Part shown: positions 1-64,000 of the stretch, piece by piece
Position numbering within the stretch: position 1 is the stretch's first letter
Layout of the letters: every line of letters starts with the position of its first letter
Assembly (NCBI RefSeq): GCF_025244705.1
Contig: NZ_CP104207.1
Span: forward strand, 2,976,001 to 3,040,000
Direction of reading: 5' to 3'
Origin: Sphingopyxis sp. PET50
GTDB lineage: Bacteria; Pseudomonadota; Alphaproteobacteria; Sphingomonadales; Sphingomonadaceae
DNA length: 64,000 nucleotides
The notes under the pieces: model-generated
What the model was told of the DNA's origin: nothing
Databases searched by the model: none
Seen by the model: the letters and a program-made list of their open reading frames with translations, nothing else
Program-made: the position numbers and the translations under genes

Positions 1-602
1 GCGTCGATCACGACGAGCGGCAGGCGCGGATTGGCCGGCCCCTCGATTTTGGGCAGCGCGACCGCGGGTTTCGGTTTGCCGATCGGCACCGTGACGCTGT
101 AGCGTTTTTCGGGCGGCTTGGCGCGGAACTGCGCCGCAGCGGCTGAAGCTGGAGACGGGGGCCGCGCGAGGCGCGCTGGAATTCGTCGGCGGAGACCGGC
201 TGGAGCCGGAACGACAGGCTGCGCCCGTCGGCGGCGAAGCGTGCGTTCGACACGAGCGCCGAGCTGGTCGAGGTCGAGCACGACGCGCGCGGTATCGGGA
301 CCCTGCTGGCCCTGGCGAACGGTGCGGACGAGCCCCGAGCCCTGCGGCGAACGGCTAGGCCTGCGCGCCCGCGATGTCGAGCGCGATGCGGTCGGGACCG
401 GCAAGCAGCAGCGTCGAAGCGCCCGCGACCAAATCGTCGAAGCGGACCGTGACGTCGCCGCCCGAAATCTCGATCGCGCCGATATTGCCCGCCAGAACCG
501 CCGCAGCGTGGCGCTCAGCGACGACAGGAAGAGCGTGGCGAGAAGCATGATGCGGTTATGCCGCCGGGCGGGACGATTGGTCCAGTCTTTATCCGAAAAC
601 AT
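1..602 (-). CDS. N-acetylmuramoyl-L-alanine amidase, N-terminal part, frameshifted and cut by the window edge
   Basis: Periplasmic cell-wall amidase (AmiC type), inferred from the order of segments. It has a short basic N-terminus (MFSDKDWTNRPARRHNR) and a hydrophobic anchor, then an AMIN-like beta domain (GNIGAIEISGGDVTVRF; ARVVLDLD; ALVSNARFAADGRSLSF), a proline-rich linker, and at the edge the run LPLVVIDA, which in this family continues into the zinc-binding GHGG motif. The frame breaks at least four times. Two of the breaks sit on 7-mers at 258-264 and 354-360 that become in-frame if read as GCCGGC; the other two, near the anchor and in the linker, I could not resolve. The start at 602 is the first ATG in frame with the anchor. 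It is divergent from rne. The catalytic domain lies outside the window. Confidence 0.7.
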   Translation of the reverse strand, partial: MFSDKDWTNRPARRHNRIMLLATLFLSSLSATLRRFWRAISARSRFRAATSRSASTIWSRALRRCCLPVPTASRSTSRARRPSRSPQGSGLVRTVRQGQQGPDTARVVLDLDQLGARVERTLRRRRAQPVVPAPAGLRRRIPARLARPPSPASAAAAQFRAKPPEKRYSVTVPIGKPKPAVALPKIEGPANPRLPLVVID

Positions 603-1230
603 CCAAGGCCACCTGCGGGTCATCACGATGAACCGGTTATTAGGCATGGCGCGTCAAGCCGCCGTGAAAAGGGAGGGTTAACCGGCCATTCAGCATGACC
701 GGACGGACGGCACCCCTTGCCGCTGCGGCCTGGCCATCCCCATATTTTTCCGGTGCTTGCTGTTGCCGTTCGATGACGCCGATGCTAGCACCCCGAACGC
801 TGACGGTGTCATCGCCTGACCCGTCGGGCCTTATGCGGGGAATGCGCCCGGCCGGAACCCGATTTGACGGACCGGACGGCAGCTCTCCCCCGGTGCCCGG
901 CAATCCAGGCGTGGCGACCTGCCGTCGGCCCACCCCGGATGACGGGGCAGCGCAGGACGATCCCGAACCGGTCGAATCGCGCTAGCCGGTCATCCCGCTG
1001 AACAGGTTGATGCCGCATGAGGCTTGCCATGCCCTCTTCTCTCCGCGACGCAGGCGCCTTCGCGCCTGGCGCCGGCCGGACGGAAGACCGCATGCGCGTC
1101 CGGAACCGGACGCGGGCCGCATCAGGCAATAACGTCTTTTTCCGTATGAACCCTATCGACCGCAGCCGTTCCGCAAGGACGGCCGCGGCCTTTTTTGTTG
1201 GCGCGCCGCGGCGCGCCTGGAGTGATAATA
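603..1230. other. Long intergenic leader between amidase and rne
   Basis: About 630 bases without a convincing gene. The short frames here have no family signature. The right half is rich in perfect or near-perfect inverted repeats, including CGCGTCCGG / CCGGACGCG at 1095-1114 and the terminator-like and SD-proximal hairpins listed separately. The left half (700-980) shows nothing I recognise. It probably holds the divergent promoters and a long rne 5' untranslated region. Confidence 0.5.
1160..1217 (+). promoter_or_regulatory. Terminator-like hairpin plus second hairpin just upstream of rne
   Basis: Positions 1160-1188 fold as CCGC/GCGG and GCCGTTCC/GGACGGC around a GCAA tetraloop, followed by a six-T tract at 1191-1196: the form of an intrinsic terminator. 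Immediately after it, GGCGCGCC (1200-1207) pairs with its own copy at 1210-1217, ending two bases before the GGAG ribosome binding site (1219-1222) of rne. RNase E is known in other bacteria to autoregulate through its 5' untranslated region. The structures are visible; an attenuation role is inference. Confidence 0.55.
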
Positions 1231-3843
1231 ATGACCACGCGCATGTTGATCGACGCGCGGCACCGGGAAGAAACCCGTGTCGCCGTCACCCAGGGAAACC
1301 GCATCGAGGAGTTTGATTTCGAGTCCGCCGAGCACAAGCAGCTCAAGGGCAATATCTATCTGGCCAAGGTGACCCGAGTCGAACCGTCGCTGCAGGCGGC
1401 GTTCGTCGAATATGGCGGCAATCGCCACGGATTCCTCGCCTTCAGCGAAATCCATCCCGACTATTACCAGATTCCGAAGGAAGATCGCGAAGCCCTGCTC
1501 CGCGAAGAGGCCGAGCATGCCGCCGAGGCGGCGATGCGCGCCGAGGAGGATCTCGACGAGCTGGAAGGCGACATCGCCGAGGTCGAGCGTCCCGACGAGG
1601 ACGAGAACGGCGACGTCCCCGCCCCCGAAACCGTCGGCGAAGAGTCCGACGGCGATGAGGGCGATGAGGAAAACGGCGACGCCGAGGGCGAGAGCGAAGA
1701 AGGCTCCGAGGAAGGCGCTGAAGGGGGCAGGGACAATCGCGGCGATCGCAAGGGCCGCGGTCGCGGACGCGACGGACGCAAGGGCGGCCGCGGTCGCGGG
1801 CGCCGCCGCGACGAGGACGAGGACGGCGAAAGCCGCATGTCGCTGCGCCGCCGCTACAAGATCCAGGACGTCATCCGCCGCCGCCAAGTGATGCTGGTGC
1901 AGGTCGTCAAGGAGGAGCGCGGCAACAAGGGCGCCGCCCTCACCACCTATCTGTCGCTCGCCGGCCGCTATTGCGTGCTGATGCCGAACACGATGCACGG
2001 CGGCGGGATCAGCCGCAAGATTTCGAACGGCGCCGATCGCCGCAAGCTGAAGGCGATGATCGACGAGCTCAACCTGCCGCCGACGATGGGCTGCATCGTG
2101 CGCACCGCGGGGATGAGCCGCACCAAGGTCGAGATCAAGCGCGACTTCGACTATCTCGCGCGCGTCTGGGACGAGATTCGCGAAAAGACCTTGGGGTCGA
2201 GCGCCCCGGCGCTGATCCATTCGGACAGCGACCTCGTGAAGCGCGCGATCCGCGATATCTATCACAAGGATATCGAGGAAGTGATCGTCGAGGGCGAGGA
2301 AGGCTATAAGGCCGCCAAGCAATTCATGAAATTGCTGATGCCGAGCCACGCCAGGCGCGTCCAGCAATATGCCGATCCGGTCTCGCTCTATCAGCGCTAC
2401 GGGGTCGAGGACCAGCTTGCCGGCATGCTCAATCCGGTCGTGCAGCTGAAATCGGGCGGTTATCTGGTGATCAACCCGACCGAGGCTTTGGTGTCGATCG
2501 ACATCAACTCGGGCCGCTCGACGCGCGAGCATAATATCGAGCAGACCGCGCTCAACACCAACCTCGAAGCCGCGCACGAGATCGCGCGCCAGCTGCGCCT
2601 GCGCGACATGGCGGGGCTGATCGTGATCGACTTCATCGACATGGATCACGGCTCGAACGTCCGCAAGGTCGAGCGCGCGATGAAGGAGGCGCTGAAGAAC
2701 GACCGCGCGCGCATCCAGATCGGCCGCATCTCGGGCTTCGGCCTGATGGAGATGAGCCGCCAGCGCCTGCGCACCGGCGTGCTCGAAGCCTCGACGCGCC
2801 CCTGCCCGCATTGCGAAGGCACCGGCCTCGTCCGTACCGCATCGTCGGCGGGCCTCAGCGCGCTGCGCATGATCGAAGAGGAAGCCGCGCGCGGCAAGGG
2901 CAGCAAGATCATCCTGCGCGCCAGCCAGGAAGCGACCTTCTACCTCCTCAACGAAAAGCGCCGCGAACTGCGCGAGATCGAGGAACTCTACGGCGTTTCG
3001 GTCGAAATCCTGCCCGACGGCGAAACCGAAGGCGCGCGCATGGCGATCGACGTCGGCGGCCCGCCGCCGGTCGCCCGCCGCAGCTTCGCCCCGATCGCCC
3101 CGATCGAGGATGAGGACGAGGACGACTATATCGAGGAAGAGGAAGAAGAGGCCGAGGCCGAACCCGCCGAGCGCCCTGCGCGCCGCGAGCCCGAAGAGGG
3201 CGACGCCGACGCCGACGGCGAGGGCCGCAAGCGCCGCCGCCGCCGCCGTCGCGGCCGCCGCGGCCGCCGCGACGAGGAAGGCGGCGAAGGTGCCGAAGCC
3301 GTCGAGGGCGATGAAGCCGAGGGTGACGAAGCGGGCGAGGAGGTGACCGAAACGGTCGCCGAGGAAACCCCGGCCGAAGCCGAAGCGGAGACCAAGCCCA
3401 AGCGCCGCCGCGGCGGTCGTGGCCGCAAGGCCAAGGACGAGGGCGCCGAGGCCGAGACGGTCGAGGCCGAAGCGCCCGCGGCGGTCGAACCCGCCCCCGA
3501 GCCGGTCGCCGAGGAAGCGCCCGCCGCCGAGGAAAAGCCGAAGCGCAAGCCGCGCCGCACCAAGGCGCAGATCGCCGCCGAGGAGGCCGCCGCTGCGGCC
3601 GCCGCCGAAGCCGCGGCTGCCGAGGTACCGGTCGAAGCCGAGGCCGAACCCGCGGCCGAGGCCGAGCCCGCGCCCCGGAAGCGTGCGCCGCGCAAGACCA
3701 AGGCCGCAGCCGCCGTGGCGGCTGTGGAAGAGGCCGCGACGGAAGCCGCGGCACCCGAGGTCGAATCCGTGACCGCGGGCGGCGAAGATGCGCCGGAAGG
3801 CGAACCGCGCCGCGGCTGGTGGCAGCGCACCTTCGGCAACTGA
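1231..3843 (+). CDS. rne: Ribonuclease E
   Basis: Endoribonuclease of the RNase E/G family, the core of the RNA degradosome at the inner membrane face. The 870-residue protein starts MTTRMLIDARHREETRVAV, with GGAG 8 bases upstream of this ATG. The S1 domain is split by a long acidic then Arg/Gly-rich insertion (about residues 110-205), as is usual in alphaproteobacteria. The DNase I-like catalytic domain shows DINSGRST and IDFIDMDHGSN with the acidic metal ligands, and the Zn-link is C525-P-H-C528. The C-terminal third alternates Glu/Ala and Arg/Lys blocks (disordered scaffold and RNA-binding arms) and ends in RRGWWQRTFGN. The family assignment is secure. Confidence 0.97.
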   Translation: MTTRMLIDARHREETRVAVTQGNRIEEFDFESAEHKQLKGNIYLAKVTRVEPSLQAAFVEYGGNRHGFLAFSEIHPDYYQIPKEDREALLREEAEHAAEAAMRAEEDLDELEGDIAEVERPDEDENGDVPAPETVGEESDGDEGDEENGDAEGESEEGSEEGAEGGRDNRGDRKGRGRGRDGRKGGRGRGRRRDEDEDGESRMSLRRRYKIQDVIRRRQVMLVQVVKEERGNKGAALTTYLSLAGRYCVLMPNTMHGGGISRKISNGADRRKLKAMIDELNLPPTMGCIVRTAGMSRTKVEIKRDFDYLARVWDEIREKTLGSSAPALIHSDSDLVKRAIRDIYHKDIEEVIVEGEEGYKAAKQFMKLLMPSHARRVQQYADPVSLYQRYGVEDQLAGMLNPVVQLKSGGYLVINPTEALVSIDINSGRSTREHNIEQTALNTNLEAAHEIARQLRLRDMAGLIVIDFIDMDHGSNVRKVERAMKEALKNDRARIQIGRISGFGLMEMSRQRLRTGVLEASTRPCPHCEGTGLVRTASSAGLSALRMIEEEAARGKGSKIILRASQEATFYLLNEKRRELREIEELYGVSVEILPDGETEGARMAIDVGGPPPVARRSFAPIAPIEDEDEDDYIEEEEEEAEAEPAERPARREPEEGDADADGEGRKRRRRRRRGRRGRRDEEGGEGAEAVEGDEAEGDEAGEEVTETVAEETPAEAEAETKPKRRRGGRGRKAKDEGAEAETVEAEAPAAVEPAPEPVAEEAPAAEEKPKRKPRRTKAQIAAEEAAAAAAAEAAAAEVPVEAEAEPAAEAEPAPRKRAPRKTKAAAAVAAVEEAATEAAAPEVESVTAGGEDAPEGEPRRGWWQRTFGN

Positions 3844-3913
3844 TGCATTCGATCGCATCGCGGCGATCGCGGCCTTGCCACCGGGCGTCCTGACCTCCAC
3901 AAGGCCAACATGG

Positions 3914-3929
3914 CTTCAGTTGAGGTTCA
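3914..3929 (+). promoter_or_regulatory. OmpR-type direct repeat upstream of the M48 protease
   Basis: CTTCA at 3914-3918 and GTTCA at 3925-3929 are 11 bases apart, one helical turn, in the same orientation. The same arrangement precedes the glycine-zipper gene (30551/30562) and lolA (60124/60135), all envelope genes. Direct repeats of this spacing are typical of OmpR-family response regulators; the regulator here is not known. Confidence 0.4.
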
Positions 3930-3954
3930 GGCGCTCGGCGCAAGGACGCATCCG

Positions 3955-5359
3955 ATGAATTTATCCGCTTCGCAGCGCGTCTTCAGCGCCGGTCCGTGGC
4001 GTCCGCTGGTCCGGATGCTGCTGACCTTCGTCGTCCTGCTCGCCGTCGCGGTGCGGCCGGTGGCGGCGCAGTCGATCCTGCGCGACGCCGAGACCGAGGC
4101 GCTGTTCCAAGACATGATGGACCCGCTGCTCGTCGCGGCGGGGCTGCAGCCCGGGCAGGTGCGCGTGCATCTGCTCGGCGACCGCAGCATCAACGCCTTT
4201 GTCGCGGGCAGCCAGGATATTTACGTCTTCAGCGGGCTGATCGAAGCCGCCGACAGCGCCGAAGAGGTGCAGGGCGTGCTCGCGCACGAGCTCGGCCATG
4301 TCATGGGCGGCCATGCGATCCGCGTGAACGAGGGCGCCAAGGCGGCGACCGGCATCTCGCTGCTCAGCCTGCTGCTCGGCGCCGCGGCGATCGCCGCGGG
4401 CGGCGGCGAGGCGGGCATGGGGATCATGATGGCGGGGCAGCAGGCCGCGCTCGGCAAGTTCCTGGCTTTCAGCCGCGTCCAGGAATCGACCGCCGATGCC
4501 GCGGGCGCGCAATATCTGTCGAAGGCGGGGATCAGCGGGCGCGGCAGCCTGGCCTTTTTCAAGAAGCTGCAGAATCTGGAATTCCGGTACGGGATCAAGC
4601 AGGACGACGATCAGGCCTATGGCCGCACCCACCCGATGTCGGGCGACCGCATCCAGGCGCTGCGCGAGGTCTATGTCGTCGATCCGGCGTGGGACAAGCC
4701 CGCCGATGCCGCGATCGAGGCGCGGTTCCAGCGGATCAAGGCCAAGCTGTCGGGCTATATCGCCGATCCCGAACGGACGCTGCGCAAATATCCCGAAAGC
4801 GACAAGAGCGTGCCGAGCGCGCTATGCGCGCGCCTATGCTTGGCACAAGAGCGCCTATCCGCAAAAGGCGCTGGCCGAAGTCGAAGGCCTGCTCGCGACC
4901 GATCCGACCGACCCCTATTTCCTCGAGCTCGAAGGCCAGGTGCTGCTCGAATCGGGGCGGCCCAAGGAGGCGATCCCGGCCTTGCGCAAGGCTGTCGCGG
5001 GATCGCGGTCGCAGCCGCTGATCGCCGCCACGCTGGGCCATGCGCTGATCGCGACCGAGGACCCGGCCAACTATCCCGAGGCCGAAGAGGTGCTGAAGAC
5101 CGCCGTCGCGCTCGATAACGAGAATCCCTTTGCCTGGTACCAGCTCGGCATTGTCTATGCGAACAAGGGCGATCAGGCGCGCGCCGCGCTCGCTTCGGCC
5201 GAGCGCTACAGCCTCGAGGGCGGACAGGCGGAGCTCGCGCTGCGCAACGCCGACATGGCGATGCTGGGCCTGCCCGAAGGGTCGCCCGACTGGATTCGTG
5301 CACAGGATATTTCGCTGGTGGCGCGCGCCGAGGTGGAACGGACGCGAAAACGGCGCTAG
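3955..5359 (+). CDS. M48 metalloprotease with TPR tail (BepA-like), frameshifted
   Basis: Periplasmic zinc metalloprotease of the BepA/YfgC type, which in related bacteria assists or degrades stalled outer-membrane proteins. The hydrophobic signal segment (MLLTFVVLLAVAVRPVAAQ) is followed by the M48 domain with HELGH at residues 111-115 and the third ligand in the QESTADAAG segment (E177). A C-terminal TPR region runs through KALAEVEGLLATDPTDPYFLELEGQ. The frame shifts once at 4812-4818 (GCCGAGC; reading GCCGGC restores a continuous protein). I chose the ATG at 3955 because AAGGA precedes it by about ten bases and a regulatory repeat lies over the alternative start at 3910. Confidence 0.9.
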
Positions 5360-5415
5360 ATTCGGCTGACGAATTCGGGAAATGCGTCGCCCCGCGCGGC
5401 GCATAAGGGCAACAA

Positions 5416-7044
5416 GTGACTGACAGAAAAGACGATTATTACCAGCCGTGGCTGCGCGATCCGGCACCGGCAGCGACGCCGCCGGCCGCGGCGCCCCACG
5501 ATGCAGGGGCTGACGGCGGCCTCGCCAAGCCGCGCGAGGCGCCGCCGGTCGGGCTCGACGTATCGCGCTATCCCGCCGAGGAACAGACGCCCAAGGCGCC
5601 GGTGGTAGACCGCGACCGGCTGAAGGCCGGGGCGAGCGGGCTGTGGCGCGCGATCCGCGGCGGCGGCAGCGCCTTCGCCGACTGGACGATCCGCGTCGGC
5701 GAGGCCGCCGACATCCCGGCGCGCGTCGAGGCGATGGAAATCCCGCGCCGGTCGCGCGAACTCGCCGCGAAGACCGCCGCGACCACGGCGCGCGCCGCCA
5801 GGGCGGTCGGACGCGGCACCGCGCGCGGCAGCGCCGCGGCGGCGGCGGCCAGCGCCCAAGCGTGGGAAAAGATGGCGCTGGGCGAAAAGGTCGGCAAATT
5901 GTCGAGCGAGGCGCAGCGCGGGCTGGGCGGCGTCGCGGGCAAGGCCGGCGAGGCGCTGGGCCAGGCCGCCAGGGCCGGCAAGGACAGTCTGGGCGAGGCG
6001 GCGACCAAGCTGCGTCCCGCGCCGCGCAACGAACCCGGGCCGCCGCCGTCGGGGCTCGAACAATTGCTCGCGCGCGAGGCGCAGGAGGAAGCGGCCGCCC
6101 CCGCCGCGACGGCCAGGCCCGCGGCGCCCGACCTGCCGCTGTTCGCCGGCGAGCCGGAAATCGAGCTTGCCGCACCCAAAGCCGCGCCATCCCGGACGGC
6201 CAAGGCCGCGGCGGCGGTCCCGCCGCCCTCGGTCTCGGCGCCGGCACCCGACGAGCGCGCACCGTATCGCCCTGCCCCGCCGCCGCGCGGCGGAGGGGGC
6301 CACGGGACCGGTGGCCATGCCCTGCCCGCTCCCGCCTGGGCATTAGCGCTCGGCGCCATCCTGTTGCTTGGCGCGGCCTTCTGGCTTGGCGGCCGCTTCG
6401 CCGGCGGGCTGAGCAAGAGCGAGGTCGAGACCGTGGTCGCCGATTATATCAAGGCGAACCCCCAGATCATCCCCGAAGCCTTCGACGCGCAGCGCGACCG
6501 CGAAATGGCGAAGGCGATCGCCGCGATCCGGCCCGCGCTCGAAAAGCCCTATGCCGGCGCCTGGGCGGGCAATGCCGACGGCGACGTGACGCTGACGGTC
6601 TTCACCGATTATGCCTGCGGCTTCTGCCGTGCCAGCCTGCCCGATCTCGACCGGCTGATCCGCAGCGACCGGCGGCTGAAGGTCGTGTTCCGCGAGCTGC
6701 CGATCATCGCGCCGCAGAGCCGCGATGCGGCGATCATGGCGCTCGCCGCGGCGCGGCAGGGCAAATATGACGCTTTCCATCACGCGATGTTCGCGGCACC
6801 CTCGCTGGACGCTGCCGGCATCGCCGCCGCCGCTGAAAAAGCCGGGGTCGTCACCGACGGCAGCGCCGACGCGACCGCGAACGAAGCGCTGTTCCAGCGC
6901 GAGATCGACAGCAACCTCGCGATCGCGCGCCAGTTGCAGCTCAATGCCACCCCGACCTGGGTCGTCGGCGACCAGCTGCTGCAGGGGCAGATCGGCTATG
7001 ACATGCTGAAACAGGCGGTCGCACGGGCGCGGGCGAAGGGCTGA
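5416..7044 (+). CDS. DsbA-family thiol:disulfide oxidoreductase with long cytoplasmic N-terminus
   Basis: The 542-residue protein begins with GTG. Residues 1-300 are Ala/Pro-rich low-complexity sequence with charged helices. One membrane segment (about 305-325, WALALGAILLLGAAFWLGG) precedes a periplasmic DsbA-like thioredoxin domain with the redox pair C401-G-F-C404 in VFTDYACGFCRASLPDLDRL and the cis-Pro loop NATPTWVVG. This topology resembles membrane-anchored BdbD/DsbA-like proteins. Neither the role of the N-terminal half nor the substrates can be read from the sequence. It lies five bases upstream of the TPR-sulfotransferase gene and may be co-transcribed with it. Confidence 0.85.
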   Translation: MTDRKDDYYQPWLRDPAPAATPPAAAPHDAGADGGLAKPREAPPVGLDVSRYPAEEQTPKAPVVDRDRLKAGASGLWRAIRGGGSAFADWTIRVGEAADIPARVEAMEIPRRSRELAAKTAATTARAARAVGRGTARGSAAAAAASAQAWEKMALGEKVGKLSSEAQRGLGGVAGKAGEALGQAARAGKDSLGEAATKLRPAPRNEPGPPPSGLEQLLAREAQEEAAAPAATARPAAPDLPLFAGEPEIELAAPKAAPSRTAKAAAAVPPPSVSAPAPDERAPYRPAPPPRGGGGHGTGGHALPAPAWALALGAILLLGAAFWLGGRFAGGLSKSEVETVVADYIKANPQIIPEAFDAQRDREMAKAIAAIRPALEKPYAGAWAGNADGDVTLTVFTDYACGFCRASLPDLDRLIRSDRRLKVVFRELPIIAPQSRDAAIMALAAARQGKYDAFHHAMFAAPSLDAAGIAAAAEKAGVVTDGSADATANEALFQREIDSNLAIARQLQLNATPTWVVGDQLLQGQIGYDMLKQAVARARAKG

Positions 7045-7049
7045 CGCTT

Positions 7050-8865
7050 TTGGCGACGGTCACGCACGACGACGCGCTCGCCAACGCCCGCCGCCTGCTG
7101 AACGGCCAGCCCGCCGCCGCGCTCGAACAGGCGCGCGCGATCCTCGACGCGGTGCGCGGCATCCGCCGAAGCGCACCGGATCGCGGCGCAGGCGCTGCGC
7201 GCCATGGGACGCGAGGCGGAAGCGCAGGCGGCGTCGCTCGCTGCGGTATCGGCGGCGATCCACGACCCCGAAATGGTCGAGGCGGCGCTCGCCCTCGCCG
7301 AGAACCGCCTGCCCGACGCCGAAAGCGCGCTGCGGGCGCGGCTGAAGGCCGACGCGACCGACGTCGCGGCGATTCGCATGCTGGCCGAAGTCGCGGGGCG
7401 CATCGGCCGCTATGGCGACGCCGAAAAGCTGCTGACCCGCGCGCTCGAACTCGCGCCCGCCTTCGGCGCCGCGCGCGCCAATCTGGCGACGGTCCAGTAC
7501 AAGCAGAACCGCTTCGCCGACGCGGCCCGGACGCTCGATGCGGTGCTGGGCGAGGACCCGGACAATCCGGCGCACGCCAATCTGAAGGCGGCCGCGCTCG
7601 GGCGGATCGGCGGCTATGACGAGGCGCTGGCGCTGTACGAGGAACTGGTGGGCCGCTTTCCGGGGCACGCACGGCAGTGGATGAGCTATGGCCACCTGCT
7701 GAAGACGGTGGGGCGGCAGGAGGAGAGTATCGCGGCCTATCGCCGCGGCCTGTCGAACGAGCCCGGTCTCGGCGAAATCTGGTGGAGCCTCGCCAACCTC
7801 AAGACCATCCGCTTCGGTGCCGACGACCGCATGGCGATGGAGGATGCCCTCGCCGCGATCGAAGGCGGCGCGGAAAAGCGCGACGACGACCGGCTGCACC
7901 TGCATTTCGCGCTCGGCAAGGCTTATGACGACGCCGGCGAGGCGGAGCCCGCCTTTCGCCACTATGCCAGCGGCAACGCCATCCGCGCGCGCCAGCTCGG
8001 CCATGCGGCGGCCGACACGACGGCGCTCGTCGATGCGACGATTGCGGCATGCACGCCCGAATTCTTCGCCGGCCGCGCCGGCAGCGGCGACCCCAGCCCC
8101 GATCCGGTCTTCATCCTCGGCATGCCGCGCGCCGGATCGACGCTGGTCGAACAGATATTGGCGAGCCATTCGGCGATCGAGGGGACGATGGAGCTGCCCG
8201 ATATCCCGGCGCTCGCGCTCGGCTTCGGACGCGCGGCGAAGGGCGAAGGGCGGCGCTGGATCGACGCGCTCGCCGAGGCGCCCGCGGAGAAACTCGCCGA
8301 ACTCGGTGCGAAATATCTCGCCGACACGGCGGTGCAGCGCAAGACGGACAAGCCCTTCTATATCGACAAGCTGCCGAACAACTGGCTCTATGTTCCGCTG
8401 ATCCGGCTGATCCTGCCGAACGCGAAGATCATCGACGCGCGGCGGCATCCGCTCGACTGCTGCTGGTCCAATTTCCGCCAGCATTATGCCAAGGGCCAGG
8501 CGTTCAGCTACGACCTTGCCGGCATGGGCGCCTATTACCGCGATTATGTGCGGCTGATGGCGCATATCGATGCGGTGCAGCCGGGCGCGGTGCACCGGGT
8601 GATCCACGAGGCGCTGCTCGACGACCCCGAGACCGAGGTGCGCGCGCTGCTGCGCTTCCTGGGCCAGCCGTTCGAGGACGGATGCATGGCTTTTCACGCC
8701 AACGCCCGCGCGGTGCGCACCGCGTCGAGCGAACAGGTGCGCCGCCCGATCAACCGCGACGGTGTCGATCAGTGGCGGCCCTATGACGCGTGGCTCGGCC
8801 CGCTCCGCCAGGCGCTGGGGCCCGTGCTGGCCGCCTATCCGGGCGTTCCGGCCGGTTTCGAATAA
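7050..8865 (+). CDS. TPR-sulfotransferase family protein, frameshifted
   Basis: N-terminal tetratricopeptide repeats (about residues 5-300, e.g. AEKLLTRALELAPAFGAARANLA) are fused to a sulfotransferase domain with the PAPS-binding loop FILGMPRAGSTLVEQIL and the later IIDARRHPLDCCWSNF segment. Such TPR-sulfotransferases are common in sphingomonads next to TonB receptors, as here, but their acceptor substrate is unknown. The start is TTG at 7050, six bases after the previous stop. One frame break at 7154-7160 (GCGCGGC) is repaired by GCCGGC, giving ARAILDAVPASAEAHRIAAQ. Confidence 0.85.
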
Positions 8866-9004
8866 GGCCCACGCGACAAAACGTTGCCTTTGAGCAACAG
8901 CGGGGGACATTTTCGTGCCTCGGCCCCGTCCCGCCGTCAACAATGCTTGCGCTTATGCTGCGCCGCGTCATTCTCGGTCACAGAGCTGTCACAAGGGGGG
9001 TCTC

Positions 9005-11390
9005 ATGCGCAAAATCACGACCGTTATGGCACGAGCTGAGCGGTGCATTGCTGGGAACGACGATACTTTGCACGTCGGGCGCCGCGCTCGCGCAGGATGC
9101 GAATACGGGGGGCGACCCCGACATCGTCGTCACGGCATCGAAGCGCGAGGAAAATCTGCAGGATGTTCCGATGGCGATCACCGCGATCGGCAACGAGCGG
9201 CTGAACGAGCTGCAGGTCAAGGAATTCCAGGATGTCGTGAAATTCCTGCCGTCGGTGACGATCCAGACCCTCGCCCCCGGTTTCAGCCAGGTCTATTTCC
9301 GCGGCGTCGCGTCGGGCGAGAATGCCAATCACTCGGCGTCGCTGCCGACCGTCGGCACCTATCTCGACGAAATGCCGATCACGACCATCCAGGGTGCGCT
9401 CGATATCCATGCCTATGATTTCGCGCGCGTCGAGGCGCTCGCCGGACCGCAGGGCACGCTCTATGGCGCGAGCTCGATGGCGGGCACGATCAAGCTCGTC
9501 ACCAATCCGCCCGACACCAGCGGCACCTATGGCTCGGTGGGCCTGGAACTCAATACGGTGAAGTCCGGCGACGTCGGCGGCGTCGCCGAAGGCTTCATCA
9601 ACGCGGCGCTCAGCGATCGCGCGGCGCTGCGCCTGGTCGGCTGGTACCGCCACGACGGCGGCTATATCGACAATATCGCCGGCAGCCGCACCTATCCCTC
9701 GAGCGGCATCACGCAGAACAACGCCGCACTGGTCGAAAAGAATTACAACGACGTCGACACCTATGGCGCCCGCCTCGCGCTCGGCATCGACCTCGACGAC
9801 GACTGGACGATCAAACCGACGCTGATGGGCCAGGTGCAGAAAGCCGACGGCAGTTTCGCACAGGAACGGTCGAGCGCGGTCACCCGCAAGCTGCAGACGG
9901 TCCAGTACAACCCCGAATCGAGCAAGGACAAATGGTTCCAGGCGGCGCTGACGATCGAAGGCAAGATCGGCAGCTGGGACCTGACCGCGACCGGCGGCCA
10001 TATGCGGCGCAAGACGACGGTCGAAAGCGACTATTCGGATTATGCCTATTTCTATGACGCGCTCTATGGCTATGGCGCCTATTTCACCGACAACAACGGC
10101 GATCTGGTCAGCCCGAACCAGTATATCCAGGGCATCGACCGCTACAAGCGCAGCTTCGCCGAATTGCGCATCGCCTCCCCCGCCGATGCGCGCATCCGCT
10201 TCATCGGCGGCGTCTTCTGGCAGCGCCAGGCGCATAATATCGAGCAGAATTACATCATCGACAATATCGGTGACGCGATCACCGTTCCCGGCACCGACAG
10301 CGATATCTGGCTAACCAAGCAGCTCCGCATCGACCGCGACTATGCGGCGTTCGGCGAGATCAGCTTCGACATCACCGACCAGCTGACGCTGACCGGCGGC
10401 GGCCGCGTCTACAAGTTCGACAACAGCCTGGTCGGCTTCTTCGGCTATTCGGACGGCTTCAGCGGCAGCACCGGCGTCGCCGGCTGCTTCGCCGGGCCCG
10501 TGGTCGCGGGGTCGCCCTGCACCAACCTCGACAAGAGCACGAGCGACACCGACTTCATCCACAAGCTCAACCTGACCTACAAGATCAGCGACAACGCGCT
10601 CGTCTATGCGACCTGGTCGCGCGGGTTCCGGCCGGGCGGCATCAACCGGCGCGGCACGCTGCCGCCCTATGGTCCCGACACGCTCGACAACTACGAGATC
10701 GGGTGGAAGACCAATTTCGGCCCGCTCCGCTTCAATGGCGCCATCTATCAGGAGGACTGGAACGACATCCAGCTTTCCTTCCTCGGCGCCAACGGGCTGA
10801 CCGAGATCCGCAGCGCCGGCATCGCACGCATCCGCGGTTTCGAGGTCGACATCGGCTATCGCGCCGGCGGCTTTTCGCTCAACCTCGGCGGCAGCTACAA
10901 CGACGCTGAAATCCGGCGCGACTTCTGCGCGATCGCCAATCCGCAATTCGACTGCACGATCGACCCGCCGGGCCAGACCAACGATCTGCTCGCGCCCGCG
11001 GGTTCGCGCCTGCCGGTCACGCCCAAGTTTAAGGGCAATGCCGTCGCGCGCTACGAATGGCCGGTCGGCGACGTCGACGCGCATGTCCAGTTCGCGGTCA
11101 ACCATACCGGGCAGCGCCGGTCCGACCTGCGCACCTTCGAAAACGCCATCGTCGGCAATTTCAAGGCCTATACGACCGCCGACGTCAGCATCGGGGTGAA
11201 GGGCGAAAGCTGGAGCGGCGAGCTGTTCGCGACGAACCTGTTCGACAGCAGGGGCGTGATCAACAGCGCGGTGCAATGCGGCGAATCGATCTGCGGCGAT
11301 CCGTTCGGCGGCAGCACGACCGGCGGCGTCTTTTACGACAATGTCATCCGCCCGCGCCTGATCGGGATCAAGGTCAGCAAGGACTTCTGA
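9005..11390 (+). CDS. TonB-dependent outer-membrane receptor, frameshifted in the signal peptide
   Basis: Outer-membrane active transporter. An AAGGGGGG ribosome site precedes ATG 9005. Restoring GCCGGC at 9035-9041 (seen as GCTGAGC) gives one continuous signal peptide, MRKITTVMARAGGALL... to GAALAQ. Then come the TonB-box region and plug (DIVVTASKREENLQDVPMAI; GPQGTLYGASSMAGTI) and a 22-strand barrel ending in the terminal aromatic strand LIGIKVSKDF. The plug-barrel signature is clear, but the ligand is not identifiable. Context: TPR-sulfotransferase upstream and an APC permease 13 bases downstream suggest uptake of a compound finally handled as an amino acid or amine. Confidence 0.93.
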
Positions 11391-11403
11391 TCTGTCCGGC
11401 ACT

Positions 11404-12720
11404 ATGACCGACAACGAAAGGCCGGGCCAAAAGCTCGGCCTTTTGATGTGCGTCGCGCTCGGCATGGGCAACATGATCGGGTCGGGCGTGTTCCTGCTCC
11501 CGCGCGACCTGGCCCCGCTGGGGTGGAATGCGATCATCGGCTGGGGCGTGTCGATCGCCGGCACCTTGTGCCTCGCGGTCGTCTTCGCGCGGCTCGCGCG
11601 AAGGCTGCCGACGGGCTGCGCGACCTATACCTATGCCGCCGCGGCTTTCGGCCCCGGCACCGGTTTCATCGTGGCCTGGAGCTATTGGATCAGTTGCTGG
11701 ACCGTCGTCGCGACGCTCGCGGTCGCGGCAATCAGCAATTTATCGATCCTGGCGCCGTCGCTGGCGACGGGCGGCGCGACGACCGCGCTGATCGCGATCG
11801 GCTTTATCTGGCTGTTCACCCTGGTCAATCTGCTGGGCGTGCGCCGGGCGGGCGGCACGCAGCTCGTCACGCTCGGACTCAAGCTGATTCCCGTGGTCGG
11901 CGCCATATTGGTCGCGCTGTGGCTGTTTGCCACGGGCGATGCGCCGGTTCCGACGATGGCGGGCACACAGCCGGTCAGCCTCGACAATATCGGCGGCGCC
12001 GCGACGCTGACCCTGTTCGCGCTGCTCGGTTTCGAAAGCGCCTGCGTCGTCGGCGACCGCGTGCGCGATCCCGAACGCACCGTCCCGCGCGCGACGCTGA
12101 TCGCCGCGGCGGCGACCGGGCTGCTCTATCTGCTCTCCTGCACCACGGTGACGTTGCTGTTGCCGCTCGAGACGCTCGAGGCATCGAACGCCGCCTATGC
12201 GACCTTCTTCGGCACGCTGGTGGGACCGGGGGCGGGGCAGGCGGTGGCGCTGTTCGCCGCCATCGCCGCACTCGGCGCGCTCAACGGCTTCGTCCTGCTG
12301 CAGGGCGAAATCCCGCGCGACCTGGCGCATCGCGGGCTGCTGCCGCCGGTCTTCGCGCGCGACAACCGCTTCGCCGTGCCCTGGTTCACCCAGATCGTAT
12401 CGAGCGCGCTCGCCAGCATCGTCGTCTATGCCAATTATGCGCGCGGGCTGGCCGAGCTGTTCAAGTTCATGGTGCTGGTGACCACATCGACCGCGATCAT
12501 CTTCTACATCGTCGGCGCACTGGCCGCCCTGAAGCTCGAAGGCGGCGGCGAGATCAAGGCCTCGCCGGTCTTCGTCGCGCTGACGATCACGGGTTTCCTC
12601 TACAGCTGCTGGGCCTTTTACGGCGCGGGCTGGGAGGCGAGCCTGTGGAGCGTCGGACTGACCGCGGCAGGGCTGCCGATCTATCTGGCCATGCGGCGGA
12701 CGATTCGCGGAGCAGCCTGA
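11404..12720 (+). CDS. APC-family amino acid/polyamine permease
   Basis: Inner-membrane transporter of 438 residues with about 12 hydrophobic segments. The first carries the APC signature GMGNMIGSGVFLLPRDLAPLG (GSG loop), and FALLGFESACVVGDRVRDPERTVPRATL matches the TM6-7 region of the basic amino acid/polyamine antiporter group. It begins 13 bases after the TonB receptor, so joint transcription is likely. The substrate cannot be decided from sequence alone; arginine/agmatine-type antiport is one possibility. Confidence 0.9.
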   Translation: MTDNERPGQKLGLLMCVALGMGNMIGSGVFLLPRDLAPLGWNAIIGWGVSIAGTLCLAVVFARLARRLPTGCATYTYAAAAFGPGTGFIVAWSYWISCWTVVATLAVAAISNLSILAPSLATGGATTALIAIGFIWLFTLVNLLGVRRAGGTQLVTLGLKLIPVVGAILVALWLFATGDAPVPTMAGTQPVSLDNIGGAATLTLFALLGFESACVVGDRVRDPERTVPRATLIAAAATGLLYLLSCTTVTLLLPLETLEASNAAYATFFGTLVGPGAGQAVALFAAIAALGALNGFVLLQGEIPRDLAHRGLLPPVFARDNRFAVPWFTQIVSSALASIVVYANYARGLAELFKFMVLVTTSTAIIFYIVGALAALKLEGGGEIKASPVFVALTITGFLYSCWAFYGAGWEASLWSVGLTAAGLPIYLAMRRTIRGAA

Positions 12721-12750
12721 CCGGCGCAGGCGGCCGCGACCGCCATTTGG

Positions 12751-12768
12751 CCGCAATCGAACTGTCAT
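12751..12768 (+). promoter_or_regulatory. Possible PHO box upstream of the phosphate transporter
   Basis: CTGTCAT at 12762-12768 is a perfect PhoB half site. Four bases upstream of it, CCGCAAT (12751-12757) matches the half site at four of seven positions, with the expected 11-base periodicity. In other alphaproteobacteria PhoB represses pit-type transporters. The second half is weak, so this is tentative. Confidence 0.35.
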
Positions 12769-12814
12769 CGACCCAGCCTAGCTTTTTCCTGCGAATCGCA
12801 GGGGAAACAGGGCC

Positions 12815-14431
12815 ATGAGTGCAACAACCGCCGACACGATCGAAGCCGCGCCCGAACCCGGCCAGCCCGATCTCGACAAGGGACTGGGCGCCGCGGGCAA
12901 GCTCGGATTCATCGCCGCGCTCTTCGCCGCCGCCGTCTATGTCGGTTACAGCATCTATGCCGACGCCACCGCCGCGGGCGTGCATCCGTCGGCCTATCTG
13001 CCGTTCGTCCTGCTGTTCGTCGCGCTGCTGATCGCGCTCGGCTTCGAATTTGTGAACGGGTTTCACGACACGGCCAATGCCGTCGCGACCGTCATCTACA
13101 CCAACGCCATGCCCGCCAATGCCGCGGTGGTGTGGTCGGGATTCTTCAATTTCCTGGGCGTGCTGCTGTCGTCGGGGGTCGTCGCCTTCGGGATCGTCTC
13201 GCTGCTGCCGGTGGAACTGATCCTGCAAGCGGGGTCGAATCAGGGGCTTGCGATGGTGTTCGCGCTGCTGATCGCGGCGATCATCTGGAATCTCGCGACC
13301 TGGTATTTCGGCATTCCCTCGTCGAGTTCGCACACGCTGATCGGGTCGATCATCGGGGTCGGCGTCGCCAACGCGATCCTCCACGGCAAGAGCGGCACCG
13401 CCGGGGTCGATTGGAGCAAGGCGACCGAGATCGGACAGGCGCTGCTGATTTCCCCGCTGATCGGTTTCGGGGTCGCGGCCTTGCTGTTCCTTGCGATGAA
13501 GGTGCTGATCCGCAACAAGGAACTCTATCAGGAACCCAAGGGCAAGACGCCGCCGCCATGGTGGATTCGGGCGCTGCTGATCTTCACCTGCACCGGCGTC
13601 AGCTTTGCCCACGGATCGAACGACGGACAGAAGGGCATGGGCCTGATCATGCTGATCCTGATCGGCACCGTCCCGACGGCCTATGCCCTCAACCGCGCGG
13701 TACCCGCCGCTTATACGGCCGAATTCCACGCCAATTCGGCGGCGGTCGAACGATTGCTGTCGGACGGCAAGGCGCCGCCGCCAGTGGCGCAGGCGCGTGC
13801 CGAAGTCACCCGCTACATCGCCGACAAGAATCTGTTGCCGGCCACGATCCCCGCGCTCGGGGGGCTGGTCGCCGAGATCGACACCCAGGTCACCGAATAT
13901 GGGTCCCTCGCGCGCATTCCGTCCGACGCCGTGAGCAATATCCGCAACGACATGTATCTGGCGTCGGAAGCGATCAAGCGGCTGGGCAAGGACGCGGGCT
14001 CGGGCCTCGGCGAGGCCGAACTGACCGCGCTCAAACAATATAAGGACACGTCGCTCGACACCGGAACGCGTTTCATCCCGACCTGGGTCAAGGTCGCCGT
14101 GGCGATCGCGCTCGGGCTCGGCACGATGGTCGGATGGAAGCGGATCGTCGTCACCGTCGGCGAAAAGATCGGCAAATCGCACCTGACCTATGCGCAGGGC
14201 GCATCGGCCGAGCTTGTCGCGATGGGGACGATTTTCGGCGCCGATGCGCTGGGGCTGCCGGTCTCGACCACCCATGTCCTGTCCTCCGGCGTCGCGGGCA
14301 CGATGGCCGCGAACAGATCCGGGCTGCAGATGGGCACGATCCGCAACCTGCTGATGGCGTGGGTGCTGACGCTGCCGGTGTCGATCGCGCTGGCGGGCGG
14401 CCTCTACGCTCTATTCTCGGCTTTCGTGTAG
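12815..14431 (+). CDS. Inorganic phosphate transporter, PiT family
   Basis: Low-affinity phosphate (metal-phosphate) symporter in the inner membrane, 538 residues. Two PHO4 repeat signatures are visible: GFEFVNGFHDTANAVATVIYT near residue 75 and the inverted copy VSFAHGSNDGQKGMGLI near residue 262, plus PSSSSHTLIGSIIG and PVSTTHVLSSGVAG motifs. A hydrophilic loop of about 130 residues separates the halves. The ATG at 12815 is preceded by an inverted repeat (CCTGCG AAT CGCAGG) and a candidate PHO box. The next gene follows after 12 bases. Confidence 0.95.
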   Translation: MSATTADTIEAAPEPGQPDLDKGLGAAGKLGFIAALFAAAVYVGYSIYADATAAGVHPSAYLPFVLLFVALLIALGFEFVNGFHDTANAVATVIYTNAMPANAAVVWSGFFNFLGVLLSSGVVAFGIVSLLPVELILQAGSNQGLAMVFALLIAAIIWNLATWYFGIPSSSSHTLIGSIIGVGVANAILHGKSGTAGVDWSKATEIGQALLISPLIGFGVAALLFLAMKVLIRNKELYQEPKGKTPPPWWIRALLIFTCTGVSFAHGSNDGQKGMGLIMLILIGTVPTAYALNRAVPAAYTAEFHANSAAVERLLSDGKAPPPVAQARAEVTRYIADKNLLPATIPALGGLVAEIDTQVTEYGSLARIPSDAVSNIRNDMYLASEAIKRLGKDAGSGLGEAELTALKQYKDTSLDTGTRFIPTWVKVAVAIALGLGTMVGWKRIVVTVGEKIGKSHLTYAQGASAELVAMGTIFGADALGLPVSTTHVLSSGVAGTMAANRSGLQMGTIRNLLMAWVLTLPVSIALAGGLYALFSAFV

Positions 14432-14443
14432 GAAGGCCCCGCC

Positions 14444-15439
14444 ACGTCGCAGCAGCAGCCCTTTTCCTTTGGCCCGATCGACGGCCCGCAACTGATCTGG
14501 GCGGTCGATCTGACCGCGGATGGCTGCCGCGAACTGCAGGATTGCGACGACATGGGGGCGGGCCATCTGCGCTGGCTCCACCTCAATCTGGCAAGCCACG
14601 GCACGCGCGAATGGATCGAGCGGTCGAACGATATGCCCAAGCCTGTGCGCCAGCTGATGCTGTCGCCCGATACGCACCAGCGCGCGGTGATCGAAAAACA
14701 GGCCGTCGGCCTGGTACTCCACGACTATGAACGCGATTTCGACCGCGCCGACACCGCGCGGATCGGCGCGCTGCGTGTCGCGATCCTGCCGAAGCTGATC
14801 GTCACGGCGCGCATGCACCCGCTGCGCTGCGCCGACATCATGCGCGGCAAATTGCTCGACGGCGAGAATATCCGGAGCGCCGCGGCGGCGCTCGAAATCC
14901 TCGTCGGGTCGATCATCGAGGATATTTCGGAAATCACCCGCAAGCTGAGCCGCGAAATCCAGGACACCGAGGATGCGCTGTTCGAGAATAGCGAGACGCC
15001 CGAAGGCCGCGACCTGATGAGCATCAGGCGGCGCCTGGTCCAGGTGCACCGCATGCTTGTCGGCATGACCGCAACCTTTGCCCGGATCGAGGACGACGAG
15101 GATTTGCCACCGCACCTCGAGGGCGCGATCGAGGGGCTGGTGCAGCGGATCGGCGGGCTCGATTCGGACGTGGCCGCATCGCAGAGCGCGCTGCGGTTGC
15201 TGCGCGACGAACTCGACCTGCAGGCGACGAACCGCACCAACCAGAACCTCTATCTCCTGTCGGTGATGACCGCCCTGATGCTGCCCGCGACGCTCGTCAC
15301 GGGCATTTTCGGGATGAATACCGGCGGCATGCCATGGGCGCACGCCGGCGCGGGCACGCTGGCGGCGGCGCTGCTCGCGGTCGCGGCCGCCGGGCTGACC
15401 TATGCGATCCTGAAACGGCTGGGGCTTTTCAAGCGATAG
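14444..15439 (+). CDS. zntB: CorA/ZntB-family metal transporter, start codon apparently ACG
   Basis: Inner-membrane divalent-cation channel, 331 residues. A long soluble domain with a coiled stalk (ALEILVGSIIEDISEITRKL) is followed by two terminal membrane segments carrying the signature GMNTGGMPW, the ZntB variant of the CorA GMN motif. Homology extends upstream of the first ATG (14552) through PFSFGPIDGPQLIWAVDL, but no ATG, GTG or TTG lies in frame after the preceding stop. ACG at 14444, eight bases after GGAAGG, sits exactly where the start should be and would give MSQQQPFSFGP. Either a non-standard start or a one-base substitution is likely. Confidence 0.85.
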   Translation, partial: TSQQQPFSFGPIDGPQLIWAVDLTADGCRELQDCDDMGAGHLRWLHLNLASHGTREWIERSNDMPKPVRQLMLSPDTHQRAVIEKQAVGLVLHDYERDFDRADTARIGALRVAILPKLIVTARMHPLRCADIMRGKLLDGENIRSAAAALEILVGSIIEDISEITRKLSREIQDTEDALFENSETPEGRDLMSIRRRLVQVHRMLVGMTATFARIEDDEDLPPHLEGAIEGLVQRIGGLDSDVAASQSALRLLRDELDLQATNRTNQNLYLLSVMTALMLPATLVTGIFGMNTGGMPWAHAGAGTLAAALLAVAAAGLTYAILKRLGLFKR

Positions 15440-15540
15440 GGCCGCCTTGCCTCCACGCGCAAAATCGCCTATCGGCGCAATCCCACCGGCCCGGATTCGG
15501 GCCTATTTGGAGACGTGACGTGTCGGAACGCCGAATAACA

Positions 15541-15566
15541 CAGGGTTCGAATCCCTGCGGCATCCG
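15541..15566 (+). other. tRNA 3'-end-like fragment (T arm plus acceptor strand)
   Basis: CAGGG TTCGAAT CCCTG forms a perfect T arm, followed by C and GGCATCC, which could be a 3' acceptor strand. No matching 5' acceptor strand (GGATGCC) or D/anticodon arms lie within 100 bases upstream, so this is not a whole tRNA. Such fragments are commonly left at attachment sites by elements that integrated into a tRNA gene. The rest of the 247-base gap holds nothing I recognise. Confidence 0.45.
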
Positions 15567-15686
15567 CCCGCTGTCGTAGCGCGTTTTTCCTGACGCGGTG
15601 CGCCACGGGCGCTGCCGCAATTTCAAATCCGCCATCATCACTTTAACCGTCGGGCGCGTTGCGTCCGCCGGTCGCAGGCAGATATC

Positions 15687-17678
15687 ATGTTGCACGACAG
15701 CCATTGGGCGCGCGCACTCGCGCGCGCCGTCGCCACGGATCATCCGGGCAAGACCAAGACCGGCCGGGCTTTGCTCGGCTGGGCCCGCGCGCGCGCCGCC
15801 GCGCTCGGGTTCGACGACAAGACCATCACGCGCGCGGTGCTGCTCGGGGAACCGCAGGGCCCGCCACCCGGCGCGCGCGAGGACGAGGGCCTGATCCAGG
15901 CCAGCCGGTTGGCCAACGCACTCGACCTGCCCGGCGAGGAACGCGCGCTGCTGTTGCTCGCGACGGCGATGGAGCGCGCCCCGCTGACCCGCAGCCTCGC
16001 CCAGCTGATCGGGACCGAGAAGCTCGACATCGAAGCGCTCGCGGGCACGCTCACCGGGATCGCGCCGCACGCGCTGCGCCGCGCCGAGGTCGTGCGGCTC
16101 GATCTGGTCGGACGGTGGGCCGACAAGAGCGGCGGGGTCGAGCTCGGCCTGTGCTGGGCGTTCGAGCGGCTGCTCGACGCGCCGCCGGGACGCCACGAGA
16201 GCCTGCTCGACGGGCTGCTCGGGTCGCGGCAGACCGCCCGGCACGGGCTCGAGGACTTTCCGGCGCAGCGCGGCGACGCGGACCTCGCGATCGCGCTGCT
16301 GCGCGGGGCGATCGCGCACAGCGCGCGCGGCATCAACATCCTGATCCACGGTCCGCCCGGCACGGGCAAGACCGAGCTGGCGCGCACGCTCGCCGCCGCG
16401 GTCGGCGAGCCGCTGCACGGCGTCGGCGAAGCCGATACCGACGGCGACGAGCCGACGCGCCACGAACGCGTCGCGGCGCTGCGGCTCGCGTTGCGCACGC
16501 TCGAAAAGCGCGGCCGTGCGCTGCTGCTGTTCGACGAGATGGAGGATCTGCTCGGCGATGCGCGGATCGAAGGGGACGGCCGCGTGCGCCACCGCGCGGG
16601 GTCGAAGCTGTTCGTCAACCGGTTGCTGGAGGACAATGTCGTGCCGGTGATCTGGACCTCCAACGCGGTCGCCGATGTCGATCCCGCGATCCTGCGCCGT
16701 TTCAGCCTGTCGATCCGCATGGACTTCCCCGGCGTCGCGCACAGCCCGGCGATGCTCGAACGCGTCAGCGCCGAGGAGAGCGTCGCGGTCGACCCCGCGC
16801 TGGCGGCGCTGGCGGCGAGCGCGCCCGAGACCGCGTCGCTGTTCCGCGTCGCCGCGCGCGCCGCCGCGCTGGCGGGCGATGCCGCGAGCGCCAGCCGCTT
16901 CGCGGGTTCGGTGCTCGGCACGCTGCACGGCCGCGAGGTGGCGCCGCGGCCGCCGCGCGCCTTCGACGAGACATTGCTCTGCGCCGATGCCGATTTGCCC
17001 GCGCTGTTCGGCGCGCTGGCCCGCGCCGACGCGCCCGCCGATTTCTCGCTGCTGCTCACCGGGCCGCCGGGGACGGGGAAGACCGAGGCGGTGCAGGCGC
17101 TGGCGCGGCGGCTGGGCTGGCCGCTGCACGTCAAGCGCGCGTCGGACCTGATGTCGAAATGGGTCGGCGAGACCGAGCAGCGGATCGCGCGCGCCTTTGC
17201 CGAAGCCAAGCGGCAGGGCGCGATGCTGTTCTTCGACGAGGTCGATTCGCTGCTCGCCGACCGGCAGGGGGCATCGCAGAGCTGGGAGGTCAGCCGGGTC
17301 AACGAACTGCTGACGTGGATGGAGGATCATCCGCTGCCCTTCGCCGCGGCGACCAACCATGCCGCGAAGCTCGATCCGGCATCGGCGCGGCGCTTCGTGT
17401 TCAAGGTCGAGATGCGGCCGCTCGATACCGCGCGGGCGCGGCGGGCGTTCGGCCACTTCTTCGGACGTGCGGCGCCCGAGGCGCTCGACCGGCTGAGCGG
17501 ACTGACGCTCGGCGACTTCGCGGTCGTCGCGCGGCAGGCGCGCTTTACCGGGGCGGCGAGCGATGCGGCGCTGGTCGAGCGGCTGCGCCGCGAGCGCGCG
17601 GCGCGCCCCGCGATGCCGCAGCCGATGGGTTTCGGATCAGACGCGCCACCTGGGCGCGAAGAAACCCCGGTCGCGTAG
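15687..17678 (+). CDS. Tandem AAA+ ATPase
   Basis: 663-residue protein with two AAA+ modules. The first has Walker A GPPGTGKT at 222-229 and Walker B LLLFDE (D283/E284). The second has Walker A GPPGTGKT at 459-466 and Walker B MLFFDE (D517/E518), with a SKWVGETEQRI pore/substrate-recognition-type segment as in classic FtsH/Cdc48-like AAA modules. The ~200-residue N-terminal helical region has no signature I know. No protease, membrane or partner domain is visible, and the neighbours are unrelated. Its 3' end overlaps the convergent oxidoreductase gene by 42 bases. Function unknown; a Cdc48-like unfoldase or remodelling ATPase is a reasonable class label. Confidence 0.85.
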   Translation: MLHDSHWARALARAVATDHPGKTKTGRALLGWARARAAALGFDDKTITRAVLLGEPQGPPPGAREDEGLIQASRLANALDLPGEERALLLLATAMERAPLTRSLAQLIGTEKLDIEALAGTLTGIAPHALRRAEVVRLDLVGRWADKSGGVELGLCWAFERLLDAPPGRHESLLDGLLGSRQTARHGLEDFPAQRGDADLAIALLRGAIAHSARGINILIHGPPGTGKTELARTLAAAVGEPLHGVGEADTDGDEPTRHERVAALRLALRTLEKRGRALLLFDEMEDLLGDARIEGDGRVRHRAGSKLFVNRLLEDNVVPVIWTSNAVADVDPAILRRFSLSIRMDFPGVAHSPAMLERVSAEESVAVDPALAALAASAPETASLFRVAARAAALAGDAASASRFAGSVLGTLHGREVAPRPPRAFDETLLCADADLPALFGALARADAPADFSLLLTGPPGTGKTEAVQALARRLGWPLHVKRASDLMSKWVGETEQRIARAFAEAKRQGAMLFFDEVDSLLADRQGASQSWEVSRVNELLTWMEDHPLPFAAATNHAAKLDPASARRFVFKVEMRPLDTARARRAFGHFFGRAAPEALDRLSGLTLGDFAVVARQARFTGAASDAALVERLRRERAARPAMPQPMGFGSDAPPGREETPVA

Positions 17679-19245
17679 CACCACCCCGGCGGCGTTGTGC
17701 CCCGGCGCGCCGGTGACGCCGCCGCCGGGGTGCGTGCCCGCGCCGCACATGTAGAGGCCCTTCACGGGACCGCGATAACCGCCGTTGCCGAGCACCGGGC
17801 GCGCCGCCCAGAGCTGGTCGAGCGTCATGTTGCCGTGCATGATGTCGCCGCCGACTAGGCCGAACTTGCGTTCGAGCCCCTTGGGCGACAGGCGGGTGCT
17901 GCCGACGATGCTGGCGCGGAAGCCGGGGGCATGAGCTTCGACGGTGTCGATGATCGCATCGGCGGCGGCTTCCTCCTCGTCGTCCCAGTCGCGACCGTCC
18001 GGAAGCTCGGGGGCGAACTGCTGACAGAAGAGGCTGGCGACGTGGCAACCCGGCGGCGCGAGGCTGTCGTCGACGGTCGAGGGGATGAGCATCTCGACGA
18101 TCGGCTTCTTCGACCAGCCGTACTGCTTCGCGTCGAGGAAGGCGCGGTCCATATAGTCGAGCGTCGGGGCGAGGATGATGCCCGACTGGTGATGCTCGCC
18201 GGGTTCGGGCAAGCAGGTGAATTTGGGCAGTTCGCTGAGCGCGACATTCATGCGGAAGGTGCCGCTCCCCGCCTTGAAGCCGCGGATGCGGCGCTGGAAA
18301 TCGCCGGGCAGGTCGGACGCGTCCATCAGCCGTTCGTAGAGCAGCTTCGGTCCGACATTGGCGATGACGCGCGCGGCGGCGATTTCCTCGCCGCCGGCGA
18401 GACGCACGCCCGCGGCCTTGCCGCCGTCGACGAGCACCTTTTCGACCGGGCTTTCGAGGCTGATCTCGACCCCCATGTCGCGGCAGACCTTCGCCATGAT
18501 CTCGGTGATCTTGCCCATGCCGCCGACGCTGTGGCCCCACGCACCCTTCTTGCCGTTCACTTCGCCGAAGACGTGGTGGAGCAGGACATAGGCGCTGCCC
18601 GGCGTGTCGGGGCTGGCATAATTGCCGACCACGGCGTCGAAGCCGAAGGCGGCCTTGACCGCCTCGCTTTCGAACCAGCTACCCAGCATCGTGCGCGCCG
18701 ACTTGGTGAAGAGGTCGAGCACGTCGCGCTGCTGTTCGAGGCTGAGGGTCGCGAAGCGCCGCCCCTGCCGCGCGCCGTCGATCAGCGTGCGCAGCCCTTC
18801 GCCGACATTGGGCGGCACGCGCAGCGCGAGGTCGCGGAGCAGTTCGGCGACATTTTCGAGCGCGTCATAATAGGCGGGCAGCACCTCGGCATCATGATTC
18901 GAGAATTTGCGAAACTCGGCCTGGGTGCGCTCGAGACCGCCACCGAGCTTCAGATAGGTTCCATCCTCCTGCGGCAGGAAATTGCTGATCGGCCGTTCGA
19001 TCACGCGATAGCCATGGTCGGCGAGCTTCATGTCCGCGATGACCTTGGGCTGGAGCAGGCTGACCGTGTAACTGGCGACCGAATTGCGGAAACCCGGCGC
19101 GAATTCCTCGGTCACCGCGGCGCCGCCGACGACATCGCGCGCCTCGACGATGCGGACCTTGAGGTCGGCTTTCGCCAGATAGAAGGCGCAGACGAGGCCG
19201 TTGTGGCTAGGCGCCGATAATCAGGGCGTCATAGGCTTTGGTCAT
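17637..19245 (-). CDS. FAD-dependent oxidoreductase, phytoene desaturase/CrtI-like family, frameshifted
   Basis: After repair the protein begins MTKAYDALIIGAGHNGLVCAFYLAKADLKVRIVEAR, a Rossmann FAD-binding motif of the NAD(P)/FAD oxidoreductase family related to carotenoid desaturases and retinol saturases. The C-terminus carries GLYMCGAGTHPGGGVTGAPGHNAA, the FAD-contacting motif of the same family. The break at 19206-19212 (GCTAGGC on the plus strand) puts a TAG directly after LIIGA; GCCGGC restores GAGHNG. The start overlaps the upstream monooxygenase stop (ATGA). No carotenoid genes are nearby; with the neighbouring monooxygenase and Rieske oxygenase it more likely belongs to a catabolic cluster. 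Confidence 0.85.
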
Positions 19246-20460
19246 GAGACGTCTTTCACAAGCGGGGATTGGACATGCTGGCGGCCGAAGCCGAGGCCAA
19301 GGACGCGGCCGGGGATGCGGCGTAGCAGCGGGATGGCGTCGAGCAGGCGGACCGCGAAGGGCACGCGGGTGATCCGGCCGCGCAGCATCGGTTCGACGAC
19401 CCGCCGGTGCGCGAAGCGCTGGAGCGCCTGCATCTTCGTGGTCGGCTTCCAGCGGCGCTCCTGTACCTTGGCGAGCAGCGGATCGGGGTCAGCGCCGGCG
19501 GCGAGCGGCGCGGCGAGGATGTTCGCCGCCGCGACCGCGTCCTGCACGGCGAGGTTGATGCCGACGCCGCCGACGGGCGACATCGCATGCGCGGCATCGC
19601 CGATCGCGAGCAGCCCAGGGCGCGACCAGCGCGTCAGCCGGTCGAGCGCGACCGAGAGCAATTTCACATCGTCGAAGCTTTGGATCGCGCCGATTCCCGC
19701 CGCGAGGCCAGGCGCGATCTCGACGATCCGTTCGCGGAACGCAGCGATGCCGCGCGCTTCGATCGGCGCGAAGCCGCCCTTCTCGATGATCCGGGCGCAC
19801 TGCCAATAATCGCCGCGCGGGATCGCGACGACCATGCCGCCCTTGTCGATCGTGCCGAGCGCGACCTCCGACATGTCCATCCCCGCAGGCACCGGAACGC
19901 GGAACCACAGCACGTCCATCGGCGCGCCGAGGTCTTCGAGCGGCAGCGCGGCGGCGGCGCGTAGTACCGAACGGCGGCCGTCGGCGGCGATGACCAGCCG
20001 CGCGGGCAGCGCCTCGCCGCTCGCCAGCATCACGCCACTGACGCGGTTCGCGGAATCATAGGTCAGCCCGGTCGCCTCGGTCGACATGCGCAGGTCGAAG
20101 GCCGGATAGTGCCTCCCCTGCCCCGCGATGAAATCGAGCAGATCCCATTGCGGCATCATCGCGACGAAGGGCGCCGCGACGGGCAGATGCTTCATCGTCG
20201 CGACCGTGTAGCGCCCGCCCAGAAGATTGAGCGTCATCGTGTCGATCGCGGCGTGGGGTTCCTTCAGAAGTTCATCCAGCAACCCGATCTCGTTGAACAG
20301 TTCGAGCGTCGAGGGATGCACCGTGTCGCCGCGGAAATCGCGCAGGAAGTCGGCGTGCTTTTCGAGCACGGTCACGCGCACTCCGGCGCGCGCGAAGAGC
20401 AACCCCGCGACCATCGCCGGCAGGGCCGCCGCCGACGATGATGACAGGATGCTCGCTCAT
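19242..20460 (-). CDS. FAD-dependent aromatic-ring monooxygenase family protein, frameshifted
   Basis: Class A flavoprotein monooxygenase. It has the N-terminal GxGxxG motif in IIVGGGPAGMVAGLLFARAG, the middle DGRRSVLRAAA motif (FAD/NAD contact) and the C-terminal GDAAHAMSPVGGVGINLAVQDA motif. Start MSEHPVIIVGGG at 20460. The frame shifts once near 20415-20421, where one extra base precedes GCCGGC; removing it joins the two parts perfectly. The stop overlaps the next gene's start by four bases. It is probably co-expressed with the Rieske oxygenase upstream, although a palindromic repeat separates them. The substrate is unknown; an aromatic hydroxylase is the usual role. Confidence 0.85.
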
Positions 20461-20568
20461 TCTCCCCTCCCGCTTGCGGGAGGGGCCGGGGAGGGCCTGT
20501 CCCGCTTCAAAAAATCATCGGGGAGGAAACAGGCCCTCCCCTCACCCCTCCCGCAAGCGGGAGGGGGC
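20461..20568. repeat. REP-like palindrome between oxygenase genes
   Basis: Two outward-facing copies of a GC-rich hairpin (CTCCCGCTTGCGGGAGGGG and CCTCCCGCAAGCGGGAGGGG) bracket about 70 bases that are themselves partly complementary (GAGGGCCTGT / ACAGGCCCTC). Closely related hairpins occur at 33266-33381, and a cousin with a CTTCAGGGG core at 31171-31300. The form is that of a bacterial REP doublet. Confidence 0.75.
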
Positions 20569-21741
20569 TTACCGGCTCCACCCCGCCGCGGGCGCCCGCT
20601 CCAGCCGCGCCTCGGGGATGATCTCACGCATCCGCGAGCAGAAATGCTTGAGGCAGACTTCCTTGTCGCTGAGCGGCCCCATCGAGAAGCTTTTCGACGC
20701 CATGCCCTGCTGGACGCGGGTGATCAGTTCGGTGTCCTCGGCATTGACCTGGCGGTTGATGCGCCAGTTGAGGTAGCGCGCCGCACGCATTTCGCGGCGC
20801 TCATCGGGAAGCACATAGCTGATCTCGCGGATCAGGCAGGTGGTCGGGCCAGTCGGCAGCCACTGCATGAAATCGACCTGGTCGGGATAGATGTCGAAGG
20901 CGACATTGGGCCACAGCTTGAAATAGAGCCAGTGACGCTGGCGGTTCTCGGGCAGGTGCGGGACGGGCGGCAGCAGCCGCTGGTACAGGCGCTCCGACCA
21001 GTTCGCCGACGGCCGGTCGATCAGATCGCCCCACATGCGATCGACTCGGCTCTCGGCCTCGACGCCATAGCTTTTGCCGAACAGGCGGGTGAGGCCCGGA
21101 TGCGCGACGGGGATATGGAGGCCGTCCGAATAATTGTCGCCGACATTCTTCCAGTTCACCGCGCGCGGGCGCAGCGTAACGCGGCCCAATGCGCCGAGTT
21201 CCTCGAAGCGATAGGGTGCGATCATCGCCTCATAGGGCGCCATCATCGCCGCGACCGATGGCCCGCCGTCATCCTCCAGCCGGACGAACCAGAAGCCGCG
21301 CCATCGTTCGAGGCCGACGGGGACGAGCCCCGCCTTGCCCTTGTCGAGCGTCGGGTAGCTCGCCGAATCGGGCACGCCGGTCAGCTGGCCGTCGAGGTCG
21401 TAGGTCCAGGCGTGATAGGGACAGACGAGCTTCTTCGCACAGCCCGCCGAACCGTCGACGAGGCGCGAACCGCGGTGGCGGCAGACGTTGGTGAAGGCGC
21501 GCACGGCGCGGTCGCCGCCGCGCACGACGATCACGCTCTCGCCGCAATAGTCGATGCTGTGCCAGTCGCCCGCGTTCGGAATGTCGCTGTCGTGGCACAC
21601 GACCTGCCAGCTGGGGCGGAAGATGCGGTCCATTTCGGCCGCGTAGAAATCCGGGTCGCTGTAGGTCCAGGCGGGCAACGACCAGCCGTCGAGGGGGTCG
21701 ATGGCCTGGAAGTTGTCGAAAGTGTCGCGCAGCGTTGCCAT
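20569..21741 (-). CDS. Rieske non-heme iron oxygenase, alpha subunit
   Basis: 390-residue aromatic-ring-hydroxylating-type oxygenase. The Rieske [2Fe-2S] site is C87-R-H89 and C107-P-Y-H110, and the mononuclear iron site follows in NVGDNYSDGLHIPVAHP (bridging Asp and two His). Length and single-subunit layout fit the group that includes choline/carnitine monooxygenase-like enzymes and demethylases. No reductase or beta subunit lies beside it. It is divergent from a TetR regulator, with a palindrome between them that probably controls both. Downstream on the same strand is an FAD monooxygenase and a CrtI-like oxidoreductase. Confidence 0.92.
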   Translation of the reverse strand: MATLRDTFDNFQAIDPLDGWSLPAWTYSDPDFYAAEMDRIFRPSWQVVCHDSDIPNAGDWHSIDYCGESVIVVRGGDRAVRAFTNVCRHRGSRLVDGSAGCAKKLVCPYHAWTYDLDGQLTGVPDSASYPTLDKGKAGLVPVGLERWRGFWFVRLEDDGGPSVAAMMAPYEAMIAPYRFEELGALGRVTLRPRAVNWKNVGDNYSDGLHIPVAHPGLTRLFGKSYGVEAESRVDRMWGDLIDRPSANWSERLYQRLLPPVPHLPENRQRHWLYFKLWPNVAFDIYPDQVDFMQWLPTGPTTCLIREISYVLPDERREMRAARYLNWRINRQVNAEDTELITRVQQGMASKSFSMGPLSDKEVCLKHFCSRMREIIPEARLERAPAAGWSR

Positions 21742-21751
21742 GAGTCGATCC

Positions 21752-21773
21752 TTGTTGTACAAGCGTATAACAA
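21752..21773. promoter_or_regulatory. Palindromic operator between Rieske oxygenase and TetR regulator
   Basis: TTGTTGTAC (21752-21760), four bases, then GTATAACAA (21765-21773): an inverted repeat of consensus TTGTTrTAC-N4-GTAyAACAA centred in the 33-base divergent gap. Its place directly at both starts is typical of a TetR-family autoregulatory operator. The palindrome is seen; binding is inferred. Confidence 0.7.
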
Positions 21774-21774
21774 C

Positions 21775-22365
21775 ATGCAGCCCGCTCGCCAAGCCTTTAC
21801 GCGCGAAAGCGCCGATGCCCGCCGCGCCGGCCTGATCGAGGCGACCGCGGCGTGCCTGGCGGAATTTGGCCTCGCGGGGACGAATGTGCGCGCGATCTGC
21901 GCGAAGGCGGGGGTGTCGCCGGGACTTTTGCGCCATTATTTCGACGGCATCGACGATCTGGTGGCGGCCACCTATCAGGCGACGAGCGACCGGATGGACG
22001 CGATCTTCGCCGACGCGGTCGCGGGCGCGGGGTCCGATCCGCGCGCGCGACTGACCGCCTATCTGACTGCAAGCTTCCGCCCGCCGGTCACTGATCCCGA
22101 ATTGCTCGGCGCATGGACCGCGTTCTGGGCGCTGGCGCGCAGCGACGCGCGCATGGGCGCGATCCACGCGGCGAGCTACGCCGGATATCGCGCGCGGCTT
22201 TGCGACCTGCTCACCGCGTGCGGCGCCCGCGATGCCGGGCGGCTGGCGATCATGCTGACCGCGATGGTCGATGGGCTGTGGCTCGAACTGTCGCTCGATG
22301 CGGAAAGTTTCGGTGCCGAAGCAGCGGTGGCGATGATCGAGCGGACAGTGGCGGCGCTAGTTTAG
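21775..22365 (+). CDS. TetR-family transcriptional regulator (BetI-like)
   Basis: 196 residues. The N-terminal helix-turn-helix is ARRAGLIEATAACLAEFGLAGTNVRAICAKAGVSPGLLRHYF, with the spacing and the GLLRHYF recognition-helix end seen in BetI and related repressors; the rest is an alpha-helical ligand domain. It is divergent from the Rieske oxygenase and begins one base after a palindromic operator, so repression of both promoters, relieved by the pathway substrate, is likely. The effector is unknown. Confidence 0.88.
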   Translation: MQPARQAFTRESADARRAGLIEATAACLAEFGLAGTNVRAICAKAGVSPGLLRHYFDGIDDLVAATYQATSDRMDAIFADAVAGAGSDPRARLTAYLTASFRPPVTDPELLGAWTAFWALARSDARMGAIHAASYAGYRARLCDLLTACGARDAGRLAIMLTAMVDGLWLELSLDAESFGAEAAVAMIERTVAALV

Positions 22366-22378
22366 CTTACTCCGACGC

Positions 22379-22466
22379 CGTTCGCCCTGAGCTTGTCGAA
22401 GGGCCGTCCTTTTTCTTAACAGCGCCAAAAGGAAAAACGGTGCTTCGACAAGCTCAGCACGAGCGG
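22379..22466. repeat. Composite hairpin repeat with TTCGACAAGCTCAG core
   Basis: CGTTCGCCCTGAGCTTGTCG and its imperfect complement CGACAAGCTCAGCACGAGCGG, with an AAAACGG/CCGTCCTTTTT-type inner extension, form a long hairpin between two convergent genes. The same core recurs at 23993, 27254, 28151 and 63165. It may act as a bidirectional terminator; it is a repeat family common in sphingomonad genomes. Confidence 0.75.
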
Positions 22467-22486
22467 ATTTAAGGGTAGCGCTCGGA

Positions 22487-23860
22487 CTATCTCGACAAAT
22501 CCCTCAGCAAACTGTCCCAATGCGCCAGCGCCGGGGCGATGCCGTCGACCGGAACCCGCTCGTTGAGGCCGTGCGCATAGCTGTCGCTGGCCTTGGAAAA
22601 GAGCCCCGCGACGCCGTAGCTCGGCACGCCGTGCGCGCGGAAATGATAGGAGTCGGTCGCGCCCGCGCTCATCGACGGGATGATCGGCAGGCCCGGCGCG
22701 CGGGCGTGGACCGCCCTGGTCACCGCCGCCATGACGTCGGAACGCAGCGGCGAGGCGTCGCTGGCGCTGGCGTCGGGATCGGGGTTCACCTTGACCGCCG
22801 GGTCGGCGATCACCCGTTCGAGCTCAGCGCGCACCGTTTCGACGGGCACCCCGGGGAAGATACGGCAGTTGATGTTCGCGGTCGCGCGCTGGGGCAGCGC
22901 ATTTTCGGCGTGGCCGCCCCTGACCAGCGTCGGCACGCAGGTGGTGCCGATCTGGCCGATATATTCGGGGTCGGCGCGGATCGCGGCGATGGCTTTGGCA
23001 TCGGTCGGATCGGCGGCGAAGGCGCGGAGCGCGGCGCCGATGTCGCCGCCGACCTGATCGGCGACGATCGGCATGCCGACCCTGGTCAGCTCGTTCTGCT
23101 GCGGCGTGAAACGATAGGCGCCGACCTTCGCCAGCGCATTCGCGAGCTGGACGATGGCGTTGGTGTCCGACGGGCGCGAGCTGTGGCCGCCGGGGTTGGT
23201 GACCTCGAGCGTGAAGTCGGCATAGGTCTTCTCGCCCGCCTGCAGCCCATAATATTGCGGCTTGCCGTCCTCGGCGATGAGCCCGCCGCCGCCGTCGCCG
23301 TTCAGCGCGAATTCGGCGTTCTTGTATTTCGCCGCAAGCGCGCGCGTCGTCGTCATCGACGTCTCCTCGTCGCCCGAGAGCAGCAGGATGATCGAGCGTT
23401 TCGGCTTGAAGCCGTCCTTTTTCAGCTGCGCCATCGTCGCGACCATCATCGCGACGTCGAACTTGTTGTCCTCCGACCCGCGCCCGAAGATATAGCCATT
23501 TTCCTCGACCGGCACGAAGGGATCGCGCGTCCAGTCCTTCGCGTCGGCCTCGACCACGTCCATATGGCCGAGCAGCACGATCGGCTTTCCCTTGCCCGTG
23601 CCGTGGAGCGTCGCGGCGAAGGTCGCGGTTTCGCCCATGGGGGTGATTTCGATGTCGCTGTCGGCATAGCCCGCGGCCTTGAGCACGCCGGCATAATAGG
23701 CCGCAAGTTCGGGCACCTTGCCGCGGCCCTCGACCGTCGGGATCGCGACGCTGTCCATCAGGATCTTCTTCGCCGCTTGCGAATCGGCGGGCTTGGCATG
23801 GACGGGCGCGGCGGCGAGCAGGGCGGCGGCGAGGGCGAGCGGGGCGGTAAGGTTGCGCAT
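22487..23860 (-). CDS. Exported M20 family metallopeptidase
   Basis: 457 residues with a signal peptide (MRNLTAPLALAAALLAAAPVHA). The M20/ArgE/CPG2 di-zinc motifs are present: VLLGHMDVVEAD (His and Asp ligands), GRGSEDNKFDVAMMVATM and LLSGDEETSMT (catalytic Glu and zinc Glu), then the dimerisation domain with NPGGHSSRPS. The C-terminal ligand segment is DSYAHGLNERVPV. It acts as an aminoacylase or carboxypeptidase on small peptides or N-acylated amino acids, probably in the periplasm. It is monocistronic, with hairpin repeats on both sides. The exact substrate is unknown. Confidence 0.92.
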   Translation of the reverse strand: MRNLTAPLALAAALLAAAPVHAKPADSQAAKKILMDSVAIPTVEGRGKVPELAAYYAGVLKAAGYADSDIEITPMGETATFAATLHGTGKGKPIVLLGHMDVVEADAKDWTRDPFVPVEENGYIFGRGSEDNKFDVAMMVATMAQLKKDGFKPKRSIILLLSGDEETSMTTTRALAAKYKNAEFALNGDGGGGLIAEDGKPQYYGLQAGEKTYADFTLEVTNPGGHSSRPSDTNAIVQLANALAKVGAYRFTPQQNELTRVGMPIVADQVGGDIGAALRAFAADPTDAKAIAAIRADPEYIGQIGTTCVPTLVRGGHAENALPQRATANINCRIFPGVPVETVRAELERVIADPAVKVNPDPDASASDASPLRSDVMAAVTRAVHARAPGLPIIPSMSAGATDSYHFRAHGVPSYGVAGLFSKASDSYAHGLNERVPVDGIAPALAHWDSLLRDLSR

Positions 23861-23908
23861 GGCGCGACTATGGCGCGTCCGTTCGGCTTCACAAGGGGCT
23901 GCGGAATG

Positions 23909-24148
23909 ATTCGCGCAGAGACCACAGAGCACGCAGTGATTTGGTTCACGCGGAGACGCGGAGGCGCGGAGAGGACAGGTCAACACCAACGCCGTTCGCC
24001 CTGAGCTTGTCGAAGGGCCGTTCTTGCTTTGCGACGCCGAAAGAGAAGGACGGTGCTTCGACAAGCTCAGCACGAACGGCGTTGGGTTATTCTCTCCGCG
24101 TGAACATCCTTCTTTCTTCTCTGCGTGCTCTGCGGTCTCTGCGCGAAT
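23909..24148. repeat. Triple-nested palindromic repeat, 240 bases
   Basis: Three concentric inverted repeats. Outer arms at 23909-23936 and 24121-24148 are 28 bases with one mismatch (ATTCGCGCAGAGACC...). Middle arms GGTTCACGCGGAGA and its complement lie at 23944 and 24092. The inner arms are the CGTTCGCCCTGAGCTTGTCG family at 23993-24080. Each layer is also found separately elsewhere in sphingomonad-type intergenic repeats, so the element looks assembled by nesting. No gene lies in it. Confidence 0.8.
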
Positions 24149-24153
24149 TCCCT

Positions 24154-24810
24154 TCAAGCCGCCTTCCACCCCTTCGGCGCCGGCGTCTTCGGCTGGTACC
24201 GGCACAGGTCTACGACCGGACAGCGCCAGCATTCGGGCGTCCGCGCCTTGCAGATGTAGCGGCCGTGGAGGATCAGCCAGTGATGCGCGCCGACACGGAA
24301 AGGCTGCGGGGTTTCCTTTTCCAGCTTCTTCTCGACCGCAAGCACCGTCTTGCCGGGCGCGAGGCCGGTGCGGTTGCCGACGCGGAAGATGTGGGTGTCG
24401 ACCGCGAAGGTTTCGGCCCCGAAGGCGCAGTTCATCACGACATTGGCGGTCTTGCGCCCGACGCCGGGCAGCAGGGTGAGCGTGTCGCGGTCGGCGGGCA
24501 CCTCCCCCCCGAAATCGCGGACGAGGATTTCGGACAAGGCGATGACATTCTTCGCCTTCGCATTGAACAGGCCGATCGTCCTGATGTGCCGTTTCAGCCC
24601 TTCCTCGCCGAGGTCGAGCATCTGCTGCGGGGTCTTCACCTCCTGAAACAGCAGCCGCGTCGCCTTGTTCACGCCGACGTCGGTCGCCTGCGCCGACAGG
24701 ACCACCGCGACGAGCAACTGATAGGTGTTACCGAACTGCAGCTCGGTCTCGGGACTCGGGTTCAGCTCCGCGAGGCGGCGGTAGAATTCGAAGATGTCGG
24801 CCTTTTTCAT
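24154..24810 (-). CDS. nth: Endonuclease III
   Basis: Base-excision repair DNA glycosylase/AP lyase acting on oxidised pyrimidines. 218 residues. The helix-hairpin-helix is LPGVGRKTANVV with catalytic K120, and the aspartate D138 is in VDTHIFRV. The [4Fe-4S] cluster cysteines are C187-X6-C194-X2-C197-X5-C203. All numbers coincide with the E. coli enzyme. The start at 24810 overlaps the upstream M48 protease stop by four bases (ATGA), so the two are co-translated. Confidence 0.98.
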   Translation of the reverse strand: MKKADIFEFYRRLAELNPSPETELQFGNTYQLLVAVVLSAQATDVGVNKATRLLFQEVKTPQQMLDLGEEGLKRHIRTIGLFNAKAKNVIALSEILVRDFGGEVPADRDTLTLLPGVGRKTANVVMNCAFGAETFAVDTHIFRVGNRTGLAPGKTVLAVEKKLEKETPQPFRVGAHHWLILHGRYICKARTPECWRCPVVDLCRYQPKTPAPKGWKAA

Positions 24811-25974
24811 TTTGCTTCGGGCGGATGCGCCGCCTTCCACTCCATCGCGGCGCGGACGCGGCGTTCGACCGAGGGGTGCGAATAGAAGAGGAACTCCTCG
24901 ATCCCGTTCGGGCGCGGATTGCGATATTCGGCGGTCTTGACCAATGCGCTGGCGAGCGCGTCGGGCAGGTTAACCGTTTTCAGCGAATAGGCGTCGGCGG
25001 CGCTTTCGTCGGTGCGCGAGAGCGTGTTGAGGATCGGCTGCGCGAGGAAGGCGAACAGCGACAGCAGGAACATCATCACCGGGAAGCCGCGCGGATCGCC
25101 GATCGCGGCGTCGCTGCCGAAGGCGCGCGCGACGCGCGGGAAGAGCCGGTCGGCGAGGAAGAAGAGCAGCACCGCGAGCAGCGAAAAGACCGCCACCCCG
25201 ATCCAGATATGGCCGAGCACATAATGGCCGATCTCGTGCCCCGTCACCGCCTTCACCTCGTCGAGCGAGGCGCCCTTCAGCGCGACGTCGGAGATGGCGA
25301 TGCGCGCCGAATTGCCGATGCCCGACACATTGGCGGTGAAATTATTCGACTGGCGCGAGCCGTCGTACAGGAAGATGCGGCCCGGCTCGATCCCCGCCTC
25401 CTTCGCCTGCACCACCAGCGCATCGCGGACCGGGCCGAGCCGGAACGGGCTTATAATCGTTGAACAGCGGCTCGACGACGATCGGCGCGGCGAGCAGCAG
25501 CAGCGAGATGGCGAAGGCCGCGAGCGCGCCCGACCAGATCCACCAGCGCCGCCCCGCGCGGCGGATCAGCGCATAGATGCCGACAAAGAAGAGCGCGCCG
25601 AACAGCGTCGAGATGACGGTGCCGATCGCCCCTTGGCCCAGCCAGTCGCCGAGCGGCTGGCTGGTCCGGCCATAGGCGGTCTCGCGCCACCAGCCCTCGT
25701 ACAGATTCCAGGGCAGGGTGAGAATCGCCGAAAGCAGCAGAAAGGCGGCGCAGACGAGGAAGGTGCGCAGCACAAAACCCCGCTTGCCGAGCCGCGCCTC
25801 GATGCGGTCGAGAATGCGCAGGCGGACGAAGAGGAAGGTGACGAGCGCCGCGACGACGACGTTCCAGAAACCGAGCCATTCGGCGCCGCGCGTATAGGCG
25901 GCGGCCTTGGCGAGTGCGGCGGGACCGAGCGCGTCGATGTATGCGGCGGTGGCGGCGGCGGGATCGAAGGTCAT
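24807..25974 (-). CDS. M48 family membrane metalloprotease (Ste24/CAAX protease-like), frameshifted
   Basis: Integral-membrane zinc protease. Several hydrophobic segments surround a C-terminal catalytic domain with HEIGH in KAVTGHEIGHYVLGH and the downstream zinc ligand in RTDESAADAYSL. The family covers Ste24-type CAAX proteases and HtpX-like quality-control proteases; with no prenylation in bacteria, a quality-control role is likelier. The frame breaks at 25434-25440 (GCCGAGC on the plus strand). Restoring GCCGGC gives FNDYKPVPAGPVRDALVVQA without a gap. It is followed by nth with a four-base overlap. Confidence 0.88.
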
Positions 25975-25994
25975 GGCAAGGCTCCGGGCGGGGA

Positions 25995-26519
25995 TCAGCG
26001 CAGCCAGCGGCTGAGCGACGGGAAGGCGGGCAGGCCCTCGGCGAGCGCGGTGCGCAGGTCGGCGGTCATGCCGTAGACGCCGAGCATCGGCGCGCCGATA
26101 TAATGGCCGGTGGCATAGGCGGTGATCAGCGCCGCGCTGTCGCCGCGATAGCCGCCGTCGTGGAACAGCTGCCGCAGCGGCAGGCCGCACGGCAAGGACG
26201 CCGCATAGGACCAGGCGATCGCGACCATCTCGTCGGTCGGATCGGCGACGAGCGGGCCGAGCGTCCCCCGCTCCTCGGCCGGGACGGCGGCGATATGCCC
26301 CGCCTCGTGCAGCAGGTCGCCGGGCCAGACCGGGGTTTCGGGGTCGATCAGGATGCGGCCCTCCACGATCGCGAGGCCGCCCAGCAATTGCTCCTTCTGC
26401 TCGCCGATCCAGTCGACCTCGATCCCGATGTCCTCGAGAAAGGGCAGGATGCGCGCCGCCGCCGCCTCGCCGCCGCCCTCGTCGCGCCAGGTGCAGGCGG
26501 ATGCGGTGACCTTGGTCAA
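25995..26519 (-). CDS. Conserved hypothetical protein with HEAGH motif
   Basis: 174 residues, unrecognised. It begins at a TTG (26519) whose last bases form the dapB stop (TTGA overlap), so translation is coupled to dapB. Its centre contains GDLLHEAGHIAAVPAEERG, an HExxH zinc-metalloprotease-type motif, but the rest resembles no protease domain I can name. No signal peptide or membrane segment is visible. The gene ends 20 bases before the membrane M48 protease start. A metal-dependent hydrolase is possible; it may instead be a degenerate peptidase-like fold. Confidence 0.65.
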   Translation of the reverse strand: MTKVTASACTWRDEGGGEAAAARILPFLEDIGIEVDWIGEQKEQLLGGLAIVEGRILIDPETPVWPGDLLHEAGHIAAVPAEERGTLGPLVADPTDEMVAIAWSYAASLPCGLPLRQLFHDGGYRGDSAALITAYATGHYIGAPMLGVYGMTADLRTALAEGLPAFPSLSRWLR

Positions 26520-27241
26520 AGGCCCAGCACCTGCGGCATGGTGTAGCGGCCCGGCTTCCGGTGGATCAGCCACAGCGCCGCCTTCACCGCCCCGCGCGCG
26601 AAGATCATGCGGTTTTCGGCGCGGTGCGAGAGGGTGATCATCTCCTCGTTGTCGGCGAAGACGACGTCATGGTCGCCCGCGACGGTGCCGCCGCGCACAC
26701 TCGCGAAGCCGATCTTGCCATGGCCGCGCGCGCCGGTGACGCCGTCGCGGCCGCGTTCGGAGCATCGGGCGAGGTCGATGTCGCGTCCCTCGGCGGCGGC
26801 CTGGCCGAGCAGCAGCGCCGTGCCGCTGGGGGCGTCGACCTTCATCCGGTGGTGCATTTCGACGATTTCGATATCCCAGTCGGCGTCGAGGCGGCTCGCC
26901 GCCTCCTTCACCAGATGCGCGAGCAGGGTGACGCCGAGCGACGTGTTTCCGGTCTGCAGCACCGCGATGTCGCGGCCGGCGTCGTCGATCAGCCAATGGT
27001 GGCGCTCCTCGAGCCCGGTGGTGCCGATGACGATCGGCTTCTTCGCCGCGACGCAGGCGTCGAGCGTCGCTTCCAGCGCGGCGGGGGCGGAGAAATCGAC
27101 GAGCACGGCGGCGCGCGCGGCGAGGCCGGCGATGTCGCCGCCCTTGTCGATGCCGCAATGCCCCGCCCCCGCCTCCGCCGCGGCGGCGGCGAGCACGACG
27201 CCCATGCGGCCCTGGCTGCCGACGATGCCGATGCTGGTCAT
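26516..27241 (-). CDS. dapB: 4-hydroxy-tetrahydrodipicolinate reductase
   Basis: Cytosolic NAD(P)H-dependent reductase of the lysine/meso-diaminopimelate pathway, 241 residues. It has the N-terminal dinucleotide motif IGIVGSQGRMG, the VIGTTGL segment, and the active-site signature EIVEMHHRMKVDAPSGTA with the catalytic His and Lys. The length is slightly shorter than the E. coli enzyme (273), as is typical for sphingomonads. The stop overlaps the start of the HEAGH protein gene. A composite repeat lies upstream. Confidence 0.97.
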   Translation of the reverse strand: MTSIGIVGSQGRMGVVLAAAAAEAGAGHCGIDKGGDIAGLAARAAVLVDFSAPAALEATLDACVAAKKPIVIGTTGLEERHHWLIDDAGRDIAVLQTGNTSLGVTLLAHLVKEAASRLDADWDIEIVEMHHRMKVDAPSGTALLLGQAAAEGRDIDLARCSERGRDGVTGARGHGKIGFASVRGGTVAGDHDVVFADNEEMITLSHRAENRMIFARGAVKAALWLIHRKPGRYTMPQVLGL

Positions 27242-27253
27242 TTTCCCATATCC

Positions 27254-27376
27254 CCGTTCGCCCCGAGCTTGTCGAAGGGCTGTCCTTGTACCATCACGCC
27301 ATAAGAGGAAGAACGGTCCTTCGACAAGGCTCTCCCGAGCGCCTGCAAGGCAGTCGAGGGGCTCAGGACGAACGGA
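27254..27376. repeat. Composite hairpin repeat, interrupted copy
   Basis: CCGTTCGCCCCGAGCTTGTCG on the left pairs with a right arm TTCGACAAG ... CTCAGGACGAACGG that is split by an extra stretch of roughly 30 bases (27330-27362). This is the only copy in the window with an insertion in one arm. It lies between divergent dapB and the sirtuin gene. Confidence 0.65.
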
Positions 27377-27385
27377 GTTCATGTT

Positions 27386-28091
27386 TTGCGCCACATACAG
27401 AATATCGTCATCCTGACCGGCGCCGGGGTCTCGGCCGAGAGCGGCATCGACACGTTTCGCGACGGCGGCGGATTGTGGGAACAGCACCGGGTCGAGGATG
27501 TCGCGACGCCCGAGGCGTTCGCGCGCGACCCCGACCTCGTCCATCGTTTCTATGACGCGCGGCGCGCGGCGATCCAGACGAAGGTGCCCAATGCGGCGCA
27601 TGAAGCGCTGGCGCGGCTCGATGCGGGGTGGCCGGGCGAACTGCTGATCGTGACGCAGAATGTCGACGACCTGCACGAACGCGCGGGGGCGAAGCGGCTG
27701 ATCCATATGCATGGCGAGCATCTGAAGGCCTGGTGCGCGGGATGCGACGGGCGGAGCGGCTGGACGGGGACGCTGATCGACCGGCCGGTGTGCCCGGCGT
27801 GCGGCGTGGCGGGCCATCTGCGCCCCGACGTCGTGTGGTTCGGCGAGATGCCCTATCATATGGACACCATCTATCGCGCGCTGAACCGCGCCGACCTGTT
27901 CGTGTCGATCGGGACGTCGGGCGCGGTCTATCCCGCCGCGGGCTTCGTGCGCGAGGCGCGGGCGAGCGGGGCGCGGACGCTGGAACTCAATATGGAGCCG
28001 AGCCAGGGATCGCACTGGTTCGACGAGGCACGGCACGGACCGGCGGGGCTGCTGGTGCTAGGCGTGGGTGGAGGAAGTTTTGGCGAATTAA
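27386..28091 (+). CDS. cobB: Sir2-family NAD-dependent protein deacylase, frameshifted near the end
   Basis: Cytosolic NAD-dependent lysine deacylase. It has the NAD motif GAGVSAESGIDTFRDGGGLW, TQNVDDLHERAG, the catalytic His in LIHMHGEH, a four-cysteine zinc site (CAGC ... CPAC) and the late NAD contact GTSGAVYPAAG. The start is TTG at 27386; the nearby ATG at 27381 is out of frame. Near the C-terminus the 7-mer GCTAGGC (28057-28063) throws the frame into the following repeat. Reading GCCGGC gives the natural end LLVPAWVEEVLAN and a TAA at 28089. Divergent from dapB. Confidence 0.93.
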
Positions 28092-28115
28092 CGCGGGCGA
28101 TCGCGTTTCCCCTTT

Positions 28116-28276
28116 TCTCACACAAAGACACAAAGAGGGCATATCATTTCCGTTCGCCCTGAGCTTGTCGAAGGGCCGTTCTTTTCTTGCGACGTTGCAA
28201 GAGAAGGACGGTGCTTCGACAAGCTCAGCACAAACGGATCGGGAGAAGGCCACCCTCTTCGTGTCTTTGTGTGAGA
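28116..28276. repeat. Nested palindromic repeat between convergent genes
   Basis: Outer arms TCTCACACAAAGACACAAAG (28116) and its complement ending at 28276 enclose an inner TTCGACAAGCTCAG-type hairpin (CGTTCGCCCTGAGCTTGTCG at 28151; CTTCGACAAGCTCAGCAC at 28214). It sits between the convergent sirtuin and tadA genes. Confidence 0.78.
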
Positions 28277-28281
28277 TTTTC

Positions 28282-28739
28282 CTATCGCCGCGCCGCGAAA
28301 AATCCCTGAGCAGACCCGCCGCCTCGCCCGCGCCGATACCGTCGTAGATTTCGGGGCGGTGGTGGATCGTCGGCTGCGAAAAGACGCGCGGGCCGTGGAC
28401 CACCGCGCCGCCCTTCGGATCGTCGGCGCCGTAGTAGAGGCGCGCGATGCGCGCGTGGGCGATGGCGCCGGCGCACATCGCGCAGGGTTCGAGCGTGACA
28501 TACAGGTCGCAGCCGTCGAGCCGCTCGTGGCCGAGCTTTGCCGCGGCGGCGCGAATCGCGACGATTTCGGCGTGGGCGGTCGGGTCGTGCGATTCGCGGG
28601 GGCGGTTATGGCCCTCGGCAAGGACCTGCCCATCCTTGACGATCACCGCGCCGACCGGCACTTCGCCCCAATCCGCCGCGATCCGGGCAAGATCGAGCGC
28701 GCGGCGCATCGGTTCGGGAAGCGGGAAATGGGCGGTCAT
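28282..28739 (-). CDS. tadA: tRNA-specific adenosine-34 deaminase, frameshifted at the last codons
   Basis: Converts A34 to inosine in tRNA-Arg(ACG). Zinc deaminase motifs are HAEIVAI (zinc His and proton-shuttle Glu) and PCAMCAGA (two zinc Cys). A five-T run (28300-28304 as A on the plus strand) shifts the last residues out of frame. One more T would give the usual end LLRDFFAARR and a TAG at 28282; as read, the frame runs on into the repeat. This lesion is a homopolymer length change, unlike the GCCGGC-type breaks elsewhere. Confidence 0.92.
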
Positions 28740-28765
28740 GGTCGGTTCCTGCTGCGCAGGAACGC

Positions 28766-28848
28766 CCGGCACCGGCCCGCTCCCCCACCCGGCCTCCCAT
28801 AGGCTATTATCGTCGGGGAGGCCGGGTGGGGGAGCGGGCCGGTGCCGG
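28766..28848. repeat. 33-bp perfect inverted repeat
   Basis: Left arm 28766-28798 begins CCGGCACCGGCCCGCTCCC; the right arm 28816-28848 is its exact complement, separated by 17 bases containing the only AT-rich stretch (GGCTATTATCG). It lies between the divergent tadA and rpmB genes. The length and perfection suggest a mobile REP-type element or a very stable hairpin. Confidence 0.8.
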
Positions 28849-28998
28849 ATCCACGCAGTGGAATTGCCCTAATGCCTTGACGAATCCCCGGCAAGCCGAT
28901 AAGCGCGCGCCTTTCCCGGCCCATCCGGTCTTTCGTTTGCCCGTTTTACGGGAAGCGCCCGGACGCCGACCCGAGATTTTTTGACGAGGACAGATATC

Positions 28999-29292
28999 AT
29001 GTCGCGCATTTGCGAACTGACCGGCAAGGGCCGCCTGGTGGGCAACAATGTCAGCCACGCCAACAACAAGACCAAGCGCACCTTTCTGCCCAACCTGCAG
29101 AATGTGACGTTGCTGTCGGACGCGCTCGGCAAGGGCGTCAAGCTGCGCGTGTCGACCCACGGCCTGCGTTCGGTCGAGCACAATGGCGGCCTCGACAACT
29201 GGCTGCTGAAGGCCGGCGACGACCAGCTGTCGGCGAACGCCCGCAAGCTGAAGAAGGAAGTCGCGAAGAAGCTGGCCGAAAAGGCCGCCTGA
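28999..29292 (+). CDS. rpmB: 50S ribosomal protein L28
   Basis: 97-residue ribosomal protein of the large subunit. The N-terminus [32 protein letters not shown] carries the L28 signature; the C-terminus is lysine-rich ([15 protein letters not shown]). The start at 28999 is the second ATG-like codon in frame; the extra six residues upstream are not part of the family. It is followed by an intrinsic terminator. Confidence 0.98.
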
Positions 29293-29317
29293 GCTTCCCA
29301 CGCTTTCGAATCGCAAG

Positions 29318-29346
29318 AGGCGGCCGGGTGACCGAGCCGCCTTTTT
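29318..29346 (+). terminator. Intrinsic terminator of rpmB
   Basis: AGGCGGC (29318-29324) pairs with GCCGCCT (29336-29342) around an 11-base loop and runs into TTTTT. Confidence 0.8.
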
Positions 29347-29378
29347 GCTGTGTGGCGTACAGCGCCTGTCTCCAAGCG

Positions 29379-29455
29379 CGTCATTGCGAGCGAAGCGAAG
29401 CAATCCAGGGCGGTTTACGCAGGCTCTGGATTGCTTCGCTTCGCTCGCAATGACG
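29379..29455. repeat. Inverted repeat, ATTGCGAGCGAAGCGAAGCAATCC family
   Basis: The 30-base arm beginning CGTCATTGCGAGCGAAGCG at 29379 is matched by its exact complement at 29426-29455, with a 17-base loop. Repeats of this family are widespread in bacterial intergenic regions. It sits between convergent genes. Confidence 0.8.
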
Positions 29456-29473
29456 TGTGGGAGGCGAAGGCGG

Positions 29474-30449
29474 TCAGTCGCGCGGCGGCAGGTCGACCAG
29501 TTCGAACTTGAGCAGCAGGCTGCGCTGCCAGCTGTTGAAATTGTCGTCGGAGACGAGCCAGAGGAAGGTCCGCCCGTCCTCGACCGACACCGCCGCGCCC
29601 TCGTAATTTTCGCGCAGGGGTTCGGGCACCCGGCCGATCGCCACCGAGCGGACAACGCCGCCCTGCCGGATGTCGGCGGGATCGACGATCGCGAGAATCG
29701 TCGTGAACAGCGGATCGAAGCCGAGCCAGCGGTGGACGAGCAGGATGCGCCCGTCGGGGAGCGGAGCGGCGTCGCTGACCTGTCCCTTGCCTTCGTCGTC
29801 ATAATAGAAAAGCAGCGGCTTCCGCCCCGGCACCGCGGGATCGTCGGTATAGACGAGTCCCTCGGTGCCGTAATCGTTGCGATCCTCGCCCTCCGAAAAG
29901 AGGATGGTGCGGCCGTCGGCGAGGCGGACCATCGCCTCGGGCCCGCGATTCGCTCGGCCAGCGGTACAGCGCGGGCGAGCGGCGGCGCGATTCGACGCGG
30001 GTCATCGCGGCGTCGATGCGCCAGATCTGGTTGATCCCCTCGAGCGCGACCCACAGCTTGCCGCTGTCCGGATCGAGCACCAGCGCCTCGGCATCGGTGA
30101 AGGACTTGCGTTTCGGGCTGCGCGGCGGGGTCGGCAATTCGCGGATCGTGACGTCGGAGACCGCCCCGTCGGCGCCGAGCGTCAGCCGCGTCCAGCGGCC
30201 ATTGTCGCCGACGAGCAGAAAGCGTCCGCCGCCGCGAACGGCCAGCGCCGAGAAGCCGCCGAAATCGCTGTTCGGGCTCGACAGCCGCCAGCCGCGCACG
30301 AAGCGCAGCGCGCCCGTGGCCGCCGCCGGATAGACGAGCGGCCGCGCCGCCGCCGTCTGGCTCGCATCGACGACCGGATAGCGAAACGCCGTTCCGGGCA
30401 TCGGACCGATCGTCAGGAAGATGAGGGCGGCGGGGAGGAGGCGGCGCAT
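29474..30449 (-). CDS. Exported phytase-like esterase family protein, frameshifted
   Basis: Secreted beta-propeller-type protein of the 'esterase-like activity of phytase' family. It has a signal peptide (MRRLLPAALIFLTIGPMPGTAF), then RFVRGWRLSSPNSDFGGFSAL, DAEALVLDPDSGKLWVALEG, GRTILFSEGEDRNDYGTE and NYEGAAVSVEDGRTFLWLVSDDNF blocks. The frame breaks at 29952-29958 (GCTCGGC, plus strand). GCCGGC there restores YRWPANRGPEAMVRLADG. The start could also be a TTG at 30494, but 30449 begins directly at the signal peptide. The physiological substrate is unknown. Confidence 0.8.
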
Positions 30450-30550
30450 CGCGGCGGGCGTAAAGCCATCGGCGGACAAAGGAAAGCGCGGCAAGGCGTG
30501 TCCGCGGATGAACGCCGGACAACGCAGGCTGAACCTCAGCCAACAGCCGC

Positions 30551-30566
30551 GTTCAGGGTTGGCTCA
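30551..30566 (+). promoter_or_regulatory. OmpR-type direct repeat upstream of the glycine-zipper gene
   Basis: GTTCA at 30551-30555 and GCTCA at 30562-30566, 11 bases apart in the same orientation, within a region that also has an inverted CTGAAC (30529). It matches the arrangement before the BepA-like gene and lolA. Confidence 0.4.
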
Positions 30567-30638
30567 AAGCGAATCGCCTAGAACCCCTTCATCGACCACA
30601 GCCCAGACGGGCCGAACGACGAAAGAAGGAGACTGACA

Positions 30639-31041
30639 ATGAAAAAGATGGTGACCCTCTCGATCGCCGCCCTGATGTCCACCGCGACGCTGGGCCTGGC
30701 AGCCACCCCCGCCGCCGCGCAGAACGGCTATTACAACCGCGACGGCTATTCGAGCTATGACGCGCGTTACAACAACCGCAACGATCGCCGTTACGACCGC
30801 CGCGATTATCGCCAGGATCGACGCTACAACCAGCGCCAGAGCCAGCGGTACAACCAGCGCTATTATCGCAACCAGTGCGACAACGGCACCGGCGGCACGA
30901 TCATCGGCGCGATCGCGGGCGGCCTGGCCTAGCCATGAAATCGCCGGCCGCGGCGACAAGACCGTCGGCACGATCATCGGCGGCGCCGTCGGCGCCATCG
31001 CCGGCCGCGCGATCGACAAGGGGAATGACGGCTGCCGCTGA
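30639..31041 (+). CDS. Exported Tyr/Arg-rich glycine-zipper protein, frameshifted
   Basis: Small envelope protein. Signal peptide MKKMVTLSIAALMSTATLGLA ... AAAQ, then a repetitive stretch of Tyr, Arg, Asn and Asp (YDARYNNRNDRRYDRRDYRQ), and a C-terminal glycine zipper GGTIIGAIAGGLAGHEIAGRG ... GTIIGGAVGAIAGRAID, the 2TM/YMGG-like motif of outer-membrane-associated proteins. GCCTAGC at 30928-30934 introduces a TAG in the zipper; GCCGGC restores GLAGHEIAG and the frame through to the TGA at 31039. Glycine-zipper proteins are often stress-induced. AAGAAGGAGA precedes the ATG. Confidence 0.85.
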
Positions 31042-31080
31042 GGGCAGGCCCGACCTCCAATAATTTCTCCCTTCCCATTG

Positions 31081-31115
31081 CCCCGTCCGGTTTCGACCGG
31101 GCGGGGTTTTGTTTT
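31081..31115 (+). terminator. Intrinsic terminator after the glycine-zipper gene
   Basis: CCCCGTCCGG (31081) pairs with CCGGGCGGGG (31097-31106, one G-U) and is followed by TTTTGTTTT. Confidence 0.8.
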
Positions 31116-31170
31116 GGAATAGCGGGCTACGTTTGAAAGCGGGCGGGAGAGCCCGTTGGGATTGAGCCAC

Positions 31171-31300
31171 GCCCTCCCCTTCAGGGGAGGGCAGCGAGAC
31201 TTACGAACTTGTTCGTTAGTCGCAGCGGGTGGGGTCCATCGGCCTTGCGCAAGGCCGATGGACCCCACCCCAACCCCTCCCCTGAAGGGGAGGGGCTTTA
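31171..31300. repeat. REP-like module upstream of ppx
   Basis: Outer hairpins CCCTCCCCTTCAGGGGAGGG and CCCTCCCCTGAAGGGGAGGG enclose a core with ACTTACGAACTTGTTCGTTAG and a separate hairpin CATCGGCCTTGCGCAAGGCCGATG. The roughly 46-base core (31190-31236) occurs in inverted orientation at 33321-33367, on the other side of ppx-rlmE. No gene lies in 31116-31425. Confidence 0.78.
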
Positions 31301-31425
31301 TGTCCGCTCCCCACCCACAACCGTCGACCATCCCGCCGGGGTTGCCATCCTGCGGCCCCACGCCTAGTCTCGCCGCCAAGTGCACGTCCGGTCTTCGGGC
31401 GCGTGAAAAACAGGTAAGAAGTGCC

Positions 31426-32532
31426 ATGCGGCAAATGGCAGCGCCCGAGGGGCGGTCGCCGCGGCCCGGGGCGGCGGCGAAGAACAGGCAAGGGCCCGAT
31501 CGGCAGGGCCAAAGCGGCAATTCCCGCCCGGCGCCCTTTACGCGGCCCAAAAGCTATGCCGCGATCGACCTTGGCACCAACAATTGCCGGCTGCTGATCG
31601 CGCGCCCGCAGGACGGCGAGCTGGTCGTCATCGACGCCTTTTCGCGCATCGTCCGGCTGGGCGAAGGATTGCACCACACCGGACGGATCAGCGAGGCGGC
31701 GATGGACCGCGCGGTCGCGGCGCTGGCGATCTGCGCCGACAAATTGCGCCGCCGCCACGTCAGCCTGTCGCGCGCGGTCGCGACCGAGGCGTGCCGCCGG
31801 GCCAGCAACGGGCAGGAACTCGCCGACCGGGTCAAGCGCGAGACCGGCATCGTGCTCGACATCATCGCGCCTGCCGAGGAGGCGCGGCTGGCGGTGCTCG
31901 GCTGTCACAATCTGATGGAGCCCGGCGACGGCCCGGCGCTGATCTTCGACATCGGCGGCGGATCGACCGAGCTGATGCATGTCGAGGGCAACGGCAGCGA
32001 CGTCGCGATCCGCGATTGGGTGAGCGTACCCTGGGGCGTGGTGTCGCTGACCGAACATGCGCCCGCGGACGGCGCGACGATGGCCGAACGCCAGGCCAGC
32101 TATGCCCATATGCGCGAGACGACGCGCGAGGCCTTTGCCGCCTTTGCCGCGCGCGCCGAGCGCCACGCGGGCCAGCCGCTGCGCCTGCTCGGCACCAGCG
32201 GCACGGTGACGACGCTCGCCAGCGTCTTCCTCGACCTGCCGCGTTACGACCGGCGCGCGGTCGACGGGCTGGTCGTGCCGAGCGACGCGATGCGCGACAT
32301 CAGCCGCCGCCTCGCCGAGGCGAGCATCGCCGACCGCGCCGAAATCGGCTGCATCGGGCGCGAGCGCGCCGACCTGGTCGTCGCGGGCTGCGCGATCCTG
32401 GAGAGCATCATCGACCTGTGGCCCGCGGCGCGCGTCGGGGTCGCCGACCGCGGCATTCGCGAAGGCATCTTGCGCACGCTGGCAATGCAGGGCCGCGACA
32501 TCCCGGTGACGCGGCGCGAGTATCGCAAGTGA
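31426..32532 (+). CDS. ppx: Exopolyphosphatase / guanosine pentaphosphatase (Ppx/GppA)
   Basis: ASKHA-fold phosphatase, 368 residues. A basic low-complexity N-terminal tail of about 45 residues precedes YAAIDLGTNNCRLLIARP (phosphate-1 motif), with catalytic-region APAEEARLAVLG and phosphate-2 motif ALIFDIGGGSTELMHV, then LLGTSGTVTTLASV. It hydrolyses polyphosphate and possibly pppGpp. The single-domain length matches short alphaproteobacterial forms. Its TGA overlaps the GTG start of rlmE. The start was chosen at 31426; the reading frame continues upstream only through repeat DNA. Confidence 0.93.
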   Translation: MRQMAAPEGRSPRPGAAAKNRQGPDRQGQSGNSRPAPFTRPKSYAAIDLGTNNCRLLIARPQDGELVVIDAFSRIVRLGEGLHHTGRISEAAMDRAVAALAICADKLRRRHVSLSRAVATEACRRASNGQELADRVKRETGIVLDIIAPAEEARLAVLGCHNLMEPGDGPALIFDIGGGSTELMHVEGNGSDVAIRDWVSVPWGVVSLTEHAPADGATMAERQASYAHMRETTREAFAAFAARAERHAGQPLRLLGTSGTVTTLASVFLDLPRYDRRAVDGLVVPSDAMRDISRRLAEASIADRAEIGCIGRERADLVVAGCAILESIIDLWPAARVGVADRGIREGILRTLAMQGRDIPVTRREYRK

Positions 32533-33233
32533 GCGGCGGCCAAAAAAGCGGCGGCGGCGGCCGGCGCGGCAAGGGCGGGCTGCACGTCCGCGTCAAGACC
32601 GCGAAGAAGCGCAGCAATTCGTCGACGCGCTGGCTGCAGCGGCAGCTCAACGACCCCTATGTCCGGCGCGCGCAGGCCGAGGGCTATCGTTCGCGCGCGG
32701 CGTACAAGCTGATCGAGCTCGACGAGAAATTCGCCTTCGTCAAAAAGGCGCGCGCGGTGGTCGACCTGGGCATTACCCCCGGCGGCTGGTCGCAAGTGGT
32801 GCGCAAGACCAATCCGCGCGCGAAGATCGCGGGGATCGACCTGCTCGCCTGCGAGCCGATCGAGGGGGTCGCGATCCTGCAGATGGATTTCATGGACGAT
32901 GCGGCGCCCGATGCGCTGATGGAAGCGCTGGGCACCGCGCCCGACCTCGTCCTGTCGGACATGGCAGCGAACACGGTCGGCCATCCGCAGACCGACCATC
33001 TGCGCACGATCGGGCTGGCGGAGACCGCCGCCGATTTCGCGGTGCGCACGCTGCTGCCGGGCGGGACCTTCGTCGCGAAGGTGTTCGCGGGCGGCGCCGA
33101 CCACAGCCTGCTGACCCTGCTCAAGCAGAATTTCGCGACGGTGAAGCACGCCAAGCCCCCGGCGAGCCGCAAGGGATCGCCCGAACTGTTCGTGGTGGCG
33201 CAGGGGTTCAAGGGGCGGAAGGACGCGGAGTAG
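32529..33233 (+). CDS. rlmE: 23S rRNA (uridine-2'-O)-methyltransferase RlmE (FtsJ/RrmJ)
   Basis: SAM-dependent methyltransferase acting on U2552 of 23S rRNA in late 50S assembly, 234 residues. The basic N-terminal tail is followed by YRSRAAYKLIELDEKF (catalytic Lys), the SAM motif VVDLGITPGGWSQVV (usual family form DLGAAPGGWSQ, so Ala to Thr here), DLVLSDMAANTVGHPQTDH with the catalytic Asp, and FVAKVFAGG with the second Lys. It starts with GTG, overlapping the ppx stop by four bases. Confidence 0.96.
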   Translation: MSGGQKSGGGGRRGKGGLHVRVKTAKKRSNSSTRWLQRQLNDPYVRRAQAEGYRSRAAYKLIELDEKFAFVKKARAVVDLGITPGGWSQVVRKTNPRAKIAGIDLLACEPIEGVAILQMDFMDDAAPDALMEALGTAPDLVLSDMAANTVGHPQTDHLRTIGLAETAADFAVRTLLPGGTFVAKVFAGGADHSLLTLLKQNFATVKHAKPPASRKGSPELFVVAQGFKGRKDAE

Positions 33234-33265
33234 AGCGGCGGGTTTCGGGCGGGAGTGGACATTGA

Positions 33266-33381
33266 TCTCCCCTCCCGCAGGCGGGAGGGGTCGGGGGTGG
33301 GCAGCACCTTCACAATGGCCCACCCCGCTGCGACTAACGAACAAGTTCGTAAGTCTCGCTGCCCCTCCCGCTTGCGGGAGG
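33266..33381. repeat. REP-like module downstream of rlmE, inverted copy of the 31.2 kb module
   Basis: Hairpins CCCTCCCGCAGGCGGGAGGGG (left; GC loop) and CCCTCCCGCTTGCGGGAGGGG (right) flank a core CGCTGCGACTAACGAACAAG ... that is the reverse complement of the core at 31190-31236. No gene lies in 33234-33551. Confidence 0.78.
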
Positions 33382-33551
33382 GGAAGTCAGCGTTTGCCCG
33401 CAACGTCCGCTCCCCAACCCACAGCCGCCATTTCCCTCATTGCGCCCTATGATCCAAATCATTGCCCCGGCTTTTCATCGCCGATACAGGTGGTCCGTCG
33501 CAGAAACGATGCCGGGCGCCGTGCCGCGTCCTGATCAACCGGGGAATAACG

Positions 33552-35027
33552 ATGCGCCGAATCTCGCATAAATCCATGGCCTTGCTGACGATGTCGGCCT
33601 TTGTCCTCGCCAGCTGCGGCGGTGGAGGCGGCGGTGGAGGAGGCGGCGGGCCGGTCACCGTCACCCCGACGCCCACGCCCACGCCCACCCCGACCCCCAC
33701 CGCGGGCTGCGGCCTGTCGGCGCGGCAGGATTTCGCCAAGGCGGTGATCGACGAATGGTATCTGTTCCCGGGCGACGTCGCGACCGGGGTCAACAAGGCC
33801 AGTTACGGCGACGTGCAATCCTATATCGACGCGCTCGTCGCGCCGGCGCGCGCCGCGAACAAGGACCGTTTCTTCACCTACATCACCTCGATCGCCGAGG
33901 AGAACGCCTTTTTCTCGAGCGGGGCGAGCGCGGGTTTCGGCGTCCGGCTGACCTATGTGTCGGGAACCCGGCAATTGTTCATCGCCGAGGCCTATGAAGG
34001 CGCCCCCGCGCTGGCCGCGGGCATCGACCGCAGCACCGAAATCCTGGCCATCGGGACGAGCAGCGCCAACCTGCGCACGATTGCGGCCATCGTCGCCGCC
34101 GAAGGCACCGCGGGCATCACCAACGCGCTCGGGCCGAACGATCCGGGGGTGACCCGCGTGCTGCGGATCAAGAACACCGCCGGCACGCGCGAGGTCACGG
34201 TGACCAAGGCCGATTTCGATATCGACCCGATTTCGGATCGCTATGGCGCCAAGATCATCACCGAAGGCGGGAAGAACTACGGCTATCTGAACCTGCGCAC
34301 CTTCATCAGCTCGGCGAACCCGCAGCTGCGCGCCGCCTTCGCCAATTTCCGGGCGCAGGGGGTGACCGACATCGTCATCGACTTCCGCTACAACGGCGGC
34401 GGCCTCGTCAGCACGGCGGAACTGATGGGCGACCTGCTCGGCCGCGACCGCGCCGCGAGCGAGCTCTTTTCGCGCACCGATTTCCGCCCGTCGAAATCGG
34501 CCGAGAACGACCGGCATTTCTTCGCCAGCCAGCCCGAATCGATCGCCCCGACGCGCATCGCCTTCATCGGCACCGGCTCGACCGCCTCGGCCAGCGAACT
34601 CGTGATCAACGGCATGCTGCCCTATCTCGGCACCAATATGACGCTGGTCGGCAGCAACACCTTCGGCAAGCCGGTCGGGCAGATCGCGCTCGACAAGGCC
34701 GCATGCGACGACCGCATCCGCGTCGTGGCCTTCGCCACGGGCAATGCCTCCGGACAGAGCGACTATTACAGCGGCCTCGCCCCCAAGATCGGCAACAGCT
34801 GCGCCGCGCCCGACGACCTCGGCTATCCGCTCGGCGACCCGAGCGAAGCGTCGCTCAGATCGGCGCTCGACTTCCTCGCCGGGCGCAGCTGCACGGCGCG
34901 GATCACGAGCACCGACACGCGCACCGCGTCGGCCGAGCGCGCCGCGCCTGGCCTCGCCCCCGCGCCGGTGATGCTCGAAAGCCCGACGCCGAACGCGGCG
35001 CAGCGCGAGCTGCCCGGGCTGTTCTGA
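33552..35027 (+). CDS. S41 family peptidase, lipoprotein
   Basis: Tail-specific protease (CtpA/TSP class) anchored by lipid. The lipobox LASC is followed by an eleven-glycine tract and a VTPTPTPTP linker; then a helical region, a PDZ-like segment (EGAPALAAGIDRSTEILAIG) and the serine/lysine catalytic core with S348 in STASASELVING and K373 in NTFGKPVGQ, 25 residues apart as usual in the family. 491 residues. AGGTGG-like signals are weak and the start is fixed by the lipoprotein signal. Likely periplasmic or outer-membrane; substrates unknown. Confidence 0.93.
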   Translation: MRRISHKSMALLTMSAFVLASCGGGGGGGGGGGPVTVTPTPTPTPTPTPTAGCGLSARQDFAKAVIDEWYLFPGDVATGVNKASYGDVQSYIDALVAPARAANKDRFFTYITSIAEENAFFSSGASAGFGVRLTYVSGTRQLFIAEAYEGAPALAAGIDRSTEILAIGTSSANLRTIAAIVAAEGTAGITNALGPNDPGVTRVLRIKNTAGTREVTVTKADFDIDPISDRYGAKIITEGGKNYGYLNLRTFISSANPQLRAAFANFRAQGVTDIVIDFRYNGGGLVSTAELMGDLLGRDRAASELFSRTDFRPSKSAENDRHFFASQPESIAPTRIAFIGTGSTASASELVINGMLPYLGTNMTLVGSNTFGKPVGQIALDKAACDDRIRVVAFATGNASGQSDYYSGLAPKIGNSCAAPDDLGYPLGDPSEASLRSALDFLAGRSCTARITSTDTRTASAERAAPGLAPAPVMLESPTPNAAQRELPGLF

Positions 35028-35081
35028 CGCGAAAAGGCCCGCGTCCGGGGACGCGAGCCTCGTTCACCGGCCGACGCGGCG

Positions 35082-35510
35082 TCAGGCGTCGACGATGCTG
35101 AGCTTCACGGGGATGTTGCCGCGGATCGCGTGCGAATAGGGGCAAACGGTATCGGCTTCGGCGACGAGCGCCTCGGCCTCGGCGCGCGCCACGCCCGGCA
35201 GGCGGATTTCGAGCTCGACCGCAAGGCCGAAGCCCTTGTCCTCGCGCGGGCCGATGCCGACGGTCGCGGCGACCGTCGCGTCGGCGGGAACCTTGGCATG
35301 GCCGCCCTGCGAGGCGACGAACTTCATCGCGCCGATGAAGCAGGCGGCATAGCCCGACGCGAACAATTGTTCGGGATTATTGCCCTGGCCGTTGCCGCCG
35401 AGTTCCTTCGGCGTGCCGAGGGTGACTTCGAACGCGCCGTCGTCGGTGCGCGCGCTGCCGTCGCGGCCGCCGGTGGCGGTCGAACGGGTCGAATAGAGAA
35501 TCTTGGCCAT
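35082..35510 (-). CDS. ohr: Organic hydroperoxide resistance protein (Ohr/OsmC family)
   Basis: 142-residue thiol peroxidase that reduces organic hydroperoxides. The peroxidatic Cys is C57 in GYAACFIGAM and the resolving Cys is C123 in VCPYSHAIRGN. The N-terminus MAKILYSTRSTATGGRDG is the Ohr subfamily form. It is divergent from ohrR with two matching operator-like palindromes between, one near each start. Confidence 0.96.
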   Translation of the reverse strand: MAKILYSTRSTATGGRDGSARTDDGAFEVTLGTPKELGGNGQGNNPEQLFASGYAACFIGAMKFVASQGGHAKVPADATVAATVGIGPREDKGFGLAVELEIRLPGVARAEAEALVAEADTVCPYSHAIRGNIPVKLSIVDA

Positions 35511-35570
35511 GGTTCGGTTCCTTTCACTCCGGGATCGGGCGGGGATCGCCGATTCCGCTATAACTCCATC

Positions 35571-35594
35571 ACGATTAAATCGTGTGCGATCTAT
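35571..35594. promoter_or_regulatory. OhrR operator-like palindrome, copy 1
   Basis: ACGATTAAATCGT is a perfect palindrome at 35571-35583, extended by GTGCGATCTAT, a third half site. It lies upstream of ohr and matches copy 2. OhrR proteins bind AT-centred palindromes of this type. Confidence 0.7.
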
Positions 35595-35625
35595 TTGCGT
35601 GATTCGCATCAAGATGTCAAGCCTT

Positions 35626-35649
35626 GCGATTAAATCGCGCGCGATTTAT
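35626..35649. promoter_or_regulatory. OhrR operator-like palindrome, copy 2
   Basis: GCGATTAAATCGC is a perfect palindrome at 35626-35638, extended by GCGCGATTTAT exactly as copy 1 is. It ends ten bases before the ohrR ATG, suggesting autorepression. Confidence 0.7.
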
Positions 35650-35658
35650 ATTCGGTCG

Positions 35659-36117
35659 ATGACCAAGACCGCCCCCACCCCGCCCCCCGGCGCCGATCCG
35701 CTCGACGATTTCCTGTGCTTTTCCATCTATGCGACGGGGCTGGCGATGAACCGGCTGTACAAGCCTCTGCTCGATCCGCTCGGCATCACCTATCCGCAAT
35801 ATCTGGCGCTGGTGGCGCTGCGGACGAAGGAGGGGCGCACAGTGAGCGAACTCGGCGAGCGGCTGTTCCTCGAATCGAACACGCTGACTCCGCTGATCAA
35901 GCGGCTCGAAGCCGCGGGGCTGGTGACGCGCACGCGCGACACCGCCGACGAGCGGGTGGTGCGCATCCACCTGACCGACCGCGGCCGTGCGGTCGCCGAC
36001 GAGGCGCTGCGATGCGTGCCCGCGCAGGTCGCCGCGGCGAGCGGGCTGACGCGCGCGCGGGCCGAGGCGATGAACGCCGACCTGTCGGTGCTGCGGGGCA
36101 CCCTGCTGAAGCGCTGA
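35659..36117 (+). CDS. ohrR: MarR-family peroxide sensor OhrR
   Basis: 152-residue winged-helix repressor. C20 in DFLCFSIYAT is the redox-sensing cysteine of OhrR proteins; YPQYLALVAL, TVSELGERLFLESNTLTPLIKRLEAAGLV (recognition helix) and the wing TADERVVRIHLTDRG follow. Organic peroxide oxidises the Cys and releases repression of the divergent ohr. Confidence 0.94.
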   Translation: MTKTAPTPPPGADPLDDFLCFSIYATGLAMNRLYKPLLDPLGITYPQYLALVALRTKEGRTVSELGERLFLESNTLTPLIKRLEAAGLVTRTRDTADERVVRIHLTDRGRAVADEALRCVPAQVAAASGLTRARAEAMNADLSVLRGTLLKR

Positions 36118-36188
36118 GGCGGCGGCTGCAACCGCGGCGCGGTTGCGGCGTTATCCGAGCTGCGGGGCGGGAGCGACGGAGAGGTCCA

Positions 36189-36705
36189 ATGCCCGCACCC
36201 GACGGCATCGCCGAGCCACAGGCCCGCCAGCGAATCTGGGACCGCCATGCGAGCCCGATCTCGATCCTGCTGCTCGGCGGCGTGCTGGCCCTCGCGCTCG
36301 CGGGATTTGCCGGCGGCCAGCCGAGCCCGACCACGGCCGCCGATTTCGGCGCCGCGACGCTGTCGGTCCGGACCCCCGCGGTGATCCGCAACGGCGAATT
36401 CTTCGAAACCGAGATCCGGGTGACGGCGGCGGTGCCGCTGGAAGAGGTGGGGATCGCCGTGTCGCCCGGTCTGTGGCGCGACATGACGATCAACACGATG
36501 ATCCCCGCGGCGCGCGAGGAAAGCTTCATGCGGCGGCCGGTTCCGCTTCGCCTATGGCGAGCTCGCGGCCGGCGGGGCGCTGACCGTCAAGATCGACGGC
36601 CAGATCAACCCGCCGCTTTTCGCGGGCAACGAGGGCGACATCGCCCTCTATGACGGCGACCGGCTGATCGGGCGGACGCGGCTTCGCATCAAGGTCCTCC
36701 CCTGA
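36189..36705 (+). CDS. Hypothetical membrane-anchored protein, frameshifted
   Basis: About 170 residues after repair: one N-terminal membrane segment (ISILLLGGVLALALAGFAGGQ), then a beta-rich extracytoplasmic domain (AATLSVRTPAVIRNGEFFETEIRV; GELAAGGALTVKIDGQINPPL; GDIALYDGDRLIGRTRLRIKVLP). I do not recognise the family. The frame breaks at 36533-36539; GCCGGC there gives FMRPAFRFAYGELA and a continuous protein. Its stop overlaps the next gene's start (TGATG), and the next gene is a DUF421 membrane protein; in many genomes such pairs are co-conserved, suggesting a joint envelope role. Confidence 0.7.
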
Positions 36706-37193
36706 TGGATATCGTTCTTCGCGCGACGGTGATGTTCGCGATCCTCTATCTGCTCATCCGGCTGCTCGGGAAGCGCGAGCTGGGCCAGATGACCCCGTTC
36801 GAATTCGTCGTGCTCGTCGTGATGGGCGACCTCATCCAGCAGGGCGTCACCCACAACGACTTCAGCCTGACCGGCGCGGCGCTCGCGATCTGCACCTTCG
36901 CCTTCTGGGGCCTCGTCCTCAGCTGGACCGCCTATCTCTTCCCACGCGCCGAGGGCGTGCTCGAGGGCGAACCGCGCGTCCTGGTGCGCGGCGGCCGACT
37001 GGTCGAGGACCATCTGCGCCGCGACCGGCTGACCCGGTCCGAGATCGAATCGGAAATGCGGCTCGCCGGGATTGCCCGGCTTTCGGCGGTCGAATGGGCG
37101 ATCCTCGAACCCGAAGGCAAGATCAGCTTCATCAGGAAAGGCGACGACGGCGGCGCGGCGCGCCAGCGCGACGACGAGGGTGCGGCGCATTGA
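36705..37193 (+). CDS. DUF421 (YetF-like) membrane protein
   Basis: 162 residues: two to three N-terminal membrane helices (VMFAILYLLIRLLGKRELGQMTPFEFVVLVVMGDL) followed by the small C-terminal YetF domain (EGEPRVLVRGGRLVEDHLRRDRLTRSEIESEMRLAGI). The KRELGQMTPFEFVVLVVMGD block is the family signature. Function unknown; YetF homologues are linked to membrane stress. Translation is coupled to the upstream gene by TGATG. Its end lies just outside the left boundary of the tRNA-Gly island. Confidence 0.93.
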   Translation: MDIVLRATVMFAILYLLIRLLGKRELGQMTPFEFVVLVVMGDLIQQGVTHNDFSLTGAALAICTFAFWGLVLSWTAYLFPRAEGVLEGEPRVLVRGGRLVEDHLRRDRLTRSEIESEMRLAGIARLSAVEWAILEPEGKISFIRKGDDGGAARQRDDEGAAH

Positions 37194-37255
37194 CGCGAGA
37201 ACCGACAGCGCCGCGGCAGCCACGAGCCGGGGCCTTCATTTGCTTCGATGTCGGA

Positions 37256-37272
37256 AAAACTGGAGCGGGCGA
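37256..37272. mobile_element. Distal attachment-site copy of the tRNA-Gly 3' end (left end of island)
   Basis: AAAACTGGAGCGGGCGA at 37256-37272 is identical to 54382-54398, where it spans the last 12 bases of tRNA-Gly including the CCA complement, plus five bases beyond. Same orientation, 17 bases, and no tRNA body here: the pattern left by site-specific integration into a tRNA gene. Confidence 0.7.
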
Positions 37273-37463
37273 GATTTGCGGCCACGTCGGGAGGCGGAAG
37301 AAGTCCTTCTAATTCCCTTTTTACGCAACGACTTATTATTCACCCGCACTATCTTGAAGCCCTGCTTTGAAAATGAACGGGACGCTCTGGCGTCGCCCTC
37401 TCATCTCGGGAACCGGCATGGCGAGCGGGGAAACCTCCCCGGCTTGCAAGAAGCGATCAAAGT

Positions 37464-37691
37464 TTATGCGAGGCGCTTTAGCCCCAGGGGCTCGAGAGCG
37501 GCACGGCTGCCAGGCGATCCCCGAACCCTGTTGGCGATGTCGCAAACGTCGCGTTCGACCACCGCCTCGACATAGTTGGCATACCAGTCCTGCCGTCGGG
37601 TCCAGCGCCTGCGGGCGATGGCCTCGGGATAACCGCCCGCCAGAACAAGATGGACCAGATCGCCCGCGACCCGAAGCGGCCCCGGCCGCAT
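37464..37691 (-). pseudogene. Remnant of a DUF4143-type ATP-binding protein
   Basis: The fragment LVLAGGYPEAIARRRWTRRQ ... DWYANYVEAVVERDVCDIAN matches the linker/DUF4143 part of the common ATPase (AAA_14-DUF4143) proteins, often orphan toxin-antitoxin-like or island genes. Neither the Walker motifs nor the C-terminal domain remain; flanking frames are scrambled. It sits 200 bases inside the island's left end, and is a decayed gene rather than a functional one. Confidence 0.6.
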
Positions 37692-38354
37692 CCAAGACCA
37701 TAGATGCGGGTGATCCTATATCCGGGCGTAGCGTCGCCGCATCCTCGGTAGAATGGTCGAGGATGCTTCGTGGCGGCATTTTGTCATCGGATCACCGGGA
37801 CAAATCCATGCAAACCGCACGCCCCTCTCCTTTCCGCGCTAACCGCATGACGAGCCGGCGGCATAGGGTCGTCGGATCGTCGAGGGGAGATGTGAATATC
37901 CCCTCGCTGGCAATAGCTCTGGGGTGCTGTGCCTTCGCTTCATGTGACGATTTGCCATCGTTCGTTGTTTTCAGCTTCATGGTCCCTGCCATTCTTGAAT
38001 CGGCAGGCTTGGCCACGAGTATCGGCAAATCCGGGCCGAGGCGTGGGGTATCGCTGAATGCGCGCAGCCTGGCGCTGGAGGGCGTGGTTATGCTCGCGGC
38101 GATAGCGATGCGCCTTTCACCGATCGAACGCGACTTTCTTGCTGCCAGCCTGTTCGCGCTGCTGTGCCGGTTCTGGGGGCTAGCGCGGGAAAACCGCCAA
38201 TTCCAAAGCGAAGAGAGCTTCATCGCACCCTGTCCCAAGGAATAGGCTAGGCCTTGCCATCGGTGTGTAGCGGCTAGCCCCCCGCACAATAGGCGATCGC
38301 CGCGCCGTTCGCGATGCTGCGGCCCATCCACCGACCCCACCGAGGAGATATCGC
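37692..38354. other. Region without a recognisable gene
   Basis: Open frames exist on both strands (to 38245 on plus; 38361 to 37792 on minus) but none shows a domain, good codon bias or a ribosome site. Base composition is lower in GC than the neighbours. It is likely remnant island DNA, possibly the decayed divergent regulator of the following flavoprotein operon. Confidence 0.4.
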
Positions 38355-39572
38355 ATGGCACGGCAAATCGTCATTATCGGAGCTGGCTTTGCCGGACTGT
38401 TGGCCGCCCTTTCGGCTGCGCGCCTGCGCGACGAGAAGGGCGTTTCCGCCGAGGAGCTCAAGATCACGGTCGTCGCCCCCGAGCCCGCCCTGATCGTCCG
38501 GCCGCGCCTCTATGAGCGCGATCCGGCGTCGATGGCGGCCCCCCTCGGCGAGCTGTTCGCGGCGACCGAGATCGTCTTTCGCGCGGGCTGGGTCGATATG
38601 ATCGACGCTGGAAACGGAACCATCGGCGTCAAAGGCGGCAAGCCGGACGTAACGAGATCCTGCCTTATGACCGGCTGATCGTCGCGGCGGGGAGTCAGGG
38701 CTTCCAGCCGCCGATACCCGGCCTTTCCGACTTTGGTCACAGCGTGACGGACCGCGACGGCGCGGTCGCGCTCGACAGGCATCTGCTTGGCCTTGCCGAA
38801 CGGCCCGATTCCCCAGCGCGCAACACGGTCGTGGTCGCAGGCGGCGGCTTCACCGGGATCGAAGTGGCGACCGAGATGCCGGACCGGCTGCACGAAATTC
38901 TGGGGCAGGATACGCCTGTGCGCGTGGTCATCGTCGAACATGGTCCCTGTGTCGGCCGCGACATGGGCGACGAGCCGCGCCCCTATATCGAGGAGCGGCT
39001 GCGCGATCTGGGTGTGGAAACGATCGTCGGTTCGGGCGTCGCGGCGCTCGACGAAGGCGGCGTCACGCTCGGCAATGGCGCGCGGATCGAAACCGGAACG
39101 GTGATCTGGTCGGCGGGCATGCGCGCGTCGCCCTTGACCGCGCAGCTTCCGGCCGAGCGCGACAATCTCGGCCGCATCCTCGTCGATCCCGACCTGCGCG
39201 TGCCGGGCGCGCCGCATGTCTTCGCCACCGGCGATACCGCCAAGGCCGCAACCGACGACAAGGGCAATTTTTCGCTGATGTCGTGCCAGCACGCGCGCCG
39301 GCTCGGCGCCTTCGTCGGCCATAATGCCGCCGCCGACCTGCTCGGCGAGCCGACGCTCGCTTATGACCAGCCGTCCTATGTGGTGTGTCTCGACCTCGGC
39401 CCCGATGCCGCGATCTTCACGCGCGGATGGTCGCCCCGCGCGGTGGAACTGACGGGCGCCGAAGCCAAGAAGGTCAAGATGGAGATCAACGCCGTGTGGA
39501 TCTATCCAGCCGGCAGCCGAGCGGGAAGCGGCCTTCCAGAACGCCTTCGAGGCCCGCACGATCGATTTCTGA
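38355..39572 (+). CDS. NAD(P)/FAD-dependent oxidoreductase, type II NADH dehydrogenase-like, two frameshifts
   Basis: Pyridine nucleotide-disulfide oxidoreductase of about 405 residues. FAD motif IVIIGAGFAGLLAALSAARL at the start, NAD motif NTVVVAGGGFTGIEVATEMPDRL, and the FAD contact VPGAPHVFATGDTA; the C-terminus is MEINAVWIYP ... AAFQNAFEARTIDF. This is the NDH-2 family, membrane-peripheral NADH:quinone oxidoreductases. The first frame break, near 38664, looks like loss of one G (KPDGNEILPYDRL). The second, at 39516-39522 (GCCGAGC), is of the GCCGGC type. GAGGAG-like site before the ATG. Confidence 0.85.
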
Positions 39573-39683
39573 AAAGGCGTCGGCTAGGCCGGGCGAACGC
39601 GACCGGCCGACGCGCACCCTTCAACATGATTCCCGCCGCAGGCCGCTCCCCGGCCTGCCGCCTTTATCGAACAGGAAAAAGAC

Positions 39684-40658
39684 ATGACCGCTTTTCAGAA
39701 ACCGCTGGGCACATCCTTCGATCCCTTTACCACCGCCGAGGAGGTCGCAAACGGTATCGACCTTTCGGGCAAAACCGCGATCGTCACCGGCGGCGCTTCG
39801 AATCTGGGCCACGAAACGGTCCGGGTTCTCGCATCGAAGGGAGCGTCGGTCATCGTGCCGACGCGCGATGTGGCCATCGCGCGGCAAGCCCTTTCGGACA
39901 TCCCGAACGTCAGCGTCCTGCCGATGGACTTGCTCGATGCCGCCTCGATCGACCGCTTCGCGGCGGACTTCGTCGATGGCGGGGGCACGCTCGATCTTCT
40001 GATTCTGAGTGCGGGCGTGATGGCAACGCCCCTGTTCCGTGACGCGCGGGGCCGCGAAGGCCAGTTCGCCACCAACCATCTCGGCCATTTCCGGCTGACG
40101 CATGGACTTTGGCCAGCCCTCCTTCGCGCCGATGGCGCGCGCGTGGTCGTTCTTTCCTCGCGCGCGCACCAGCTCCGCGGGCTCGACCTGTCGGATCTCG
40201 ATTTCCAGCGTCGCACCTATGACAAATGGCTTGCCTATGGCCAGGCCAAGACGGCCAATGCGCTTTTCGCCGTCGCGCTCGATGCGCGCGGCGCGGAGCA
40301 TGGCATCCGCGCCTACTCGGTCCATCCCGGTTCGATTCTCGGGCCGCTGGCGCGCCACCTGACCCGCGAGGAGATCGATCAGTTCGGGGCCTTGAATGCG
40401 GACGGTTCAGCCGTCGTCGATCCGGCCCGCGACCTCAAGAATTCGCAGCAGGGCGCCGCGACGACGATATGGTGCGCGACGTCGCCTGCGCTGAACGGCA
40501 TCGGCGGGGTCTATTGCGAGGACAGCGATATCGCGCCCGTCGTCGCGGAAGGCGAGCTTGGCGGTCCGGGCGTGCGTCCGTTTGCGATCGATGGCGACAC
40601 CGCCGAAGCCCTCTGGCTGGAAAGCGCGCGGCTTCTTGGCATTCGCCAGCCTGGATAA
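39684..40658 (+). CDS. Short-chain dehydrogenase/reductase, retinol-dehydrogenase-like
   Basis: 324 residues. Cofactor loop TAIVTGGASNLGHETVRVLA (TGGxxxxG, with Asn-Leu instead of the usual Gly-Ile), LILSAGVM in place of the NAG motif, and active-site Y-G-Q-A-K in LAYGQAKTANALF with the upstream Ser in VVVLSSRAH. Length and C-terminal extension resemble the WW-oxidoreductase/retinol-dehydrogenase group. It follows the NDH-like gene by 111 bases and precedes the LOG gene by five, so a three-gene operon is likely. The substrate is unknown. Confidence 0.9.
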   Translation: MTAFQKPLGTSFDPFTTAEEVANGIDLSGKTAIVTGGASNLGHETVRVLASKGASVIVPTRDVAIARQALSDIPNVSVLPMDLLDAASIDRFAADFVDGGGTLDLLILSAGVMATPLFRDARGREGQFATNHLGHFRLTHGLWPALLRADGARVVVLSSRAHQLRGLDLSDLDFQRRTYDKWLAYGQAKTANALFAVALDARGAEHGIRAYSVHPGSILGPLARHLTREEIDQFGALNADGSAVVDPARDLKNSQQGAATTIWCATSPALNGIGGVYCEDSDIAPVVAEGELGGPGVRPFAIDGDTAEALWLESARLLGIRQPG

Positions 40659-40663
40659 CGCCG

Positions 40664-41272
40664 ATGAGCCCCGGATCATCGCTGGAGCGCCGCCGTCGCA
40701 TTTGTGTTTTTTCGGGTTCGAGCGCCGGAATCTCCGGGGCATATGAGCGCGCCGCGCGGGCGCTTGGCAAACGGCTCGCGCAAGGCGGCATCGATCTCGT
40801 CTACGGCGGCGCAGCGGTCGGTTTGATGGGCGCGATCGCCGATGCGACGCTGGCCGAAGGCGGCCATGTCACGGGCGTCATTCCGCAAGCCTTGGTGGAC
40901 AAGGAGGTCGCGCATCGCGGGCTGACGGAGCTGCACATCGTGAACTCGATGCACGAGCGCAAGGCGATGATGGCCGATCTCTCGGACGGCTTCATCGCGA
41001 TGCCCGGCGGGATCGGCACGTTCGAGGAGCTGTTCGAGGTCTGGACCTGGGCGCAGCTTGGCAGTCATGCCAAGCCGTGCGCCCTGCTGAACATTCTCGG
41101 CTTCTATGATCGCCTGCTGGAATTTCTCGGCCATGTGGTGGGACAGGGGTTTCTGAAGAAGGTCCATCGCGACATGCTGATTGTCGAGGAGGATCCGGCG
41201 GCGCTTTTGCACGCGATGGCACAATATAAGGCGCCCGCCGTCGGCAAATGGATCGGCCGGGGCGAACGCTGA
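40664..41272 (+). CDS. LOG-family protein (TIGR00730), nucleotide 5'-monophosphate phosphoribohydrolase
   Basis: 202 residues. The lysine-decarboxylase-like fold has IDLVYGGAAVGLMGAIADA and the diagnostic MPGGIGTFEELFEVWTW (PGGxGTxxE), plus the MHERKAMM segment. Homologues release free cytokinin-type bases or ribose-5-phosphate from nucleotides; they are not lysine decarboxylases. Starts five bases after the SDR stop. Confidence 0.92.
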   Translation: MSPGSSLERRRRICVFSGSSAGISGAYERAARALGKRLAQGGIDLVYGGAAVGLMGAIADATLAEGGHVTGVIPQALVDKEVAHRGLTELHIVNSMHERKAMMADLSDGFIAMPGGIGTFEELFEVWTWAQLGSHAKPCALLNILGFYDRLLEFLGHVVGQGFLKKVHRDMLIVEEDPAALLHAMAQYKAPAVGKWIGRGER

Positions 41273-41332
41273 CCTGTTGATTTTGCGAAAAATTTGCCGG
41301 GACGAACAGCGGTTCGTCCCGGCATTTGCGTA

Positions 41333-42302
41333 TCAGCTTCGGATGAAGGCCAACATATCCCTGTTGATCACGTCGGCATGGGTCGCCGCCATGCCGTGCG
41401 GATAGCCTTCATACGCCTTGAGCGTGCCCTTCGCGAGCAGCTTGACCGACAGCGGCGCCGAATCCGCGAACGGCACGACCTGGTCGTCGGTTCCATGCAT
41501 CACGAGCGTCGACACCTGGATTTTCTTCAGATCCTCGGTGAAGTCGGTTTCGGAGAAGGCCTTGATGCAGTCGTAATGCGCCTTGGCGCTGCCGACCATG
41601 CCCTGGCGCCACCAGTTCTGGATCAGCCCCTGGCTGACCTTCGCGCCCTCGCGGTTGAAACCATAGAAGGGACCCGACGCGACATCGAGGTAGAATTGCG
41701 AGCGATCCTCGGCGAGCGCCTTGCGGAAGCCATCGAACACCTCGACGGGCAGGCCGCCGGGGTTGCTCGCCTTCTTGACCATGACCGGGGGGACCGCTCC
41801 GACCAGGATCAGCTTCGCGATCGTTCCCGCCCTGGCGCGCGCGGCATAGTGCGCCGCCTCGCCGCCGCCGGTCGAATGGCCGATATGCACGGCGCCCTTG
41901 AGGTCGAGCGCGGCCACCAGCGCCGCGACGTCCGCGGCATAGCTGTCCATCTCGTTGCCCGCGTCGGTCTGCGTCGAGCGTCCATGACCGCGCCGGTCGT
42001 GGGCGATCACGCGATAGCCCTGCGCGAGGAAAAACAGCAGCTGGTTGTCCCACTCGTCGGCGGTCAGCGGCCAGCCATGATGGAAGACGAGCGGCTGCGC
42101 ATCGCGCGGCCCCCAGTCCTTGTAAAAGATCTGCGCGCCGTCGCTGGCGGTAATGAAGTTCATCGGATGGGCTCCTTGGTTTGCGGTGGGGGGAATTGCG
42201 CCAAGGCTCACAGCCTAGCCAACCGAAGCCGCTCGCAAGGACAACGCCGCCACCGGCGACGAACATCCGGCGATCGACCATGAAATCATGAAGTAGGGAC
42301 AT
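41333..42302 (-). CDS. Tat-exported alpha/beta hydrolase, haloperoxidase-like, frameshifted
   Basis: Non-heme chloroperoxidase-type hydrolase. The nucleophile is in HIGHSTGGGEA; the acid is in MHGTDDQVVPF; the histidine in YEGYPHGMAATH. Repairing GCCTAGC (42213-42219) to GCCGGC extends the protein upstream without a gap to MSLLHDFMVDRRMFVAGGG ..., a twin-arginine signal (DRRMF followed by a Gly/Val/Ala hydrophobic run), with GGAGG eight bases before this ATG (42302). Without repair the protein would seem cytosolic and start in the linker. Substrate unknown; perhydrolase or esterase activity is usual. Neighbours point to peroxide stress. Confidence 0.88.
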
Positions 42303-42395
42303 GCTGTGATCCTCCGCGTTGCGCCAGCTCCGCGTCGACATGACATAGGGGCGAAGTGGCGCTTCCCGGGATAATGAATCCCCGCAAACGCGCGA

Positions 42396-44295
42396 TTATA
42401 CGGGGGATGCGCTCGCGCTATGCGAAGGTAGGGGCGACCCCGGCTCCCGGACCTCATCGCCCTTCGCCATGGGCAGGGTAAAGGAGAAGCGCGCGCCGAC
42501 CGGGTCGCCATTTTCGGCGCGCAAGCGGCAGCCGTGCGCCTCGACGATCGAGCGGCAGATCGCGAGGCCCATTCCCATTCCCTGCGGCTTCGTCGTGAAG
42601 AAGGCCTCGCAGGCGCGATCTGGTTCGGCCAGCCCGGGTCCCGTATCGGCGACAACGATGCGTAGCCCCGCATGCTCGGGCACCGCCTCGAGGCTCAACC
42701 GCCGCCGGTCCGCCGGCATATCGGCCATCGCTTCGATCGCGTTGCGGAGGATGTTGAGGAGAACCTGCTGGATCTGGACCGGGTCGATCGCGACCAGCGG
42801 CAGGTCGGGGGCGAGCCGAATGTCGAGCAATATCCGGCAGCGCGCGAGTTCCTCGGCGAGAAGTTCGCGCACCTCCTCGACGAGCGAGCCGAGCGCCGAT
42901 GGCGTGCGCGGACCCGCGGTCCGGCTGAAGAGCGCGCGGATATGGCTGACGATGTCGGCGGCGGACTGGGCGCTTCGCGCGATCCGTTCGACGATCGCCT
43001 GCGCGCGTGCGACATTCGGAGGGTCGGAAGCGAGCCAGCGCCGACAGGCCTGGGCGTTGGTCATGATGGCGGCCAGCGGCTGGTTGACCTCGTGCGCGAT
43101 CGAGGCCGAAAGTTCGGCGAGGCTGGCCGCTTCGCTGGCCCGTGCAAGCTTGTCCTGCGCCTGCCGCAATTCCTCCTGCGCGCGGACCTGATCCTCGATA
43201 TCGAGGCAGACCCCGTTCCATTGCGCGATCGCGCCATCCTCGCCCCGCATCGCGGCCAGGCGGGTCTCGATCCAGCGATACGTCCCGTCGAAGCGGCGTT
43301 GCCTGTGGGTGAGCGCGTAGGACCTTCCGGTGCGCAGGGAATGATCGAGGCGCTGGCTTACCCGGGCGAGGTCGTCGGGGTGAATCATTGCGGCGAGAAG
43401 GCTCTGCAGTCGCGGCTCGCCGGGACGGTCCTTCCCTGCGACGTCGAAGCCGAGAAACTCCCGCATGTGGCGGCTGAAATAGACGGGCTTGCCTGCGGGG
43501 GTCATGCACCAGATCAGCAGCCGGCGCGGTCTCGATCAGCTCGCGCAGCGAGCGTTCGCTTTCGCGCAGGGCTTCGTCGGTCTTGCGGAAGACGTCGATG
43601 TCGAAGCCGGTGCCGTACCAGCCGGTGACGCGGCCGTCCCCGGCCCGCGCCGGGCGAATGGCGAACCGATGCCAGACATAGTCGCCGCTCGCGCGCAGGA
43701 CGCGATATTCATAGTTGAACGGCTCGCCGGCGCGCATGCAGCGGCGCAGTTCGGCAGCCGCGCCCTCATAATCGTCGGGGTGCACACCTTTTTTCCAGCC
43801 GAGGTCGCCGCCGTCGATGAAGGCGCCGCCGCCCAGCGGAGCGTTCAGGTCCTCCAGCGTCATCGCGATCGAGGTCTGCGCCATGGGCGTGGTATAGGTG
43901 AAATGTCCTTCGGCATCGAAGGCAAAGGCCGCGCCACAGAGATCTTCGATGATCCGCGCCGCGCGGACGGCCTCGCGGGTTTCTCCGAGCGATGCGGCCA
44001 GGGTCCAGATGTCGTCGGGGCCGTGGACGATCGGCGGGATGTCGACGCTGGCGGAGTAGGCGGGTTCGGCGCGATATTCGCGCCAGCGCCACGTGCCGCC
44101 CGCCTCGCGGTAACGATAGCCGACGACCTGCGGCACGCCGCTCCAAAAGGCCCGCGCCTCCGCCTGTGCGATGGCGTCGCGATCGTCAGGGTGAACCGGA
44201 TCCGATGTTTCGCCGCGCGCCTTCACGCGGCGCTTTCCGAAAAGCGCGCTCACGGCGATCCCGATGCCGGTGAAGAGGCCGACCGGCGCGATCAT
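42396..44295 (-). CDS. PAS-domain sensor histidine kinase 1, frameshifted
   Basis: About 630 residues after repair. A short N-terminal hydrophobic segment (VGLFTGIGIAVSALFG), three PAS/PAC units (e.g. YRYREAGGTWRWREYRAEP; HRQRRFDGTYRWIETRLAAM), then the HPK4-type dimerisation domain with phospho-acceptor His in SIAHEVNQPLAAIMTNAQAC and the ATPase boxes LNILRNAIEAM, DTGPGL and GMGMGLAICRSIVEAHG. HEVNQPLAAI is typical of FixL/DctB-like kinases. One break at 43517-43525 beside GCCGGC; repair gives ETAPALIWCMTPAGKPVY. Its ATG overlaps the stop of kinase 2 (ATGA). No heme-PAS His can be asserted. Confidence 0.88.
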
Positions 44296-46308
44296 GCTGC
44301 CGGTCGCGCGCGCGGCAGAACGACGCGGAATTCGGCGCCGCCGCCGGACGGGTTGGACGCCGACACCTCGCCGCCGTGGGCGGCGACGATCGACTGGCAG
44401 ATGGCGAGCCCGATGCCCATGCCCTGCGCTTTCGTGGTGAAAAAGCCGTCGAAGATATGGTCGAGATGCTCGGGCGCGATTCCCGGTCCGCTGTCGCGCA
44501 GGGTGAAGACCACGCCGCCCGCCGCGTCGGTGGCGGTCGCGACCAGGATTTCGCGTTCGGCCTCGCCCAGCCCCTCGACCGCCTGCACGGCATTGATCAG
44601 CAGGTTGACGATCACCTGCTGAAGCTGGATGCGGTCACCGACAATCGGCGGCAGCCCGCGGGCATAGGTGGTCGCCACGCGGATGGCGCGCGTTTCGATC
44701 TCGTGGCGGACGAAGAGCAGGCTTTCCTGCACGACCTCGTTGAGCGCGAGCGGCACCGCCTCGGGCGCCTGCTTGACCGCCATGCCGCGAATGCGCCGGA
44801 CGATGTCGTCGGCGCGCCGCGCGCCGGCCGCGATGCGCGCGGTCAACTGGGCGACCTTGCCGATGTCGGGCTCGTCGCGGGCGAGCCAGCGCAGGCTCGT
44901 TTCGGCGTTGGTCATGATCGCGGCGAGCGGCTGGTTGACCTCGTGCGCGATCGAGCTGGTGAGCTCGCCGAGCATCGAGACGCGCGCGGCGTGGCTGAAA
45001 TCGGCCTGAAGCTGCCGCAGCTGCGTTTCCATGCGCAGCCGCTCGGTCACGTCTTCGAGACTGAAGATGGTGGTATCGAGCTCGATCAGCGGTTCGGGGT
45101 AGGTGACCGAGAAGCGCACGTCGAGGACGCGTCCGTCGAGCGTGCGGACCTTCATGAACTCGCTGTAATTCCTGCGCCCGCTGAACCGGCCGATCATGAC
45201 GCGGCGCAGCGAAGCCGGGCTTTCGGTGAACAGGTAGCCGACGGGGCGGATCAGGTCCTGCACGCCCGCACCGCCGATGAGTTCGATCGCGCAGCGATTG
45301 ACGTCGGTGACCGGGACGCTGGTCGCGGCAAGCTCGACCAGTTCGGGATGATCGTCGAGATAGCGCTCGAAGTCGGTGACGCCGCGCGAGCGCAGCTCGG
45401 CGTAGATCTTGCCCATGTGGCTGGCATCGACCTGCCAGAGCGCGACCGGCATATAATGGATGAGCTTGCGGTAGCGCGCTTCGCTCGCCCGCAGGAACAG
45501 ATAGGAGCGATCGTCGTCGGCCGCGCCGTTCACGGTCACGAACAGCCGCCCCGGCCGATCGTCGCCCGCGCGCCACACCGTGACGAGGGGATCGCGCAGG
45601 ATTCCGTCGGAGGTGAGGCGGCGTTGACAGCCCCCTCCGTTGCTGTCGCGAAGCGCCTCGACGATGAGTTCGGCGAGGATCGCCCGGCTTTCCACCGGCC
45701 AGAAAGCGGCGACCGACTGGCCCGCCATCAGCGCGCGGCCGCGATTGCCGCCGACCAGCCGCGCGGTTCGCTCATTGACCTCGACGATCCGCGCGGTCTG
45801 GACCAGGCGGCGGTAAAGAGCGTCGCGTTCGCTTCCTTGGGCGCCGTCCGCGGGCGCTGCGATGAGGGAGAGGATTTCGGCGGCCGGTGCGACGTCGATT
45901 TCCCAGCTCGCGGCCATCAGCCGGTCGGGAACGGGGCCGTCCGGCCTATTCCCGGCGCGCGCATATTCGACGACGTCGCGCGGGGCCCCGCTCGCGTCGT
46001 AGCGCAGATGTCGCCGTGTCTCCACGACGCGGACATCGCCATCGCGGGTGAGTCGCCGGACGCGTCCTTCCCAGACGCCTTCCTGCATCAATTGCGACCA
46101 GGCGTGCGCCTCGTCCTCGGGCGCGGGCGAGAGCCGTGCGACGTCGGCGCCGCGCACCGCCAGCGCTGAGCCATCCGAAGAGCCGCTCGGCGGCGGGGTT
46201 CCAATAGCGTACCCTCCCGCGCGGATCGAAAATGACGATGCTTTCGGATGCGAGTTCGGCGATCCTCGCCTCGTCCTCGGCATGCGAATGGAGCAGCGCC
46301 GCGGTCAC
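44292..46308 (-). CDS. PAS-domain sensor histidine kinase 2, frameshifted
   Basis: Begins with GTG at 46308, overlapping the receiver protein's stop (GTGA). First PAS: SESIVIFDPRGRVRYWNPAAERLFGWPA..., restored by reading GCCGGC at 46165-46171 (seen as GCTGAGC); LFGWPA is a classic PAS motif, strong support for the repair. Further PAS/PAC units follow, then the kinase core with phospho-acceptor His in SSIAHEVNQPLAAIMTNAET and boxes VNLLINAVQAV, DSGPGIAP, GMGIGLAICQSIVAAHGG. About 30-35% of its core is visibly parallel to kinase 1, so the pair probably arose by duplication. Confidence 0.88.
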
Positions 46309-46694
46309 CGCCCCGTGTCCGGCCCCGCGCTCCCCATCGCCGACGCGAGCGCGCCGAGCAGATGCGCGTCGGTGACGGGCTTCGCAAGCCACGCACGGGC
46401 GCCGAGCGCGAGCGCGCGCATGCGCGTCTGTTCGTCGAGCACCGAGGAAAGGACGACCACCGGCATGCGGGCCCGCTCGTCATGGAGGCGCTCGATCAGC
46501 TCGATTCCGTTCATGCCCGGCATGCGGATATCGGTCACGAGGCAGTCGAAGCGGCGCGATCGGCGCGCGGCGAGAAAGTCCGCAGCGCTTTCGAAACAAT
46601 GGCAGGCGAGCCCCGAGACCATCAGCAGGTCGCCCAGGGCTTCGCGGACAGCCTCGTCATCGTCCACGATCGCGACGGTGGGGACATGGGGCAA
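46305..46694 (-). CDS. Single-domain response regulator (receiver only)
   Basis: 129-residue CheY-like receiver: acidic pair in VAIVDDDEAVREA, phospho-acceptor Asp in CLVTDIRMPGMNG, Ser in VVVLSS and Lys in AWLAKPV. There is no output domain. It may act as a phosphate sink or phosphorelay intermediate for the two kinases downstream, with which it is translationally coupled. The upstream FixJ-like gene ends 86 bases away. Confidence 0.93.
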   Translation of the reverse strand: MPHVPTVAIVDDDEAVREALGDLLMVSGLACHCFESAADFLAARRSRRFDCLVTDIRMPGMNGIELIERLHDERARMPVVVLSSVLDEQTRMRALALGARAWLAKPVTDAHLLGALASAMGSAGPDTGR

Positions 46695-46779
46695 GGGGCG
46701 ACATCCTCTTTCATGCGGTCTCCGGGACCGATGCCGTCAATGTCGCGCAGCTTGTAAGCCATTATAACCATACCAAAGT

Positions 46780-47433
46780 CTAGGCCAGGGCCGGTTCGCG
46801 CACCTCCGCGGGCAGTTTTTCCCAGGCGCGGATCAGTTCGCCGACCGATGCCGCCTGCATCTTGCGCATCACATTGCTGCGATGCAGCTTCACGGTGATC
46901 TCGGTGATACCAAGGTCGTAGGCGATCTGCTTGTTCAGCCGGCCCATCGCGACCTCGCGCATGACCTGGCATTCGCGGGGCGTCAGCGTCTCGTAGCGTT
47001 TGACATGTTCCCGGACGACCCGCGCGCTTGCCCGATCGGCAATGTCACGCTCGATCCCCGCCGTGACCGCGTCGAGCAGCGTCTGGTCGCGCACGGGCTT
47101 GGTCAGAAAATCGACCGCTCCCGCCTTCATCGCCTGAACCGACATCGGAATATCGCCATGCCCGGTCAGGAAGACGATCGGTTTCGAAACGCCGGCCGAG
47201 GCCAGATGCTGCTGGAGATCGAGCCCGCTCGATCCCGGCATGCGCACGTCGAGGACGAGGCATCCCGCGCGCTCCAGCAGCGGCGAGTCGATCAGGTCGC
47301 GCGTCGAGGCGCAGCATTCGGCCTCGATCCCGACCGACAACATCAGTTCGCTGATCGCCGTGCGAACCTCCTCGTCGTCGTCGACGACAAGGACGAGCGG
47401 GGTTTTCTCCTCAGGGGCGGGACTGATCATCAT
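46780..47433 (-). CDS. FixJ/NarL-type response regulator with LuxR-like DNA-binding domain
   Basis: 217 residues. Receiver with DDDEEVRT, phospho-Asp in CLVLDVRMPGSSG, FLTGHGDIPMSVQAMKAGAVDFLTKPV (FixJ-like alpha4-beta5), then the LuxR-type HTH ETLTPRECQVMREVAMGRLNKQIAYDLGITEITVKLHRSNVMRKM. Order and motifs match FixJ/TodT family output regulators. The ATG overlaps the Rrf2 gene stop (ATGA). Likely the transcriptional output of one or both kinases. Confidence 0.94.
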   Translation of the reverse strand: MMISPAPEEKTPLVLVVDDDEEVRTAISELMLSVGIEAECCASTRDLIDSPLLERAGCLVLDVRMPGSSGLDLQQHLASAGVSKPIVFLTGHGDIPMSVQAMKAGAVDFLTKPVRDQTLLDAVTAGIERDIADRASARVVREHVKRYETLTPRECQVMREVAMGRLNKQIAYDLGITEITVKLHRSNVMRKMQAASVGELIRAWEKLPAEVREPALA

Positions 47434-47966
47434 TGCATGTCCTTCGCTTGCGCCGGCCGCGACCGCCGCGCCGCGATCCGTGCGTCGAACCATGATCTGG
47501 TGTCGGCGTCGAATGTTTCGGGCGCCTTGCGTTCGAGCCGTCCGCCGATGTCGGCCAGCGTCTCGCTCGCCAGCGCATCGCGCATCGCTTTCTCGGCCTT
47601 GAGCATCACGGCGTGGATCGAGCAGACGCCGCGCGTCGCCCAATCGGGCGCGCCGCCGTCGAAAAGCGGGCAGCGCGCGCGAATTTCCTGGCATTCGAAA
47701 AGCGGCTTGCGGCCCTCGATCGCATCGACCAGTTCGAGCACGCTGATGGTATCGGCCGGGCGCGCGAGACGGTAGCCGCCGCGCACGCCCTCGGCCGCCG
47801 TGACGATTCCGGCCTTTTCCAGCTTCGCGAAAATCTTTGCGGCGAAGCTCGGCGAAACACCCTGGAAAAGTGCGAGATCGCGCGCGCTGCGCGGCGCGTC
47901 GCCCGCGCCGATCAGGCCCAGCAGGCAATGCAGCCCATATTCCACGCTCGCGGTGAGGTGCGCCAT
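47430..47966 (-). CDS. Rrf2-family iron-sulfur transcriptional regulator
   Basis: 178 residues. N-terminal winged HTH (MAHLTASVEYGLHCLLGLIG ... SARDLALFQGVSPSFAAKIFAKLEKAGIV ... GVRGGYRLARP), then three cysteines in FECQEIRARCPLF ... GVCSIH that can ligate an Fe-S cluster as in IscR/NsrR/RirA, and a C-terminal extension of about 45 residues. It likely senses iron, oxygen or nitric oxide. It is the first gene of the five-gene overlapping sensor operon, with candidate operators just upstream. Confidence 0.9.
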   Translation of the reverse strand: MAHLTASVEYGLHCLLGLIGAGDAPRSARDLALFQGVSPSFAAKIFAKLEKAGIVTAAEGVRGGYRLARPADTISVLELVDAIEGRKPLFECQEIRARCPLFDGGAPDWATRGVCSIHAVMLKAEKAMRDALASETLADIGGRLERKAPETFDADTRSWFDARIAARRSRPAQAKDMQ

Positions 47967-47968
47967 AA

Positions 47969-47989
47969 CGCGGAGTATATTTGTCCGCG
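47969..47989. promoter_or_regulatory. Candidate Rrf2 operator
   Basis: CGCGGA (47969-47974), nine AT-rich bases GTATATTTG, then TCCGCG (47984-47989): an inverted repeat three bases from the rrf2-type gene start, a place suited to autoregulation. Confidence 0.45.
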
Positions 47990-47990
47990 T

Positions 47991-48026
47991 TTGACAGGGC
48001 AAGAAATTCCTTTCCTGCCCTGTCAA
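47991..48026. promoter_or_regulatory. 16-bp inverted repeat between the outer-membrane gene and the Rrf2 gene
   Basis: TTGACAGGGCAAGAAA, four bases, then TTTCCTGCCCTGTCAA (one mismatch). It could be a second operator or, on the minus strand, a terminator-like hairpin for the outer-membrane protein gene; no U tract follows, which favours an operator. Confidence 0.5.
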
Positions 48027-48069
48027 TGCGTTGCGCTCTTTTCCCATGGAACGCTGGCGAGGCCCGGCG

Positions 48070-48687
48070 TCAGAAATGCCAGGCGATTCCCGCGAGAAGC
48101 TGATGCCGGTCCCATTTGGTGCCGCCGCCGCCGAGGTCGCTGTAACGATATTCGACGCGCGCCGAAACGCGATCGGTGACGAAACGCTCGACGCCGCCGC
48201 CGACCGACCAGCCGTCGAGATTGTCCTTGCCCCGGCGCGGCCCTTCGAGGTCGAGGATGCGCACGGCGGTCCGGATATTCTCATAGCCGCCGCGCGCATA
48301 GACGAGCGTCTTGTCGGTAACGAGATAGCCGGCGCGAACGCCGAGATCGAAGCCATATTCGGGGTTGATCGCGGCGGACGCGTCTTTCCACGACCGCGCC
48401 AGCCCGTCGTCGAAACCGAAATTGACCGCACCCTCGGCCGACAGCACGACCCTGCCGGTCGGCTGGACGTTATAGCCGACGAAAATGCCGGCGGTCGCCG
48501 CATCGCGCTTGTCGTCGATGGTCGCAGCGCCGAGGTCGGTTTCGACGGAGCCGAGCTTGTTCTGGCTCCAGCCGGCCTGCGCGCCGACATAGGGGCCATC
48601 GAACGTCTGGGCCGCGGCGGGCGCCGCGATCCCGGCGGCCAGCGCCGCGCCGAGCGAGAGGGGGAGAGCGAGATATTTCACGGGCAT
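48070..48687 (-). CDS. Outer-membrane beta-barrel protein
   Basis: 205 residues. Signal peptide MPVKYLALPLSLGAALAAGIAAPAAAQ, then alternating amphipathic strands (FDGPYVGAQAGWSQNKLG; LDGWSVGGGVERFVTDRVSARVEYRYSDLG) ending in the C-terminal aromatic strand HQLLAGIAWHF. This is the opacity/OmpA-like 8-strand porin family common in alphaproteobacteria. A specific function cannot be read. It precedes the Rrf2 gene by about 100 bases on the same strand. Confidence 0.9.
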   Translation of the reverse strand: MPVKYLALPLSLGAALAAGIAAPAAAQTFDGPYVGAQAGWSQNKLGSVETDLGAATIDDKRDAATAGIFVGYNVQPTGRVVLSAEGAVNFGFDDGLARSWKDASAAINPEYGFDLGVRAGYLVTDKTLVYARGGYENIRTAVRILDLEGPRRGKDNLDGWSVGGGVERFVTDRVSARVEYRYSDLGGGGTKWDRHQLLAGIAWHF

Positions 48688-48756
48688 GTTCCTTTCTGCC
48701 GTTGGGGAAATGGGCGCGCGCGGACGGGGGAGGGGGAGGACCGCGCGCGCCCTGGG

Positions 48757-49182
48757 TCAGGCCGCTTTCCGCCGCGGGGGCAGAAAGTTGCCGTCGATGC
48801 CGCCCGGCCAGGGCGTCACCGTTTCGCCGGCAACCATCCAGGTGCCGGAATCCTTGCGCAGGCGAAGCTCGTACAGCGCCGGTGGTGCGTCCGGGCTCAT
48901 GCGGCGATAGAGGATCGCGGTGGCATGATCGCCCTGCTGCTCGACGTGGAGCACGCGATGCTCGGTCGACAGCGGCGCCTCGCCGGCATCGCGGCGCGAC
49001 CGGAATTCGGCGATCGAATCGTCGCGGCGGACGCGCGTCACCGCGCCGTCGCTGCCGAGCACCAGGAAGATCTGGTCGGGCGTATAGAGCCTTTCCATGC
49101 CGTCGATGTCGTAGGCGCTGCCGACATGGACGACATCGTGGATCAGCGCCGCGATGGCGGGGTCGACGGGGGTGTGGGTCAT
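48757..49182 (-). CDS. SnoaL/NTF2-like fold protein
   Basis: 141 residues. Cone-shaped alpha+beta barrel family: VDPAIAALIHDVVHVGSAYDIDGMERLYTPDQIFLVLGSDG ... RVLHVEQQGDHATAILYRRM ... WMVAGETVTPWPGG. Members are enzymes or binding proteins, so no activity is assigned. The ATG at 49182 has AAGGA eight bases upstream and is preferred to the ATG at 49203. It is 29 bases downstream of an SDR gene and probably in its operon. Confidence 0.82.
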   Translation of the reverse strand: MTHTPVDPAIAALIHDVVHVGSAYDIDGMERLYTPDQIFLVLGSDGAVTRVRRDDSIAEFRSRRDAGEAPLSTEHRVLHVEQQGDHATAILYRRMSPDAPPALYELRLRKDSGTWMVAGETVTPWPGGIDGNFLPPRRKAA

Positions 49183-49211
49183 TGAAAATTCCTTCGGATG
49201 CATGGGGACGA

Positions 49212-49961
49212 TCAGAGCAGCGCCATGCCGCCATCGACGCGCAGGTTGATGCCGGTGACGAAGCTGCCGGCGTTCGACGCGAGGAAGAGAGCGGCGCGGG
49301 CGAGTTCCCCGGGCTGGCCGAGCCGCCCGAGCGGGATCGCGCCCGCCATCATCTCGGCGAAGCCCTCGCGCTCTTCCGGCGCGACGCCGAGCTTGCCGAG
49401 GATTTCGGTCTCGGTGGGACCGGGGCTCAGCAGGTTGACGCGAATGCCGCGCCCCCTGAATTCGAGCGCCCAGCTCCGGGCAAAAGCGCCGATTGCCGCC
49501 TTGGTGCCGGCATAGACGGCGTGGCCGTCGAGCACCTTGTCGCTCGCGAGCGATCCGACGAGGATGATCGAGCCGCCGTCGCGAAGCACGGGGCCGATCG
49601 CCTGCACCCCGAAGAAGGTGCCGCGCGCGTTGATGCCGAACTGGGCGTCATATTCGGCTTCGGAGACCGCCGCCGAGGGCGTGATCGTGTTGACGCCGGC
49701 GTTCGCCATATAGATGTCCGCGCCGCCGAAACGCGCGCGAACGAGATCGGCGACATCGCGATGATGCGCCGGGTCCGCGACGTCGCCCCGGATCGCGGTC
49801 GCCGCGGGACCGATCGCCCGCGCCGCTTCGTCCAGCGCGTCCTGACGCCGCCCGGTGATCACCACCTGCGCGCCCTCTTCGGCAAAGAGCTTCGCACTCG
49901 CGAACCCGATGCCGCTGTTGCCGCCGGTAATCACCGCGACCTTTCCGTTCAAACTGGTCAT
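49212..49961 (-). CDS. Short-chain dehydrogenase/reductase (classical SDR)
   Basis: 249 residues. TGGNSGIG cofactor motif, MANAGVN, catalytic Ser in IILVGSLAS and Y-A-G-T-K in AVYAGTKAAIGAF, and the GxINLRVDGGMA terminal strand. Subfamily close to glucose-1-dehydrogenase-like reductases; NADP preference is suggested by TGRRQDAL after strand 2. Divergent from a LysR regulator that probably controls it. Substrate unknown. Confidence 0.94.
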   Translation of the reverse strand: MTSLNGKVAVITGGNSGIGFASAKLFAEEGAQVVITGRRQDALDEAARAIGPAATAIRGDVADPAHHRDVADLVRARFGGADIYMANAGVNTITPSAAVSEAEYDAQFGINARGTFFGVQAIGPVLRDGGSIILVGSLASDKVLDGHAVYAGTKAAIGAFARSWALEFRGRGIRVNLLSPGPTETEILGKLGVAPEEREGFAEMMAGAIPLGRLGQPGELARAALFLASNAGSFVTGINLRVDGGMALL

Positions 49962-50000
49962 GAACCACCTCTGCTGTTGGAGACGGAGAGGGATTTGATG

Positions 50001-50015
50001 TTTCCATCATGGAAA
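50001..50015. promoter_or_regulatory. Palindrome between SDR and LysR genes
   Basis: TTTCCATCATGGAAA is a perfect palindrome in the middle of the divergent gap, the usual place of a LysR-type binding site. Confidence 0.6.
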
Positions 50016-50059
50016 ATTAGACTGGACCAAGGCACATCATCTTTGCCAAAAACTATCGA

Positions 50060-50953
50060 ATGATTGGGGGACTCGAACCGACCACGGGGCTTCATGCCTT
50101 TGTCCGCACCGTGGAGGCGGGCTCGTTCAGCGCCGCGGCGCGGATCGCCGGAACCACTCCCTCGGCGGTCTCGAAGAGCGTCGAGCGGCTCGAGCAGCGC
50201 CTCGGCGTGAAGCTCTTTCTGCGCTCGACGCGCTCGCTTGCGCTCACCATCGACGGCACCGCCTATTATGAGCGCGTCGCCCCGCTGCTGCGCGCGCTGG
50301 ACGAAGCCGGCGAGGTGCTGCGCGGCGCCGAACGGGCGCGGGGCCTGCTCCGCGTCAGCCTGCCGGGCGTGCTCGGTCCCGCGCTCGTCGAGGCGCTTAC
50401 TGGCGACTTCGTGCCGCACTATCCCGAGATCAGGCTCGAGATCAGTATCACCGACCGTCATGTCGACCTGGTACGCGAAGGCTATGACGTCGCGCTGCGC
50501 GCGGGCGAGGTCGAGGATGTCGACTGGATGGTCCGCCGCCTCGCGACCTTGCCGCTCGTCCTCGTCGCGGCGCCCGCATGGCTCGACGGCGTCGGGCGCC
50601 CGGCGACGCGCGAGGCGCTCGCGCGCCTGCCGCACATCCGCTACCGTCTCGGATCGCGCGCCTACCCCATCCGCTTCGCCGACGGCATCGACCTGCTTCC
50701 AGAAGGGGCGCTCGATACGGACTCGGGGCAGGCGATGCGGATCGCGGCGCTCGGCGGGGTCGGCGTGGCGCAGCTTCTCCGCCTCGCGGTCGCGGACGAT
50801 CTCGCGGCCGGGCGCCTCGTCGAGGTTCTTCCGCAAGCGCCGCTTGCCGCCGTTCCGGTTCAGGCGCTGCACGCCTTCGGCCGCCTTGCGCCGCTGCGCG
50901 TGCAATTGTTCACCGATTTTCTTGCCGGCATGCTGGCGCCACATTCGGCCTGA
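50060..50953 (+). CDS. LysR-family transcriptional regulator
   Basis: 297 residues. N-terminal winged HTH LHAFVRTVEAGSFSAAARIAGTTPSAVSKSVERLEQRLGVKLFLRSTRSLALT, then the periplasmic-binding-protein-like effector domain (LPGVLGPALVEALTGDFVPHYPEIRLEISITDRHVDLVREGYDVALR, typical of the AaeR/DmlR-like group that regulates adjacent SDRs). Divergent from the SDR with a palindrome between. Confidence 0.94.
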   Translation: MIGGLEPTTGLHAFVRTVEAGSFSAAARIAGTTPSAVSKSVERLEQRLGVKLFLRSTRSLALTIDGTAYYERVAPLLRALDEAGEVLRGAERARGLLRVSLPGVLGPALVEALTGDFVPHYPEIRLEISITDRHVDLVREGYDVALRAGEVEDVDWMVRRLATLPLVLVAAPAWLDGVGRPATREALARLPHIRYRLGSRAYPIRFADGIDLLPEGALDTDSGQAMRIAALGGVGVAQLLRLAVADDLAAGRLVEVLPQAPLAAVPVQALHAFGRLAPLRVQLFTDFLAGMLAPHSA

Positions 50954-51106
50954 CTGGTCCGTGAAGCGGTGCAATGCCGGTCCGCTCTTCTTTCGCATTT
51001 CAAAGCTTTCGAGGCTCGGTCGGTATCCGCCGTTTTGCGGGTCGGGGCGCGTACCCATGCAGTCCCGTGAGTACGCGCCCCCGGGGAGAGAGCGATCGGT
51101 CGGCGG

Positions 51107-52021
51107 CTAGAAGTCCCAGAAGGAGGCCACCCAGCGAAAGGCGTCGCCATCGACGGCAACGCGGCCGACCGACGGGAAAGGCAGGTGCGTGGCGACCAGA
51201 TATTCGCCGGATGCCGCGGCGTCCCGCAAAAGCCGGACCCGGACGCGGACCGACTCCTCGGGATCATGTTCGAAGCCATTGTGCCAGTCGGGATGGTCGA
51301 AACCGACGGGGAACAGCGCGTCGCCCGCAAAGGTCAGCCGCTCGCCGCCCGATGCGACGTGGACGACACAGTGCCCCGGCGTGTGCCCGCCGGTGAGCCT
51401 GGCGACCACGCCCGGCGCCACCTCACACTCCGCGTCGAAGGCCCGGATATTGGCGGCATAGGCCTCGATGAACTGCGCGGCGGTTTTCCGCAGCACCGCC
51501 GGAACCGGGTTCGGCATCGCGGTCTGTTCGAAATCGGGAGTCCGCCAGAATGCGACCTCGGCGGCGGTGACGTGAATTCGCACGTCCGGGCGCAGGCGCT
51601 GCTTCACATCCTCGACGAGCAATCCGCCGACATGGTCCATATGCATATGGGTGATGATGATGTCGGTGACCGACGCGAGGTCGATCCCCGCCGCCTCCAG
51701 CCGCCTGGGAAACTGGCCCGCGCGCGGGAAACCGGGGAATTGTCCGCCGAGACCGGCATCGACAAGGATGGTCTTGTCGCCGCTGCGCAGGACGAGGACG
51801 TTCAGCGCCCAGTCGAACATGTCGGGTCCAACGAACATGTCCTTGAACCACGCCGCCCGGACGTCCGGGTCGACGTTGGTGGCCATCGTCTCGGTCGGCA
51901 GCGGCAGCACGCCGTCGCTGATCACGAGAACGTCGATCTCGCCGACCCGCAGTGCATAGCGCGACGGGACCAGTTCCTCGAACCCCGATTTTTCGGGATT
52001 TGCCATAATATCCGGTTTCAT
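51107..52021 (-). CDS. MBL-fold metallo-hydrolase
   Basis: 304 residues. Metallo-beta-lactamase fold with zinc motif T-H-M-H-M-D-H in [14 protein letters not shown], the His of [12 protein letters not shown] and the bridging Asp in [12 protein letters not shown], then a final His in [10 protein letters not shown]. This subgroup resembles quorum-quenching lactonases and phosphodiesterase-like hydrolases; which one is not decidable. GGAGG lies eight bases before the ATG at 52021. Convergent with the LysR gene. Confidence 0.93.
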
Positions 52022-52453
52022 TTCTCAGTCCTCCAAAATGCCGTGTCGATGACGACATCCCGGAAGCTATGCGGCGTCCCGCACGCGGTCGATTGGGTCG
52101 AGGGATCGGTCGGTGCATACCTTCGGACAGGTCGCCTTGCCGGGATCGGTAGGCGCAATTGGTCTCGGAGGGTCGCCATCTCGCTGCAGCGGGGAAGGGA
52201 ACGAGCTCCACGCCGTGGCCCCCTTCGCGACAAGCGGTGGTTCGCCAGTTTTCTCAGGGAGTTATGGTCGTCTCCCGCACCCTTTTTAGCGGCAGAGGTC
52301 CCGACCATATCGCGGGCAGCCACGGCGCCCCGATCACCCTTGGGGCGGCTTTGCCACCCTAAACCAAAGTCCAATTCTTCCCACCCCGCCGCACGAATAA
52401 TTCAGCGACATTCCGGCGGCAACGACCGCTGTCCCCAGCCCAAGGAGACGATC
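52022..52453. other. Gap between MBL hydrolase and catalase
   Basis: 432 bases without a supported gene. A minus-strand frame (52374-52018) overlaps the MBL start codon by ATGA but shows no domain. A GGCGCCCC / GGGGCG-type hairpin lies near 52325-52350. The catalase promoter is probably in the AT-richer stretch 52360-52410; I see no OxyR-like site I can defend. Confidence 0.4.
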
Positions 52454-53896
52454 ATGACCGACACCAACCGCAGGATGACCCTCGCCAATGGCGCCCCTGT
52501 CGTCGACAATCTGAACATCCGGACCGCCGGTGCACGCGGCCCGGCATTGCTCGACGATATCTGGCTGATCGAGAAGCTCGCGCATTTCCACCGCGAGGTT
52601 ATCCCCGAGCGGCGGATGCACGCCAAGGGTTGGGGCGCCTACGGCAGCTTCACCGTCATCCACGACATCAGCCGCTACACCAAGGCGAAGATCTTCTCCG
52701 AGGTCGGCAAGCAAACCGATCTCTTCGTGCGCTTCTCGACCGTCGCGGGCGAGCGCGGCGCCGCCGATGCCGAGCGCGACATTCGCGGCTTCGCGGTCAA
52801 ATTCTATACCGAGGAAGGCAATTGGGACATGGTCGGCAACAACACGCCGGTCTTCTTCTTCCGCGATCCGTTGCGCTTCCCTGACCTCAACCATGCGATC
52901 AAGCGCGATCCGCGCACCGGGCTGCGCTCGGCCGACAGCAACTGGGATTTCTGGACGCTGCTGCCCGAGGCGCTGCACCAGGTCACGATCGTGATGTCCG
53001 ATCGCGGCATTCCAAAGAGCCTGCGCCACATGCACGGCTTCGGCAGTCATACCTATTCGATGATCAACGCCGCGAACGAACGCGTGTGGGTGAAATTCCA
53101 CTTCCGTACCCAGCAGGGAATCGAGAATCTGAGCGAAGAGGAAGCAGCGGTACTCAACGCCAGTGACCGCGAAAGCCACGGCCGCGACCTTCTGAATGCG
53201 ATCGACAGCGGCGATTTCCCGAAATGGACGCTCTTCATCCAGGTGATGACCGAGGAGCAGGCGCGTCATCACAAGCATAATCCATTCGACCTCACCAAGG
53301 TCTGGCCGAAGCGCGACTATCCGCTGATCGAAGTCGGCGAGATGGAACTCAACCGCTATCCCGACAATTTCTTCGCCGAGGTCGAACAGGCCGCCTTCTC
53401 CCCCGCGAACGTCGTGCCGGGGATCGGCTTTTCGCCCGACAGGATGCTGCAGGCGCGGCTCTTCTCCTATCCAGACGCGGCGCGTTACCGGCTGGGGGTC
53501 AACCACAATCATATTCCCGTCAACGCGCCGCGCTGCCCCTGGCACAGCTATCACCGCGACGGCGCGATGCGCACCGACCGCAATCTCGGCGGCACGCCGA
53601 GTTATTGGCCGAACAGCAAGGGCGAATGGATGGGCGACGACCCGGAACTCGCCGAACCGCCGCTCGCGCTCGAAGGCGCCGCCGCGCATTGGGATCACCG
53701 CATCGACGAGGATCATTATGAGCAGCCCGGCGATCTGTTCCGGCTGATGTCGCCCGAGCAGCAGCAACTGCTGTTCGACAATACCGCCCGCGCCATGGGC
53801 GATGCGCGTGACGAGGTGAAGCGGCGCCATATCGAGAACTGCACCCGCGCCGATCCTGCCTATGGCTTAGGGGTTGCAATGGCGCTCGGGTTTTGA
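52454..53896 (+). CDS. katA: Monofunctional heme catalase
   Basis: 480 residues, small-subunit (clade 3-like) catalase that dismutates hydrogen peroxide. Distal His H56 in [13 protein letters not shown], distal Asn in VGNN (129-130), and the proximal heme ligand Y339 with R335 in [14 protein letters not shown]. The loop after the distal His reads KGWGAYG rather than the commoner ARGxGAxG. AAGGAGA precedes the ATG. Alone on the plus strand at the right end of the island. Confidence 0.96.
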
Positions 53897-54386
53897 TTGC
53901 GAACAGCAAGACATCGTATGGGCCATGACTTGAAGGTCCGCTTGTTACGGTTGTCGCCTGAAAGCTGAATGTCAGCTAGCGCCAGGAGGCGCCATAATTC
54001 GCCGCGTGAATGAACTTCCGGTTTCGACGGCCAAGCGAGGCGTCATGAATGTGGCGTCGTGAATGTCGCCTTTGTCGGCGGATGCGGCCACGGCGGAAGG
54101 CGTAGCCGCCACCAACAGCAGTGCTCCCAAGTTTCGGCTCACTGTTCCTGGCCGAGCATAATTGTCTCTGTTCGCGAGCCGCACAGAACCCGCAGCCAAT
54201 CGCCGAATATGCCTGAAAGGGCCCGGCGGCCGCGCGTCGGTATAATGCGCGTAGTGTAGCGAAGTCTTTCCCGGGATTGGCCATCGCTTGCCGAAATATG
54301 GAGACAAAAGCTTCCAAGATTGGGCTTTATCTCCAACGGAGGCGACCCGGAGATCCGGTCAACGCATTGATTTTCTTTGAGAAAAC
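53897..54386. other. Gap between catalase and tRNA-Gly
   Basis: 490 bases with only short, unmatched frames on both strands. It is where an island integrase would be expected, so a fully decayed integrase is possible, but I can read no integrase motif (no R-H-R-Y pattern). Confidence 0.4.
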
Positions 54387-54461
54387 TGGAGCGGGCGAAG
54401 GGATTCGAACCCTCGACCCCAACCTTGGCAAGGTTGTGCTCTACCCCTGAGCTACGCCCGC
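54387..54461 (-). tRNA. tRNA-Gly(GCC)
   Basis: 75-base cloverleaf with encoded CCA: acceptor GCGGGCG/CGCCCGC with discriminator T, D arm GCTC/GAGC, anticodon arm CAACC TTGCCAA GGTTG (anticodon GCC), T arm GAGGG TTCGAAT CCCTT. Its 3' end (54382-54398 with flank) is duplicated at 37256-37272 and probably served as an integration target. Confidence 0.97.
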
Positions 54462-54620
54462 TCTGGCGGCTGGAAACGGGTGGCTCCCAGCGGGTGAGGC
54501 GCGCGATTAGCACCGGGTTTCGGAGTCGGCAAGCCTTGTTTGCGATTTTCTGCATGGGGTTGGCATATCGCGGCCAAATCCCACATAAGCGGGACAACAT
54601 AGCGATAGGAGCATCCATCC

Positions 54621-55533
54621 GTGGCCACCCTCGGTCTGAACCCGCAAGAGAAGGAAGCCGTCGAAGCCTTCCGCCGCGATGTCGTCGAGCCGTCGATGAC
54701 GAGCCTCGTCATCCTCGATTTCTGGGCCGAATGGTGCGGGCCGTGCAAGCAGCTGGCGCCGGTCCTGGAGAAGGTCGCCGCCGATTATGCCGACAAGGGC
54801 GTCATCCTCGCCAAGGTCGACGTCGATGCGAATCGCTTCATCGCCTAGCCAGTTCCAGGTCCAGTCGATCCCGACCGTCTATGCGATCTTTCAGGGCCAG
54901 CCGGTCGCCAACCTGACCAACGCGCGCACCGAAAGCCAGCTCAAGGCGATGCTCGACCAGCTGCTCGCACAATTGCCGATCGAAAGCGCAGCGAGTGCGC
55001 GCGCGGTCGAGATCGCGCCGCTGATCGAGATGGGCGAAGGCGTGCTGTCCGAGGGTGACGGGACACGCGCCGTCGGCATCTTTTCGCAGATCGTCGAGAT
55101 GGCGCCCGACAATGCCGCCGCGCATGGCGGGCTGATCCGCGCACTGCTGCTGGCGGGCGACACCGAGGGCGCGGGGCTTGCGCTCGACGCGGTTCCCGCC
55201 GAGATCGCGGGCGACCCCGCCATCGCGCAGGCGAAGAGCGCGCTGGCGCTCGCCGCCGACGCGCCCGACGCGGGCGAGCTCGCCGCCTTCGAGGCGGCGG
55301 TCGCGGCGAACCCCGGCGATCATCAGGCGCGATTCGACCTGGCCGCGGCGCAGATCGGCGCGGGGCAGCGCGACGCCGCCGCCGACAATCTGCTGCATAT
55401 CGTCGCCGCCGACCGCGAATGGCAGGACGGCGCGGCTCGCGCGAAATTGCTGTCGCTGTTCGAGGCGGTGGGACTCGAGGACCCCTGGGTCGCGGCGCAG
55501 CGCCGCCGCCTGTCGCTGATCCTGTTCGGCTGA
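54621..55533 (+). CDS. Thioredoxin domain-TPR co-chaperone (YbbN/CnoX-like), frameshifted
   Basis: GTG start with TAGGAG upstream. The thioredoxin fold has W-C-G-P-C in [22 protein letters not shown] and the cis-Pro [11 protein letters not shown], followed by a TPR-like helical tail of about 180 residues ([36 protein letters not shown]). E. coli CnoX (YbbN) has this layout but lacks the CxxC, which is present here. GCCTAGC at 54843-54849 puts a TAG after RFIA; GCCGGC restores [14 protein letters not shown]. The stop overlaps the next start (TGATG). Confidence 0.92.
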
Positions 55534-56183
55534 TGACCGCAGCCGCGCCTTTGACCATCCAGCGGATCGCGATCTTTCCGCTGCCCGGCGCGGTGCTGTT
55601 TCCCGGGCTGCACCTGCCGCTGCACATCTTCGAGCCGCGCTACCGCGCGATGGTGCAGGAGGTGCTGGTGCGCGACCGGCGGATCGGGATGATCCAGCCG
55701 CGCGTGCTGCCCGGCGAGGAGGATCGCGAACCGCCGGCGCTCTACGGCGTCGGCTGTGTCGGCAAGATCGTCGATGTCGAGGCGCTCGACGACGGGCGTT
55801 TCAACCTGGTGCTCGAAGGCGTCGCGCGCTTTCGCGTGCGGCGCGAGCTCGACGTCACGACGCCGTTCCGGCAGGTCGAGGCCGAAATCGAGAGCGAGGC
55901 CGAGGACGGCGCGGCGCTCGCGAGCATCGAGCGCGCGAGCCTCGAACGCGAGGCGAAGCGTTTTGCCGAGCGGCAGGGCTATGTCGTCGACTGGAACGCG
56001 GTCGGCCAGCTCGACGATGCGACGCTGGTCAACGGCATCGCGCAGGTCGCGCCCTTCGATGCGGCGGCGAAGCAGGCGTTGCTCGAAACCCGGTCGATCG
56101 AAGAGCGCGCCGAGCTGGTCGTGCAGCTGATGCAGTTTTTCGGACGGTTCGACAGCGACGACGGGCGGTCGACGCTGCAATAG
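55533..56183 (+). CDS. LON substrate-binding domain protein
   Basis: 216 residues with the N-terminal LON (PUA-like) domain only: IAIFPLPGAVLFPGLHLPLHIFEPRYRAMVQE ... IGMIQPR ... LYGVGCVGKIVDVEALDDGRFNLVLEGVARFRV. There is no ATPase or protease domain. Its coupling to the thioredoxin-TPR gene is common in alphaproteobacteria and suggests a protein-quality-control pair, but the function is not established. Confidence 0.92.
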   Translation: MTAAAPLTIQRIAIFPLPGAVLFPGLHLPLHIFEPRYRAMVQEVLVRDRRIGMIQPRVLPGEEDREPPALYGVGCVGKIVDVEALDDGRFNLVLEGVARFRVRRELDVTTPFRQVEAEIESEAEDGAALASIERASLEREAKRFAERQGYVVDWNAVGQLDDATLVNGIAQVAPFDAAAKQALLETRSIEERAELVVQLMQFFGRFDSDDGRSTLQ

Positions 56184-56220
56184 GTTCGGAATGGCGGCCC
56201 CCGCCTTCGCGGGGCGGCGG

Positions 56221-57450
56221 TCAGACTTCGACGCCCGCAAGCAGGCGCGGCAAATCGCCCGCTTCGCCGCGCGCCTCGTCCATGAAGAAGCGTTTGAGCA
56301 CCGGCAGCCGCTGCACCGCACCGAGGCCCGCGCGGCGGACGGCAGAGGCCGTGCGGCCGGGGAGGCCGAACAGCCGGGTGAGGCTGTCGGTCGCGAGGCT
56401 GACCATCAGATTGTCGAGCCCGCGCCAGCGCTGGTAGCGCGCGAGCAGCGCCGCGTCGCCGAGATCGAGCCCGAGCCGCGCACCCTCGACGAGCACTTCG
56501 GTGAGCGCCGCGACGTCGCGCAGGCCGAGGTTGAGCCCCTGCCCCGCGATCGGATGGATGCCGTGCGCGGCGTCGCCGACGAGGACGAGCCGCTGCGCGA
56601 CGATCGACGCGCTGTGATGGAAACCGAGCGGATAGGTCATGCGCGGCGCGACCAGCTCCATCGTGCCGAGCAGGCCGCCGGCGCGCTTTTCGAGTTCGGC
56701 GGCAAAGCCGCGGTCGCCCAATTTGGCGAAGCCCGGCCCGTCCTTCTCCGACACCGTCCACACGAAGGCCGAGCGGTGGCGCCCCCGTTCGTCATCGACG
56801 AGCGGGAGCAGCGCGAAGGGCCCTGAGGGGAAGAAGATTTCATGCGCGACTTGCCCATGCGGCTTGCCGTGCGCGACCGCGCCGATCATCGCATGATGAT
56901 GGTACGACCAGTTGGCGATGCTGAACCCCGCGGCGTCGCGGGTCGGCGAACGGCGGCCTTCGGCGACGATCAGCAGCGGCGCGGCAAGGCGACCGCCGTC
57001 GGCGAGCGTCAGCGTCACGCCGTGCGGGCCGATGTCGCGGTCGGCGACCCGCGCCGGCATGATCAGCCTGGCGAGCGGCGCTTCGGCGAGCGCGTCGCGC
57101 AGCGCGATGCGGAGCTGGCGGTTCTCGACCATCGTGCCGAGCGCGGGATCGTCGGCGCCGGTTTCGAAATCGAGTTCACCGGCTTGCCCCCCATCGCTGA
57201 CCTTGATTGCGCGGATCGGGCAGCCGTGGTCCGCGAGGCGGCCGACCAACCCGAGCACCTCGAACATCTGCCATGTCGCGCTGGCGATCGCCGAGGCGCG
57301 GCCGTCGAAGCCGGGGGCGATCGTCGCGAGCGGATCGGCGGGGTCGACGACGATGCTCGACAGGCCATGCCGCGCAAGCGCGAGCGCGAGCGTCTGTCCG
57401 ACGAGGCCGCCGCCGGAGATGATCACGTCGCTGCGCTGGATGTCGGTCAT
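56221..57450 (-). CDS. UbiH/UbiF/COQ6-family FAD-dependent hydroxylase
   Basis: 409 residues. Flavoprotein hydroxylase of ubiquinone biosynthesis: N-terminal GGGLVGQTLALALARHG, GFDGRASAIASATWQMFEVLGL (family-specific R-x-x-A-L/I segment), VAEGRRSPTRDAAG, and GDAAHGIHPIAGQGLNLGLRDVAALTEV. Which ring position it hydroxylates is uncertain, as alphaproteobacterial Ubi hydroxylases have broad regioselectivity. Monocistronic, convergent with the LON-domain gene. Confidence 0.92.
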   Translation of the reverse strand: MTDIQRSDVIISGGGLVGQTLALALARHGLSSIVVDPADPLATIAPGFDGRASAIASATWQMFEVLGLVGRLADHGCPIRAIKVSDGGQAGELDFETGADDPALGTMVENRQLRIALRDALAEAPLARLIMPARVADRDIGPHGVTLTLADGGRLAAPLLIVAEGRRSPTRDAAGFSIANWSYHHHAMIGAVAHGKPHGQVAHEIFFPSGPFALLPLVDDERGRHRSAFVWTVSEKDGPGFAKLGDRGFAAELEKRAGGLLGTMELVAPRMTYPLGFHHSASIVAQRLVLVGDAAHGIHPIAGQGLNLGLRDVAALTEVLVEGARLGLDLGDAALLARYQRWRGLDNLMVSLATDSLTRLFGLPGRTASAVRRAGLGAVQRLPVLKRFFMDEARGEAGDLPRLLAGVEV

Positions 57451-57524
57451 GCCCTCGCCCTAGACCGCTATGCGGTTCTTGAAAAGCGGGCGCGCGGTGT
57501 GAACCGACCGCCGGATAATTTGTT

Positions 57525-57661
57525 CGCACAAAGCCACGAAGCCACAAAGGGGTGTCCGGACCCACCGACATCCATCGGCGGGACGTTGTGGCGACCGCGA
57601 CGATCTTATGGAGCGCCGCTTTGCGGCGGAGCGCATCTTTGTGGCTTCGTGGCTTTGTGCG
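57525..57661. repeat. Inverted repeat of CACAAAGCCACGAAGCC type
   Basis: 25-base perfect arms at 57525-57549 (CGCACAAAGCCACGAAGCC...) and 57637-57661, with a smaller hairpin (GCGCCGCTTTGCGGCGGAGC) inside the right half. The arms match the outer layer of the repeat at 63130-63277. It lies between the divergent hydroxylase and ftsK. Confidence 0.78.
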
Positions 57662-57760
57662 AGTCTTTCCATAACCCACAGCCGCGTTCGGGCACGCGCT
57701 TGACGGGGAGTCCGGCGCGTGCGCATATCGCCGCGTTAACCACAGGGGACCGATTTCAGC

Positions 57761-60068
57761 ATGGCCAGCCGCAAGCCCATCGCCGCAAAGGCCGATTGGC
57801 GCACCGTTTTCAAGGCGAGCATCGCGCGGTCGCTGGTGATCGCGGCGGCGGTGGCGCTGGGCGGGTTCACCCTGTTTCTGGCGCTCGCGCTGCTGACCTA
57901 TCACAGCACCGATCCGTCGATCCACACCGCGGCGGGCGGCGACATCGCGAACTGGATGGGCCTAGCCGGGGGCGTCGGTCGCGGGCATATTGCTCGGGGT
58001 CGGGGGTGTCGCCACCATATTGCTCGTGCCCTTGCTGGGCCTCGTCGCCTGGCGGCTGTGGACGGGCGAGGCGCAGCCCTATTGGAAACGCCAGCTCGCC
58101 TATGTCTTTGCCGCGATCCTGCTCATCGGCCTGGGCGCGCAGCTCTGGGCGCCCGACAGCAATATTCCGCTGCCCGCCGGGCTGGGCGGGATATTGACCT
58201 TGCTCGTCGGCGGCGCGATCGACCCCTGGTTCGACCGCATCCCCGAGCCCGGCGCGGCGCTGGTGCGTTTTGCGGCGATCCTGCTGCTGATCGGCACCGG
58301 CCTGTGGCTCGCCTGGCGCGCGCTGCGGCTCGAACCCGGCTGGTGGTCGCGGCTCCGGCTGCCTGCGGCGGAGCGCGGGCGCGTTGTCGCCCCCGCCCCG
58401 CCCGCCGCGGCCAAGGCGCCGAACCTGATGGAACGGGTGATCCGCCCGCGCGCACGCGCCGAGCCGAGCGACCGCGCGCCGCCCGAAATCGCCGACCCCG
58501 CAACCCGCGCGCAGCCTTCGAAGCCGCGCCCCAAGCCGCAGACCGAGCTGTTCACCAATTATCAGATGCCGTCGATCGACCTGCTCGCGCCGCCGCCGGC
58601 CGCGCCGACGGGGCAGATCGACAAGGCGGGGCTCGAGCGCAATGCGAGGCTGCTCGAATCGGTGCTCGAGGATTTCCAGGTCAAGGGCGTGATCACCGCG
58701 GTGCGCCCCGGCCCCGTCGTCACCATGTACGAACTCGAGCCCGCGCCGGGCACCAAGGCGAGCCGCGTGTCGAACCTGGCCGACGATATCGCGCGCAACA
58801 TGTCGGCGCTGTCGGCGCGCATCGCGCCAATCCCCGGACGCACGGTGATCGGCATCGAACTGCCCAATGCGCACCGCGAATCGGTGGTACTGTCCGAAAT
58901 GATCGGCAGCGCGCTGTTCCAGGAACAGACGGGCGCGCTCCCGATCATCCTCGGCAAGAATATCAGCGGCGACCCGGTCATCGCCGACCTCGCGCCGATG
59001 CCGCACCTGCTGATCGCGGGTACGACCGGCTCGGGTAAGTCGGTCGGCCTCAACGCGATGATCCTCTCGCTTCTCTATCGCCTCGGTCCCGACCAGGTGA
59101 AGATGATCATGATCGACCCCAAGATGCTGGAACTCAGCGTCTATGACGGGATTCCGCATCTGCTCGCCCCCGTCGTGACCGAGCCCAAGAAGGCGATCCG
59201 CGCCCTCAAATGGGCGGTCGAGCAGATGGAGGACCGCTATCGCATGATGTCGAGCCTGTCGGTGCGCAACCTTGCGGGCTACAACGACAAGGTGCGCGGC
59301 GCGCTCGCCAAGGGCAAGTCCCTGGGGCGCCGTGTCCAGACCGGCTACGACCCCGAGACCGGCCAGCCGGTCTATGAGGAAGAGACGCTCGACTATGCGC
59401 CGCTGCCGCAGATCGTCGTCGTCGTCGACGAGCTCGCCGACCTGATGATGACCGCGGGCAAGGAGGTCGAATTCCTGATCCAGCGGCTGGCGCAGAAAGC
59501 GCGCGCGGCGGGCATCCACCTGATCCTCGCGACGCAGCGCCCGTCGGTCGACGTCATCACCGGCGTCATCAAGGCGAATTTGCCGACGCGCATCAGCTTC
59601 AACGTGACGTCGAAGATCGACAGCCGCACGATCCTGGGCGAAGCGGGTGCCGAGCAATTGCTCGGCAAGGGCGACATGCTGTACGTGCCCGGCGGCAAGC
59701 AGATCACGCGCATCCACGGCCCCTTCGTCTCCGACGACGAGGTGCGGCTCGTCGCCGACCATTGGCGCGGCCAGGGCCAGCCCGACTATATCGAAAGCGT
59801 CACCGAGGAACCCGAGGACGGCGGCTTCGCGATGGAGGGTGCCCCCGCGGGCGGCGACAGCGCCGAGGACCGCATCTATGCCAAGGCGTGCCAGATCGTC
59901 GTCGAGAGCCAGAAGGCCTCGACGAGCTGGCTGCAACGGCAGCTGCGCATCGGGTACAACAGCGCCGCGAGGCTGATCGAGCGCATGGAGGAGGAGGGAT
60001 TGGTCAGCCCCCCTAATCATGTCGGTCGGCGCGATGTGCTGACCGACCAATATGGGCAGCAACGGTAG
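57761..60068 (+). CDS. ftsK: DNA translocase FtsK, frameshifted
   Basis: Septal DNA pump for chromosome dimer resolution. Four to five N-terminal membrane helices (VIAAAVALGGFTLFLALALL; GILLGVGGVATILLVPLLGL; ...), a Pro-rich linker, then the alpha/beta motor with Walker A LLIAGTTGSGKSVGLNAMI and Walker B IVVVVDELADLMM, and the gamma winged helix (AKACQIVVESQKASTSWLQRQLRIGYNSAARLIERMEEEGLV). GCCTAGC at 57960-57966 breaks the frame after the first helix; GCCGGC gives NWMGRPGASVAG and a continuous 768-residue protein. FtsK is normally essential, so a true null is unlikely. Confidence 0.97.
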
Positions 60069-60123
60069 GGCGGGGGCGGAACCAAAGCCGCGCCTCGCGA
60101 CTTGAACAGCATCCAAACGCCGG

Positions 60124-60139
60124 GTTCACAGCGCGTTCA
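60124..60139 (+). promoter_or_regulatory. OmpR-type direct repeat upstream of lolA
   Basis: GTTCA at 60124-60128 and GTTCA at 60135-60139, exact copies 11 bases apart, about 50 bases before the lolA ATG. This is the clearest of three such sites in the window. Confidence 0.5.
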
Positions 60140-60188
60140 ACGCTGGATTGGCATAGCCCGGCGGTCCTTGTGGCAGAATGAGAGTATC

Positions 60189-60851
60189 ATGACCCTGAAT
60201 TTCCCCCGCCTGACCCTGACCCGCGCCGCGGCGCTGGCGCTCGTCCCCGCCGCGGCGGCCGCGCTGGCGCTTGGCGCCCCGGCGGTCGCGCAGTCGGCGT
60301 CGACCACCCTGTCGTCGGTGCAGTCGCACCTGAAGGCGACGAGTTCGATGACCGCCGATTTCGTCCAGACCGACCGCAACGGCCAGCGCCTGACCGGTCA
60401 GCTGACCCTGAAGCGCCCCGGCAAGATCCGCTTCCAGTATCAGAAGGGCGTGCCCCTGCTGATCGTCGGCGACGGCAGCTCGCTGACGATGATCGACTAT
60501 GAGGTGAAGCAGGTGCAGCGCTGGCCGGTGAAGAATTCGCCGCTCGGCGCGCTACTCGATCCCGACCGCGACATGAGCCAATATGCCAAGGTCATCCCGA
60601 CCGGCAGCAACGAGGTGGTGAGCGTCGAGGTCAGGGACCCGAAGCGTCCCGAATATGGCACGATCACGATGGTGTTCGTCCGCGACGGCGGCGCGCCCGC
60701 AGGGCTGCGCCTGCGCGGCTGGGTCGCGCTCGATTCGCAGAACAACCGCACGCGCATCGACCTCAGCAACCAGAAATTCAACGTCGCGGTCGCCGATTCG
60801 GCGTTCAAATGGACCGACCCACGCCCCCGCTCGCGCGGGCGCCGCGGCTGA
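60189..60851 (+). CDS. lolA: Outer-membrane lipoprotein carrier protein LolA
   Basis: Periplasmic chaperone carrying lipoproteins from LolCDE to the outer membrane. 220 residues: signal peptide ending APAVAQ, then TTLSSVQSHLKATSSMTADFVQTDRNGQRLTGQLTLKRPGKIRFQY, the half-barrel core typical of LolA, and YAKVIPTGSNEVVSVEVRDP. AGAATGAGAG precedes the ATG. Likely regulated through the direct repeat upstream; an intrinsic terminator follows. Confidence 0.93.
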   Translation: MTLNFPRLTLTRAAALALVPAAAAALALGAPAVAQSASTTLSSVQSHLKATSSMTADFVQTDRNGQRLTGQLTLKRPGKIRFQYQKGVPLLIVGDGSSLTMIDYEVKQVQRWPVKNSPLGALLDPDRDMSQYAKVIPTGSNEVVSVEVRDPKRPEYGTITMVFVRDGGAPAGLRLRGWVALDSQNNRTRIDLSNQKFNVAVADSAFKWTDPRPRSRGRRG

Positions 60852-60880
60852 CAACGGACTTATCCACAGCCGAAACCGAC

Positions 60881-60919
60881 CGGCGCCGAATCCCGTAATG
60901 CGGATTCGGCGCCGTTTTT
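60881..60919 (+). terminator. Intrinsic terminator of lolA
   Basis: CGGCGCCGAATCC (60881-60893) pairs perfectly with GGATTCGGCGCCG (60902-60914) around an eight-base loop and is followed by TTTTT. Confidence 0.9.
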
Positions 60920-61158
60920 CGGACCAACCGTCGCCTGACATCGACGAACTGCAAGGACCGCCATATCCGCCCGATTTTCGTTCAGCTTCGCGACAGGGAA
61001 GCGGGGCTATTTCAACTCTCGAAGGCGCCAACACGGCCCCCGGTTCTGGGTTTCCCCCTGTTGCCCCAACCGGAACGCCAGGCACCTTCATTCAAGAGCG
61101 TGACGAACGCTGACCTTGAACCCCCGTTCCACCGCCCCTGGAACGGGGGTTTAATTTT
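60920..61158 (+). ncRNA. Candidate small RNA ending in a strong terminator
   Basis: Between the lolA terminator and xthA lies about 240 bases with no supported protein, closing with a second textbook terminator: CCCCCGTTCC (61121-61130) pairing with GGAACGGGGG (61140-61149), then TTTAATTTT. A terminator with no gene in front of it suggests a non-coding transcript. Internal complementarity (CCCCCGGTTCTGGG; GGTTTCCCCCTG) is visible. I cannot match it to a known RNA family. Confidence 0.4.
61121..61158 (+). terminator. Intrinsic terminator before xthA
   Basis: Ten-base perfect stem CCCCCGTTCC/GGAACGGGGG with a nine-base loop followed by a T-rich tail; about 90 bases before xthA. Confidence 0.8.
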
Positions 61159-61245
61159 GGTGCCTCGTCTTTGGCGCCTGACGGCGCACGCGGCACCGGC
61201 CCGCAACACATTGCGCCCGGCTCATCGCGCCGATAGAGCCGAGCC

Positions 61246-62034
61246 ATGACCATCAGCATCGCTTCGTGGAACATCAACAGTGTCCGCGCCCGCATCGGCA
61301 TCGTCGAGAAATTCCTGCGCGAGGAAGCACCCGACGTGCTGTGCCTTCAGGAAACGAAGGTCGAATGCGGCCTGTTCCCGAAAGCGATGTTCGAGGCGCT
61401 GGGCTATCGGCATATCGTCACCCACGGCCAGCGCATGCACCATGGCGTCGCGACGATCAGCCGGGTGCCGCTGGCCGATGTGCGCAAATATGACTGGCAG
61501 GCGAATGGCGAGGCGCGCCATATCGGGGTGACTTTGCCGTCGGGCGTGCGGCTCGACAATGTCTATATTCCCGCCGGCGGCGACATCGCCGACCGCGCGA
61601 TCAACCCCAAATTCGGGCAGAAGCTCGATTTCTTCGGGCGGATGACCGACTGGTCCGGGACGCTCGACCAGCCGACGGTGCTGACCGGCGATTTCAACGT
61701 CGCCCCGCTCGAAAGCGACGTGTGGAACCACAAGGCGTTGCTCGATGTGGTCAGCCACACGCCGATCGAGGTCGAGACGCTCGGCCGGCTGCAGGCGGCG
61801 TCGAGCTGGGTCGACCTGGGCCGTCATTTCATCGCGGCGCCGGCGCCGCTCTTCACCTGGTGGAGCTATCGCGCCAAGGACTGGGAGCTGTCGAACCGCG
61901 GGCGGCGGCTCGACCATATGTGGGTGACCCCCGACCTGCTGGCGAGGGCGGTGTCGCACCGCACCATCCAGCCCGCGCGCAGCTGGGAACGGCCGTCGGA
62001 CCATATCCCTCTCATCACCGAGTTCGACTTTTGA
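61246..62034 (+). CDS. xthA: Exodeoxyribonuclease III
   Basis: AP endonuclease/3'-5' exonuclease of base-excision repair, 262 residues. Family motifs in order: SWNINSVRAR, CLQETKVE (metal Glu), VYIPAGGD, LTGDFNVAP (Asp/Asn), SNRGRRLDHMWV and the catalytic His in RPSDHIPLI. The TGA overlaps the TTG start of ribA. Confidence 0.97.
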   Translation: MTISIASWNINSVRARIGIVEKFLREEAPDVLCLQETKVECGLFPKAMFEALGYRHIVTHGQRMHHGVATISRVPLADVRKYDWQANGEARHIGVTLPSGVRLDNVYIPAGGDIADRAINPKFGQKLDFFGRMTDWSGTLDQPTVLTGDFNVAPLESDVWNHKALLDVVSHTPIEVETLGRLQAASSWVDLGRHFIAAPAPLFTWWSYRAKDWELSNRGRRLDHMWVTPDLLARAVSHRTIQPARSWERPSDHIPLITEFDF

Positions 62035-63104
62035 GCGGCGCGGCGACCGGCCCCGGCGCCCGCCGGGCCGCGCGCGCGATCGACGCGCTGCGCCGCGGCT
62101 GGACGTTTCGCGTCGCCGACCGTTTCGGCGGGCTGGACCTGATCGCGGTCGAAAGTGCGCGCGACGCCGATCTGGCGGCGTTCGGCAGCAGCGACATGCT
62201 TATTTCGGGCGAGCGCGCGGTGACGCTGAAACTGACCAACCAGCGCGCGGCGGCCGCGCCGGGGCCGGTGCGGCTGGCGGGCGCGGCGGATAGTGTCGCG
62301 GCGGCGCTGGCGATCGCGGACCCGGCGCTCGACCTCGCCCATCCGCTGAAAGGTCCGTTCCGCACCGTCGATACCGGCGGCGAAGAGGCCGCCGCCGCCG
62401 CGATGGTTCTGGCGCGCCACGCCGGACTGCTCCCCGCCTTCTTCGTGCGCTCGGGCGCGGTCGCCGGCCCGGCCGAGACCGAGTGCACGGCGGACGATGT
62501 CGCCGCCCTGCTCGACCCCGCGCGGCTGCATATCGCGGCGCGCGCGCGGCTGCCCGTCGAGGCGAGCGAGACCGCCGAGATCGTCGCCTTCCGCTCCCCC
62601 GAGGAAGCGTCGGACCATGTCGCGCTGGTCATCGGCAAGCGCGACGGCCATCCGCCGGTCGTGCGGCTGCACAGCGAGTGCCTGACCGGCGACGTGCTCG
62701 GCAGCCTGAAATGCGATTGCGGGCCGCAGCTTCACGCTGCGCTGCACGCAATGGCCGATGCGCCCTGGGGGGTGCTGCTGTACCTCCGGCAGGAAGGGCG
62801 CGGGATCGGTCTCGTCAACAAGCTGCGCGCCTATGCGCTGCAGGACCAGGGGTTTGACACGGTCGACGCCAATCTGCGGCTCGGCTTTCCGGTCGAGGCG
62901 CGCGATTTCGCGATCGCGGGGCGGATGCTGGAGTTGCTGAACGTACCGCGCATCCGGCTGATGACCAACAATCCCGAGAAAGTGGCGCGGCTGGAGAAGG
63001 AAGGCGTCGAGGTGGTCGAGCGCATTCCGCTGGCACTGCTTACCAATCCGCACAACGCGCAATATCTCGCGACGAAGCGGGACCGGACCGGGCACCAGCT
63101 TTAA
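62031..63104 (+). CDS. ribA: GTP cyclohydrolase II
   Basis: First committed enzyme of riboflavin synthesis. 357 residues: a divergent N-terminal extension of about 150 residues, a decayed-looking RibB-like region usual in sphingomonads, then the RibA domain with RLHSECLTGDVLGSLKCDCGPQL (three zinc Cys), YLRQEGRGIGLVNKLRAYALQDQG (catalytic Arg/Tyr region), GFPVEARDF and RLMTNNPEKV. TTG start at 62031 overlaps the xthA stop (TTGA), the same coupling seen at dapB. Confidence 0.95.
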   Translation: MSGAATGPGARRAARAIDALRRGWTFRVADRFGGLDLIAVESARDADLAAFGSSDMLISGERAVTLKLTNQRAAAAPGPVRLAGAADSVAAALAIADPALDLAHPLKGPFRTVDTGGEEAAAAAMVLARHAGLLPAFFVRSGAVAGPAETECTADDVAALLDPARLHIAARARLPVEASETAEIVAFRSPEEASDHVALVIGKRDGHPPVVRLHSECLTGDVLGSLKCDCGPQLHAALHAMADAPWGVLLYLRQEGRGIGLVNKLRAYALQDQGFDTVDANLRLGFPVEARDFAIAGRMLELLNVPRIRLMTNNPEKVARLEKEGVEVVERIPLALLTNPHNAQYLATKRDRTGHQL

Positions 63105-63129
63105 ACGCGACATCCGATTCAGACTCGGA

Positions 63130-63277
63130 CGAAGCCACAAAGCCACAAAGAGTCCACCCAACTTCCGTTCGTGCTGAGCTTGTCGAAGCACCGTCCTTCC
63201 TTTCAACATTCAAAGGAAGAGCGGCCCTTCGACAAGCTCAGGGCGAACGGGAATGAGAGAGAATCTTTGTGGCTTCG
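63130..63277. repeat. Nested palindromic repeat between ribA and the LytTR regulator
   Basis: Outer CGAAGCCACAAAG at 63130 with complement CTTTGTGGCTTCG at 63265-63277; inner CCGTTCGTGCTGAGCTTGTCG (63165) with CTTCGACAAGCTCAGGGCG (63228). Same two-layer plan as 28116-28276. Confidence 0.78.
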
Positions 63278-63288
63278 TGCGAGATTAT

Positions 63289-64000
63289 TCAGTGCACGAA
63301 CCGCGCCACCACGTCGCGGTAGCTGCGGCTGACCTTCACCTGCGCGCCCGAGCCCAGCACGAGGAAGCATTCGCCGTTGGTGTGCGGCTTGACCTGCTTG
63401 ACCTGGCTGAGGTTGACGATCGTCGAGCGGTGGACGCGCTGGAAGTTGCGCGGGTCGAGCCGTTTTTCGAGGTCCTTCATCGTTTCGCGCAGGATCAGGC
63501 TGTTGTCGGCGGTATAGATGCACATGTAATCGCCCGCGGCGTCGATGCGTTCGATGCTGTCGACGTCGACGCGGAAGATCTGGCCGCGGTCCTTGATGTT
63601 GATCATCTTTTCATAGCGGTCGGCGGCGTGCGTATCGGGAGCAATCTCGGCGTCGAGCTCCTCGACCGCTTCGGGCGCGACTTCGGCGAGCACGGTCTTG
63701 AGGCGCTCGACCTCGGCGACGCCGCGCTTTTCGGCGAGGCGCTGGCGGACGCGGTCGAGCGCGTCGGCGAGGCGTTCGGGTTCGACCGGCTTCACCAGAT
63801 AGTCGACCGCCTGCGCCTCGAAGGCGCGGATCGCATGGTCCGAATAGGCGGTGACGAACACCACCAGTGGCGGTTCGACCTCCATCAGCCCCTGGATGAC
63901 CGAGAAGCCGTCGAAGCCGGGCATCTGAATGTCGAGGAACACGAGGTCGGGTTTGTGCGTCTTGATCTTGCGGATGGCCTCGCGGCCGTTCTGGGCGGTG
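63289..64000 (-). CDS. LytTR-type response regulator, N-terminus outside the window
   Basis: Response regulator of the LytR/AlgR family. Receiver part with phospho-Asp in LVFLDIQMPGFDG, FVTAYSDHAIRAFEAQAVDYLVKPVEPERL, then a linker of about 50 residues and the LytTR DNA-binding domain (IERIDAAGDYMCIYTADNSLILRETMKDLEKRLDPRNFQRVHRSTIVNLSQVKQV). Ends RSYRDVVARFVH. The first 20 or so residues and its sensor partner are beyond 64000. Confidence 0.93.
   Translation of the reverse strand, partial: TAQNGREAIRKIKTHKPDLVFLDIQMPGFDGFSVIQGLMEVEPPLVVFVTAYSDHAIRAFEAQAVDYLVKPVEPERLADALDRVRQRLAEKRGVAEVERLKTVLAEVAPEAVEELDAEIAPDTHAADRYEKMINIKDRGQIFRVDVDSIERIDAAGDYMCIYTADNSLILRETMKDLEKRLDPRNFQRVHRSTIVNLSQVKQVKPHTNGECFLVLGSGAQVKVSRSYRDVVARFVH

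What the first reader, a model, noticed from the sequence alone, without database searches (positions are those of the whole stretch)
258..57966. Frame breaks across the window fall on one hexamer, GCCGGC, each gaining one base
I found 18 genes or gene regions whose frame is broken by exactly one extra base where writing GCCGGC restores a continuous, family-consistent protein. The sites are 258-264, 354-360, 4812-4818, 7154-7160, 9035-9041, 19206-19212, 20415-20421, 25434-25440, 28057-28063, 29952-29958, 30928-30934, 36533-36539, 39516-39522, 42213-42219, 43517-43525, 46165-46171, 54843-54849 and 57960-57966. Most are GCCTAGC/GCTAGGC, GCCGAGC/GCTCGGC or GCTGAGC. Repairs recreate diagnostic motifs: GAGHNG in the flavoprotein, LFGWPA in a PAS domain, a twin-arginine signal peptide, GLAGHE in a glycine zipper. 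ftsK and other core genes are hit, so biological null alleles are implausible. Many other GCCGGC sites are intact (for example near 2428 and 5944). The simplest reading is that a modified base in GCCGGC causes consensus errors, so the organism would carry a GCCGGC-specific modification (methylation or another chemistry). A site-specific insertional process is the less likely, more exotic reading.
Basis: partly seen in the sequence, partly recalled or inferred. Interest (0 to 1): 0.9.

Follow-up and report, generated by a model that had tools for sequence, protein, structure and literature searches.

The report
Sequencing misreads at a methylated hexamer
Many genes of this environmental bacterium look broken by one extra base at GCCGGC, most probably because its own restriction-modification system marks that site and the sequencing machine misreads it, so the genes themselves are very likely intact.

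Summary
Motif-blind frameshift-aware alignment to relatives finds a +1 break at all 18 places, one of them misplaced by about 8 bases. Relatives show 9 +1 breaks in 167 kb, none with the 7-mers. GCCGGC has the highest +1 rate of all hexamers with at least 25 placements, 14 of 113.

His prediction of a GCCGGC modification system also held: the genome's only PF00145 C5-methyltransferase match lies beside an open NaeI-family endonuclease gene and vsr. NaeI cuts GCCGGC (PMC7653180). Sole-copy ftsK, and yidC outside the window, are hit, so real mutations are implausible.

Best reading: methylcytosine in GCCGGC caused consensus errors in a long-read assembly, a documented class of artefact with another motif and enzyme. 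Platform and methylation were not observed, and intact GCCGGC is not unusually rare for the genus. Biologically ordinary; useful as a warning and as a readout of R-M specificity.

The parts
258..264 (.). +1 break, reads GCCGAGC; the one relative seen reads GCCGGC; no Pfam family; coding strand not settled
   Evidence: (one locus)
354..360 (.). +1 break, reads GCTAGGC, same gene region as 258
   Evidence: one locus
4812..4818 (+). +1 break, reads GCCGAGC, in an M48 peptidase/TPR gene
   Evidence: three loci; family of the relative's protein
7154..7160 (+). +1 break, reads GCGCGGC, in a TPR-sulfotransferase gene
   Evidence: (two loci)
9035..9041 (+). +1 break, reads GCTGAGC, in a TonB-dependent receptor gene; weak support
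   Evidence: (two loci)
19206..19212 (-). +1 break, reads GCTAGGC where three relatives read GCCGGC, in a flavin amine oxidase family gene
20415..20421 (-). +1 break beside an intact GCCGGC (20416), in an FAD_binding_3 gene
   Evidence: (three loci)
25434..25440 (-). +1 break, reads GCCGAGC, in an M48/CAAX protease gene
   Evidence: (one locus)
28057..28063 (-). +1 break, reads GCTAGGC where three of five relatives shown read GCCGGC; no Pfam family; weak support
29952..29958 (.). +1 break, reads GCTCGGC; weakest support, strand not settled
30928..30934 (+). +1 break, GCCTAGC from 30927, in a glycine-zipper gene; 12 loci agree, some from one genome
36533..36539 (+). +1 break, ATGCGGC form; no Pfam family
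   Evidence: (one locus)
   Evidence: (five loci)
42213..42219 (-). +1 break, reads GCCTAGC, in an alpha/beta hydrolase gene
43517..43525 (-). +1 break beside an intact GCCGGC (43520), in a PAS histidine kinase gene
   Evidence: (seven loci)
46165..46171 (-). +1 break, reads GCTGAGC, in a second PAS histidine kinase gene
   Evidence: (ten loci)
54843..54849 (+). +1 break, reads GCCTAGC where the one relative seen reads GCCGGC, in a thioredoxin-TPR gene
57960..57966 (+). +1 break, reads GCCTAGC, splits ftsK: 4TM domain in one frame, motor and gamma domains in another
   Evidence: break at 57969 with 3 of 5 relatives; only FtsK motor over the cut-off in the genome; relatives have frames of 792-837 codons there

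Best explanation
The organism (probably a Sphingopyxis) carries a NaeI-type restriction-modification system whose C5-methyltransferase marks GCCGGC (inferred from the gene pair). The assembly is a single contig read from native DNA, probably by nanopore (inferred). At a share of GCCGGC sites, by my estimate about a third, the modified base distorted the signal so that the consensus gained one base inside or next to the hexamer (misreading inferred; the extra bases are shown). The genes themselves are intact in the cell.
For: Only +1 breaks are in excess: 54 in 151 kb here against 9 in 167 kb of relatives, while -1 breaks are alike, 22 and 24. GCCGGC has the highest +1 rate of hexamers with at least 25 placements, 14 of 113 with no -1; GGCGCC 1 of 147, CGGCCG 3 of 178, GCGCGC 2 of 443. 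Reverse direction: 0 of 116. The only PF00145 match adjoins an open NaeI-family gene; NaeI = GCCGGC (PMC7653180, passage). Core genes are hit: sole FtsK motor; outside the window YidC, a fumarate hydratase, ClpA. Completeness is 87%, while 34 of 39 genus mates have 99-100. Errors at methylated motifs are documented (PMC6591954, PMC10687267, PMC11610573; passages).
Against: No reads, raw signal or platform label were available. Intact GCCGGC is not unusually rare for the genus: GCCGGC/CGGCCG 0.74, 12 of 39 genus mates lower. GCCGAGC relative to its reversed control is the highest of 40 genomes, but only at z 2.0. Ten other family genomes with NaeI show no clear GCCTAGC excess, which fits only if they were sequenced or polished otherwise. 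Of 37 held-out +1 breaks, 6 lack even the widened 7-mer set. Some other hexamers also have raised +1 rates: CCGGCC 12 of 164 and CCGGCG 19 of 378, which can overlap GCCGGC, GCCGGA 4 of 74, CGCCCC 8 of 166, and small counts such as CCACAA 2 of 26. A published case I looked at had mismatches, not indels, as the main error (PMC10687267).
Confidence: 0.93

Rival explanations
1. Ordinary long-read error (homopolymers, low depth) with no tie to a modification.
For: Single-contig assembly of low completeness. A few breaks lie in runs of one base, such as the +1 at genome position 2714203 and a -1 with perfect flanks at 2760924.
Against: Errors concentrate on one hexamer, -1 breaks are not in excess, and the other GC-only palindromes tested lie at 0 to 3.3%.
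Confidence: 0.03
2. Real insertions: nicking, cutting or repair at NaeI sites adds one base in the cell or in this clone.
For: A NaeI-family endonuclease and a Vsr gene lie side by side, and the lesions are at NaeI's site.
Against: The sole FtsK motor and YidC would be lost. Ten other NaeI-bearing genomes are 96-100% complete and lack a clear excess.
Confidence: 0.02
3. A variant of the best reading: the same misreading, but from another base change at GCCGGC (N4-methylcytosine or a hypermodified base made by a gene other than the PF00145 one).
For: PF01555 methyltransferase genes are present: one CcrM-like, one of unknown site, one in two pieces.
Against: The NaeI-linked gene is of the C5 family with an open frame, and a close relative of it adjoins NaeI in 10 of 11 family loci, this one included.
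Confidence: 0.05
4. Programmed frameshifting or genuine pseudogenes.
For: None found beyond the broken frames.
Against: Relatives' frames run through the places compared; many unrelated genes on both strands are hit; relatives' own loci show few +1 breaks.
Confidence: 0.01

Closest known systems
Nanopore consensus errors at Dcm sites, CCWGG (PMC6591954, passages)
   Same: 5-methylcytosine at a fixed motif dominates the consensus errors of an assembly
   Different: Other motif and enzyme; here the visible form is a one-base gain
Modification-mediated errors in Listeria at GCAGC and GCTGG (PMC10687267, passages)
   Same: Lineage-specific modification inferred from the errors' motif
   Different: There mostly mismatches; here +1 errors and a NaeI-type gene pair
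NaeI restriction-modification system (PDB 1ev7/1iaw; PF09126)
   Same: Endonuclease of the NaeI family with a C5-methyltransferase gene in front
   Different: Distant in sequence from the solved NaeI (phmmer 102 bits); cleavage and methylation untested

Membership tests
Modification-mediated consensus error | Errors concentrate on one short motif | tested here: met
Modification-mediated consensus error | A cognate modification gene in the genome | tested here: met
   C5-methyltransferase gene beside a NaeI-family endonuclease gene; specificity inferred
Modification-mediated consensus error | Core and single-copy genes hit, so not biological | tested here: met
Modification-mediated consensus error | Errors vanish in short reads or amplified DNA | not testable with these tools
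   no reads available
Modification-mediated consensus error | Assembly made from nanopore native DNA | not testable with these tools
Modification-mediated consensus error | Deficit of the intact motif | tested here: inconclusive
   37% below G001 in 464 kb, yet 12 of 39 genus mates have a lower GCCGGC/CGGCCG ratio
NaeI-type R-M system | NaeI endonuclease family domain | tested here: met
   PF09126 E 1.1e-54 and PDB 1ev7 E 3.2e-28
NaeI-type R-M system | Catalytic D-x-K of the PD-(D/E)xK fold | tested here: met
   VDVK aligned with VDCK of NaeI; that this is the catalytic motif is recalled
NaeI-type R-M system | C5-methyltransferase gene adjacent | tested here: met
   overlapping genes; an enzyme at least 69.9% identical beside NaeI in 10 of 11 family loci, this one included
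NaeI-type R-M system | Recognises and protects GCCGGC | not testable with these tools
   inferred from family and error motif only
Homopolymer error | Length errors in runs of one base, deletions prominent | tested here: not met
   -1 breaks as in relatives

The most novel reading that the evidence does not exclude
The extra bases are real: in this lineage the NaeI system, with its endonuclease and Vsr nicking at modified GCCGGC, leaves one-base insertions at its own sites across the chromosome.
Probability: 0.02. Interest if true: 0.95.

Novelty: new member of a known kind. Interest (0 to 1): 0.35.

Why it matters
A held species genome carries false frame breaks, by rough estimate at a thousand sites or more (18 in 64 kb of 3.8 Mb; or 22-52% of GCCGGC sites, with 3,706 intact ones left), and annotation pipelines are likely to call many of its genes pseudogenes. 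Conversely, a motif-blind scan of frame breaks read out the site of a restriction-modification system from the finished sequence alone, and the gene pair then found fits it. The same scan could flag other damaged assemblies and guess their methylation motifs.

Tried and rejected
Whole-genome k-mers as proof: the GCCGGC deficit against G001 (415 against 662) agrees with the 36% estimate, but the genus-wide ratio varies so much (0.47-1.43) that I do not count it. GCCGAGC is common everywhere, so its excess is weak (z 2.0). The first control run on relatives gave zero coding bases because a script variable overwrote the codon table; one search is the repaired run. The 400 kb sample matched G001 only in part (31% of the 464 kb at 60% identity or more; 151 kb of coding DNA aligned), so counts are from what aligned. 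There were 126 break clusters at flank identity 0.5 and 90 at the 0.65 used for counting. At 0.65 some of the 18 listed places fall out, and 17 +1 clusters are left in the window, 7 with the six 7-mers. The widened 7-mer set was drawn up after seeing and is not a held-out test; the six-member set is, for the 400 kb. I thought nrdB beside the R-M genes might be broken; one search shows an open 391-codon frame, so I dropped that. Literature searches; I looked at passages of seven papers, no whole paper. In those listings I saw no title naming GCCGGC or NaeI as a nanopore error motif; most subscription papers are not held. PMC4081073 prints NaeI's site as GCC|CCG, which I take as a misprint of GCC|GGC.

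Full report
Setting. The window is bases 2976001-3040000 of a single-contig genome of 3,796,965 bases with completeness 87.04. Of 15 loci found by a protein search among named genomes, 10 are Sphingopyxis, 3 Sphingomonas and 1 Novosphingobium, so this is probably a Sphingopyxis, an environmental alphaproteobacterium (inference).

Check of the observation. I built a protein-to-DNA aligner that allows frame changes and ran relatives' open frames against the window without giving it any motif. It found a +1 break at 17 of the 18 listed places. The 18th, in ftsK, came out at 57969 with three of five relatives once their ftsK had been fetched; for the other two the script chose a wrong frame, and each of the three also shows small frame changes near the gene's start (57696-57752). 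Base-level comparison shows at least one relative reading GCCGGC at 258, 19206, 28057, 30928 and 54843; at most other places the relatives differ there and GCCGGC is an inference. At 39516 the break was mislocated: the extra base precedes the GCCGGC at 39509. At 20416, 39509 and 43520 the hexamer is intact and the extra base lies beside it. Counts of supporting loci include loci of one genome twice in some cases.

Held-out test. I took 400 kb upstream of the window and 400 kb of relative G001. At flank identity 0.65 or more, 54 +1 breaks were found, 37 outside the window and 17 inside, in 151 kb of alignable coding DNA. With a wider set of forms chosen after seeing the data it is 31 of 37 outside, against 8.1%. 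Of 36 breaks of other kinds, 1 carries the six. The same pipeline on relatives' loci (G001, G004, G016 and three named genomes) gave 9 +1 and 24 -1 breaks in 167 kb, none with the six. So the excess is of +1 breaks and of this genome among those compared.

Motif-blind hexamer scan. In DNA alignments I asked, for each hexamer in a relative, how often this genome is one base longer there. GCCGGC ranks first among hexamers with at least 25 placements: 14 of 113, none shorter; overall 759 of 112,604. The seven other GC-only palindromes tested lie at 0-3.3%. CCGGCC (12 of 164) and CCGGCG (19 of 378), which can overlap GCCGGC, and GCCGGA (4 of 74) and CGCCCC (8 of 166) are raised too. The reverse question, hexamer in this genome and relative longer, gives 0 of 116. 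Of the 113, 27 are intact, 71 substituted at equal length, 14 one longer and 1 two longer. If the intact and lengthened ones are the sites that truly are GCCGGC, 15 of 42 (36%, interval 22-52%) are misread.

Genome-wide counts. GCCTAGC occurs 314 times (82.7 per Mb); 39 genus mates have 34.8 per Mb on average, at most 49.2, an excess of about 180. GCCGAGC relative to its reversed control is the highest of 40 genomes, but only at z 2.0. Intact GCCGGC is not unusually low for the genus: 12 of 39 are lower. These counts alone would not prove the case.

The predicted modification system. A search of the genome for C5-methyltransferases (PF00145) gave one match, at 2469712. Its 318-codon frame overlaps a 297-codon open frame that matches the NaeI endonuclease family (PF09126, E 1.1e-54) and the solved NaeI (1ev7, E 3.2e-28); a vsr gene follows. 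NaeI is given as GCCGGC in PMC7653180 (passage). PMC8565308 lists GCCGGC for Aeromonas hydrophila NEB724 among m5C motifs, with '(3)', which I take as the third base (passage). PF09126 is found in 11 of 397 family genomes, among the genus members drawn in this one alone. A methyltransferase at least 69.9% identical adjoins NaeI in 10 of the 11 loci, this one included.

Why not biology. Broken genes include the only FtsK motor over the cut-off, whose membrane and motor domains lie in different frames. Outside the window the 37 breaks fall in 31 relatives' proteins; I searched 18 of the 31. They include YidC, a class I fumarate hydratase family protein, ClpA and PabB, each over a curated cut-off, and a CCA-adding-enzyme-like protein below it. 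A cell without FtsK and YidC is not credible (essentiality recalled). Ten other NaeI-bearing genomes are 96-100% complete and show GCCTAGC at 24-64 per Mb, much like eight family genomes listed without NaeI, 22-61 (sizes rounded), so owning the system does not by itself create the lesions. One of the ten (G134) has a divergent NaeI and another methyltransferase.

Prior knowledge. Consensus errors at methylated motifs are documented: with then-current ONT basecallers about 70% of the errors in a Klebsiella assembly were in Dcm motifs (PMC6591954, passages); five Listeria genomes had 1533-5670 mismatches, traced to short motifs (PMC10687267, passages); Klebsiella and other species show ambiguous positions with motifs thought to be strain-specific (PMC11610573, passages). 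What is particular here is the motif, the enzyme pair and the one-base-gain form. That nanopore was used is my inference.

Verdict. Most likely an artefact with a biological cause: it shows which site the organism marks, not broken genes. Known kind, new member.

Noticed in passing
window 31140-31325: An element of about 130-185 bases with at least eight further copies in the genome at 92-94% identity, and found in several genus mates at 82-98%.
   Followed up: no
464 kb sample including the window: CCCGGG is very rare (74 seen, 210 expected from its sub-words; ratio 0.35 against 0.65 in G001), and 1 of 30 aligned CCCGGG sites of relatives is kept. Possibly a second avoided site.
   Followed up: no
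G000:C1:2760924 (in L055): A -1 break with perfect flanking identity in the clpA-like gene, at a run CCCCGGG, about 145 bases before its +1 break. Perhaps a homopolymer error.
   Followed up: no
G000:C1:1900379-1901102 (L089, L090): A PF01555 methyltransferase match split in two pieces, one with a TAA inside.
   Followed up: no
L086:3357-3764: A vsr mismatch endonuclease gene follows the NaeI gene here; within the short flanks held it was seen in 3 of the 11 NaeI loci, this one included.
   Followed up: partly
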